Assembly: GCA_903813345.2 (NCBI GenBank)
Contig: CAIIXF020000005.1
Location: 39,621,375-39,685,374, forward strand
DNA: 64,000 nucleotides
From: Owenia fusiformis
Taxonomy: Eukaryota > Annelida > Polychaeta > Sabellida > Oweniidae
Direction: 5' to 3'
A program made the position numbers and the translations under genes. Positions 1-64,000 of the stretch are shown here, piece after piece; the first letter of the stretch is position 1; every line of letters starts with the position of its first letter. A model generated the notes under the pieces. It was not told the DNA's origin, did no database searches, and was given only the letters and a program-made list of their open reading frames with translations.

Positions 1-200
1 ATGTAGATGATTTAGAAAAAAATTGAAGTCAGTCTAAACAGTATTTGTTAAGTTATAGGAAGTTGTAAGAAATTGTTACAGACGCCGGACGCCGGACGCC
101 AACCGCCGGACGCCAACCACCAACCGCCGGACGCCAACCGCCGTCGCAAAAAAAACGGAGACCATAACAATATGTCACCACTTTTGGTGGTGACATAATA
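1..200 (+). repeat. 3' end of a hairpin-ended tandem-core element (cut by window edge)
   Basis: Bases 1-70 match 17961-18040 closely. A GC-rich GACGCCGGACGCCAACC stretch (82-146) is followed by CATAACAATATGTCACCAC and a hairpin TATGTCACCAC-TTTT-G-GTGGTGACATA (171-197). The same terminal hairpin recurs at 18097-18122 and 30537-30562. Confidence 0.75.
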
Positions 201-479
201 AAAAAATGATCAGAAATTGTAATTTTTACATACAAAGTTTCTCGAAAACAAGCGATTTTGGTAGAAAAGCCTGAAGAAAATCATATGTAATTGCCTACTG
301 CCATCATGATAAACCATGACATCTCAATTTGTCTCAATGTGAAATGCGATGGTATTATAAGTATCAGATTTGGTGATCAAAGTGAGTCCAGATTTTGGAT
401 CTGCTTATATTTCATCTAATATGAACAGTGGTCATCAAACTTGTGGAGATTGTATCACCTGAGCACTAAATAGAATACA

Positions 480-1795
480 ATACCTATATTTAATGTTCGT
501 ACATTAAGGGCAATGATTTCATGATAACCATTATACCTATATCAGATATGCCGATATCAAAGATATGTCTCATAATATCAGAGCATGTTCCTGGTGAAAC
601 AAAAAGATGTGATGAATATCAGAATGACCAAAAAATGTTTTTAAATTAGCGGTAATAGCAAAACTTTTGATAATAGTGATATATATTATTGCGATAAGCT
701 ATATTAACAAAGGTTTCCGACAAAAAAGATTTTTACAAATTTTGACAAATTAGCAGAATTAGCAACACATTCATTAATCCCATTAAAATAACATGGGGTC
801 TGAAAAATTAGCAAGTAAAAGTGACATTCCGCACCAAAGGCTTATTCTCATAATAGGCCCCCCTCACTAAATCTCATAATGTACACAGGCCCCTAGATAA
901 TGAATACTTCTCATTAAATACCTGACAGTATCTAATATTCTCTAACAATGTGTGATATTGAGATTGTTGGCCTCTGTAGAGCCTCCACAATTACTTAATT
1001 GTTCCAGCTTAACTTATCTTTTAGCCCAAGAGCTCAGACAGATGAATGTGCAGATAAAAGATTGAAGAGATTGTAAGAAGTCATGAAAAGCTACATTAAC
1101 CTATTTCTCCAAGGAGGATTGGCTCCCACAATCGAAGTAGATATTTTCCAAAAAACGCTGAAATGTTGTTATTTTCTGAAATTGTAACAGATTATAAATT
1201 CAAAATAAAAAACAGTTCAAATCTCAATCATTTCTTGTGAGTTTTGGAATTTTTCGTTGGGAAATAAGACCAAAATTCACGATTCAAATGTTGAAGTAAA
1301 CAAAATGGCGGCTGTTTGGATTCAAATTTTGTATCACGACATGCCCATATATGGGACAGAATATCGATGTTGCACTCTGGGAGCCAATCCTCCTTGCTAT
1401 GTCTCTGTATAATATTTGCTAATATAAGTGTCTGTGAGACAAAATATGGAGTTGTGGGGTACAGAACTAGATCCAGGATTGGGAGGTAGGAGTCCAGATT
1501 TGAAAAATCCAGAATATGACTCTCTCCCTTGTAATTATGGATTTCATTTGGTGACCTGGCAGTCATTTGAGATCGTTCACCTCAGCTTATATTCATCTAA
1601 TTAGGGGTCATATAACTTTCTACTATGGTATTATCAAATTGCTATGCCAATGCATATATGTCATGTTAGAACATTAAATGCAATGATTTCATGATAACCA
1701 TAATAACAGATGTAGCTCCTTGTATCAGATAAGCTGATATCAAAGATACGACTCAGAGCATGTTTCTGGTGAAACAGAAAAAAAATATATATAAA
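480..1795. repeat. Old direct duplication in the left-edge region
   Basis: The stretch CAATGATTTCATGATAACCAT and following CATATCAGA...GATATCAAAGATA...CAGAGCATGTT...CTGGTGAAACA at 510-605 recurs at 1680-1775. Between them I see nothing coding that I can support; this is presumably raf intron. Confidence 0.5.
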
Positions 1796-1796
1796 G

Positions 1797-2368
1797 ATTA
1801 TACTATATAAGGTTCAGGATATTGGGATTATCCCGAGGCCAATATAATATATTTGCCCGAGGACTGCAGGTCCCGAGGGAAAATATATCATATTGGCCAA
1901 GAGATAATCCCAATATCCTGAACCTACTATAGGATAATATGTTTATCCCATACCAATCTTGGTCATCTGGTTCACACTGTTCAATCGTGGAAATATTTTA
2001 GAATATTCATGTCCAGTTTTGTTTTCTTGGCCGTGGGTTGATTTTCCCGTTCTCTCAAATATTCCCACATTTATTTCTCGAATTTTTGATTGATTACGTG
2101 GATGCTCCTTCCCTTTTATAAACCATCAAACAAATCCCGATTATCTGTGTTTTCTCCATTGTCGTTTACAGTCATTACGCGAACATTACAAATTATGGAC
2201 AAATATGCAAGCGGCGATTATGACGTAGCGGTCAGATATACTATATCTGCCCGCTCGGAGCGGGACGTAAAGCTATATCTGCCCGCTGATGAAAATATAA
2301 GTTTTTACAAACTGGCTTTATGTACCTGTAACACGTCCAAGTATGGGATAAATATATATATATCATCC
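1797..2368. mobile_element. Nested inverted-repeat elements
   Basis: A 114-bp hairpin (arms about 1811-1854 and 1880-1924, AGGTTCAGGATATTGGGAT with its complement) sits beside a wider inverted repeat: GGATAATATGTTTATCCCATAC (1932-1953) against GTATGGGATAAATATATATA (2341-2360). The interior has repeated CTATATCTGCCCGCT at about 2251 and 2283. Presumably miniature DNA elements, one in or next to another. Confidence 0.65.
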
Positions 2369-4025
2369 TCTAAATACTGACTTCAATTATATTAGTGTTT
2401 TCTATTTTTGTCAATGATTTTTACCTTTGAATTAATAAAATACAAATGAAATTTGAATGTCTGTTGATTTTTTTTAAATTGTCCCTGATGAGGTCAAAAT
2501 ATCGTAAACATTTGGGTTTTTATCTTCCATTTGTCATTTGCTTTTTAATAATTTTTAGCACCATTTCTGTACAGGATATACCATGTCAAGCAATAAGTTC
2601 ACGTTTTTATGATTGGAATAATGGTTGGAAAACATTTATCCTGAACTTTATGCAAAAACCAATGATAATCCTGCCGAACAAAAAAACTATCCTCTATCTA
2701 TGACTATAGATTTTATGAAAAACTAGGAGTTTTTTCCTGTGTATGAAGGTTACCTATGGATATTGATTGGAACTTCATTTGAGATAGTAACTTTAATCTT
2801 GGCTAGCAATATAAAACATGATAATGTACAAGCACCCTCTGTTCCACCTCAAAGTGCATATACGTAAACTGCTTATACACACACCTTTTAATAGACAAGC
2901 AGTCTGTAACGCTTTTTAAGTAATTGTGTTCAAAGGATCACAATATTAATCTATAACGAGCAGAATTTCTTTTCTTTTATCTGGGTTACATCAATAAAAT
3001 CCCAGCATTACATCAATTTACAGTGCAAGAGTGGGGGTGTTTGCAATTTGCAATAGGGAAAATGGATCAAAAATAAATACCATGTACTAACTTATTTAAC
3101 CCTAGAAGCATTTGAGATACATAAGTACATAATGTGCTTAGATTCAAGGCACTTCGAAATAATTCCTTTTAATTCGACTTGTCCATATTTCTTCTGATGA
3201 GGGACGTGACCCAACGCCATTTACCAGCTGATAAGTGCTCCCTCAACAAAATGTCACTTTATGACCCCAACTAAATAGATAACAGCTTTTAATGAATACT
3301 GGGGACCAGAGGGCTTTATTTCGCTATAGCATTGTTTCTTCACATCTAAATAATCATGTTATTTTATTTACATTATGTTAAGATGCAATATAATACGTAT
3401 CTGGTATTGAAATTTCTTATAAAATATCATGCCGCAGTATATTGATCAATTTTATTGAAAGAGTAATGAACTGGCCAAGGCCATTTACAAGTGCCTGGGA
3501 ACTTTGCGTTAATATGAAAATCAATATGAAACCTTTACAGTGCTATAAGACAATGTATCATTGACGAACAGACTGCAAGCCAATGAACTCTCTTTTTAAA
3601 GAACAATCCATCTTTTGATCTTTATGCAAAATGTTCTGTCAAATACTGGGAAACGCTGGAAAAATTAACAATCTCTGTAGATGCATTTTGAGTTTAATTA
3701 TATTAGAATATATTATAACATCCGAACCTTGTTTCACAACAGAATTTAATAGAAAACAATACAGGTTTTATAATATTTATTGGCAGATGACGTAAATATG
3801 CCTACTCCCATCTCAGATATCCAAGGGGTAATGCTAAGTAAGAATAAGGGGTCCAATTTATCCTTATTCTAATAATAATGGTATATGGAACTTGAAGCCA
3901 TAACAAGCATGTAGAAAATGTATCAAAATATATATTCATAGGTCTATACAATGATAATGGTTTTGTAAAATATGAGACAAAATATCACAAGGCTAGATTA
4001 ACTTCATTGATTTCTATATGGAGAC

Positions 4026-4479
4026 TAGGGGTACCACGAGCGCTCGAGTGCTCGAGCAATTCACCTCCGATACGAACTGTATCGATACATAAAATGAATA
4101 TCGGTCTTATCGTTTTTTGACCGGAAGTCCCTTCTTACTTACCCAAAGGAAGGGAAAAACTCTTAAAGAGCTTAGAGATGACAGACAGTCATAGTTACAT
4201 ATCTTGCTTGCCACCTTCATTTGCCCAGCTAGTTCCCGAATACTACATATCGTTAAGATGTTTTAATTGATGTTAGCATATTTTACACCTTTCTTTGTCA
4301 TGATGTGAAATAAACGTAATCCGGCTGAAGTACTTCACAAGTTTGAATAAAAATTAGAAAAAATCTCAGTTTTACTTCAACTTACGCTGTATCATTGTAT
4401 CTTTGCGTTCGTATCGTATCGTGAGGCCAATATCGTAGATACGTATCGATATTCAATTTCTCGTATCGTGGTACCCCTA
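4026..4479. mobile_element. hAT-like miniature element (454 bp) with 8-bp target duplication
   Basis: Ends TAGGGGTACCACGA and TCGTGGTACCCCTA are inverted repeats, flanked by ATGGAGAC at 4018-4025 and 4480-4487. An 8-bp duplication and these termini fit the hAT superfamily. Subterminal TATCGATAC/GTATCGTATCG motifs are dense. No coding sequence. Confidence 0.87.
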
Positions 4480-4997
4480 ATGGAGACCTAGAAATATCAT
4501 CCTCTAGTTCTCCGACATGTATCTTATAAATTTTGATAAGACCCATGTTACTCTCGCATTTCTACAATTTTTCTCCTATCATGTTCAACTACCTTTTGTG
4601 ATATATCACCTTATATGTGACACCTGTGTCACCTTATGTGTGACACCTGAACCCAAACACGAAAAGATGAAAAGGGAATTTATCATATGAGGTTTTTCCT
4701 TAGGGAGACAATTATTTTTATGAAATGTCTCCTTCGGGAGACAGTCTCACCTGGTGAGAATAGGGATTGAATTCGGACAATATGAGGCTTCATTAAAAGT
4801 TGCAATTTATATACATGTACATGTATATCAATAAGAGCTGGTTAACATGTGCTTGAAACACTCTTTGTGCATAGTGACTCTGCTTGACACATAGTGAATG
4901 CCCTGAAAACTCCCGCAGCTAAAAGTGACTATGTGAAAGTTACTTTGACATAAGGTAGTGCTATAAGTACACCAAGTAAAAATATAAATTAACTTAC

Positions 4998-7900
4998 CTG
5001 GTTCTACTATTGGTGACGTAACACTTCTCAGCCTCCAAATCCCTCAGTTTCATGGCTTTAGCTAGACCTTCTTTTAATGTGATTCCCGATTTAATAGTCA
5101 CCTGAAAATAAATGACAAATCGTAATTTATTTTAGATGTAATATACATGTTAAATACCCAGTATAACAGATCTAAATGGATTTCCAAGGTAAGTTAACAA
5201 ATGTACACTGTGAGCCTTGGCCCCCTACATCTATGTTAATCTCAAGAGTGTTAGGTAACAGGTCTATCTAGGCCTACGGCGTGCGTCTACGCGGTAGCTA
5301 GGCATCGTCGTCAGTCCAAAACAACAACAAAACAATGAGTGTTTGTAAAATATAGTGACTTGGTCGGCGGCGTGCGTCTACGCGGTAGCTAGGCATCGTC
5401 GTCAGTACAAAAAACAACAACAAAACAATGAATGTTTGTAAAATATAGTCATTTTTTTTTATAATTGTGTTACAATTAGGTGCTAGGCCAATTTTGGTCG
5501 GCGGCGTGCGTCTACGCGGTAGCTAGGCGTCGTCGTCAGTCAAAAACAGCAATATTGTTTGTTTGTAAATAGTGATTATTTTCAATTTAACATTTACATA
5601 ATTTGTATAAATGTATCTCCTTTATATAAAGAACAATAAATACATACATACAATACAATATGATTCAGTCATTTTCTAAGCAGAAATATGCCTTTTTTAA
5701 TGCAATAACATAACTCTTTATTACATCTCTCAGGTTGACTATCATTTCATTCTTAGATATTTGGTTCTAGAGACTTATCAGGACTACCAGAAACTTTCAG
5801 TACTGGGCTACTGCTATGCATCTTTTGCATTTAAGCCAGTTTTCTAAGGAGCTCACAATGTCAGGTAAAAAAAAGACCAATCAAAATCATAGAGATTTTA
5901 ACAGAACTTCTTTCTTGCTGAGGATAGGTCATTTTTATAACAACTCATTTTATATACTGTCTACATCTTTCACATTTGCACAAAGAGTGCACCGAGGGAA
6001 TTAGAAAACAGTGAAGTGAATACTTTTTATAAAATATATAAAAAAGGAAAAAATAAAGTGACCTACTTATTTTTACTATTAAAAGTAGGTCACTGAATTT
6101 TCTCATTTTTCATACATTTATAAAAAATATATTCTCCTCAATCTTTTCTAGGTAAATTAGTGCACTCTTTGTGAAAAACTGAAAGATGTAGACATTTTGG
6201 GGAAGGAGGAGTTCATCTTTGAAAAGTAACATGTGACTATGAGGATTGCATCAAAATGACCCTAAAGGTGATTTTTTGTTATTTTTTGCATTGCAATTTC
6301 CTCTGATGTAAGAAATATGAATCGGTGATCTCCCCAGCATTAAAGCAAGTAGGCGAAAAAATCTATTTGCACCCACTTGAAAATGATAAAATTAATGAAA
6401 AATGGGCATATTTTAAAAACAGGCTTGCACCCACCTGAAAATCTATTTGCACCCACTTGAAAATGAGAAAATTAATGAAAATTGGCATATTTTGACCTAT
6501 TTCAGTCTAAATTTCGAAAATTAGAATTTTGCACCAACTTGAGAAAAATTCCTTGGGAGAACACTGTGAATGATTTAAAATATAAAATAAATGGTCTAGA
6601 TAATTTTGCCTTTTGCAAACATGTCTACTGCATTACCTGGAAATTCAATTGATTATAAATATCTATGTCTGGTTTTGTGGCTTGAAACCCAACACAGCCA
6701 CAAAATAATGCAAAAACCATGATGATGTCTTTTTCTATGTTCCTGTGCTACTTATTTTACGTCCATTTGATTATCGATCTCTGATTTAATATGTTGGCAT
6801 CCAACAATATTCTAACATGTCTTCATATCATGCATTATTTTTCACCTCAAAAAACATATCCAAATGTTGTAAAATTATCCTATTGTTCTATTTTTCTGAT
6901 ATGATATTAATATTTTTCCATATTTATCCTTACTGGTATATAAATGTTTACTCCTATGTTCCTGTCATGAAATATGAAACAAAAATATAATTTATATTTT
7001 TTCTTGGTCTTACAACCTTGCTAAACAAACAAATCAACAGTTTGAAACAATAATTATTAATTAGGTGTAAATCTGTCAGGTCAACAAATGCCAATCATTA
7101 TTATCAGGCCAATAATAACAGCAATGTTTGCAAATGTCGTCCAATTCAGAATGCTGATTAGCCCATGTACCAAACTATGGTCTCGTAAAAAACAGATGTG
7201 TGCCAAATATGTGATCAGCATTTGGAGATTTGGTGATGATCTTATAAATACAATTATGTCAGTGTATACTAATATATACACAATATTATACATGTATAGT
7301 ATACTCCATTGGCACGAGGAGATTGCCACATTTGTGGTCACTAACCATCTGCTAGTTCTTTATTCAAACAAAACATTGAATTCCATTTCTTTTAATCATG
7401 ACTAAAGGTTTATAGTTTATCTCATTTAACACGGAATACATATGTCACCAATATATGATATCGGTGAAATCAAATAAAAGAAAATTGAACTTACTGTTGT
7501 TATTTGGTGATTGGGCAGGTAGGCTTTCAACATTTGCTTCATTGGCGATTTTGGAGCAATAGGGGTAGTTAACTTATCAAAATTCTGTAGATTCTGTAGA
7601 TTTGAAGAACTCGTGTTAGGTGTCATGAATAATGGCGTCCCAGGATGTGGAGGGGGAGACGATACTTGCGAGAATATCTGATGCTCTTCCAGGCTGGTTT
7701 TCCTGGGTAGAGGGGGTGAGTCCATATCTTGGGGTGACAGGGTCGGGATGGGGGAGCTACGCTCATCGCTTGTCTGCTCCATTAGTTCTTGTTCTTTCAA
7801 CTGTAGCTCATGAATCTTGTCAGTAAGCGCCTCATACTCCTGAAAGGCACAGATTTGTGAATATGTAAATCATTTACACATTCAACAACGTAGCATTTTC

Positions 7901-10900
7901 TACCGACGGGAAAATCTCCCAATTTTTCTTCATAAACCTGTCTTATAGACAAGTTTTGTGTAGTTTAAGTTTTGTTTTGATATATTGCGGTATAAGTTAA
8001 TAAAACACAAGACTTACAAGTCTGAAGGACATGTCTATGAAAAAATATTAGGAAATCCTTCTATTGTTTGAAAATGCTATGCAATCAAAACTGTAAATGA
8101 TTTTTTGGACCACCCTGTATATACCCTGTAAGTCTATATGCAAGTGTTAGGAGGTTGTTTTAGGCCATCTCATACCATTGCCCTTGGAAAATATCCTACT
8201 GGTACTTGGCATAAAACCTAGATTGTGTAATCATATTGACCCTTGGTATAAAACTCATATTCAGTCCCTCCCAATATATAACCTCTATTTATCCCATTAT
8301 CATATTATATCAATGTCAGGTATGTTTAGATAATGAATGGTTTGTGGTTGTATTCATAATTTCACCAACTTATGTTATTGTACTGCCCAGGACAATAACA
8401 TATCTTTAACCATAAAAAACAAACATCTTTTCAAAATAATGACTTATGCCATGGTCACATTTGCCACGATTCATGGGCCGGTGCCCAGCCAATGGGGTAT
8501 TCTGTTCAAAACTGAATATAATTGTGAACATGTTATTCAATCTGGCCTAGCCAATGAATCTGAGCAAATGTGACCTAGGCATAATGAGCAGTATTGCATC
8601 AAGTCAATATTTTTGAAGAAAAGTGTTTTGTACATGCATATTCATAATTTTTGTTATCATGAAATACTCTCATTGAAGCCAAAAGGTTAATTATTTTCCA
8701 GGAATTATATTAATTTAAGATATGCCTGTGTGATGAGACTGCTACAAACACACATTCTATCAATCTGCACTGACGTCTCTTAATCGAGACCAAACCTATT
8801 TTTCAAATGGTAAGTTCTTGATTTTAGTTCGAATTTTCCAATGTTAAATTTCAAAATAAGGCACATGACGTGAATGGAATCACACTACCAAACAGAAAGG
8901 CATTAACATAAGGCAATGAGAAGATTTATCAAAAAAAACATTTAAATGGACCCCCTAGAAAATGAGATGGATATCCAAAAGTAAACTAGAAAATAGAACT
9001 CCAAGGAGTACCATCTCTCACCTAACAAAACCTATTTTGATAGATAGTGCCCATCGAGACAATTTTTTCTTGAACAGAGTTCATTGGTCCCTAGGTATTA
9101 GCATTTAAAATTTGAACCGTTTTGAAATTCAGCTATCTTGAACATTCCTTCCCTACCAGAGCTCCTTTGTCTTTGTCCCTATGCATCAGCATATAAAATT
9201 TGAACCAAATTCATTCACTGGTATTTGATTTAACAAAGATTACGTTTTTTACCAAAAATGGTGGCCATTTTGAAATTCAGTGGCCATCTTGAAAATCTCT
9301 TCTTGAGCAAAGCTCCTTTGTCCCTTATCATTACCGTATAAAATTTAAACCAATAAATGGAACAGTATTTGAGTTATCAAAGATTATGTTGTAATGAAAA
9401 TGCTGGCAATTTTTAATTAAGCAACCATATTGAAAATTCCTTCTCGAACAAACGAATGGACGGACGAACCAATGGCTTCTCTATATATCCCGTTTGAACT
9501 TTTCTGTGGGATAATCAGCTCTAGAATTTGGTATCCTCTAGCAAGTAAACAAATTTGAAATGAAAAAACCCCAATGAGCGGTTTTCCTGGAATCGCTATG
9601 ACAAGAGTTGGATGGCTCACGATAACAATTATGATCATGGTGCCAACATGACAACTACACAGCATCAGTGGTGTGATAAAAACATGGGATAAAAGCAAAC
9701 ACCATAACATCAGTGCAACATTCCAAATGTTTAAAGAATTTAAATTGACAGCCTCCTCCAGAAAAAGTACAGAAAACCTCTCATTAAAAATACTTAAAAC
9801 TGCTTATGTCTTTTGCTGAATCAGTTGAACACAGAATAGAATCAAGACTGGTTGTCTTATAGGTGATTAAGGTGATAGTTGGAATGAATTCACAATCAAT
9901 AGGTGTATATCTCTTTACACATATTTTCATAGTACTATTCTCGCACTGAACGTCAATGTGACGTTAGTCTCTCAATATGGCCAGAAACTGCCATTATAGA
10001 TGCATTATCACCCATTAGGTCAGTTTTAAATCACGCAAAGGGGAAATTACGGCAACAATATATTTCTGCAAAAAATATCGAGATAACACCTTGTTTCATT
10101 TTACATAGAATATTCAGAATATTGTTCATATTAAATGCTTTGTCCATATTATCTCTTATATTTTAAAAAGGTAATATGATGTAGTGTTGAATCTCATAGT
10201 CTCCTGCTGTAGTAATAAAATTTTGTCTCAAAGGACATCATTTAATGCTGACATGTAATTATCTCCCCAAACAATACAATTGGATGCCTTTTCTATTTTT
10301 TGAAGCAAACCTTGTTAGCTTATATCAAGAGCATAAGTATAGCTCCTACTTTAGAAATTAATATTTCAGGATAAATAGTTTTCTTGTGAAAAGTTTTGGA
10401 TATAGAAAATATCCCATCGGAGGACATGATACCAGACACAATTCCAAATTGTTTTTTTATTTATATTATGATTTAAATTTTATAAGGAATTTGATTTTCT
10501 AAATTTATCATGATATGTCTCCCATTTATTCAATCACAATATGCAGGTTTAATAATTATTAACAAAGATCAATGTGACATAATATGTTGAAGTTGATCTA
10601 TAAAACACAATGTTTGACACGAGTAATTTTCCTCCTATCGCATCAGCAATCCAAATATGTTACGATCTAGACAACACAATAGCAATGAACATGAACTTAG
10701 TAAGTCCTAAAATAAAAAATCAAATAAAAGAGTTCAAAATAAGTCAAGAGTCATCTAATTTTAGACAAAAAATGGAATAAGATTATTGACCAAATATGGC
10801 TAAGAATAAGATTAAGAAAGATCCCATTATTAATATCAAAGCACGATAATATAAATATATACAGCAACATGGTATCAATAGAGTATGACGTAAATTAACT

Positions 10901-13900
10901 TCAACAATCAATTAATTATATTTTGTCAAAAGAAGGTTAGAATGACCTAGTTTTAAGTGTACTTATTTCATCTCCAAAATGGTTCAACTTTATTTACTTC
11001 TCCCAGTTGTCTGTTTGCAAACAGAAAGCATTTTGCACAGATTCGCATTTTGAATTTTAATTAAAGGGTTACTTTAAGCTTCCTGTATAAAAACAATATG
11101 GCGGCTCCAGGTGAGTCTATTGGACCAGTCTATTTTCAAGAAATAAGATGAGTTTTTTTTCCAATTTATTGTAATCATCTTGAAGATAAATCTGTTTCAC
11201 AATGATTCTATAAACATGGGGAGAATGAATCCAAAAAATGCATGTGCATCAGCCAATATAAACCCTTGTACTAATCCAAACTGCCTTGTTTCATTCACAG
11301 GATCTTCATAAGACCATGCTATGTCCTAATACATGATGGGTTAATCTAGATGTCAATTTTTCCTATTAAACACAAATAGAAGATCTTGAAACTTCACCCA
11401 TAAAATATTAAATTGATTTGCCATTTAAAAATCTCCCTTCTAAAAATGTGTGACGATCTTTCTTATACTATTCCTACATAAACAGGCAGGTGTTTACGCA
11501 CTGACCGCCGCAGTGATATATCACTGCACGGGAGTTCGCTTCAACCTATGAACCATTGAGTATTATTCCTAGATTGCGTCTTTTATACTAAATGGTGAGC
11601 AACACCAAAAATGAGCATTCGCTTTGCTAAACGATATGCATTACCCTTTAAATGCCCTAGAATTTTCAGCAAAAATGTGATAAACAATCAGTAGTACCTG
11701 GAAATTTCAAATATCAATGAGGCCAAAAAATATTTCAATTTGCTTTTCTGTAGTTTTATTAGCTCTAGAACAAATGACTATATCACAATATTTTTGTCTT
11801 TTAAAGCCAGGAGAAATCCCTCATAATCCACCCTTTTTACTCGCAGAATCAGTGTGGGTCTTACGATTTTTCTCTCACTCAACAAGTGGCAATCCACTTG
11901 CGTTTTCACACTCGTCAATGAAAAATTACACTTGCCACAGTGTTGCAACTAATGATAAATTATATGTATATTCACAGTTTTCTTGTAAATAAAAATCTTT
12001 AAAAAGAAAGTAATATGTTTATGAAAGTACTCAAAATTGACTTTGATGTATAATATTCAACAATGGCGAATTTCATGTTTTTCATGTTAGATAATGTGGC
12101 GAGGCACTTCAATTTTACACTCGACTTTGAATGTTTACAACTGCCTGGGACTACTGTCGAGTAGATATAACCCACACTGAGAATTCATCATTTCAACTTG
12201 CAGATACCTCACTGGAAGGGAGCATTGTCATGAGATTCAAATTATCACTTGGGTGACTCACAGTTTTGCATTTTGTTCTGGCAGGTTCAGTAAATTATTG
12301 TTAAGTATTACTCTGATATCATTTTCATGGCATCGATGTCATCACTTTGGCATCAGAGAGTCCAATAAAGAAAAACAATTAAAAGCCATCTCAAACTAGG
12401 TACTTTTTCATAAAACTGATTTTGAAGAGACGACCTTAAATGACCTTCAAGAAAATCAATGTGGTTTTCAATTTTGACCTTTTTGCAATATAAAGAATGA
12501 TGAAAGAGTAAATGACTAATAACAGAGATCTAGATCTTTAACAACCGCTGTAACTATCTGTGGTGCTCTTATTCGCTCAACCAATTAATATGAGATGGTC
12601 ATACTTTTCATTTTTAAAATTCTGCCTTAAATCTCTCAAAACATGATAATTTTGCATGCCTCTCATTTTCAACCAGGTGAAAATTCATCCATGTTTGCTC
12701 ATGTAGACTCAACCTATCAAAATCTCAATAGTATAGTTTCCATATAGCTTTTGAAATCTCGCTAAACCTCGTTTTTCGTGAGATTTTAAGAGATCCGCAT
12801 ATTAAACCTCCAATAACTTACATTACCTTCTTTTAAATGGCATATTTGAATCCAGTGAAATGTTTTCTCCTATAATAGCCTTGATTTACACAGTTATGTA
12901 ATTTGAATAATTTTCTATGACAATTTAAAAAACTCGGGCCAAATGTCCATAGATGCAATGCTAAAATTCTTTAAAACCTTGGATTATCTGTATGTCAACC
13001 AACATTTGCATGTTTAATCACAACATGTACATAAATAGGGTCACGATGTGGTATATCATTCAAGTTTTATACAGATTCAACTAACACTCTTTCATAAATC
13101 ATGAAATTAAGCCATTTTTCCAAGATTTTAGCATGTAAGTGAATGGAACTCTAGCCCAAGTTAAAAGCTGAATAAAAGATGGCAGCACTAGATTTCATTG
13201 CTTTTTCTGCTATTTAGAAACTATCCTATTGGGAGCAGTGCCCACTTGCTTCAATTCTAGGGAGATCACTGGGAGTAAAAACTGCAATAATCAGATAAAG
13301 AGAGGTAAAATGAGAAATATATTGAGACATACCTGTAGGTACATAGACGGAGGATGCTGATGTTTCCCAAACTCATCATTGAGTGCCTCAAGATTCTCCT
13401 TAGTCAATCTAATCACATTTTGTATGTTTCTAATCTGTAAAAAATAATAAAGAAGTTCTTTAAGCACTTAGTCCATATATTACATGAAGGTGTCTGAACC
13501 TAAGCATATCTTTGAACCAAATACAGTAAAACCTGTCTAAGTGGAATACCTCTAAGAGTGTTCTACTTGGGAGGTGTTTCACTGACAGAGGTTCATTTAA
13601 TATCATGTCAGTTGGTCTTGTGTTCCGCTAACAGAGGTGTTCCACTACGAGAGGTTTTTCACTTTACATATTTCTACCTCTCAAATCTGTCGATATCAAA
13701 CATAAATTTTTGTGACTTTGTTCAGCCACATTCTGTTTAATTTATCTTTTTTCCATTTTATAAAAGTAGATAGTAAAATAGATAAACCAATGTGATATAG
13801 ATTTTAACAACTAGATAAGTTAAGCCCATTGCATGGGGAAGTTATAAATTTAAAAAAAAGATAAATATATGAGGTGATGAGGTGTAAAAATGAAAGATTT

Positions 13901-15210
13901 TTGTTGTGTCTTGGAAACACTCCCCCCCCTCCCAACTCCCCTAAAAAATAATGTAACCAAAATCAATCTGAGATCTTTTGAAAGCCCATGCCTAAATTTA
14001 ATGATACTACACTAATTTTGTTCATGAAACAGACTTTTCCTATCTCTCGCATTGTTTGTATCATATTAATAAACTTAAGTCAAAAGATATCATCAATTGC
14101 ATTTACCCATCACTAATATTGGAATTTCTGAAGAAAACTTTGATGATTGTATCCTTACATGATATAGATCAGCAATTAAATTATATAAACTCCAAATCAT
14201 ACATAAAACTAAAGATCTACATGAGTTAATAAACAATAGAAACGGAATGCCAATAAAATTTTGAGATGAGTCACCAAATTATGATAACTATGTATGCTGT
14301 TTATATTTAGATATATCAGCTTTACTCTTGAATATTGACTTCTATCTGGAGCGTTTATGTCATAATTTGACACAGTTACACGTTATTTTAGGGAAATATT
14401 GACACCTTGTTTATTTGGGTCTATATCCAGACCCAAGAAGACGCGATATATATTTGTAACATGGATGTTTTTTCTTCCTTTGGAATATGCCCATATATCC
14501 ATTGGGAGCACATTTATTTTCAAGACATTCTGCTTGCCACCAATGCTTTTTAGACCAATACTAGCTTAATCCTTATGAAATGTAGATCAAGTCTAAGCTT
14601 AGTCTTCCCAAGGGGAACACAACAAAAATGCCCAATCATTCTTTTGAAAGCTCGAATTTTAGGTCCACAGTTTAGGTCCACAGAAGAAGAAGAACAGTTT
14701 TAAAATATTTTACAACCTTCAAATAGTACCCTGCCACATTTAGAAACAGTATTTTTATCTGTTCTCTATTTCTATGCCTTTGATTCTAATCATGTCAAAA
14801 TATTTTCCATAACATTTGAAAATCCAGGTGGATTTTAGATGCATACCCTAGAAAAGTATTTCTTCATCCTGGGAATACCAAATGACAATACAATGATTCT
14901 GTTACTATTGCAAGAATATATGGTCCACATACCGCATACACATATTAATGTAATATCTCTGATTTATGAATTATTATATGACAAATAATGAGGAAACTTT
15001 GCAAATATTCATTGAAATTTTGCATTGTTCAAAAAATAAACACAATTCAAAAATGGAAAGATTGGTGGAAATCATGTTCAAATGGGTCTCAAAATTGGTA
15101 TAAATGTAGATCATTACCTCGTCTTGTAAAGTAGTGGGTTCAATATCCTCTTCTGCGCCTATTGTGAATGTAGGTAGCTCACCATTCATCGTCGGATGAA
15201 CGGCGGCCAT
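4998..15210 (-). CDS. raf: Raf-family Ser/Thr kinase (B-Raf orthologue), 5' half
   Basis: Partial gene; coding exons in order are 15118-15210, 13333-13434, 7495-7839 and 4998-5101, giving 214 aa with consistent phases and GT-AG borders. The product relays Ras-GTP signals to MEK at the plasma membrane. Exon 1 starts MAAVHPTMNGELPTF. Exon 2 (IRNIQNVIRLTKENLEAL... HPPSMYL) and the start of exon 3 (EYEALTDKIHELQLKEQELME) match the B-Raf-specific N-terminal segment, which A-Raf and C-Raf lack. A Ser/Pro-rich linker follows. The Ras-binding domain begins at KAYLPNHQ and continues in exon 4 (SGITLKEGLAKAMKLRDLEAE). The rest of that domain, the C1 domain and the kinase lie beyond the left edge; I found no further exon in 1-4990. 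A good acceptor at 15241-15242 just upstream of the ATG suggests a separate non-coding first exon. Seen: exons and motifs. Known: family role. Orthology is very likely. Confidence 0.93.
5278..5560. repeat. Three copies of a GC-rich ~38-bp core in a raf intron region
   Basis: GGCGTGCGTCTACGCGGTAG plus CTAGGCATCGTCGTCAGT occurs at 5278, 5369 and 5503, each followed by CAA-rich sequence and TGTTTGTAAA. It stands out from the AT-rich surroundings. No tRNA B-box is seen; class unknown. Confidence 0.7.
6325..6570 (+). repeat. Dispersed repeat family B
   Basis: TTGCACCCACTTGAAAATGA units occur twice, bounded by GGTGATCTCCCCAGCATTAAAG and TGGGAGAACACTG. An inverted copy lies at 40330-40545, just downstream of DCAF1 exon 6. 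Confidence 0.65.
8990..9530. repeat. Dispersed repeat family A (copy in raf intron 2)
   Basis: Contains TTTTGATAGATAG, ATATAAAATTTGAACCAAAT, GCCATTTTGAAATTCAGTGG, CCATCTTGAAAAT and a GGACGGACGAACC tail before TGGCTTCTCTATAT. The same order recurs at 36985-37410, and part of it at 63760-64000. Confidence 0.75.
9531..13332. other. Rest of raf intron between exons 2 and 3: no gene seen
   Basis: AT-rich, non-coding. The only structure noted is an 18-bp perfect palindrome GCAGTGATATATCACTGC at 11510-11527. Confidence 0.6.
13524..13665. repeat. Dispersed repeat family C (pogo-like terminus)
   Basis: Begins ACAGTAAAACCTGTCTAAGT and contains several GTTCCACTA/AGAGGTGTT motifs. A related copy in opposite orientation lies at 62640-62780 (AAGTGGAACAC units and TTTTTACTGCA). 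The CAGTAAAACCT start resembles pogo/Tigger termini; tentative. Confidence 0.55.
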
Positions 15211-15719
15211 GTTCCTAGTTTTTCAGAAGTGATATCATTCCTGCAAACGCCAAATTTCATAATAATGTGGAATTGTGAATCACAACTTTCATCAATTGCG
15301 CATTCCTGGTTCTTTCAAACAACAATCATTTGACGATTATGAGTGTGTCGTATTGGATTATGAGCCTCAATAATTCTATTTTGATCTTTAATATTTTGAT
15401 ATCTCCCATTTGCTTACAAGTTTATGTATGTCAAAACTTGTCACGTGATCAAATAAAAGCGAAAGTGAAAGTTAAATTCCTTAGTCTGTATATTTTTCAT
15501 AACACAAAACAGATGAAGATTTTAGTCTGTTTCATGTTGGTATAAATAGATATTACTTATGTTTACGTCTTGTCTTGGGCAACATTTGCATATGAATCAA
15601 TATATAAGCATTTGGCATGGGCTTTTTGTAGGCAATTATCATTTTGATGGATTGAGTGCACTGTTACATATCTCATTAAATGTATCAATTTCTTTTACTT
15701 GAATTATTTTCATATATGG

Positions 15720-16866
15720 TATAGTAACATATAGTCACATAAAGTGGGTAACAAATATGTAGTAAATTGACATCATGTGGATTACACATGTTGTTAAAGT
15801 AAACTGACATATAACCATGCGTCATATTGTATACTGACATCTAGAGGACAACATATGTCATTATGTAGTACATTGACAACCTGTGGATAACATATCTTTA
15901 TGTACTACACTGACATCTATTGGGTAATATATGTTGTTATGAAGTACACTGACATCTAAAGCGTAGCATACGTCATTATTTAGTACACTGACATCTTAAG
16001 GGTAGCATACGTCATTATTTAGTACACTGACATCCAAAGGGTAGCATACGTCATTATTTAGTACACTGACATCTAAAGGGTAGCATACAGCATTAATTAG
16101 TACACTGACATCTAACGGGTACGTCATTATTTAGTACATTGACATCTAACGGGTAGCATACGTCATTATTTAGTACACTTACATCTAACAAGTAGCATAC
16201 GTCATTATTTAGTACACTGACATCCAAAGGGTAACATACGTCATGGTTTAGTACACTGACATCTAAAGGGTAGCATACGTCATGGTTTAGTACACTGACA
16301 TCTCAAGGGTAGTATATATCATTATTTAGTACACTGACATCCAAAGGGTAGCATACGTCATTATTTAGTACACTGACATCTAAAGGGTAGCATATGTCAT
16401 TATTCAGTACACTGACATCCAAAGGGTAGCATACGTCATTATTTAGTACACTGACATCTAAAGGGTAGTATACGTCATTATGTAGTACACTGACATCTAA
16501 AGGGTAGCATACGTCATTATTTAGTACACTGATATCTAAAGGGTAGCATATGTCATTATTTAGTACACTGATATCTAAAGGGTAGCATACGTCATTATTT
16601 AGTACACTGACATCTAAAGGGTAGCATACATCATTATTTAGTACACTGACATCCAAAGGGTAGCATACGTCATTGTTTAGTACACTGACATCTAAAGGGT
16701 AGCATACGTCATTGTTTAGTACACTGACATCTCAAAGGTAGCATATATCATTATTTAGTTAACTGACATCTCAAGGGTAGCATATACCTTTATTTATTAC
16801 ACGGACATCTAAAGGGTAGCATACGTCATTATTTAGTACACTGACATCCAAAGGGTAGCATATGCA
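15720..16866. repeat. 39-bp minisatellite between raf and DCAF1
   Basis: Unit GTACACTGACATCTAAAGGG followed by TAGCATACGTCATTATTTA, about 27 copies, degenerate before 15950. The 39-bp period is divisible by three, so the minus strand stays open over several units (repeat of DVSVLNNDVCYPL); I regard that as chance. Confidence 0.92.
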
Positions 16867-17279
16867 GACTTGCAATATTGAAATGTATATAGTAAACATA
16901 TATATAATTGAAATATGAAATATTTAATTTGGTGACTACTTAATTTGGCAGATCTGCCAAATTAGAATTAAGTAGAAGTACAGAATGAGAAATAATTTTT
17001 CTTGATCTTGGTCTAATTTATACAGAAAGGTTGAGAGCCCCTTTGACAGGAGATTCAAATTCAGATACAGAATTAGTTTCGACAATACAGGAAATAATAT
17101 AAGGAAATATTGGAAAGATAAGGACAAATATAAGGAAAATAGGAAATATTGTGTAATTTTTATTACAGCCTTTTAGTTGCCAACGGAACAAGGGGATACA
17201 CTACAAATGTTCATGCCAACATTTTAAAAAATAGTCTCAATTCAGATTAAACAAGGCATTAACATGACAAAATGTCACA

Positions 17280-18127
17280 ATATTATGAGTTCAATCTTGA
17301 GTCAGATTTGAATTTCTGAGAACTTGTAGATGATTTTGAAAAAATAAATTGGTCAATTTTGAAGCAAGTTGAAAAAAGACCTTTTTTGACCCTGAGAAGG
17401 TCATTGAAGGTGAAATCTCAAATCTAAAGTCAGATTTGAACTTCTGAGAATACTTGTAGATGATTTTGAAAAAAATGGTCAATTTGAAGCAAGTTGAAAA
17501 ATACCTTTTTGACCCTTTTTGACCTTGAGAAGATCATTGAAGGTCGAATCTCAAATCTAAAGTCAGATTTGAACTTCTGATAACTTGAGGATGATTTTGA
17601 AAATAAATTGGTCAATTTGAAGCAAGATGAAAAAGACCTTTTTGACCTTGAGAATGTAATTGAAGGTCAAATTTGTTTTGACCTTGAGAATGTCATTAAA
17701 GGTCAAATCGATAGTCAGATTTGAACTGATGAAAACTTGTAGATGATTTTGAAAAAAATTTGGTCAATTTGAAGCAAGTTGTCAATACTTTTTTTGACCT
17801 TGAGAAGGTCTTTAAAGGTCAAATCTCGAATCTAAAGTCAGATTTGAACTTCTGATAACTTGTAGATGATTTTTTAAAAAAATTGGTCAATTTGAATCAA
17901 GTTGGAAGGTCATTGAAGGTCAACTCTTAAGTAGAAAGTCAGATTTGAACTTCTAAAAACATGTAGATGATTTTGAAAAAAAATTGAAGTCAGTCTAAAC
18001 AGTATAAGTTAAGTTATTGGAAGTTGTAAAAATTTGTTACAGACACCGATTGCCAACCACCAACCACAGTAAAAAAAAACAGAGACCATAACAATTTGTC
18101 ACCACTTTTTGGTGGTGACATAATAAG
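17280..18127 (+). repeat. Hairpin-ended element with ~130-bp irregular tandem core
   Basis: Six units start with ACTTGTAGATGATTTTGAAAA at about 17322, 17452, 17582, 17733, 17857 and 17958, spaced 100-150 bp. The tail ends in GTCACCACTTTTTGGTGGTGAC and AATAA. The architecture (tandem core, terminal hairpin, no TIRs) resembles bivalve 'pearl' elements or other Helentron-derived repeats; that link is inference. Confidence 0.75.
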
Positions 18128-18178
18128 AGGATATAGTAGGACATTTTCTTTGCAAGTCAAGTAAAACACAACCTTTCA

Positions 18179-18184
18179 TTTATT
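18179..18184 (-). promoter_or_regulatory. Probable DCAF1 polyadenylation signal (AATAAA)
   Basis: TTTATT on the plus strand reads AATAAA in gene sense, about 560 bp after the DCAF1 stop, giving a plausible 3' UTR of 18.16-18.74 kb. It lies about 55 bp from the hairpin-ended repeat at 18124. Confidence 0.45.
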
Positions 18185-18743
18185 TTGTATCTTTTCTACA
18201 TGTATTTCATATTCATATCAATATCATGACAATTTAATTATAATTCAATACATGCATCACAATTCAGAAAATATAGAACCAATACATATCAAGGCACATT
18301 TTAGTTCTCACATCTTGAGACATTTAACCTCCACCACTATGCACAACTCCAGAGTACAGAGGTCATTAAATCAATTTTCTTCAGTTTAATGTAGGCATTA
18401 AGTAATCCCCATATACTTCTTTGTCACTAATCTGCTGTCACAGTGTACACCATAGCATAATAATAGACCAACTTTCATACCTAGCCCAGATACAATAAAT
18501 ACACACTGTCTGATGTTCTTCAATTATCTAAATGGAAAACCAGATTCCCGTTTTGCTTCTATACAAACCAACCATTACAGGTGCCCCGTTAAGAACAGGC
18601 CCGTTGTTTTGAGGAATTTTCCAATCATTTCAATGTTAAAAACTCGAATGAATTTGCCTCTTTTCATTTGTTTTGCTATTAGTCAAAACTCCAAAGAAAC
18701 TCCTACAATAATACGAATGGTACACTATAAAACTAGTGTGTCT

Positions 18744-21185
18744 TTAAAAACTTGAGTTTGAGAGTTCAAAAAGAATATCATCATCATCGTCATCATCATC
18801 GGGAATATTGTTCAGATCTAGTGACTCATCAGAGTCAGAGTCCGAGGAATCAGAATCTGAGGAATTGTCTTCAATCTGGTCATCATTGTTTTCATCTGGA
18901 ATGATAAAAATGAAAAGCATATAGAAAACAATTCAAACTGCAAGGCCACATTCGCTCTAAGAAACCAACATTCCATCTCAAAAAGTGAGTTAAACCCTTA
19001 AATCCATTTTTAATTTTTTGGATGCTCTTTATAAAAAATTAAGGGTGTTAATAATAAAAAATGAGAATTATTACTACCATCATCATCATCGTCATCTTCA
19101 TTGTTGTCATCATTGTCACTACCATCCTCATCATCCAAAACATCATCCTCCTCTTCCTCCTCATCTTCCTCGTCTTCTTCCTGAAGGACAGAATGATAAA
19201 TTAGAATGACTGCTAAAACACTATACATGTACTTCACATTGTGCCAAAACACTAAACATGTACTACACATTGTGCTAAAACACTATACATGTACTACACA
19301 TTGTGCTAAAACACTATACATGTACTACACATTGTGCCAAAACACTATACATGTACTACACATTGTACGCTAACATAGCACATGTACTACACATTGTGCT
19401 AAAACACTATACATGTACTACACATTGTGCTAAAACACTATACATGTACTACACATTGTGCTAAAACACTATACATGTACTACACATTGTGCTAAAACAC
19501 CAAACATGGACTACACATTGTGCTAAAACACTATACATGTACTACACATTGTGCTAAAACACCATACATGGACTACACATTGTGCTAAAACACTATACAT
19601 GTACTACAGACTGTGCTAAAACACTATACATGTACTACACATTGTGCTAAAACACTATACATGTACTACACATTGTGCTAAAACACCATATATGTACCAC
19701 ACATTGTGCGTTACCATAGCACATGTACTACACATTGTGCTGTAACATATAGTACATGTACTACACATTGTGCTTAAACACTATACATGTACTACACATT
19801 GTGCTAAAACACTATACATGTACTACACATTGTGCTAAAACACTGTACATGTACTAGACATTGTACGAAAACACTATACATGTACTACACATTGTGCTAA
19901 AACACTATACATGTACTACACATTGTGCTAAAACACTATACATGTACTACACATTGTGCTAAAACACTATACATGTACTACACATTGTGCTAAAACACCA
20001 TACATGGACTACTCATTGTGCAAAAACACTATACATGTACTACACATTGTGCTAAAACACTAGACATGTACTACACATTGTGCTAAAACACTATACATGT
20101 ACTACACATTGTGCTAAAACACCATATATGTACTACACATTGTGCGTTAACATAGTACATGTACTACACATTGTGCTGTAACATATAGTACATGCACTAC
20201 ACATTGTGCTGTAACACAACACATGTACTACACATTGTGCAGTTACATATAGTACATGTACTACACATTGTGCTGTAACACAGCTCATGTACTACACATT
20301 GTGCAGTAACATATAGGACATGCACTACACATTGTGCTGTAACACAGTACATGTACTACACATTGTGGTGTAACATAGTACTTATACTTCACATTGTGGT
20401 GTAGCATAGCACCACATATTGTGCTGTAACATAGTACATGTACTACACATTGTGCTGTAACATAGTGCATGTACTACACATTGTACAGTGACATAGTACT
20501 TGTACTTCACATTGTGGTGTAACATAGTACATGTACCACAATTTGTGGTGTAACATAGTACATGTACTACACATTGTGGTGTAACATACTACATGTACTT
20601 CACATTGTGGTGTAACATAGTACATGTACTTCACATTGTGGTGTAACATACTTCATGAACCACACAATGTCCCGCAACGTATTACATATATCAAACGCTG
20701 TAACAAAATGGTATGTGTGCATCACATTATGCACTAACATGGTAATGCACTAAACATTTTTTTGTAACATACTACATGTACCACTCATTATGCTGTAGTA
20801 TATTGTTCTGTAATAGAGTACATGTACTACGCATTGTGCTGCAACATAGTAAATGGAAAACACATTTAGCTGTACATAGTACATCCAAAACACATTATGC
20901 TGTGTCATAATGGATGTGCAACACATTCTGCTGTAATAGTACATGTAATGCACATTATACTTTAACATAACACATGTACTACACTTTGTAGGATAATATG
21001 AGTAATAATATACTATTTAACAACTTCACAATAAATTACTGTTCATGCACACCTGGATCAGTTTTACAACAAGGGAAAAGATAATAGTGAATAATTACCT
21101 GGTCATCTTCAGCGTCTTTGTTGCGCCCAACCTCATAGAGGTGACATATACTCTCCTCAGACAATGTCTCTTCATTCTTTGAATT
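18744..21185 (-). CDS. DCAF1: DCAF1 exons 33-35 (acidic C-terminal tail)
   Basis: Exons 21099-21185, 19078-19180 and 18744-18895 (stop at 18744-18746), about residues 1434-1546. Exon 33 ends the propeller ([16 protein letters not shown]). Exon 34 is almost entirely Asp/Glu with a few Asn/Ser. Exon 35 is Asp/Ser-rich and ends [12 protein letters not shown] long acidic tail is characteristic of DCAF1. The intron between exons 34 and 33 is almost wholly a 31-bp satellite. Confidence 0.92.
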
Positions 21186-24100
21186 CTAAAATGACAGAAA
21201 TACAAACATGAAGGCAGTACCAATTTGTTCAATATAGATGTTGACAATATTTAATTCTTTAAACAGTGTATTTATCTCATTGATTTTCTATTTGTATGAT
21301 ATCTTGTGGCTGACAATATGATCTGTACCATCCAGTATTCTATGAACAACTACATTAGAACTTCCAGGCAAAGTTTTGACATCTAAATGAAGTCAACACA
21401 ATCATGTACATGTACATTTAAAAGCCCTCAGTAACTGGGAATATCATTCCTACATTTCCAAATGTAACATTATTGCCTTACCTCAATAACAGCTAAGTAA
21501 CAGTCTGATACATCAGTACACATATCAAATATGTTCTTTTTCACGTCAATTGTGGCTGAAACACATAATGATTTTCATTATACAATTATTACACACACAT
21601 ATAGAGTATCAAGGTGAATGGACTCATACAAATAAAAGCAAAGTAATAATTGGCCACAAGTAGTTTCTGTTTTGAACTAGCCCTCTCTTAAAAAAAACTA
21701 TATCATATTTTATAATTTATTTCTGGAATATGCTAACATTGGTCATGAAATAATCTGTAATTAATTGCTGTCTTTCAAATAACCTCTATAACAATTGTGC
21801 CCCAATAACTATTACACTCTGAATCAAGAAGTGAATTTGGTCGATTTCATTTGAGAAAATGATCTTAATAGCTTCTTGACATTCTTTAATTTATTCTTGT
21901 CCACAATATTTTATTGTCATATTAAATTCCTGCCAATAGTCATTTACATGCTGAAACATGTACCTATATTTGAATAGTCATTGGCATCAAATGTGCGGAA
22001 TGTTGAACCATATGGACTCTTTATCTTTTCTTCTTCCCTGTCATCATCATCCTCCAGCTGATGTATTGCTGCAACAATAGGAGGTGTCATTTCAGTCATC
22101 GCCATGAGATATCAATGAAGTCACACAATAGATTGTTATTATACAGCATAGATTTGGTGCTTGATTGTCATTTTGATCATATCAGTTGATATTTTATTAT
22201 TTATTGACAGATTGAGGGAATACATTTGTTTCAAAGTTAATTTTTTCTCATTAAACATTTTTTGCTTCGTAATATCTGGCTAAAATATGACAACGTTAAT
22301 TAAGTTTAAAGACAAATTCCTTATAGTTGTGCAATCCTGTATGACTAAAATTCACATAATAGGTCAAGTAACACACCACCATATATGACGTCCCCTGCCT
22401 GATTGAAACGTATCCGACACTGGTCGAGGGCTGGAACTGTATGCAGGAGATGGTAAGACCGCAAGTCCCACTAATACACAGTCAAGGATAGCAACAGCTA
22501 AGTTCATACAAGGCTGAAAATTGATATTTAACTGGAAACCCATGAAAGTTCGAACACACTGAATTGTACTGAATACATAAAGGATGAGTCTGGGAATGAG
22601 TCAGGGTATCGACTTAGAAAATATTGAAAATTATAATGTCTGAAAAACCAACTCAATCACACATATTATCAAACTTCAATATCTTCTCCTTCTTCTGAGA
22701 TTTCAAAACTATCAATTTGTATCACAATTGATGAAGGATATTGGCATCAAAGACAGTGCATATCACTTTGTCAGAATTGAAACAAATTCAATGGCAAATA
22801 TTAAATGAATTATTTATACAAAAAGTTTGAAACATATCCTCCAAAACATTGCTTACTTTCTTTGTATAGACATTGAAAGGTATTTCTGGATAAGTGAATT
22901 GGTGTTTATCTGGGTAATCAAGGGATTATAGTCACTCAAAGTTACTGAGCATCCAGTTTTGAGACTTCAATTGTGTTGGTGAAGTTGCATATATTTCAGT
23001 CAAATTCATGCTGAGCACAACATTTTGGTTTCAATTTTATAATCTCTATACATGACCCTGGTGATGAAGAGTCAGAATCAGTCAAAAAACCTAAACCGGA
23101 AAACTGTGCTCATTGTGAAAACTAAAAGTGAAGCAACTTTTTTTCTGATATTTCTTACATAAAATGGCAGCCATCTTGTTTTTCCCCCTTCAAATTAAAC
23201 TGGCGGGAAATTCAAAAATTTGAAGTCCTTAAATAAATTTCAAAAATATGATTTTCTTTTAAATTCTTCATGGGTCTAAAGTTATTTCTTCTTTGTATGT
23301 CATATATGTTGCCATTGGTGTTTTTTCTATGACAATGACTATTTTTGTTTTTTTTAAGATAGTTATTCTGACTCTCAGAAGGGGGTTAACTATGCATCAA
23401 AACTCGCGAAAAAGTAAATATATTTATCAAATATAACTAGGACAGTAATAAAAATCATATTTCACATACATTTGACTGAGGGACCAAAAGGGCATATACC
23501 CGGACACATCCTTTCACATAAATTTTCCAAAACCTGCTAATTACAACAGAAAACTTTTCTTACTTCTATTTTTTAGTGTTATTCTGTTGTTTGTATTTGT
23601 CATTGATTTTATATGACTCTCTCTAAAGGATACAACTTCTGAATTGATGATTATCTCCAGGCCCATGGGATGGAACACACCACTGATGTTTGGGTTGAAC
23701 TTATCGAACTTTTGGATCAATTTCCCGCTGTTCACATCCCATAATACTCCATCATTTAGGACGAGATCATCTGTAGGAGAAAACGTTGCCCGATTGGACA
23801 CATAATTGTTTGCTTTATCTTGGTCAAAGAATGTTTGTAGACATCTACCAGTCTCAACATCGTAGATCTAAAAGACAGGATGGTAAAAAGCTATGATTTA
23901 TATACACATTTCTGAACAACTCCAATTGTCATAGGGTACAACAATTCAATTATTTCTATTCCGTAAAATAGTTGGTTTAAATGCTAACTTCTCTGGCATA
24001 GAAAAGGTCACATTTCAGCTTTATATAAGGTATTTGGTATTTTATCACATCAATATATACATGTCTATCACCATATTGCTTAATGGAATGTCTCCAAAAT

Positions 24101-27100
24101 ATTAGGTGAAAAAAAAGTATTAGGTGAAAACAGAAACCCTATATCAGGTATTGATGCAAACTCACATGAGCAGTTTCTTCTTTGGTTGCTACAATCCTGT
24201 CTTGTGTCTGCTTGCTGAACTCAGCATAGGAATCTTCCTCAAATGTATGTCTGAAAATATTTATATCTATATTGCATCACATTTACCGTTAAAATTGTCA
24301 TATCAAATAAAAAGAAATGCTTTGTTAAGAAATGTGTCTGCTAAAAACAAAAAAACTTTGGAAAGCAAGTGAATCAATGTCTTCATATCAATCAAATGAC
24401 GTCATTAGAGGGTAAGGCAGGAACACACCCAATGGACTGCTATGGAGTTATGCATTTTCTGCAATAAAGCTTCTCCTGTCCAAATATAGACTTACTTCAT
24501 TTCAAACATATCAGTCATGGTCCAGAGTCCCGAGAGAGGTCTACTCCAAGATGATGATGTCAAAGCCAGCCGTGTGTCCTGCAATATATAAATAACAGTG
24601 AGTGAATAAATACTGGGGTATTCAGGTTTTAAAAAGCAAAATAGAAGAAAGGCATATTACATCTATGCTTATTGTAACCTACAGCCAAAACCATAATTTT
24701 ATATAAGTGCAAGAAAATCTATTTATCCCATATAATCAGTAAGGATTCTGATCATATCCTTCTATTTCCCTTTTATTTAGTACATCAGAACACAAGACAA
24801 GACTCGTCCCTTTGCCTTATTTACACATACACACTAAAGTCGCCTGTAAGAAATCTAGAGTAAATAATAATAGCCTACTAAACATACCCTGCTATGTTCT
24901 ACATGGGTCAATGGAGAAATCTAGAGTAAAAACCTACTAAACATACCCTGCTATGTTCTACATGGGTCAATGGAGAAATCAAGAGTAAAATAGCCTACTA
25001 CACATACCCTGCTATGTTCTACATGGGTCAATGGAGAAATCTAGAGTAAAATAGCATCCTAAACATACCCTGGTATGTTCTACATGGGTCAATGGAGAAA
25101 TCTAGAGTAAAATAGCATCCTAAACATACCCAGCTATGTTCTACATGGGTCAATGGAGAAATCTAGAGTAAAATAGCCTACTAAACACACCCTGCTATGT
25201 TCCACATGGGTCAATGGAGAAATCTAGAATAAAATAGCCTACTAAACATACCCTGCTATGTTCTACATGGGTCAATGGAGAAATCTAGAATAAAATAGCC
25301 TACTAAACATACCCTGCTATGTTCTACATGGGTCAATGGAGAAATCTAGAGTAAAATAGCCTACTAAACATACCCTGCTATGTTCTACATGGGTCAATGG
25401 AGAGCTATGACAAACATAAGCTGCCGATTCCTCTGCTGTCTGAAGATTGTACATCTTTAATTCACCAGCGTACGTTCCTAACATCAAAAACTGCTCACAT
25501 GTCTGCAAAGAGAACACAATGAAAAATGTGTGTTTTTATGAAATAGGAGATTTAGAAGACACTCTGTATGAGAAAAATTGGCCTATCGGACATATAATTA
25601 TTTGCCTTCCTTTGGTCCAAAGTGTGTGTAGACATCTACCAGTCTCAACATTGGAGATAAAAAAAAAAAAAAACAGGAAAACATGAGAAGCAAAAATAAT
25701 CTCTCATGACAATGTACACCAAAACTATGGTATTATTAAATTATGAAAATAAAAGTTCTACTCACTGAGAATGTACAGCAGGTAAAGCAGCCATCTTCTT
25801 CAGCATCCCTATATGATCGCACAGGTCGAAACCTACAAGTCAGAAACAGCGTAATTTGTTTATTTGTTTCATACTCTACTTCAATCATAATATAATTAAT
25901 AGATTATAATTAAAGGGAAAATCCCACTGAACAAAAGCAATAATTTGGGGGGAACATGTATTTGCCTCGTGTATGGAGTAATAGCATCAAAGAAATTGTT
26001 TCCTTCTTTGTGAACAAATAAGTTGGTGTCATCAATGTCAGTATATTCATTAATTTCATTTTACACACAATACTAACAACACCCAACCAATTCATGGTTC
26101 ACTTTGTATCATTTTGTGTTAAACTTTCAAGCACAATAATTTTTGTTGTTTTCCGATACACCTAGGTGTTTTGAACACAAACTTGTAAAAATTGCATATT
26201 TGAAAAAAGTATATACATGTATTTCAAAAAATGATTGTAAATCATCTTTCTGTATATTACCTGCTATAAACATATTTTCTGTTCCATCTTCTCCCCTCAA
26301 ATCCTCCATATTTAGGGAAGTACTGAAATCAGATAAAGATTATTTTGGGAAGCAAATTCTAAATAGTTCATGGATTCATTTTGATATGACTAGAGTATAT
26401 CACTGAACATATAGATCAGAAGCAATTTGGTTCAAAAATCAATCCCACAGCAGAGTTGATCACACATATAAATGATAACACCAAAACGATCTAATGTATT
26501 GAGGAATACTTAGGGATGGATTTCATACCTGTCTCCTATAACAACGAGATGTCACATTTTCTGGCGCACAGCTCCTTCTTTTTGGTTCTGGACATCTGTG
26601 GGGTCTACAAATTATAAATCAAGGCGTTTTAATATAGGTTCCTATGGTACTTACCTTAAGGGTGAAAATACTTTCTGTAAAAGAACATTTATCAGAATGG
26701 ACAATATCGAAAAAATAACTGCATATACAGATGTCACGACCACAGACTACGACTCGTAATTTTTTTCCAAAAAAGAGAGAATAACTTACTCTAGAAGGGA
26801 GAATGGTGGACAAGTGCCTACAGGGTTAGAACACATCATGTGTTGTCTTCGAAGATATGAAGTGACAATCTTGTCTAATGATATAGAATATGACTGTTGA
26901 CTGCTGGTGTGACGATGACGTGACGATAACTGGCTGTTAAATTTGATGTTGGAAGCTATCTCAGATTTCTGACGGAAGTACATCTTTTGTTTTGATGGCT
27001 GCACCTACATTGGGTGAGAAATAAAATATTTTACAAAATTAAGTCATACCTTTTGACATTGGGTCACAATAATTCATATGCATGGTATTGCAGCATGTAT

Positions 27101-30100
27101 TTTGTTGAATAAAGTTCTTGAAAGAGAACGACCCCTTGGGAATATTTCTTGAGGATATTTTCAGAGTTAACAGGGAAAAATCTTAATGTTAAACAGGCTT
27201 AAAGTGAAATCTCATGAAATGGACCTAGAAGTGCTATAAATTGATAAGCTTGGTGCCAAGTATTTCATTTAAGTAATTGTACAGGAATAGATACTATTTA
27301 TTGGATTATATTCTGTTTTTTCAAGTATTAACACTAAACGCATTTTTGGACATTTGTAATTACTACAGTACCTTAGCATTGATATTTGAGACTGGGGTTT
27401 TGTGACTGATGATGTTGACCTTGATAGAGCCAGGGGTGCCAATACTGGAACCAGGAGAGCTTCGTAACGTGGACTGAGATCCCTGGCTTGCAGTAGGGGT
27501 GCTACGAGGTGTCACAGCTAATCGATTCTAAAACAGAAACAGAATCATTTCACAGAGTTTTTTTTTCAATATCTGTCACAATTTTAGAATTTGAACACAT
27601 TTTTACATCTTAAATAAATAATTTGATATGATATGGCAGATAGACACTTCATAAATGTGCACTTAATCTTACCAATTTAGGTGTACTAGGGGCAGGGGTA
27701 GAGTATATATGTGGACTAGATGGGTGTTGTATAGGTGGAGACACTGGTGCTGGGAGGTCAGCCTCTCTTTGAAGTGCACTGGCAGTTTCCGAGTACCCTG
27801 AAATAAATATACATAGAAATATTCTTATTATGACACTCATTTCTGAAAAACATGTGGGAGACATTTTCGTAGATGTTCAAGGAATAATTTCTGAAATATA
27901 ACAAACGTTGTAAGGCATTCTGTGCCAAATATGTAAGACTACGATTGAACAAACTGCTTACCTTTCTGCAAGAGGTGATCATGCATGAGTTGAAGCAGTT
28001 CCTTCTCTCTGTATATGATCCTGGTTTGAGCTACAACATCATCCTGCAACATACATACAATAACATGTACAATAACGCATACAATTACATGTACCATAAC
28101 ACAATACATGCATTTCTAGTGTCGAAATACTTAAGATATCAAATGTTCAACATGTCAATATTCAACAGTCCCATAAGTCATGACATATTAATATTTAACA
28201 CATTAATATTACTTGATGCACAGTAGTATCAAGTGCCCATTCATATTCACTCAAGAGATTGGGATATTTGGAAAAATAAATAAATAGCATATCATTTGGC
28301 CTACCTTTCTAATTTGTTCTAATGTTGCTGCAAAGTCCGCATTTTGTGGCTTTCCCGATACTCTCTCCAGTACAACATTAGCATATTTACAAAACTTCAC
28401 ATGTTCCGCTCTCTTGTCATGCAACACTGGTTCTTTCATTAATACTGCAACATAACAAACATTTGTGTAAACGTATATACAAATTATACTTAATTTTCAT
28501 GTGTTATATAAATCGTTATGCAATTTTTTCATCAAATGTCTATATCTTTCATTTGTAACGGTAGCCAGTAAAACCTGGATAGATTAAATCCAAGTGTTTA
28601 CTACCATTACTACCATTGGAATTCAAGTAATAACAAAGCATTAAAATGCAAAATGTCAACACCTGCCATTTGTTACATATGCTGTATAATTTGTTACATA
28701 CACCTTATTATAGACACTGAAAACTGTCCACAAACAAGGCACAGACGTGAACAATATCGTACCTAAAACACAGCATTGTGGTCTTGTTGACCAAGAAAGC
28801 AAGATGGCCGCAGAAAAGTTAATCAGCTCTAGAACTTATCACTCTGTAACATTTGAACGGTTTGGCTGGAAACCTGTAGACAAGTCTTGAAAGTGAAGAT
28901 TTTAGGACAGAAAATCCAAAATGGCCACCTTAAAATTTACCCAGAATGCCCAAAAACCAATCAGTTCTTGACGTTGATATGTAGAAACATCCCTGAAAAT
29001 TTCAGATGAATCCCTCAAATGGTTTGGCTGAAAATCTGTAGACAAGTCTTGAAAGTGAAGATTTTAGGACAGAAAATCCAAAATGGCCACCTTAAAATTT
29101 ACCCAGAATGCCCAAAAACCAATCAGTTCTTGACGTTGATATGTAGAAACATCCCTGAAAATTTCAGATGAATCCCTCAAATGGTTTGGCTAAAAACCTG
29201 TAGACAAGTCTTGAAAGAAGATTTTAGGACGGAAAATCCAAAATGGCCACCTTAAAATTTACCCAGAATGCCCAAAAACTAATCAGTTCTTGACTTTGAT
29301 ATGTAGAAACATCCCTGAAAATTTCAGATGAATCCCTCAAATGATTTGGCTGGAAACCTGTAGACAAGTCTTGAAAGTGAAGATTTTAGGACGGAAAATC
29401 CAAAATGGCCACCTTAAGATTTACCCAGAATGCCCAAAAACTAATCAGTTCTTGACGTTGATATGTAGAAACATCCCTGAAAATTTCAGATGAATCCCTC
29501 AAATGATTTGGCTGGAAACCTGTAGACAAGTCTTGAAAGTGAAGATTTTAGGATGGAAAATCCAAAATGGCCACCTTAAGATTTACCCAGAATGCCCAAA
29601 AACTAATCAGTTCTTGACGTTGATATGTAGAAACATCCCTGAAAATTTCAGATGAATCCCTCAAATGGTTTGGCTGGAAACCTGTAGACAAGCTGAAAAG
29701 TGAGACGCCGCCCGCCCGCCGCCCGCCAAGCTGACTACAATATTGGGTTTCCGGACAACTCGGACCCAGGACAACTCGGACCCTGGACAACTCGGACCCA
29801 AGACATCTCGGACCCAAGACAACTCGGACCCAAGACAACTCGGACCACTTTTTGAAATTTTTGATTTTTATCACTATATTTGGTTTTAATTATTTTTTAT
29901 GTTTATTTTGACATATATTATATATTGTGAATTCATATAGTATGTTAATTTGATGAAATTGTTTTAAATTAATGTTTTGATGAGAGTTAAGAAGTAAGAA
30001 ATTATTGAAGCTAAAGACCCAAGACAACTTGGACCACTTTTTGAAATGATGGTTTTTATCATTGTATGGGGTTCTAATTTTTTTGTTTAATGTTTTTTAT

Positions 30101-33100
30101 GACATATATTATATATTGTGAATTCATATATTGTGTTAATTCGATTAAATTGTTTTAAATTAAATCAACTATAACTTCAAAAAGTGGCCCGAGATGTCTC
30201 AGGTCTTCAGCTTCAATATTCTCTTACTGGTCTTACTTCATAACTTTCATCAAATAAGTCAAATTAAAACATTTTCATCAAGTTAATACAAAATATGAAG
30301 TCACAATATATAATATATGTATTAATTTTCATAAATGCAAAAATAAAACAACACATAATGATAAAGATCATTATTTTAAAAAGTGGTCCGAGTTGTCTTG
30401 GGTCCGAGATGTCTTGGGTCCGAGTTGTCCAGGGTCCGAGTTGTCCTGGGTCCGAGTTGTCCTGGGTCCGAGTTGTCCAGTTACCCAATATTGTACCTTT
30501 TGTTAGGTACGATAAAAAGTTGAAAACTATAACAATATATCACCACCTCTGGTGATGACATAATGACCTTCATTGAACTATGAATATCAGAAAGTAGGAA
30601 TGGTTTAGGTGCTTACATTGCAATTGCCCATTATTGTAGAGAGGTAGTTTACTTATGATCTGTCTAACCATTTCATTCCTAGCAAGCCCCATCAATGCCT
30701 TACAGGCCAGGGCACGAATACTATCTGCATGCGTGATGGGACTTCGTGTGTGGAGTAACTTTAACAGCACCTACAGTATTCAATATACATTATAAATAGT
30801 TAATTCTCATGTGAATCAATTTTGAAACATTTTTAACTCAAAAATTAGAAATTTCTTGGGCCACAAGACAGGTTGGATTAACATATAACAATAACAATAA
30901 ATAAGTGCTGAAGACTTCTGTAATTGTGCTGAAGGAAATTTAATGAGTTGACCTGCTGCCCACCCACTTTTACAGGTATATTTTCTACAAAAGTTATTCC
31001 ACAATGTGAAATGTGTTAGTGAAATATATAGTGCTAATCTTGTCACTATAGGGCTGGGTCGTGTCTCTGCTAACTGGGATACTGTTATATGTCTTACCAT
31101 GATTCCATTGTTACTCCTGAAAGCTTCCCACACACTGGCTAAAACATTGCCATCTGCCTTGAGACTGGACCGCCTCCTTGCGCTTCCCCCACTGGACAGA
31201 CATTGATACTTCCCCATTCCACTAGAATACTATAACACATGACAGAACATAAAACTGGTTAAACCAAGGAAATACTGATGAAATGCGAGTTGAATCTGAT
31301 TGTTACACAGTCAATTCGCAACTTGAGTTGCATAATTTTTACTTTCGAATAAATATAGAAAAGCTGTATACCTATTTACAACCCTCCAAAATGACTAAAA
31401 TGTGTATTTAAAAAAAAAACGACCTGTCATTAGCTCTATAAGAGAAGGAAAGAGATATAATTTGATTTTCTAAATAAAGAACCTTTTGAAAAATACTGTA
31501 AATTCAGTGTACATACCCTAGTGATTGGACCACATACACAATTCATTATAACATTAAGAGCAGCTTTCTGTACATCAGGGTCAGGTATAATCTCCCCCTC
31601 AGCAACCCCTAACAGTACGCTGCAAATAAATAAGGGTTTTATAATGGGAAATTTTCGATAAACGGCATATTGCTTCTGTTAATGCAAAAATTTCTAGGAC
31701 AATTGGTATTTTATATAGAGTTAAACAACTGTTGAATATCAGCGGTTTTATGAGTATCTATTATTCACTTATATATTCCCATCTTATATATGGCAATGTT
31801 ATTTGGGGTGAAACATGTAGTTCATTAAATTCCCTATATCTTGTGCAAAAGAAATTCACCCGCATTGCAACAAACAGCGATTATAGGGCTCATTCCCTAC
31901 CATTATTCAAACAGTTAAACCTTTTGAATATTTTTGACATACACAAACAACAGAAATGTTTATTCATGTATAAATGGATAAATAAGCTTGATAACTACCA
32001 GAAAATTTTTCCTAACTTCTTCAAAATGGTCCAGGCGAGACATGATCACAATACCAGAAACAAGGATTCTTATGATAAACCTAAAGTAAGGACGAACTAT
32101 GGCATTTCAATGTTAACTTTCACGGCACCAACAATTTGGAATCAATTACCAAACAAGATTAAATCTTCTCGAAGTGTTCACATCATGAAAAGAGAACTGA
32201 AAAAGTACTTTGTCAATAATTGATTATCATTCGTATACTTTATATTTTGGGCTCTATGACACACAATTCATTTACCATCCATTACAAGCATTTGCACACA
32301 AACAGATCCCCCTCTGTTTCTATGTAGGCAACTTACCACCCTGTCGGGAATATACACAATTTGTGTCACCCGCTCATTGTATGTATTTCAAAACTTAGCT
32401 TACTGAATAAATAAATAATAATAATAATAATAATAAAGGGTTTATCTCGAGGGAAGTATATGAATTTCAGCAATCCCAGCAATACAATACAAATACTAGT
32501 AAATAGATATTTACACTACAAAGACAAGCAAACACTACTCTTAAGGGAATTGCCTCTATAATTAGGTTTGACAAGTTTGTGAAAGTAACACATAGAGGGC
32601 CTTGATACAAGATTACGCTTATTATACCTTATAGCGGGAGTTGTAAGGTTCTCTGGAACGGGGACAGAGTCACAGAGACACAGCTGAGCACGAGGCATCA
32701 CTGTACACACAGCCAGAACGTCAAGAGCACTTCTTATGGTCTCTGCCCTGAAAATATATTTGGATACTTTTGAAGGCAGAGTACAGGGACTAGAAAATGG
32801 AATATTACGAGGCTTTTATATTACAATACAATATTACATGAAACCTGTATGTGATGAACACATATTGCTGTTATCTGAAGAGTTAAGTATAATGTAATAG
32901 GTTTTCAATAGAAACAGGTATCATTCAACATATTTTCTTCACGATGTCATTGCTTATAATAATATTTGTTTCTTTAATTCCCATTGAAAAAAAATCTCAA
33001 TGTGCCCCAAGAAGATCAAATAATTGACTTTAACATGTTTTTGTTTGCAATATCATATACATCCAGGTCCTGAATGACCCTACTTATACTCTCATACTTG

Positions 33101-36100
33101 TGAGTGGAAAATGTACTCACTTCCCAGTATAAGCATTCCACTCAGGGGTGAGAGCGATGAGTTGTACCAACAACTTAACACCCCCTAGCTTGAGTAAGTC
33201 ATCCACAGGTTTCCAGTGCGCTCTAACAGGCAGGTTGTCTAGCAACAGTTCTATGTTGTCCTGTACTGTCTGACTTGAAAACTTTGCAGCCTAAAACAAA
33301 ATAGCATAAAGTAAGTGAAAAAGCTGTTATGTGTTATATCAAACATGTATCTTTTAAACATGTGAAACCATTCATAGTACAGTAAACTTTTATATAATCT
33401 TTAATTGAGATTAAAAAATTAATTGAGAAAAAGTAAATCATATAAATCAATCAAATAAAAAATGCTTGCTTGGTTTATGCATAGCTATGGCCCCCATATG
33501 GGAAATGTTTCTTTACATAATTACAAAGCCTGTTACCTTAAAAGGAGGTGTCTCAGAGACATGTTGAGCACCTGTATCCCTAGCCAGCGACCGTCTTACT
33601 ATGTCTGCCTTGATTGAAAGATGGGCCTCAAAGTAACGTTTCAATGCAACACAAACATGGCGTGCAGCTTGACGACTGGTGAATATGGCATCTTCAGTAA
33701 TCATAGTGTCTTGGTCGTCAACAATGAGAATCTCAAGTGTGCTTATCTGTAATACAAACATGGAATCTATATAATGAGAATGGCATCCACGTTATAAAAC
33801 AAGGCATTAATATGACAAAATGTCAATACCTGGGAAATTATTGCTCAAAACAAGATACAAATAAAAATGATTTTTGATGTTTCCAAAGATTAAGTGAATA
33901 TTTGGTATGACAAAAAATTTCATTCTTGTGAATTTTCAGACAATTAAATTTAATGAACAGATAATTACCAATAACCCAATACTCACAACATTATAGAGCT
34001 TCCTGAGTCCATCCTTCATGTCGAACAGCTCAATGATAACTCTGAACATAAAGGAGGTGCTGAAGAACATGGTGGCATGGCAACGACCTGATTCATGAGA
34101 ACACTCCAGTAACCAGAGAACATAGTTGACAAGATCTGAGAGAATGTGATGAGGTAGAAGGCATACCTGAAATAGATGGCTCTGATACAGGCGTGCACAT
34201 ATAAGACCTTATGGGCGTTGAATTGAAAGGTTTTCTGGTACAAGGTGTTGTGAGGTTCTCTGGTACAGAAACCAGCACAGAAACACATGGAGATGTTTGA
34301 TACAAGATTTCTTAAGGTATAAAATATTATTTAAGTTTACAGTCTATTCTTGAAACATTGTGAGACAAAATATTACATTTGAAGAATAGAAGCTGGGTTA
34401 ACATAATATGGATATACACTGTACATGTGTATTTCCATATATGGACATATTGCTATTGAGACAAATACTATACAGATAACAGTAAGCAGTATTAATTCCA
34501 ACAGAACTCTGAAACATCTATGAAATCCCAGTACATACCCTTTCCATGGCATCTTCAAAGTAAGCCAAGTAGTACAGACACATTGAGACTCCAGTAGCAG
34601 CCACTGACGGCCTGTAGACTTGGAGAAGTTTCTGGACTCCACCCAGGTTGATGAACTCTACAGTGAACTTCTTGTGGCACAACAGAGAGGCTAGGTACTG
34701 GAAAATTGTCAAAATAATGTCAAAAATCAAATGAGTACATGTACAGGTTTTGTACTGCCAGGCAGACATTGGGATGGCCGAATCTCCCACATATGTGCCA
34801 TTTTAACAGCATGCTGTACAAGTGGTGATCAATTAGTAATGGTTACTTTTTTACAGTTACTTATTGAACGCCTCTTGTTTATAGACCATCTCAGTAATTG
34901 GTGAGACTCTGAGCCAAAACTATGTTGAAAAAATCATTTCTCCACGGAATCTAAATACTCATTTCATGTTCTGCTCTTCCTCAGCTTGTCCAATGAGAGA
35001 GCTGCTCTCATGTCTAAAGTATTTTACAAAGTATTTAAAAATAAAGAAATTATTTGATTTCGACAAGCCTGTTCCCCCATACTAAGAAAAACATAAGAAA
35101 GACTTCAAAATGATGTTTACCTTTAATGCCTCAAAAGCCAGCCTGACATCTCTGTTCTTAGATAAATCTATAGTAGAAGATCAGATCCATGGCTTTCTTT
35201 TCAAATACATGGGTCAGTAACTGAAACAATACAACATAGATAAATCTATATAGTAGAAGATCAGATCCATGGCTTTCTTCTCAAATACATGGGTCAGTAA
35301 CTGAAAAAATATAATATACAACTGCAGTGTTCACAAAACACGTTCATACTCCATACCATTGGGAATTAAACTGCCATTTATTAAGAGCATACTTGGCGAA
35401 GATCGATGGTAACGTTTCCAGAAAATATTTGTCTGAAGGTGGAAAATTCCATCAACATGCTTGACAAATGACTTCCATCTTGGAAAAGGATTGAAACTGA
35501 AATAAAGTTATGTATTATGTTTAATTATGGATTATTTGTTTATCAAGTTTCTAGCCAAGAGGAGCTAGCCAGGATCTAGGCTTAAATCCTGGTCTAGTTA
35601 TTTTTTCTTTGATAAACCGAATAAAATTCACATGCTCTTAAAGGTTATTGTATGAGGAAATATAATATAAACACATGTATTGTTGAATTTTTAAGTCAAC
35701 CCATTGGTCTATAAAATGAGTTCAGCGAACACTGATTTAGTTATCTAAAGGACTTTGAAGTTGTTTGCATCACATTTGAAGTGCTTTACTGAATTTTTGA
35801 AAATAAATTACATCGATAAATAGAATGTTCAAGAGTAGAATTAGTTGGAAAAATAAGTTTTAATCTAATCTGAAAATACAGGTCAAGCTATACTGAAAAT
35901 ATTATTATGCTAGACACTTGATTAAAATATTTCAGGTCCTGGTAGTATATAAACACACCTTTTTTAAATTACATTTATTGTATAATTAGACATATACCTA
36001 AATGATCGAACACTCATAACACTACACTATACCACAAGCCATACACTAAGATTATAAGACAATGAAGCTCTACATTCTTGTGACCCTGGTGGTAAATATT

Positions 36101-39100
36101 TGCTTGGCTGTTTGTACTCCAGTCATTACAGATACGTCACTCAACAACGATACCAAGACAACTTTGGATAATGAGACAGTGCCTTTGTCTCCGATAGATC
36201 AACCAGAATCGCAAGGTAACATTGAATATTATTTCTAAAGCCAGTTCGCAATTATATAACTAAAATAAATAAAGATAAATTAAAAGCAGATAAGGTTTTA
36301 ATTGTAAATTCAATTCAATACTTATCTTCAGACAAACTGAAAGGTATTGCCTCATGAAAACAAAAATTTGCAAATTCAGTAACAAAGAGGTTAAGCGACA
36401 CATTTTGAAGAGAATTTGTATGTAAATGTGTAGAATTACGGTCCTCTATGGATTAGTTCTCCCCTTTGTGGTACTCACTTGCGCAACTGGGTATAAAGGT
36501 TGAAGAAAAAAAATAGTTGTAATTATTAGGTCTCTGGATTGACCAATTAGAGGTGGACACTAATCCCTGGAGGTCATTATATTGAACATTCATGCAAAAG
36601 TTCTCTTTAAATTGTTTAGATGTAGTGTAGATAAATCTCCTCGATATCCTTATCTAAAAATTACAGTACTAATGGAATCATAGCTTATAATAAAGATTCC
36701 ATTAAATTCATATTTTTCAGCCAGTGATTCAGCATATAGGCTATATACAAGAGGGCCTTGTCCCTATGGCTTTATATACAATGCTAACCAGAGGACCTGC
36801 TATTCTCTCAACACCAATAACCAAGGAGTAACCTGGTTTGAGGCACTGTCCTTCTGCATGTCAATGCATGCTAATCTTGTTGCAATAGAGTCTGAGCAAG
36901 AGCAACTGTACATATTAGGTAATAAATTAAAAGAACAAACAAAGCCATCAATAACTAGAAAACATAAACTCCACAGAGTAGCTAACCCCACTAAACAAAA
37001 CATGTTTTGATAGATAGCGGCCATCTTGAAAAGTTTTACTTGAAGAGAGCTCCTCTGTCCTTAGGTATCAGCATATAAAATTTGAACCAAATCCTTCCAC
37101 TGATATTTATCAGAGATCATTTTTTGAAAAATTTGCCATATGAAGGCCATTTTGAAATTCAATGGCCATTTTGAAAATGCCTTCTTGATTTGATCCAAAT
37201 CCTTCTACTGATATTCATGTGAGTTATCAAAGATCAGTTTTTTTTATAAAATGGCAGCCATTTTGAAATTCAGTGGCCATCTTGAAAATTTCATCAACCT
37301 ATAATCTGCCAACCAGTATTCCAATTATCCCCTGGACACATGAACAAACGAACTGACGAATGAACAGAAGGCTTCTCTATATCCCCCCAAACTTTGTTAG
37401 ATGGGATAATAATACAATAAATATGCAAGTACTGTACAAATATTGAAGCCTCTTCAGTTATTTTGGAGTCGTCATATTTCTCCTTAGACCAGCATATTTC
37501 TTCATCAATCATTAGATATAGAGGTAATAGGTAGATGTAAATTATAATGCATTTCGGCATCTATTCTATTTGCCCGAATTGACTCTAGTCTTGATACACA
37601 TATTTTTTGCAAAACACACCTATTACATACTAGTTTTTGCATTAAAGGCATGCTTCGCCACTTTGAACATGGGGACTCTACTGTATGGACTGGCGGCAAC
37701 ACACTGTCTAAACATGGTAACTGGTTTTGGGCAGGAGGCCTACATGCCCCACAAAAGCGCTTCACATACACAAGATGGGCACCTGGTGAGCCAAGTAACC
37801 ATGATAACCATAATAATTGGGAAAAGTGTGTCTACTTGGAGAGTAAAAAAGAGCACAAATGGAACGATGATAGCTGTTACAGGAAACTTTACTTCATTTG
37901 TGAAAGGGGTGTCAAATAGCAAGACTTTTATGATGCAAGTGTGGAACTGTTACAACAGAACACACATCATATATACTGTACTGTAAAACATTTTGATTTA
38001 CTGCATTCAAGTTCTTGTGTCAAAACTCTTACAACAAAACAAGTTTATTCTAGTTACATACAGAATTTATTTTTCGACCAACGAACAGTTTATTGAAGGA
38101 TGATACAGATGTAGATAAATACTTTTATTGGTGCTTAGCACATAATGTTACTAAAGAGACTAAGTTAATAGTTTTTCAATGGAAATTTTCACACAATATT
38201 GTGATAACAAATGATAAACTTTTTTAAATGAGAATAAAGGAAACGCCAAATTGTAATTTTGGTAATGAAAATAAAGATGATTTAACTCACAGATTTATAA
38301 CATGCAATTTTGTACTCCCAATATGGGACTTTATAAGAAACAATTGTGAAATAAGTTTAAATGAACAAACCATCTTTAAAGTTATTTTAGGTAAGAAAAA
38401 GAGTATCTTAATCAAGTAATAATTGTTGCTAAGTGGACAATACACAAGCAAAAGTTGGAATTGTACCAAAATAATAATATTTTACATAATTCTAAAATAG
38501 AATAGATAAAAGACATTGCATTGTAATTGTAAAATTTTAAAATGATATGAAAATAAATTTTAAATAAAAAAAAGTTCTTGTCTAGTTTTCAATGACAAAC
38601 TAACTTATTTGCAGCATGGTAATTTCACAAACTTATTGTTTTTAAAAGTAAATTCAGGACACATGCACAAACAACATATTTACAGCTCAGCTGATAACTA
38701 TTACTACTACCCTGCGAATAAAGGATGATGAAGGCGAAGTTCTCTTTTAAGAAGCGACATTGAATGAAGGCAAAAACTTCTAAGTTTTACTTAGAATAAT
38801 ATCAGTCTATCATTACACCTTCAATGTTACCATGACTTCAAGTATGATGTCATCAAATCATATTTTCTTATTAAAGGGCTTTGTGTAAATAAATATATTT
38901 GGAAATAAACATAAACTGATTAATAATTGTTTAATCAAAAATTATTGAAAATTGCATCCACCAAGTGTTATTGTAAACCACTTGCAAGTATTTTCTTATT
39001 TATTGGGGAATGTTTTAATGTGTTCTATTATGTTATCTTATGGGGTATCTGATGATGAAAGTGAATGCTACCTAGCTATGCGTTACCCCAAAGAGGCGCA

Positions 39101-42100
39101 GTGGTCATTATAAATGTCTGGTGTAATAGCCAGATATCAGAGAAATTATATAGTGTACTTGCACATGTATATCTAGAGAGAGATTCTCAAAGTTCTTGAG
39201 AAGGATATCATATTGTCTTCTCCAAGAAATTCAGTTTAATATCAGTGAATAGATGATCTGATGCAAAATAAAATACAGTGAAATGCTCTCCACTTTTAGA
39301 ATTACCGAAAAGAATCCTAAAACTCAATGAACGAATCCCTCAAGTGATAAGTTCAACCATTTGGCCCCTTGGTTGGTTGCATATCTTTTGGATAGATCCA
39401 ATAATCAAAACACCTTCCATAACCATCACCTTATAAATATCACCTCTAAATAAGCCCAAAAATGAGAAAAATCTTACTTCTTGGTATTCTCCCATAGGTG
39501 TGAGGTATTTTAGAATGAGACGTTGCTGCATATCACAGGTCAATGGAGACATACTGTAGGTGCCTAGAAAATATGAATATGGAATTCAATTGCAAGAAAA
39601 TAATTCATAACAGACAAATTACATGATGTTCATCCTATATTCAATGTTGCCTTACTCTAACAATATTTCAAAACACAATACACAATGATTTGGTTAAATT
39701 CAACAAAGTAATGTTCATCAGGATCCGTCTATCCTCTTGTTTAATACACTATACATGCAAAATTGAAAGCTTATTCCGGTCTAAGCAGAGATTACATAAG
39801 AATTTACCTATGACATAGGGCTGCATCTCTGCCCAGCTGCTATTGCTGCATTCCTGAACTAAAACAAGTAAATAAATTATTAGAACATGTGCTCCAATAT
39901 ATTAACTATGGTGTTATAATTTTCTGTATGGTGTAAGCTATTTCTGTCACCAAGAGGTTGCGAGTTTGAGACACATCTGCTCCTTGTCTTTATTCATCAT
40001 TAATGATGTTTAATGAGGCATTTAAAAGATCATACACAATAAGCTCCTATAACATTCTTTAATGTACATAATGACTTCATTAATATTTGTTTTAAAATGA
40101 TAATGCAATTTAGAGTTGCGATTCCATAAACATGTACATCTAAGTAAACAAAAGAATAAAATAAGAAAATGTGAAATATGAAAGGAATGAGAAGTTGAAC
40201 TTGTATAGGATAAAGAATAAATGTGATACATGTACTAAATAAAGTGATGAGACATTGACCTCACATAATAAATTATGACTAAGATAGAGAATTTAACAGC
40301 AGTATTAGATTATTGGGAGTATTAGAAAATTCATCAGTGGTCTCCCCATTGTTTTTTGAGTGAATAATTCTTGTTTTCAAAATTCAGACAAAACAGGTCA
40401 AAAATAAAATATGCCCATTTTTAAGATTTTTCTGATTTTCAAGTGGGTGTGATTGGATCTCAGGTGGGTGCAAGCCTTTTTTCAAAATCTTAAATACACC
40501 CATTTGCACTTGCTTTAATATTAAGGAGAGCACTGGACATGAACACAATGAGTTGACTTGAGTGGGTTAATTTACCCGAGACGTCATGCCTGGGTGACTG
40601 TTTGAATGGACTCATACTACCATAGGGCATATGTATGCTTTCTGCTCTGGTGGGACTCCCCTTGTGCCTTGCCAGCCGCTTTACAATTGAGACGTCCACA
40701 GATTTACTAGTATCAGACTGTTCACTGTTTTCATTAGCCTTGCTTTGAACGTTCATTTGAGGGATTTCTCCATTTGAAATAATTTTTTCATCAATACTGC
40801 AGTTCATTTTGACACTTTCACTGTCACTAGTTTTAATAGATTTTATATCCAAAGAATCATTTCTATTTTCAGAACATTCATCTAATTCCTCCTTGGAAGT
40901 AACAGTTTCAATATTTAGTCTGGCACCATCATGATCTTTGGCACTATTCAGTCTCCTTCTCTTTCCACCAGGAAATGAGGAATTTGTATCATCTTCAGTA
41001 TCAGATTCAAATAGCTTATCATTTGATTCATTTTTACTAAACTGTGCAAAAGGTCTTGCAGGAATTTTAATAGAGTCAGCAGTTGATTGTTTTTGGTTGT
41101 CCACAGCAAACTTTTGTGGGTTTTCTTGTTTCTGTTGTATGAGATCATGTAACCTTGTGATCATCATGGGAACCTGGAATATGTGAGATTTACACATGAT
41201 GAATATTATGCTGTATACATAAATCACATGTCTTTATTGCTACGATTCTGTAGTGAAACACTGACCTGAGAACAGTTATTAGGAAAACCACTTTTATTCA
41301 GAGATATATCTATATGACGTGACTATATAAAGTTTCATAAAGTTTGAAGATTAAATAGTTCAAATAGGTTTTCTTCTAAAATTTGTGTGCGGGGTTCTAA
41401 TTCATACCAATCTTGAGTTTGCTTCTTTAAAGTTTGCTGCAACATCTTGCACTTCCATTGAGCCAGACAATAGTCCAGTGGCATAAGATCTTAGAGGCTC
41501 AATGGCATTTTCTGCCCAACCAATCAATCTACGCACTAATGGTTCCTGCAATGAAAGCATTTCACAACTATGATGATGGTAACTTGCCAAATAAATATGT
41601 GACTATATACTCTTAAAATATTAACATCCTTTCATTTAGAATGACATTCTAATAAAGGTGTTTCAACCCATACAGGAAATCTGTCACAGTGATCATATTA
41701 CCACAAGAAAATAAAGGAATTCTAAAACAATAAAGGAAAAAACATAAAATTCTTTTTCAAATGTTTCCATCAGAAATAATAGAAAATCAGACACTTCATT
41801 GGAATATAATACAGAACTGAAATGAAGTATTGATGTATGTTACCCTACTATCACACCAAACTAGTTCTCACTGCGTTCTCGAAAACGGGCTTCAACTATA
41901 TACGAACGGACTGGACCTACTAAGAACCGTTTGGGATCTATTTACAAACTTCATCGAACGTACTCGAACAGGTAGGTCCTCTAGAACTTAGACAATGCTC
42001 AAAATGTTCTCGTGGTCGTCACGTTCTACAATTAGAACGAGTGACAACGTACTAACGACGAGCTGGACGTATTACGAACGGAACCGTCGTACTTCAATCC

Positions 42101-45100
42101 TACTAGGGACGTTTTAACAACGAGTTTAACTGTCTGCGGACGTGTTGAGAACGAGGTAGAACTAATTGCAAACGGGTTTAAAATGATTAAGAACGTATTT
42201 AACACTGCTTATGAACGAGTTAGCAAACATATAGCTATCACACCAAACAAGTTGCCACTGCGTTCTTCAAAACTGGTTTTAAACTGTTTGCGAACAGAAT
42301 GAACGTAGCTGCAACTTTCTAAGGTCTATTTACGAACTTTATGAACGTTCTCAGACGGGAATGTGATTTTAGAATTTTGAATCGATTCAAAATTCGATGA
42401 CGACCATACCGTTCTGTAATCAGGTCACGTTGACCTTCTAGACTAAGGGACGCGTTCTAAGACGTTGCACTCCGACGTGGTGCGACCTGAACGAACTACG
42501 AACGAGATGGACGTATTGAAGACTGTTTAAGAACGAAGAAGCTAATTATTTCAGACATATTTCCCGACCACAGCCAGATTGAGCCCGTTTGACGACGTTT
42601 TCGTAGGACTGGCAAGAACGGGTAAGAACTAGTTTGGTGTGATAGGGGGGTTACATAAATAGGAAAAAGTAAAATCGTGCAACCATGTTACAAAAGCAAT
42701 TGAAATCACTTATATCACCCTGGACGAAGTGATAAGGTCAAAACAAGTGGCTCTGATTTAGGAAAAAACGATCTTCCTAAAAATAAACATGGCAGAGCAG
42801 GGGTGAGTTTATTTCTTTAAATTATACCCTTTCTTGGCCACCTGACATGTTCAAACTCGGTACATTGATCCAAGACATATCCACCTCTCTATATATAATA
42901 TTGTAACGATTAATACTAAGAAACGAAATGAATACGAATTGAAATAATATATTTTTGTAAATAACCGCAATATATTTTTTTGATTATTTTCGAAAAAATG
43001 GTAGATACTTTGTTTCAAATGCATTGATATTTGGCGATATGATAGTTTATGAACCAGGGAATGTCATATCACCATTATTTTTCTAATACAAGAAGTAATT
43101 TACGTCCCTGAGACGAGATTAGATTTATTTTCTGGAAAAAACGCGGCTCTGATTCCCACAGAATATATGGAAAATACGTGGAATGGATGTCTAATTAATC
43201 ACTTGTTTACTTTCAGGTGTGTAGGCTTCCAATGCTACCATTGTGACGGGAAAACAAAACAATTTAATGCAATAATACAACACTTGATTTTAAAACATCC
43301 TGAAAATGAAATGAAAATCAGAAAAATTATTAATGTGAATGGAACGATTAAATTGATAACAAAAAATTTCTCAGATGTGATTCCCAGTGAGATCGAAGCC
43401 AGTGGCAAAAAATAGTGATTCAGGATCAGGACTCCATGACAATATCAATAGCCCAGTACTTGGACAGTGATGTTCCCCATGTATCTAAATGCTCAAAATT
43501 AGATATTGACAGTAACAATGAAATGAAATGTCGTACAACAATGGATAATAACATTGAAAAAGAAAATGAAATTGAAAATAAAATTGAAAATGAAACCACC
43601 AATGAAATCACCAATGAAATGAATGATATAATAAATTTGAAATCTTGTCACAGCAATGAAGCACACAGTTCCACAGATGGCAATGCAATGATACAGATGC
43701 TAGATGAAAATATTGAAGATCTAATAAATGAGTTCACCAGTGTGTTACCTGATGTCATTCAACGACTTGCCGACGATGGATCTATACGCACAATACTTAA
43801 TTTTTTCAATCTGGTTAAGAATAACTCATTTCCATTGCACAACATTGCATATAGGTGTTTTCTTGACGTCGTGGACTGGATGGGATGCGATATGAATACC
43901 CAATTCCGATACAAGGACCCTACCACTGTACGATTCTGGCGAATTGGGTATCGCTTATTCAAAGGAAAATTTCTATATTATGTTTGTTTGGGGCACTGTA
44001 TATGAAATATATACTAGATAGCTCTACATGTTTGACATGTCATAGATAGCAAATTATTTTGTTACATCTGTTTTTATTAATTTATACTAGGATGAAGAAA
44101 ATCTAGATTTATACAAGTGATGATTGATGAAGTGAAATATATTTTTGATAATTCATAAATTGCAATTTAAGAAAAGGGTATTCTTATATATATACTTTGT
44201 CATGATTCTGGTCATACAATTTTGTAATGCATACCTAATGCATACCTGACCTTATTTTTATAATAACTGTTAGTCATAACTATTTGAGTAACAATTTTAA
44301 TCATATTTTGGAATAATTATTATAGGTAATTATATGATTATTAAAGGTAATTACATTAATATTATAGGTAATTATCAACACAAAAGTGCAAATATCAACA
44401 CTGTACTGTAGTTATTTGTTTTCTTAATTGTATAGTTCTTTACACAGATATAGATGATAGAATAAAGTTTATTTTTGAAAACTTTATTAATACTATTGTT
44501 ATTTTTTAAAAAAGTGGAACTTTAACAAATACATTATATTATTCCTTTGCATTCATTAGACTAAACTGCTTAAAAGAGGGCTTCATCAAAATTAATGAGA
44601 TTGAATCAAAAATCTAAACAATCACTGTGACTGCTTCTCAGACTAAACAAAAGATACAGTAAGGCAAATGATTTGTTCTATAGTAAATGTCCAAGACGAT
44701 TTACTAAAATAGTGGACATAAACATAATTCCCATTCATGTGCAATGGCAGTGTAAATAAAGGGGTTGTTTTGACATCCAGATCTTTGGACTTTGCGTTGA
44801 CAACGGGCATCGTACGTCTAACAAGCTGCATGTATCTTAGACTCTTATTTCATCCAAAGGCCACTTCCACATGACTTGATGTAATATAAAGAGATTTTCG
44901 ACGCTTCATAACGGCGATTGTCATAGGACATGACTGGAAAACGTTAAATTAATGAAACTAAATCAGGTATAGAAAGCCGCGTTTTATCACAAATCACCAT
45001 CGCAAATCAATAACCGTTTATTTTCCTCAAATGTTCATCGTCGGGAGTAAAACAATAGGCATCACATCAAATTGAAATAACTGTCGATGCTGTAAATGCA

Positions 45101-46933
45101 CATATGAAAAGAAACATACAATCTTGGTGTGCATGAACGTTTATATGCATCATTGATCATCAATGAAAGATATTTTGACAATATAAAATCGTAATTTTTA
45201 GCGGGAGATATAATTCTCAACTTTAATTTACACTCCAGCCACTAATGCGCGTTCCATTCAATTTAAAACACACGAACTGAGTAGTTTAAGATGTACCACT
45301 TGAACATAATACAAAATTGTATATGATTCTCCTCTTTGTCCACAAGAATTTAACCTTGCAAAAATTGGGGTACAAAAATTATTAATTTTTAGGAAGATCG
45401 TTTTTTCCTAAATCAGAGCCACTTGTTTTGACCTTATCACTTCGTCCAGGGTGTATATATTTAAGTATGGTGGTAAAGACTTACATTCTCTTGGAAGATG
45501 ACAGTGGTTTCTAGCCCTGGCATAATGTCAAATAAAAGCCTACATGCAGCTATATGTAGGGCTTCCTTGTCTCTAGGACTGGAAACCAGGTAATCACTCA
45601 CCAACTAAATGGAATCAAAAAATACAGTGATAACAATGTTTAAAAAGACTATTAAATATATTGGAGTGTTATTTCCCTTACAAGCAAGTAAATGTATCTG
45701 AAGATTTTATGCTTTGCATATGGATTGTAAAATACTTAAAAAAAATAATATTAACATCTCTTGTTAAATTTCCCGATAAATAAAATATTAGTGAACCATT
45801 CTAACCTTATTCATAAAGTTGTCATTTTTGAATAAAGATTTCAGGAGATGTCCAAGTCTGCATGACGGGTCTGCCCTTCCTTAAAATCAAAATAATTATT
45901 AACATACCTGTTTACATTACAAATTCATATTATGTACAAATTACATTATATTAATGTTTATTAAAGCTCACAATAGAGCTCAATGGATAGAAGGGATACT
46001 ATTAGTATATATAGTCATCCTGTTTTAGTGACCATGTGGAATGGAAATTATCCAGAGTGTATTGATGTTTGATTGATTGAGGGCAGATTGTCAGGCACTG
46101 AAAAATGCTTGTGTACCATTCTGTTGCACCTGTAACTCAACTGTAGTCGTAGTATTACTGTAGTACTGTACCTGCACCTGTCGTATTTTTTTCATCCTGA
46201 TAACTGATATAATTACATTGCATTATCAGCATTTTCTTAGAGTGGGAAATTAAAGATAAAAAATGAAGATGAAAAAAGCTATAACTCTCACCTGGGTGCC
46301 GGTCATCAAATGGATCAGGGTCCATCTTGTAGTACTCCTCGGTTTCATGTTCTATCAAGTCAGCAAGTCTAAAACAGAGGTAACCAATCATGTTGGAAAA
46401 TAGCATCTGCACTTATCTTCTTTATAATATACTATAACCGACTTTAAATGAATATTATCTAGCTTTAATTATGATGATTATTATTGGCCATATTTTTGCC
46501 AACACAATGTATTTCATGTAAAATATAGAATTATTCTGGAGGACTTGTGGTTTAGCTAACAAATCTGCGTCTTCTTCTTCAAAGCACCTAGTACAGATGG
46601 ATATAAACAAACAAACATTCTTTGATACTTCTCCAACATGCTATTTTCTAAAGAAATGTATCATGGGTAAAGGCCACATGTTCACTCAACATGAAAATAA
46701 ATAACAAAAGTTTTGTTTCTGAAATGTGAATGTATAATATTGCAATTTGTTACTTTGATTACTTATTTTTAGATTTGACTGACTCACAAAAAAGTAATTC
46801 AGCCAAGAGTAAAGAAAGTTGACAGATTAGCTTACTTGTTCAACACTGGTAATGGATCCGCTGCACTACCATCGTCTCTTTCCCATTGTTCTAAAGTTGA
46901 AGCCAATTCGGCAGCAGAGTCGATCGCCGCCAT
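18744..46933 (-). CDS. DCAF1: DCAF1 / VprBP (mahjong orthologue), complete gene, 35 coding exons
   Basis: Substrate receptor of the CUL4-DDB1 E3 ubiquitin ligase, acting mainly in the nucleus. I traced 35 coding exons; every junction is GT-AG and phases agree throughout except for a 2-bp deficit in exon 9. Coding length is 4639 bp (4641 if exon 9 were intact), about 1546 aa against about 1507 in human. Order: N-terminal helical-repeat region (exons 1-17), LisH motif (exons 18-20), Ser/Pro linker and WD40 propeller (exons 21-32), and a Asp/Glu-rich tail (exons 33-35). The start is [20 protein letters not shown], aligned with the human N-terminus. The gene spans 28 kb because introns hold a nested lectin gene, a gene-bearing TIR element, LINE fragments and satellites. 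Exon coordinates are given in the five block entries below. Confidence 0.96.
19211..20985. repeat. 31-bp satellite filling the DCAF1 intron between exons 34 and 33
   Basis: Unit GCTAAAACACTATACATGTA followed by CTACACATTGT, roughly 57 copies over 1.77 kb. Variants shift progressively towards GTGCTGTAACATAGTACATG at the right end. The array occupies over 90 per cent of the 1918-bp intron, and each unit carries the palindrome TACATGTA. Confidence 0.93.
21482..26604 (-). CDS. DCAF1: DCAF1 exons 23-32 (WD40 propeller that docks DDB1)
   Basis: Exons 26529-26604, 26261-26322, 25766-25832, 25374-25502, 24496-24578, 24166-24250, 23634-23867, 22377-22470, 21964-22068 and 21482-21555, about residues 1133-1433. 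Blocks include [94 protein letters not shown] and [17 protein letters not shown] family members contact DDB1 through two WDxR motifs. Here the second is WDLR (residues 1343-1346) but the first reads WDVN (about 1307-1310), lacking the arginine. The donor of exon 26 (25374-25502) is multiplied in a tandem array just downstream. Confidence 0.94.
24848..25404. repeat. 61-bp tandem array repeating the DCAF1 exon 26 donor
   Basis: About nine units. In gene sense each holds the last ~29 bases of exon 26 (CCATTGACCCATGTAGAACA then TAGCAGG), the donor GTATGT, and ~30 bases of intron. The outermost unit is the genuine exon end at 25374; the rest lie in the intron. All copies keep GT; one reads GTGTGT. 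Confidence 0.93.
26790..28444 (-). CDS. DCAF1: DCAF1 exons 18-22 (LisH motif and Ser/Pro linker)
   Basis: Exons 28305-28444, 27962-28043, 27673-27797, 27372-27527 and 26790-27004, about residues 858-1132. Exon 18 carries [20 protein letters not shown], nearly identical to human. The LisH dimerisation motif spans exons 19-20 ([20 protein letters not shown], then [10 protein letters not shown]). Exons 20-21 are a Ser/Thr/Pro-rich linker. Exon 22 ends [20 protein letters not shown], which leads into the WD40 domain in all family members. Confidence 0.94.
28790..30562 (+). repeat. Hairpin-ended element with ~162-bp tandem core, interrupted by a MITE
   Basis: Units beginning TTTGGCTGGAAACCTGTAGA recur at 28861, 29023, 29185, 29345, 29507 and 29669 with period 160-162. 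A GC-rich stretch (GACGCCGCCCGCCCGCC) follows, then the 756-bp TA-flanked MITE (29738-30493), then the remaining tail with the hairpin TATATCACCAC-CTCT-GGTGATGACATA. It belongs to the same structural class as the copies at 1-200 and 17.3-18.1 kb. It lies in the DCAF1 intron between exons 17 and 18. Confidence 0.8.
29738..30493. mobile_element. TA-flanked TIR element whose arms are 16-bp tandem repeats
   Basis: CAATATTGGGT begins the left end and its complement closes the right, with TA on both sides. Next to each terminus lie about five units of GGACAACTCGGACCCA (or the complement), so the arms are themselves satellites, 29752-29850 and 30381-30480. The interior holds a ~190-bp direct duplication (TATATTGTGAATTCATATA at 29922 and 30112). 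It interrupts an older tandem-core element at 28.8-30.56 kb. Confidence 0.83.
30617..39858 (-). CDS. DCAF1: DCAF1 exons 7-17 (armadillo/HEAT-like region)
   Basis: Exons 39808-39858, 39478-39563, 35121-35220, 34539-34697, 33987-34166, 33537-33746, 33121-33290, 32628-32747, 31517-31619, 31098-31229 and 30617-30770, about residues 369-857. Recognisable blocks are [71 protein letters not shown], a stretch with [35 protein letters not shown] and [20 protein letters not shown]. These follow the human protein in order. Exon 9 is 100 bp where 102 are needed, so it reads into a stop; see the separate entry. The intron between exons 8 and 9 contains the nested lectin gene. Confidence 0.93.
31640..32435 (+). 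mobile_element. 5'-truncated LINE (CR1/L2/jockey-like) with C-terminal RT ORF
   Basis: The open frame to 32223 matches the C-terminal part of a non-LTR reverse transcriptase: [45 protein letters not shown] and [17 protein letters not shown] ~200-bp 3' UTR ends in an (AAT)n tail (32407-32435). The same AAGGGTTT flanks both sides (31632-31639, 32436-32443), a target-site duplication. It is antisense to DCAF1 and ends about 20 bp from the exon 15 acceptor. Confidence 0.9.
35121..35315 (-). other. DCAF1: DCAF1 exon 9 with tandem duplication of its 5' part and a 2-bp deficit
   Basis: The exon encodes [17 protein letters not shown] followed by a run to FEALK, matching human DCAF1. A 78-bp unit holding the acceptor and the first ~60 coding bases is present twice: the copy joined to downstream coding starts at 35220, the upstream copy at 35300. 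The upstream copy keeps the frame (TAC TAT ATA GAT TTA), but its continuation is the second acceptor. The downstream copy reads TAC TAT AGA TTT ATC TAA: two bases are missing and a stop follows. No canonical donor joins the intact part of the first copy to the intact part of the second. An assembly or haplotype artefact, or a real lesion, are both possible. Confidence 0.85.
35946..35953 (+). promoter_or_regulatory. TATA-box candidate for the nested lectin gene
   Basis: TATATAAA lies 116 bp upstream of the lectin ATG, which would place transcription start near 35975 and leave a 5' UTR of about 85 bp. This is a sequence match only. Confidence 0.4.
36062..37919 (+). CDS. Secreted C-type lectin, nested in a DCAF1 intron
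   Basis: Exons 36062-36215, 36721-36918 and 37648-37919 (GT-AG, phases 1 and 1), 207 aa. The N-terminus [18 protein letters not shown] is a signal peptide, followed by a short Thr/Asn-rich spacer. The carbohydrate-recognition domain runs from [17 protein letters not shown] to the end and has the six cysteines of the long form (GPC, RTC, SFC, EKC, DSC, FIC). [10 protein letters not shown] is the usual helix-2/strand motif. The Ca-site residues are GEPSN, where EPN would be typical, and KWNDDSC with the canonical WND. It is probably an extracellular glycan-recognition protein, a class greatly expanded in bivalves; ligand unknown. It lies antisense to DCAF1 between exons 8 and 9, with a TATATAAA 116 bp before the ATG. 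Confidence 0.92.
36985..37410. repeat. Dispersed repeat family A (copy in lectin intron 2)
   Basis: Shares ordered blocks with 8990-9530: TTTTGATAGATAGCGGCCAT, CAGCATATAAAATTTGAACC, GCCATTTTGAAATTCAGTGG and AAGGCTTCTCTATAT followed by GATGGGATAAT. Confidence 0.75.
38019..38571 (+). mobile_element. 5'-truncated L1-like LINE fragment
   Basis: Readable across stops is a C-terminal ORF2 (zf-RVT) region: [33 protein letters not shown], then [20 protein letters not shown] and [11 protein letters not shown]. It has an A-rich tail and is flanked by AAGTTCTTGT at 38009-38018 and 38572-38581, a 10-bp target duplication. It sits about 90 bp after the lectin stop codon. Confidence 0.87.
40330..40545 (-). 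repeat. Dispersed repeat family B (inverted copy)
   Basis: Shares, in reverse orientation, the ATTTTCAAGTGGGTG and GTGGGTGCAAGCC blocks and the GCACTTGCTTTAATATTAAG end with 6325-6570. Confidence 0.6.
40576..46933 (-). CDS. DCAF1: DCAF1 exons 1-6 (N-terminal helical repeats and disordered insert)
   Basis: Exons 46836-46933, 46292-46368, 45806-45879, 45485-45604, 41408-41545 and 40576-41173, about residues 1-368. Conserved blocks are [20 protein letters not shown] (exons 2-3), a helical stretch with [20 protein letters not shown] (exon 4), and [20 protein letters not shown] (exon 5). These line up with the human N-terminal armadillo-like region. Exon 6 (598 bp) starts with a short helix ([15 protein letters not shown]) and becomes a poorly conserved, charged, low-complexity insert with [10 protein letters not shown]. 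This matches the disordered insert in other DCAF1 proteins. Intron 4 (41546-45484) carries two TIR elements. Confidence 0.94.
41844..42649. mobile_element. Non-autonomous TIR element, 806 bp, 5-bp target duplication
   Basis: CTATCACACCAAACTAGTTCT near the left end matches the reverse complement of the right end, and both sides carry GTTAC (41839-41843, 42650-42654). The interior is rich in GAACG/CGTTC motifs and has no reading frame. A second copy of the left terminus begins near 42235, so the element is a head-to-tail composite. It lies 66 bp from the 2.7-kb element, in the same DCAF1 intron. Confidence 0.85.
42716..45453 (+). mobile_element. 2.7-kb DNA transposon with ~69-bp TIRs carrying a zinc-finger ORF
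   Basis: The first ~69 bases, starting CACCCTGGACGAAGTGATAA at 42716, recur as a near-perfect reverse complement ending at 45453. Both sides are flanked by TATAT, a probable target duplication. Inside is a spliced reading frame (42788-44005) and an AT-rich 3' half without coding sequence. It lies in DCAF1 intron 4, and its right end is 25 bp beyond the exon 4 donor. TIR ends beginning CAC with a 5-bp duplication do not let me assign a superfamily. Either it is an autonomous element that has lost its transposase or a gene-carrying non-autonomous one. Confidence 0.88.
42788..44005 (+). pseudogene. Zinc-finger protein gene inside the TIR element, apparently frameshifted
   Basis: Exon 1 (42788-42801) encodes MAEQG and ends at a strong donor (GG|GTGAGT). 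Exon 2 begins at 43217 after TTTACTTTCAG. The product continues [20 protein letters not shown], then [17 protein letters not shown], a CxxC...HxxxxH finger. It stops at 43413-43415 in a run of six A. A second frame, offset by one base, runs on from the same point to 44005. It has a Glu/Asn-rich linker, then a hydrophobic block ([55 protein letters not shown]). A one-base loss in the A-run would explain the break; an unusual splice is the alternative. No DDE-type catalytic domain is visible. Function unknown. Confidence 0.55.
45880..46291. other. DCAF1 intron, nothing recognised
   Basis: AT-rich intron between exons 2 and 3 without repeats or reading frames that I can identify. Confidence 0.6.
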
Positions 46934-49880
46934 TTGATGTTTTCTTAGTGGAATTGTTTTTATTTCGAAATTTTAAATTTTTGCTATGATGAAATTTTGA
47001 CACTGTGGTCGATTTCACGCAGCTCTTGCTACAATCAAGTAAAACTATGGTTTTCAAATATCTATATATTAACTAAAAACACACTGCCCTCATTGTAACT
47101 ACGATGAAAGCCAATTGACTGAAATATTTAGATAAATGTGCACTATTTATGAAAAAACGTGAATGATGGCCACCATCTTGGAAATTGTGTAAGAAAGCAT
47201 GATTTTGATTGGCTAATTTCCTTTAGCTTAATTGAATAAAACCAATCATAGTAGAGCTTACAAAATAGGATGTTTGTTTATGTAGTTCAGTGTACTTGTA
47301 AGACCGGGGATGGAAGAAGGGGATTGTAAAACATGACATTCTTGCATTCTTTTTTGAAATCATGTGACTGTCTGCACTTCACAGTTCAAAATCAACTTCT
47401 TTTCACGAAAAATAACAAGTGACAACTAACACTTCCTCCAAGAAGGGGGAGGGTGATTTTGGAAAAAACATTGGGCCCCTTAATTCCAAAATTTGGAATT
47501 TTGAAAATTTAAGGCCCATTTTTGGGTAATTTGGCCTAAAACGGCCCAAAAACGACAAGTAATGCCCAAAAAGGCCCATTTATTTAGGCCTCACAACATT
47601 CTTTGGCCAAATTTGTTTTTCTAGGCCCTGCAGTACTAATACATTTCTTATGATCTAAAATATAATATCTCCCAAAGGCCATACCCGCATTATGTTAATT
47701 GATAAATGGAGAAAATGTTCAATTCTCACAAAAATAAATGTGGTGACCAAAATATGATGAAGAAAAATGAAGACATTATTGTAAACATTTTAAAGACCCC
47801 ATGCAAAGTTTAAAAAGATGTTTTTTATCATTCATTGACTATTTTAAACTACTTAAGTTACTTTAAAGTTATTTTAGATTTTTCAAAATAAAAAAGAAAT
47901 ATATTGAAAAAAAAGTTATTAGCCTTCTATTTCTCAAATATTCAAATTTCCCGCCACTTTTAAAATAAAAGTTGAAATGTTAAATCATAAAAATTCCACT
48001 ATTCATTGCAAAACATATTATATTTTTAACACGAAGATTGGACAGAGGACTATTCAGTACAGTAATCTAAACTTTCAAAATAAACCAATCTTGATTGCCC
48101 CACTAGGTTGAAAAGAAAAAACTATGTTTTTAATATTACTGTACCATTGATTTCTATGAAAATTAAAATTTTCTTAATTTTTTCGATAAAAACGTGAGGA
48201 TGAATGCTAATCCATTGGTTTGAATTATCGCTTATTAATAGATACGAATGACCTCTAAGTTTGAATAAATTCATGATTTAGCGAACAAAAAACGTCAAAA
48301 ATGCATTTATCTGAACGATTTCAAATTCTTAGATATTGTTTTTCTTCTCTTTAGTTATATTTCAGCTAAATTTTGAAATATCCTGCAAGCATCTTTTACC
48401 ATGCATGACACTTTGAACTTTAAATTAGCAGATTAGGGGACATATCAGTAATACTAAAGTTTAGGCTATATACTTTATCTGATGTTTTTAGACAATTTTC
48501 AAGTAGTAGTAGTAAGTCCCTAATTTTCGGTATATTCTTCAATTTTAGCTTTAATATCTGAAATCTCGCTAATTTTAATAAATCGTCGACCGGGTGTTTA
48601 TTTTCAAAACGGCTCTATCGTCAGTTAGGTTAACATCTTAATTTTCCTAATATAAGGATAACCTCTTTTCAAAAATTAACAAAAACATAACTTCCGAAAT
48701 GTTTTATTCTTGTGTGTGATAGACAACAAGATTACATATCACATTCAAGATTACATCCATCCTTTTTGATTTTAGACGAAACTGATTAACTTTTTATATA
48801 TAGCCTATTATTAAGTTGATGCTCAAGATACGAGAATTTATCACAAGACACGGACGTATCCAAAGTTGTTCAACATTATGGAAGTTAAGATAAGCTTACA
48901 CGTTTTGAAACGTGTACGTGAACGTGATGGTCCTCTGTGGATTTGCCTTCTTATTTGTACTGTTTACTTGGCCGATTGTATACGATATACGGAAAATAAT
49001 AGACTCGATGCGAGTAGAAATAATCTTGATTTACGTCATTAAATATTCAAAATTCGGTCAAAGTGATGTCATATTTGAAATTCATACTTTAACAACTTTC
49101 TAGTCTATACCCGCCATCATTCTGATACTCGAAGCATCTCTCTCTGTTGCATCACATCCAGAAGGATAGAGATGGAGAGGGCGTGGCTTACCACGATGAC
49201 CCGCCATGCTATCTGACCCGAATGAGCCACATGGAAGATCTCTGGAACAGTGAATTGAGTGCGGGACAGAATCTCAGGTTCTCTTAAAACGTGTAACTTA
49301 AAGAGAGAATCAGATATAGCGAGTAGGCTAAACAAAAAATTGTTTCAATTTCAGAATATTTTTGGTTCATGTCATTCCTTGTCAAGTCTATTTTCAAAAA
49401 ATCATAAAAAGTGCATACTTTATTACAGGAAAACTAAAGATCTTTACAATAATGTATTATTTTTCTATAAGAATGGCTTATTATTTGGGAGAATTTAAAC
49501 ATTTTCACTCATTTTTGCACTTTGAATCATTAATAACTTCACCAATTTATAACATATTGTGAATCTTTTGGGAGATATTGTATTTGGAATTGTAAGGAAT
49601 AGATTGGTAGGTCATATATACACGTTGCTTGTAATTTTGTCACCCCCTATAGATCAGATTCTGCCTTTAACCTCCCTATTATAAGATGTAAACTGTAAGA
49701 GTCAAAACATGCAAAACGGAAGCCTTATCAATGAATAGGTATAATTAATCATTGATACAGCCAAATACTATTGCAGTAATACATGCAGTTGAGTGTTTAT
49801 TAATATATCGTTGCTATTTTATTACATTGATTACAAATCAAAGTTCAAGAAACTAAACCAGACACACTAATGATTAAATA
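46934..49880. other. Intergenic region upstream of DCAF1
   Basis: DCAF1 (minus) and the scramblase gene (plus) point away from each other, so promoters of both are expected in 46.9-51.3 kb. Seen: a short G/C motif cluster with repeated GGCCC/AAGGCCCA at 47475-47630, AT-rich sequence, one candidate orphan exon near 49.2 kb, and then the foldback element. No clear TATA box or CpG-rich promoter. Confidence 0.5.
49192..49282 (-). other. Candidate orphan exon
   Basis: In minus sense, AAG precedes an open stretch reading EPEILSRTQFTVPEIFHVAH followed by SGQIAWRVIV and a good donor (GTAAGC). GC content and codon use look more coding-like than the flanks. I do not recognise the protein, and no partner exon was found; it could be a gene fragment. 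Confidence 0.28.
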
Positions 49881-49884
49881 TAAG

Positions 49885-50904
49885 CACACCCGGTGATCGT
49901 GAATATGGGACGGAGGGGGGGAGCAGGCAATTTCTGCTAGGAAATTCAACAAATCTGGAAGATTTATTTTTTCAAGAAAAAGTTTACTATTGAATTGCTA
50001 AATGGATAAGCGCACGGTATGGTAGAATATGTTAGGTTTTCTGGGATTTTTTCTGAAACGATACGCATCTAAGGTATGAGATCTATTAAAAAAGGCGCAA
50101 GGCCATCAACAGGCACAAATCAACGTTTTTGCTATAAATCAAGCAACAATGGTCTGGACGACCTGTATTAAACACTTGTAAGTGATGTTATCATAACTAA
50201 ATTAATGTCATTGCTGAATTTATAAAATAAGTTTCCATATGCGAAATAAAAAATAATCGAAAATAATGAATTTGGGACGGAGGGGGGGAGGGGACGGAGG
50301 GGGGGAGCAATATGTATATAAGACATGATTAGAGATGTTTCGCGACTTTAAGTCCTTTTACTCCAAATGTCCCCATTTTTCAGTCTCCAGGGGTATATCA
50401 TCCAGTTTCTTACTAAGTTAATGAGTTCATTTTTCAAATACAAGAATTCGTGTGAAGTTGTTTCACTTTATAGAATTATTGCTCCCCCCCTCCGTCCCCT
50501 CCCCCCCTCCGTCCCATTTTAATTATTTTCGATTATTTTTTATTTTACGTATGGAAACTTATTTTATAAATTCAGCAATGACATTAATTTAGTTATGATA
50601 ACATCACTTACAAGTATTTATTACAGGTCGTGTAGTCCATTGTTGCTTGATTTATAGCAAAAACGTTGACTTTTGCACGTTGGTTGCGTTGCGCCTTTTT
50701 TAATAGATCTTATATCTTAAAAGAGTATCGGTTGAAAAATAATCCTAGAATACCTAACATATTTTATCATACCGTGCGCTTATTCAATTTGCAATTCAAT
50801 CGTAAACTCTGTCTTAAAAAAATAATTTTACCAGATTTGTTGAATTTTCTAGCGGAAATTGCCTGCTCCCCCCCTCCGTCCCATTTTCACGATCACCGGG
50901 CGTG
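49885..50904. mobile_element. Foldback element with ~425-bp inverted arms
   Basis: Arms 49885-50311 and 50477-50904 are reverse complements over nearly their whole length, separated by about 165 bp. The outer end is CACACCCGGTGATCGTGAA; TAAG flanks both sides (49881-49884, 50905-50908). Each arm has G7 tracts (GGGACGGAGGGGGGGAG) at its outer and inner ends. I find no coding capacity; open frames in it are chance. Confidence 0.9.
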
Positions 50905-51343
50905 TAAGTTACAATATTATATTGCGTTAATGGGTTATGGTTGTGCCATAATTTGAGTGAATGAAAATGCAATGAAAAACCATCCTGAATTTACCAATTT
51001 TAAGATGAAGATAGAGCACATGGAATCCTTCGAATCGAGATGAAAACATTTTGCAGAAAAATATTGTTTTATATTAGGGAGGGGCGCTTAATAGGCCTTT
51101 TTGTTATTGCTTGAAGTAAAGTATAGTGATTACGAGGTGCCTGATTACCAATCAAATACAGCATTTGACTTTATTTCTTTTGATGAGAAATATTCTTATC
51201 ACCCAATATTATTGATAGACAAAATTAATGATAAAACTTGATCAACTACTTAAAATAGCAATTGAGATAAAGATATATTTTGTTTAAACAAATGTTTTAA
51301 CATATATACTTCATTTATAAAAGCTGGGGCGACTTAAATCATC

Positions 51344-54300
51344 ATGTCTGATGTGGTTATAGAGCAGCCTGGACTACAGGGCTCTCCCGTAGGATGGATA
51401 GAACAATTTGCAGATCTCGAGAAAGTCAATGTTATACAAGAATATGACACAGGTAACAAACAATACTATCAATTTTTCAATTAAATGATTTCTTGTTTTT
51501 GTCTTCAGTACACAATCTGACACAATGTAACCAGCTTATATTCGCGAATGCAACTAACGGCTGTCGGCTACCGGATTAACCTACTATTTCATGACAAATT
51601 AAATTCATTTAAATATGAATGGAATAGTGGCAGGTACTATTCATATTTAAATGAGTTCTCCATAAAATAGCAGCTTAATCCGATAGCCGACAGACGTTAG
51701 TTGCATTTGCGAATACAAGCCAAGTATAACTAAATTTTTCCTTTTAACATTTTCACATTTCATTATAGATTTATTTCAAAAAGAGGTAAGATACAAGGGA
51801 AAGCCTGGAACAAATTCTAGTGTTATGTTAGAGCCAGAGTTGGGGTTTAACATGTTCGTATCTCTTGTAGAGATTGGCCCAAGAGTCAGTATTTGCATAA
51901 GAGTCTACATATATGTTCAATTCTCACGTAGGAGTTTTAACATGTTATTTCTCTTGCAGGTGGTAAGGAAAAGCCTTTAACATGTTCTATTCTCTTCCAG
52001 GAATCGAGGAGGAGCCTTTAACATGTTCTATTCTCTTGCAGGTGTCAAGGAAAAGCCTTTAACATGTTCTATTCTCTTTCAGGTGTCAAAGAAGAGCCTT
52101 TAACATGATCTATTCTCTTGTGGGTGTCAAGGAAAAGCCTTTAACATGTTCTATTCTCTTTCAGGTGTCAAAGAAGAGCCTTTAACATGTTCTATTCTCT
52201 TGCAGGTGTCAAGGAAAAGCCTTTAACATGATCTATTCTCTTCCAGATGTCAAGGAAGAGCCTTTTACATGTTCTATTCTCTTTCAGGTGTCAAAGAAGA
52301 GCCTTTAACATGATCTATTCTCTTGCAGGTGGTAAGATAGAGCCTTTAACATGTTCTATTCTCTTGCAGGCGTCAAGGAAAAGCCTTTAACATGATCTAT
52401 TCTCTTCCAGGTGTCAAGGAAGAGCCTTTTACATGTTCTATTCTCTTGCAGGCGTCAAGGAAAAGCCTTTAGTATGATTTATTCTCTTGCAGGTGGTAAG
52501 GTAGAGCCTTTAACATGTTCTATTCTCTTGCAGGCGTCAAGGAAAACCCTTTAACATGATCTATTCTCTTGCAGGTGTTAGGGAAGAGCCTTTAACATGT
52601 TCTATTCTCTTCCAGGTGTCAAGGAAGAGCCTTTAACATGTTCTATTCTCTTGCAGGCGTCAAGGAAAAGCCTTTAACATGTTCTATTCTCTTCCAGATG
52701 TCAAGGAAAAGCCTTTGATCTATTCTCTTGCAGGTGGTAAGGTAGAGCCTTTAACATGTTCTGTTTTCTTCAAGGAGCTAAATGATTTCAGGGCTGTGTT
52801 CAGAAATAGACGTTAACATGTTGTATTCTCTTACAGGGGCTAACTGCTTCCAAAGCTGCCAGTGTTGTGTACCAAGCTGGAGACACAAGACTTTCAAAAT
52901 CACAGATGAGAATGAACAAGAAATACTCAAAGGAGAGGATGGTATGTATTTTATGTTCAGTCCCCTCAAAGAGTTTGGCAACATTTGGTCTACTATTGAG
53001 ATATTTCTGAAAGCCTATTTTTGTTAGCTGATTAAAAGAAAACATCAAAGACATAAACATCTTAATAAAAGTGAGGTAAAATGAAGTTTTGAAAAGTCAC
53101 ATGAATACCAAAAAATGCATACAACTCTTGTAAGTAATTAGAGCAAGCCACACCTGAATTATTCAAGTAAACCCTTAGAATCGTTAATAGGGTATTTCTT
53201 AATCAACTAATTTCACTTCATTAATTTGTTTTTTTTAGTGGAGAATGACTTTTTTGGAGACTCCATGAAGTCTTTTAACACATTCTTATTCTGTTTTGTG
53301 TTCTACTTGTAGAGACAGAAGGAATATTCTGCTGCTGTTCTAGTGTCATCCTTGGATGTTTTGGTTGTGGTCCATCATTAACTTATGAATTCAAAGATCA
53401 ACTTGAACAAAGGGTAGTACAATGGATTGTGTAGCATCCTCACAATAAAATTGAATTATATCAGTAACTTTAAGATTCACTCGACAGTGTTTTGTCACAA
53501 TAATAAACACTCAATTTTGACAGTTTTTATAAACCAAAAATTATTGTCTTTAATCCAGAACTTGGTTGTAGGTTTTGAAGCTGACCCATCCAATCCGGTG
53601 TTGTGGCAGAACAATTGAGATGTCAGGTCCAGATGGCAATGTTTTGGCAGCTGTTAATAAAACGTAATTCATGTAGGGTAGACCTCCAATCATAATACCA
53701 AAGTGGGTTATATGGAGAGGCATTATCAGGGATCCAGGTTATATGAGAGTATAATGCCTAAAATTTATAACTTTTTTCAATTCAATTTCAAACCAATTTC
53801 ATTACATAAATTATACTGTACACATACATATGATGTTTGTACTTTGGTATCTTGATGTGACCCTTAATTGCAAGTTATTTAATAATGCAAGGTGAATATG
53901 TATGTCTATCAGAATTTATGGAAATAACTAAAACCATTGTATGTATTGTATATTGTGATTGTATGAAATAAATTATTAGTATTTAATTAAAACATATTTT
54001 AAATCTTCCAGTTTTTCCATATGCAGTGCATTGGACTTTGACATAGTAGACAATGATGGTGAAACAGTGTTCAATGTTAGTGGCCCATCCTGCCTGTCCT
54101 GTGAGTGTGGAGGAATCACATACAATGTAACTACAGGGTGAAAGAATTTCCCAAACCTCTAATTTTGGAGTTTTCTCAATTGGGATGAAAAAACATTTTT
54201 TAAAAAGAATCTCAGTCATTGATGTTATCTTAATAACAACTATTTTAAATTATTTAACACACTAGCTGCTCAAGAATATACATGAAGATTCCATCATAAT

Positions 54301-55082
54301 TGATAAAAAAAAATCCATAATTAGAGGTTTCCAATTTTTGTGTTGGGCTTTGTGAATGGAATATCATGCTACATAATGACATTTAAAAATGAAAGAAACC
54401 GTGATAATGAAATTACTAACACTGAGGACTATTTTTAGGTGAGGAAGGATGACAATGATGTTGGTGAGATCCTAGTGAGCTGGGATGGACCATGTGGGTG
54501 TTGTTGTTGCGGATGCTGTGACTGCGCCATGTGGAAGTTTGAAATCAAATGTAAGTAAAAATATAGAAATTAAGTGTTTAACTAACTCTGTTATTGAACA
54601 CTTTGGGAAAGATGGCTTTATGCTATAGCATAGGAGCAATGATTTGATGAGTGTTCAGCTTTAAAGGACATATAGTAACTTGATGACACACTTTTGAAAA
54701 AATTAATTTATAACCTCCTGCAGAAACATATATTGGATGGATTTAATAGATTATACCAAGCCAAGACATTTTTACTGTATTTTTGTTTATCATATTCAGG
54801 TCTGTAAATATTCTTTCAGGTTTTAAAATTAGGGAAAGAAATTGGAATGATTACAGATTTCTACATGTAGCATCCATGGAATCATCCAGTAAAATTTGAT
54901 CCCAATTTTCAAATTTTGCAAATTTTCACCAAATATTGCAGAAATCATGTGACAAACAGTAATTTCAACAACTAATTTATGTTTCAGTTCAACGAGACAT
55001 GGATGTCTACCAAAAGTTGATGATGGTTGGAAGTGTCTTCCTGATAGAAGTGATGGCGGAGAGAATGAGGGAGGGAATTTAA
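51344..55082 (+). CDS. Phospholipid scramblase-family protein (PLSCR-like)
   Basis: Six exons: 51344-51452, 52837-52941, 53313-53430, 54012-54126, 54439-54550 and 54988-55082; 217 aa with all phases consistent. Family features in order: a Cys-rich strand (CFQSCQCC, KTFKITDENEQEIL); GIFCCCSSVILGCFGCG; LDFDIVDNDGETVFNVSGPS; a run ending DNDVGEILVSWDG and a Cys cluster; then MDVYQKLMMVGSVFLIEVM, which corresponds to the Ca-binding/C-terminal membrane helix (human DLDVKMKAV...GACFLIDF). Scramblases sit in membranes and have been linked to Ca-dependent lipid movement. Exon 1 (PGLQGSPVGWIEQF) resembles the usual N-terminal strand, but the next conserved segment (TGFETNNKYEI-like) is not found; a 41-bp satellite fills that intron. 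The donor of exon 3 (GTAGCA) is weak and was chosen because it alone restores the frame. Confidence 0.87.
51534..51720. mobile_element. Palindromic MITE, ~187 bp, in scramblase intron 1
   Basis: Left CTTATATTCGCGAATGCAAC and right GTTGCATTTGCGAATACAAG are inverted repeats. The complementarity continues inward (GGCTGTCGG...TCCGATAGCCGACAG, and a central TTCATTTAAATATGAAT). No coding sequence. Confidence 0.8.
51838..52790. repeat. 41-bp tandem array resembling the scramblase exon 2 acceptor
   Basis: About 20 units of CCTTTAACATGTTCTATTCT followed by CTTGCAG|GTGTCAAGGAAAAG. The polypyrimidine tract and AG match the true exon 2 acceptor (TTAACATGTTGTATTCTCTT, then ACAG, ending at 52836) with two mismatches in 24 bases. 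It fills most of intron 1. Confidence 0.92.
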
Positions 55083-55122
55083 ATAATGGAATGGCGGACA
55101 GAGAGGATGTGTAAAACAATAG

Positions 55123-55128
55123 AATAAA
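55123..55128 (+). promoter_or_regulatory. Polyadenylation signal of the scramblase-like gene
   Basis: AATAAA 41 bp after the stop codon implies a very short 3' UTR, ending just before the mariner remnant that starts at 55181. Confidence 0.55.
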
Positions 55129-55180
55129 GAGTGCAAGAGAAAGAATGTAAAGATTGGACATATCGTATATTGGTTATATA

Positions 55181-56176
55181 CAGGGTGTCCAAAAAAAAAC
55201 AGGACCGTAAGAAAGTTGAATAACTCGGTCAATTTTGCATATTTCGCCTTGAAATTTCAGAATTATTTTGTTCATTCAATGTGAATTTTGTTGTGAAAGT
55301 TTGATAATAATCTACCAATTGAGTCAAAAACTACAGCTCCTTACAAAACATGCCCCAAATGTGCAAATCTCATCTTTATGCACAATTCAATCCGGCGAAC
55401 AAACCTGTTGATGATCCTCCTACACACATGTCTTTCTGAATGGACAAGTTTGTTCCAAGAACAATTGCTATTGGGGCTTACATCCTACTGATGAAGTGTT
55501 ACAGCATCCATTGCATTCTGAACAATGCTCTCCCTGGGTGGCAATGAGGAAACATGGAATCAGCAGTCCCTTTTGGTTCGAAGGTGACTGGGGACTTGCT
55601 ATCACCATGAACAAGGACCAGTAAGTTCTCACCAAGTTTTGGGGGTCACTAAGCACCAGAAGGGACATCTAAGGAGATAATTAAGCAGTGGTTTCAACAA
55701 CCCAATACCATCCCAACACTGCAAATGATATGCTGAAATGGTTTAGGCAATGCTTTGGTGGTCAGCTCATCAGTTGCAGAATGCAAACCATATATGGGCA
55801 GCTCATTCGCCTGATCTAAATCCCCCAAATTTTTGTCTTTGAGGATTTCTCAAAGCCAATGTGTATACTGACAGGACCTTAACAATCTTAAGAGAGCAAT
55901 AACTACCCCAATATTTACCATCCATATTAATATGTATAGGTAAGGGTCATTAACAACTTTGTTCGCAGGAACTCGTTTGTGCATAGAGAGAAGTGCCCAC
56001 TTTGAGCATGTTTTGTAAAGGACTGTAGTTTTTGACACAATAAACAGATTATCATCAAACTTCTAGAACAAAAATCACATTGAATGAACTAATTAATTCT
56101 TAAATTTCAAGGCAAAATATGCAAAATTGACCGAGTTATTCAACTTTCTTACGGTCCTGTTTTTTTGGACACCCTG
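55181..56176 (+). mobile_element. Degenerate Tc1/mariner-type element
   Basis: About 80-bp TIRs start CAGGGTGTCCAAAAAAA and end GGACACCCTG, flanked by TA. Plus-strand fragments of an IS630/Tc1/mariner-type transposase are readable across frameshifts and stops: WVAMRKHGISSPFWFEGDWG near 55540, and WAAHSPDLNPPNFCL near 55795, the conserved SPDLNP motif. The element is dead. It begins 53 bp after the scramblase polyadenylation signal. Confidence 0.9.
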
Positions 56177-58722
56177 TATAACTGAAATTGAGAATATACA
56201 TTGAGAGATATTGCATAAGATAAAAGTGAAGAATGTATTTACATAATATACATAAAATACATGCACATATTATCAAGTACATGTATTTCTTAATCCAAAA
56301 TTCATGAAACATGTTTTCACAAAATAAACAGTCAATTGAAAACTATACCCTTTGCATTTGTTTGAATTGGCTTCTTAAAAGACAACTTCATCTGTGTTAG
56401 TTAAGAAATAAACTCTGCACTCTAAAATCCAAAAAAGGAATTCACCAGCACCCTAAAAACAACTACATGTACATTCAACATTAGTAAACTTCAAAATTGC
56501 TTAAGCGTTAAACAATATATTTGCTTCAAATAAGCTTATTAGCCTTTTCAGAATATCAACATCATAGACATAAAGACATTACATATTCAAAGAGGTTAAT
56601 TTTTGCTGTTGCTGATGTTTTGCAACTTGGATATATAATTACATTTTCTTTTTCAAGACCTCCAACTCCACAAGGCACCAAAATGTTTAACTAACTATGA
56701 ACCATTCTGCCATTTGGATATGTTACATAACTTATATAAATATTTTGTTATCATGTCGATTTTAGATAATTTCATTAGGTATTGTGTGCAATGTCTGACT
56801 TCTATTACTGCGTATTGTCAACTCATTCCAAATAATCAATATGGAGCAATATCAATGATCAACACATCAATTAGAGAACAACTAATATATTAATCATTCT
56901 TTGCTTTCCTTTCTGATAGACATTGATCTCCGTAGATTATGTTATAATTGTCAAAGATCTGAATTGTTTATAAATTATAATACAGTACATTATATTCCTA
57001 TTAGTACGTAATAAATGATAGCTTTGGCACGACTTTAATGTCTAATGTTTTGCTATTTAAGATTACTCTCTAGCAACAATGAAAATATTCGTCAGAGAAG
57101 AAAATCTACGAATCATTATAAAATAATTTGGTGCATTTGTATTGCAGTATAGATAAGGTACATTCACAGTTATCCTGAGCGCAGAATGTAGCTAAAAGTG
57201 AAGATGATACTCTATTTTATGAAGCGAAGTCGAACAAATGGAAAGAATTGAAAATGTTAATGTGCAATAGAAAAACAAGGATGGACTATTTGTTCACTCA
57301 ATAATTTTGATTTACCTTAACTATGTTCTGTTTACCAGTAAATGGATTAATTTCACTAATATATATTCTTGAAACTACTCAGACAGCAATGAAAAATTGC
57401 TCATTAAAATCTGAAATACAATAGTAACTATAAGATTATCACAGAAGGTTTAAAAGCTCCTAAACAACAAACACAAATATCTTGAGGCTTATAAAAGAAT
57501 GGATCTGCCTAATGTTGATATTAAGGATGAAATTTTGAATGGATTTCAGTAATGTATTAGTGGCTTTAGATAATCCATTTTATGGCAATGGGGGAAGAAT
57601 TAACATTAAATACTCCACTTTTTGTTACCTGTAGTTTTAACATTACATTTACAACTAAACTAGGTAAGTTAATAATAGATAATTAATAATTTAGTTAAAG
57701 GTATATTTATTTTGAAATTTATGGACAAAAATGCAACATTTACATTTAAAAATAAAGTAAAATAATTGAAGTGAAAGTGACATTTATTCATTGATATTTA
57801 TTGCTCAAATTTTAAAACCAAACATGTTTCTAACTAGATGGTATAACTGACTCAGAGGTGAAATTGGGTGATGTAGCAGTTGTCATAGTAACTGGAAATA
57901 GTTCTTTGGAGATAATTACAATGCCAGAAAATTCAAATGTATCATCAAACAAAGAATGATCATCAATTATAACTCAATAGTTTTACCTCTTAGAATTAAA
58001 ACTCAATTTTGCATAATTGATGATAACTTAGCTATGTTCTGTTTATAATTTGACAAGATTCAATAAATTGTGGTTTATTGTTAATATTTTTAATTCCTTT
58101 CAGGTCCACTTCCTTGCTTCAGGAAGAATAAAATATAGGATTTCAAAAGAGAGGAACCTGAAAAAGGAAATAGTCTATTAAATTCAGAGTAACTCTACAA
58201 TCACATCCTTTAAGCCCATGAGGAAAATCTATAACCACTTAGGAGACAGTTATATTCAATTATCTCAGAAGTTTTTAATCAAAAAAAAGTTCATAAGTCA
58301 GTTGACATAATTGATCCATTTACTTTGCACAGCCTCCAGTAAATGTCATGTCAATATTAGAAATTATGGTTTTCTTGTACGCTGAATTTTATGTGATGTT
58401 ACCACGGAGATGATTAAGGGCGTCAACATTACTGAAGGAGGTAACAGTTGGAGGCAGTTCTTTAAAATACAATGGTTGCTCTTATCTACTAATTCAAAAA
58501 TAATAGAAGCTAAAGAACGATTCTAATGTCAGTTTGAACTGGAATGTTCATAAAGGATGTAACAACCGACACATGATCAAAAAGAGGCATACTAAATCGC
58601 TATGAAAGGATACAAACAAAAAGAGGATAATCAGAATTTCACATCTGAATTTTCATTAAAGACAACTTAAAAACAATCAGAGAAAAAAAACTTAAAGAAA
58701 AAAGTCCATCGTCAAAATTCAG
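56177..58722. other. Intergenic, AT-rich, nothing recognised
   Basis: No reading frame, TIR pair or tandem array that I can support. An acceptor-like TTAATTCCTTTCAG near 58104 may begin a 5' UTR exon of the following gene. Confidence 0.5.
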
Positions 58723-59499
58723 ATGTCAGGAGCACACAATGAGGCTAAACCTGCAGTGTGTAAAGCAGTTGACTTTTCAACAGAACTCCGTACATATAGC
58801 AAAGATGTACTTCCTTTCTCAAAAAGATTTGAAATTGAAAATTGGTGTGATGATTCAAGAAAAATCCCCAAAGAACGCTACTTTTTACCATATATTGACA
58901 AAAATGCACAAAATAAAAAAACAGTTAGAAACCCAAAACGTAGCCGTAGAGTACAACCAAGACCATCTATTGATTCCTCATATGCTATGTCAACAGTAAC
59001 CTCCGGAACATACAGCACGATAAGTGAAACTGAAACTGAAATCACATCACATGAAGATGGACTTCAACATATCAAATACCCAAAGAAGTCACGACTGAAG
59101 AAAAAATCCCGGGTACCAGAGTTGTCATTGATTTTGGAACAGGTTGAAGATAAAGGAGTCAGTGACACACGCAGAGTTATGACACGCCATTGGTGCAATA
59201 CTCACTCACTTAAACATGTAAGTGATTGAGGGAAAAATGTGTTATTTTTCATTTAGATATGGATGATCGCAACACTCGGAATAACCCACAACAGTTTTAA
59301 CTAGGAAATGATGGAAATATCAAATACTCCTGAATATCGAACATACCACCCTCCATTTGCAGAGCTCCAAAATCTAGAATATCTTTTTTCTCTTTTGATG
59401 GGAAGGAGGCTCGGATTCTGGGCACCTGTTGAGGAGGATGCTAAAATACCAAAGACAACCAATAAGACACTTTTATTGGAAATGACCTTGGGTTATTAA
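58723..59499 (+). CDS. Unrecognised 229-aa protein, two exons
   Basis: Exon 58723-59217 is an open frame from an ATG (MSGAHNEAKPAVCKAVDFST) to a strong donor, CAT|GTAAGT. An 87-bp intron ends at AG 59303-59304, and exon 59305-59499 continues in phase 0 to a TAA, followed by AATAAA at 59682. The protein is hydrophilic, with no signal peptide or membrane helix. It has a Trp-containing N-terminal block (FEIENWCDDSRKIPKERYFL), basic Ser-rich middle stretches (KTVRNPKRSRRVQPRP, KKSRLKKKSR), a Ser/Thr-rich segment, and a C-terminal aromatic block (YHPPFAELQNLEYLFSLL, RRLGFWAPVEED). I do not recognise the family. Translation without splicing would stop 4 codons after exon 1. A possible upstream untranslated exon begins after the acceptor near 58104. 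Confidence 0.62.
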
Positions 59500-59681
59500 T
59501 CTAAACCATAATTATCTAGAAATACCCTCAAGATAAAGATGAGTTCAATGTAACTTTCAAATTAAAGGAGAAATGCATGTTGTCGATATGATAACTTATA
59601 TTGTACTCATGCAAAAATACTTATTTATGTCATGGGCTTTCAACTAGAAAGCCCGAGTTTATGTACATGTGTACCTATGAG

Positions 59682-59687
59682 AATAAA
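59682..59687 (+). promoter_or_regulatory. Polyadenylation signal for the 58.7-59.5 kb gene
   Basis: AATAAA (in gaataaataa) lies 183 bp after the stop codon of the two-exon gene. Confidence 0.5.
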
Positions 59688-61185
59688 TAATAATTTTGAC
59701 ATTGCACATGTTGTGTATCTCATGTAACCCAACACTAGGCATTTGAACCCACTATTAATGAGTCGGATCATGCATTAGTTGTATTGTATACAGTAAGAGG
59801 GAGGTCAATGGATGACTTTTTTTATATAGTTACACAATTAAATTGAAATGGACATGAGCATTACTTCAGTCAATTGTAAGTTTCTATTTGTCCCAAAATT
59901 ATTGCGATGGAAGGACAGACGTGGGCAAAATTCAAAGAAACTGACTTGGGTTCTACAGTAGAACCATCTCCTCAAAAAGTTTTGATTTGGTCAATTGATT
60001 AGTGTCTCAGGAACATTTCAGTAAATAGTTTCATGATCAAAGAATGCGCATCAATAGTGTCAGATTCAGTCATTAATTATACATGAATAAAACATCTTGT
60101 GTTTGAACAGATGCATGCCTAGCTATGTGTGAAACTTCATCAAAATTACAGTACATTAAGAAGTGTATAAATTAAAAATAACACGTAGTTCCATTTTTAT
60201 TCAACATTTTTTGCAAAACTTTTAACACAAAATGTAATATGGTTTACATAAGATGCGCTACTAAACAACACCAAAATATGTTTCCTGAATATGCAACATC
60301 AACAGGTCTTTTTCCATTTTCCAATGACTACTATTTTCTGGTCATCTTACAAAAGGTACTCGATCACTGAGTTGTTAAGATTTGTTTGGGTTACCTTTTC
60401 TGGCTCACCCTGAAGTTCAAGCATATTCACGATATAAAGTATAAAACAAATTTCTAATCTGACATGCACTATTATCTAGACATCCTGGTTTCACGATTTC
60501 TGCATACTTAAAACTCAGCTATAGATATGAAACATAGCACTGGATACATGCTTTCAGAAAACGTGTGTTGAACGAGACTTATCGAAAGATAGACAGATAA
60601 CAGATTTTGTTTTTGTCTGTATTTTAGAAATGAACTCGTGAAGAGATTTCTCATACACTAAGAAAATATATTCCTTCATCTTCATCTTGAAGAATGCATA
60701 TCTTGAAGAGTATATTAGAAGGATAAATATACAATCTATTATTGCATCATTTGATATTACACGCTTTATATCAATTTGGATTTCTGATAAAATAAAACAC
60801 AATGCAGTATTTCAATACATTGCATCATATCAGTCACATAATAAGTGTCAATGTATAAAAATCTAGTGTATAAATAGAAAAATAAATTGTACATCATTGC
60901 AAAAATTACAAAAAATGTTCATCAGTCAATCATCCTTTAATATTTTGAGAGTTTTACAATGGCCCCTGTATACATTGTATAGTATATATTTACATGGGGC
61001 CTTTAACAGATTTTATTGCCATCTATTCATCTATGAATAAGTACTGATCGTTTAGCCCTGATTTAAATGTGTTTATCTAAACATACAACATTTAACACCC
61101 CCTAGTACAATCATAGCAACAAACATACATTTTTTCTACAAAGCATTTTAAAACTACACTATCACTAAAATGTGTAGATGTGAGG
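59688..61185. other. Convergent intergenic / EOGT 3' UTR region
   Basis: The unknown gene (plus) and EOGT (minus) converge here. TTTATT at 61011-61016 (AATAAA in EOGT sense) is one possible EOGT polyadenylation signal. Nothing else is recognisable. Confidence 0.4.
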
Positions 61186-63691
61186 TCAAAGTTCATCTTT
61201 TGTGTCTTCAGAATATTTATGATTCCTAGCCTCAATAAATGACGGATGGTTTCTCACATGATCTGCTGCATTGTGTACCATTCGCATAAATTCACGAACG
61301 TCAAAAGCATAGTTTGTAAATTTTTTATGAGCTCCTAGTTGCGGATGATGTCCCTGAAAAAATGAAAAAAGAAATGTTTTATACAATATGAGGAGAATAA
61401 TCACAATATAAATTATATATTATCCCAAATATATCAGATTTTACTTAAAAGGCTGCCATTAGTTTGTCCCTGTTTTCCAGATTCATTAAGAAGCAGATTA
61501 CACACAAGAACATATACACTGAAGTAAGAATTCAATCTCAGTTGTCCACATGATCCAACGGCTAGCATAGATAGCACAATAAAAGTTTGCATCCTTATTG
61601 ATTAGTAAGATTTTACCTCATCCTCCTGGTCTAGTTTGTCTATGTTCTCCCATGTCATGTACTTCACTCCCCTCAACCTGGCCAGGTCCTTGTAGCAGTT
61701 AGCGTCATCACAATTATACCTAAAATGCAGAGGTTGTCATATATTATTCATCACATACTACTAAAAATGTTTAAAAATATGAAAATCTTCTCCCATGGAA
61801 TTCAAACTTACGCTTCAAAGAGAACTCCCCAATCAGGCAGGAAGAGACCATGCGTAAGTCCTGACCCATGCATGCCTATGAATATATCACTGTTGTGGGT
61901 GGATCTCAACTGATCAGGAAATTTAAATGTTCTCCTGAAATAAATTTATAAAAAATACAAATGAATTTCTGTTCATACATGGTCTTACTAGTAGGTTGTG
62001 AGTCTATTACAGTAAATGAAGGACCAAGAAACCAAAGAAGGATCAACAAAAATTCTTGAAAAAATCTAAAAGATGGCTTGCTGACGATTAAACATGTTTT
62101 GGTATCTGATAGAATTAAAGCATTTGTAATTGTGGCTCATAAGAATGGATGTTTCAGCAAAAATTCAAAATACAAACATTCTGTCAAATAACAAACATCG
62201 TAAAACACAATAATACATGATGGGATTAAATGTTTTTGAGGATTAAAATGTTCATCGGTTGTTTAATTAGGATGTCACTCACCAGTTATAGTCTACTACA
62301 TTGACTTCATATTCTCCCACACTCTTCATGGCAGACACCAGCTTAAATAAAATAAAAATTCAATTTCAATATGATAAAATTTCACACAGTCATATTTCTA
62401 TAAAAATCAGCCTTACAAATACATTCTGGACATCACCTTAAGTAAATGAACTTAATAATATTCTACGCAGAAGTGGTCAAAGAAGTGGTGAAAAAATAAA
62501 GGACAAAGCCATACCTCTTCTTGATTGAGGAACTTCCTGTACTTAGTACTCCGTGACAACAATGTGATTCTAATCTTGGACTTCTGAAATATTATTACAA
62601 AATAAACCTTTATTAATATCTCTTGATTCATGACCTGAAAAGTGGAACACCTCCATAAGTGGAACACTTTTCAGGCTCCTATAACATACTGACTTACTCT
62701 TGATTCTGCAACAACTCCCAAGTGGAACACTTTTGAGAGTATCTAAAAGTGTTCCACTTACATAGTTTTTACTGCAAGTCAATGGCTTTCATAATCCTAA
62801 TCACACCAAAGTGTTCAGCAAGATTTATTGTATCATTGTCATATTGTATCTGATAAAATATAAGTCACAGTCCCACCCCTATGTTATTCCACTATCTGTT
62901 TCCTTAAATATATTCTATTTCTAATTTTTTAGATTTCTATAATATTTTATAATGGCCTACCAGTGGGCCTGTCTGCTCTACATCCAGTCTGTGTAACACA
63001 TGTTGTGAGAAAGCCCTAAATAAACTGGTACCATAGCAACCAGGGACCTGGCAACAACATATTTCAAATACACAATACTATTTCATACGCACATAAAAAT
63101 TTGATAATTAGATTAAATCTATAAGGTTCACAAACTGAGTGAACAATTGTGAAATTGACCACTTTTTCATGAGTATATGCATCAGACTGTCTCATTATTG
63201 AAAATACATGAACTATACCGGTACTTGTTTACATTCTTTTACAACATTCAAAATTTTTATTTTACAATCCATATACAAATTAAGATATGAATGAAATAAA
63301 CACTTACTAATGGCATGTTGTAGTAGAGGCCGCTCCTCATCCTGGCCAGCAGGGAAAACATGCCTGACTTGAAACAGACCTAGAATGAAAAATATGCCAG
63401 ATTTGAAACAGACCTAGAATGAAAAATATGCCAGATTTGAAACAGACCTGGACATGCACAAGGCTAACTGGGCAAATTGTTTTTGTAATATATTATTAAA
63501 TCAGATATTATCTTACACATGATTCCATTGTAATCAACTTTTTCTCCTCTGACAATCACTGACAATACTTTAAATATCAAACACTACAACATATGTACCT
63601 TTTTGCCATCAAAGTCTTTTAGATGAATCACTGGATAGTCAGTAAATGCCTTCCAAGTGTCAGAGAAAAAATCTCCATAACCAGTATAACT
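61186..63691 (-). CDS. EOGT: EOGT, EGF-domain-specific O-GlcNAc transferase (3' half)
   Basis: Eight coding exons in order: 63599-63691, 63308-63379, 62961-63047, 62515-62583, 62283-62341, 61812-61934, 61617-61719 and 61186-61353; 257 aa, all phases consistent. The enzyme transfers GlcNAc from UDP-GlcNAc to Ser/Thr of folded EGF repeats (Notch and matrix proteins) in the ER lumen. It belongs to glycosyltransferase family 61. Landmarks: [58 protein letters not shown], the conserved active-site region [36 protein letters not shown] and [19 protein letters not shown]. It ends in KDEL, an ER-retrieval signal (HDEL in human, from memory). The signal peptide and N-terminal half lie beyond the right edge. 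The acceptor of exon 63308-63379 is triplicated in the adjoining intron. Confidence 0.97.
62640..62780. repeat. Dispersed repeat family C (copy in an EOGT intron)
   Basis: Contains AGTGGAACACCTCCATAAGT, repeated AAGTGGAACACTTTT and the inverted AAAAGTGTTCCACTT, ending TAGTTTTTACTGCA. Confidence 0.55.
63361..63455. repeat. 34-bp triplication spanning an EOGT acceptor
   Basis: The motif TTGAAACAGACCTAGAATGA occurs at about 63369 (across the exon start 63379 and its acceptor) and 63403, with a third, diverged copy near 63437. In gene sense each copy is intron end, AG, and the first ~18 exon bases. Confidence 0.85.
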
Positions 63692-63759
63692 CTGAAAGTT
63701 AAAGATAGAATCATCATATATCATAGCGCAGCAATCACTGTATCTAAGCTTTCGTATGA

Positions 63760-64000
63760 TATATGGTGACCATTTTGAATTCAGTGACTTTAAAATTTTT
63801 CTTTAAAATATCTCCTTGACTAGAGGTCTAACATCCATACAATTTAAAACAAATCTATGATCTGATATTTGAGTTATCAAAGATTATTTATTTTACAAAA
63901 TCTTAAAAAAATGGAAGCTTATTTCGAAATGCCATATTGGAAACCCTTATAGAGCAATACCTGAAGTCCAATACCCATGAGGTATCAACATTTGAACTAA
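63760..64000. repeat. Dispersed repeat family A (partial, diverged)
   Basis: Matches family A in GACCATTTTGAATTCAGTG and TTTGAGTTATCAAAGATTAT. It is cut by the window edge. Confidence 0.55.

Follow-up and report, generated by a model that had tools for sequence, protein, structure and literature searches.

Tandem multiplication of intron-exon boundaries has been described in lancelets, in which such arrays, known as mirages, occur at Adh3, at the globin genes Gb6 and Gb9, and at the troponin C and PGBD5 genes, and leave splicing undisturbed, with normal mRNA detected by RT-PCR (PMC3087553, PMC3902484). Several other systems are related to mirages to varying extents. In human genes located in segmental duplications, TRF-type arrays likewise overlap exon-intron boundaries, although in this case, the repeats, examined among recent paralogues only, alter splicing and can make new introns (PMC2812944). 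In flies, new introns can arise by tandem duplication (PMC2891723), and intron gain of this type similarly involves local duplication at splice or proto-splice sites, but places a new intron inside an exon (PMC2891723, PMC4974935), whereas in the arrays analyzed here, it is an existing junction that is multiplied. Finally, introners carry the same unit into many genes.

The arrays that we compared with these systems were found in the annelid Owenia fusiformis, originally in a single window, a stretch of 64 kb comprising bases 39,621,375-39,685,374 of contig 5 (CAIIXF020000005.1), and then in exons sampled across the genome. As in the lancelet mirages, minisatellite-like tandem copies of the intron-exon boundary are present at both the 5' and the 3' boundaries of exons, with units of 32-159 bp, and one of 259 bp, among the measured arrays, compared to ~10-160 bp in lancelets, and as in lancelets, many of the copies retain the AG or GT dinucleotide (111 of the 113 decoys, that is, additional copies of the splice site, in Owenia). 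All the mirage features that we examined at the sequence level are found in the Owenia arrays, which are therefore best read as junction-spanning minisatellites of the mirage kind that occur in an annelid on a genome scale. Accordingly, the sequence-only reading of this window, which knew of no described system of this kind, has to be corrected on this point. Neither mirages in annelids nor a genome-wide rate came up in a literature search, which is weak evidence of absence. The two sets of data differ in what they provide: for lancelets, normal splicing was demonstrated by RT-PCR, whereas the Owenia arrays, known from one genome assembly, come with a numerical frequency, about 5% of the sampled junctions, and with an excess over introns.

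All four junction arrays of the window were recovered by TRF at the places where they had been reported (Table 1), and reading in the sense orientation combined with homology identified one real splice junction per repeat unit in each of them. Two of the arrays belong to DCAF1, and one each to a scramblase gene and an EOGT-like glycosyltransferase gene. DCAF1 was identified by alignment to the solved human DCAF1 (PDB), whereas the other two genes were assigned through Pfam: the assembled exons of the plus-strand gene at 51-55 kb match Scramblase (PF03803, 5e-15), and the minus-strand gene at 61-64 kb matches Glyco_transf_61 (PF04577, 4e-14). The product of the latter gene carries a C-terminal KDEL, as expected of EOGT. 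The original claim of four arrays at genuine splice sites of three unrelated genes is thus confirmed by TRF, sequence and homology. The unit sizes of 34, 41 and 61 bp were also correct, and that of 78 bp needs a refinement: the copies of array 2 are spaced by 80 bp, and the figure of 78 bp reflects a 2-bp deletion in the inner copy.

Table 1. Junction-spanning arrays and adjoining exons in the 64-kb window (coordinates are positions within the window)
Feature	Position	Strand	Description	Basis
Array 1	24869..25403	-	61-bp unit x 8.8 across donor of DCAF1 WD40 exon	TRF, sequence, exon homology
DCAF1 exon (...THVEHSR)	25374..25502	-	Innermost unit of array 1 forms its 3' end	Sequence, human DCAF1 match
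Array 2	35159..35318	-	x2, acceptor and first ~60 nt of DCAF1 exon	TRF, sequence
DCAF1 exon	35121..35220	-	Joined to inner copy of array 2	Sequence, DCAF1 homology
Array 3	51846..52836	+	41-bp acceptor module x ~20, with diverged flanking units; ends at real acceptor	TRF, unit list, sequence
Scramblase-family exon (GANCFQSCQCCVPSWRHKTFKITDENEQEILKGED)	52837..52941	+	Uses innermost acceptor of array 3	Sequence; PF03803
Array 4	63355..63449	-	34-bp unit x 2.8 across acceptor of EOGT-like exon	TRF, sequence
EOGT-like exon	63308..63379	-	Joined to innermost unit of array 4	Sequence; PF04577

The unit of array 1 consists of the last 31 nt of the DCAF1 exon, the donor G/GTATGT (the slash marks the junction) and 30 nt of the intron, and the decoy GT is intact in all eight copies (8/8). 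In array 4, the acceptor is combined with the first ~21 nt of the EOGT-like exon, with the decoy AG intact in both copies (2/2). Array 3 has a more complex relationship to its exon. Its unit includes a branch-point-like TTTAAC, a pyrimidine tract and CAG/G, and the regular 41-bp copies occupy positions 51936-52770, ending ~66 bp short of the acceptor; a diverged 62-bp unit connects this regular part to the real scramblase acceptor (52835-52836), which itself carries a diverged copy of the module. The placement of array 3 at a splice site is accordingly valid for the homology, which covers the acceptor, but not for the regular array, which stops before it.

Array 2 appears as a split exon. In this assembly, a stop codon is met from either acceptor. 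The outer copy preserves the first half of the DCAF1 exon and the inner copy the second, and the two halves are in frame only with the removal of the 78 nt between them. A non-exhaustive reading of array 2 by eye revealed no canonical GT-AG intron with a length of exactly 78 nt. The region is present as a single copy in the assembly, and the stops could result from a base-calling error in TATATA, from a heterozygous allele, or from an unusual or nascent small intron. Between the two DCAF1 arrays, the window also contains two 16-bp arrays (GACAACTCGGACCCAA and its reverse complement; 29754-29846 and 30385-30478) that lie ~540 bp apart in inverted orientation, one of them adjoined by a 162-bp x 5.2 satellite; the inverted pair resembles the ends of a mobile element.

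The genome sampled comprises 498 Mb, with twelve large contigs of 32-62 Mb, in agreement with the twelve chromosomes of Owenia fusiformis (PMC9539403), and its annelid origin is indicated by three exon matches above the cut-off to PF16915, the C-terminal family of the annelid erythrocruorin linker, which cluster on contig 6. Searches of the genome for Pfam exons encountered, unsought, two further junction arrays that stood out by their repeated Pfam hits: 18 copies of a 159-bp unit at the edge of a kinesin exon (C2:23266359-23269174) and about five copies at the edge of an SNF2 exon (137 bp x 4.8). Both of these arrays were excluded from the main sample, for which 311 Pfam exon hits of five families were sampled in random order to give 140 exon-centred stretches (192.6 kb) with 205 exons from 93 gene clusters. 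Twenty exons of a sixth family, UCH, were used as a replicate, and twenty random 2.5-kb stretches (50 kb in all) as the background. With the same array threshold applied to all sets (period 25-300, TRF score >= 100), 32 arrays were detected in the main sample, 11 in the UCH replicate and 11 in the random background. Each candidate was read, and a splice junction was found to be spanned by 15 of the 32 arrays in the main sample and by 6 of the 11 in the replicate, so that 21 of the 450 junctions of the 225 Pfam-defined exons (4.7%) lie within an array; the remaining 22 of the 43 arrays have no called junction. Tandem arrays of all kinds are abundant, at 4.8-13.7% of the DNA examined. Those spanning junctions are a general phenomenon of the genome, as had been proposed from the window, rather than a coincidence of that window. 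In one short UCH exon (L180; G000 C4:3647167-3648498), each edge is occupied by a different array, with 81 bp x 8 at the acceptor and 54 bp x 11.7 at the donor, so that ~48 bp of the exon lie outside the arrays. Another array, with a 33-bp unit, covers a HECT stop codon and 3' UTR and includes no splice site (L073; G000 C9:6666371-6667387); it was left out of the junction-array counts.

The internal anatomy of the arrays is uniform with respect to the position of the genuine splice site, which in every array is the innermost copy, adjoining the intact exon, because any tandem duplication across a junction leaves one intact copy at the exon. In none of the measured arrays does the exon-derived part reach the length of the unit, as would follow from the multiplication of one junction-spanning unit. 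The position of the junction within the unit is uniformly distributed (KS P = 0.39), and both donors and acceptors have been multiplied. Unit length is free modulo 3 (10, 9 and 7 arrays in the three classes), and therefore, the copies are not translated.

The splice dinucleotides of the decoys are nearly always preserved, and the intact ones include those of the more diverged 32-, 33- and 41-bp arrays. In the inner decoys, the exon-derived part has diverged by 2.6% and the intron-derived part by 3.3%, that is, equally, and thus, the decoys behave as neutral DNA. Signs of conservation of the exon part, or of lower conservation on the intron side, were rejected as artefacts, which arose because the alignment was ungapped, the genuine copy used for comparison is under constraint and the outermost copies are truncated. 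When scored with a simple weight matrix, 66 of 102 decoys equal or exceed the real site, so that strength does not explain the choice of site, and by computation, use of the decoy instead of the real site would produce a frameshift or a premature stop for 99 of the 102 intact decoys.

The sequence-only reading also implied that arrays are enriched at junctions. We compared the observed counts with uniform placement of each array within its own stretch, with positions wholly inside exons barred and with every array collapsed to one unit because array expansion inflates the intron coverage. Under this procedure, the 21 junction-spanning arrays among 43 compare with 8.2 expected from the flanking introns, a 2.6-fold excess (exact P = 2.5e-6), which bears out the enrichment for the sampled exons of this one genome; the main sample alone yields 15 spanning arrays against 6.5 expected, and the UCH replicate alone 6 against 1.6 (P = 0.002). 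Measured against the random-genome background, 13.6 arrays are expected for 450 junctions when all arrays are counted (P = 0.04) and 5.1 when only those with more than two copies are (P = 1e-7), so that the excess ranges from 1.5- to 4-fold relative to this 50-kb random sample. An excess over the neighbouring introns is therefore likely, with a size that varies with the background, the random sample amounting to only 50 kb, and the Pfam-based ascertainment of exons could add to it. In present coordinates, raw array coverage as a function of the distance from the junction is flat at ~5% over the intron, without a peak at the junction, and is lower inside the exon; it was rejected as a test of the excess, given that expanded arrays inflate the intron coverage. 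Biased G+C content was likewise dismissed as a cause, the differences being too small (37.5% in spanning arrays, 35.7% in non-spanning arrays, 36.5% in random arrays and 34.5% in the random genome).

These observations are probably explained by ordinary local tandem duplication that is tolerated at exon edges, as exon definition picks the nearest site. In such a scenario, a local tandem duplication of 30-260 bp of DNA would happen to take in an exon edge, and the array would then grow by slippage or unequal exchange, with its inner edge keeping one intact copy and the splice site attached to the exon. The splice site closest to the exon would win through exon definition, and the outer copies would be handled as intron and drift neutrally. 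Selection would remove duplications lying wholly within coding exons, and those at exon edges and in introns would survive. We infer that duplication and expansion proceed by ordinary minisatellite processes and that exon definition selects the innermost site; exon-defined genes are known to prefer the sites closest across the exon (PMC9225289). With its position over the HECT stop codon and 3' UTR, array L073 is more in line with tolerance at coding edges than with a mechanism based on splice motifs. Pure tolerance, however, predicts a density of arrays at junctions no higher than that in introns, and the 21 of 43 arrays observed run against this prediction. The excess over 8.2 thus implies that something beyond pure tolerance contributes, be it mutation bias, better survival or ascertainment.

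The excess, which recurs in the UCH replicate by itself, is also the principal argument for the view that junctions in this lineage act as mutational hot spots, with tandem duplication seeded there by Py-AG or donor motifs, R-loops or nucleosome edges. Nevertheless, we consider such seeding unlikely. The junction is positioned uniformly within the unit rather than at the breakpoints, the arrays affect donors as well as acceptors, one array (L073) sits on a stop codon and 3' UTR, the random-genome background reduces the excess to 1.5- to 4-fold, and coverage in present coordinates shows no junction peak. The specific suggestion of the sequence-only reading that Py-AG and donor motifs seed the duplications is not supported, in view of the uniform junction position and the involvement of both site types, as well as of L073 and the 22 arrays that have no called junction. 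It is similarly doubtful, if somewhat less so, that junctions in this annelid lineage are preferred sites of duplication, an exon-edge mutational route by which thousands of them would carry decoys with fast turnover.

Selection for duplicated splice sites, as back-ups or as sources of isoforms, would account for the preservation of the decoy dinucleotides even in the more diverged arrays, but is hard to reconcile with the equal divergence of the exon and intron parts and with the damage to the protein that nearly all decoys would cause if used; we regard it as very improbable. Still less credible is the possibility that the arrays represent introns in the making or mobile units resembling introners. 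Tandem duplication involving proto-splice sites is indeed a described route of intron gain (PMC2891723, PMC3087553), and the half-exons of DCAF1 array 2 come into frame only without the 78 nt between them; yet, each unit originates from an exon edge of the gene in which it lies, an intron is already present beside each array, and the reading of array 2 by eye, non-exhaustive as it was, encountered no canonical 78-nt GT-AG intron. Unlike introners, the scramblase array and both DCAF1 arrays had no matches elsewhere in the genome, each retrieving only itself, and a dispersed mobile element was rejected on the grounds that these three window arrays are unique. Tolerated local duplication thus remains the preferred explanation, with the qualification that, in a single assembly, aberrant transcripts and assembly errors may occur at the arrays.

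If about 5% of all junctions carry decoys that are as strong as the real site and would break the protein, the Owenia genome amounts to a natural experiment, on a large scale, in how nearly identical sites are told apart by the spliceosome, and also offers abundant raw material from which new introns and isoforms could arise. The arrays extend mirages from lancelets to a protostome and suggest that in genomes of this type, many exon edges may be mis-annotated by gene predictors.

The exon searches also yielded several further repeats. At G000 C9:8171898-8173571, the start of a UCH exon recurs about 12 times at 150-bp spacing within one open frame of 666 aa, and this array, of junction or coding type, remains in frame. 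At least ten copies of a myosin-head exon (profile ~25-84), 0.3-1 kb apart, are located at G000 C9:37986009-37994334 and probably represent a large cluster of alternative Mhc exons. Finally, an identical-scoring HECT fragment (profile 234-284, in a 161-aa frame) is found in at least 17 places on many contigs, for example, at C1:25257117-25257257, as if carried by a recent mobile element.
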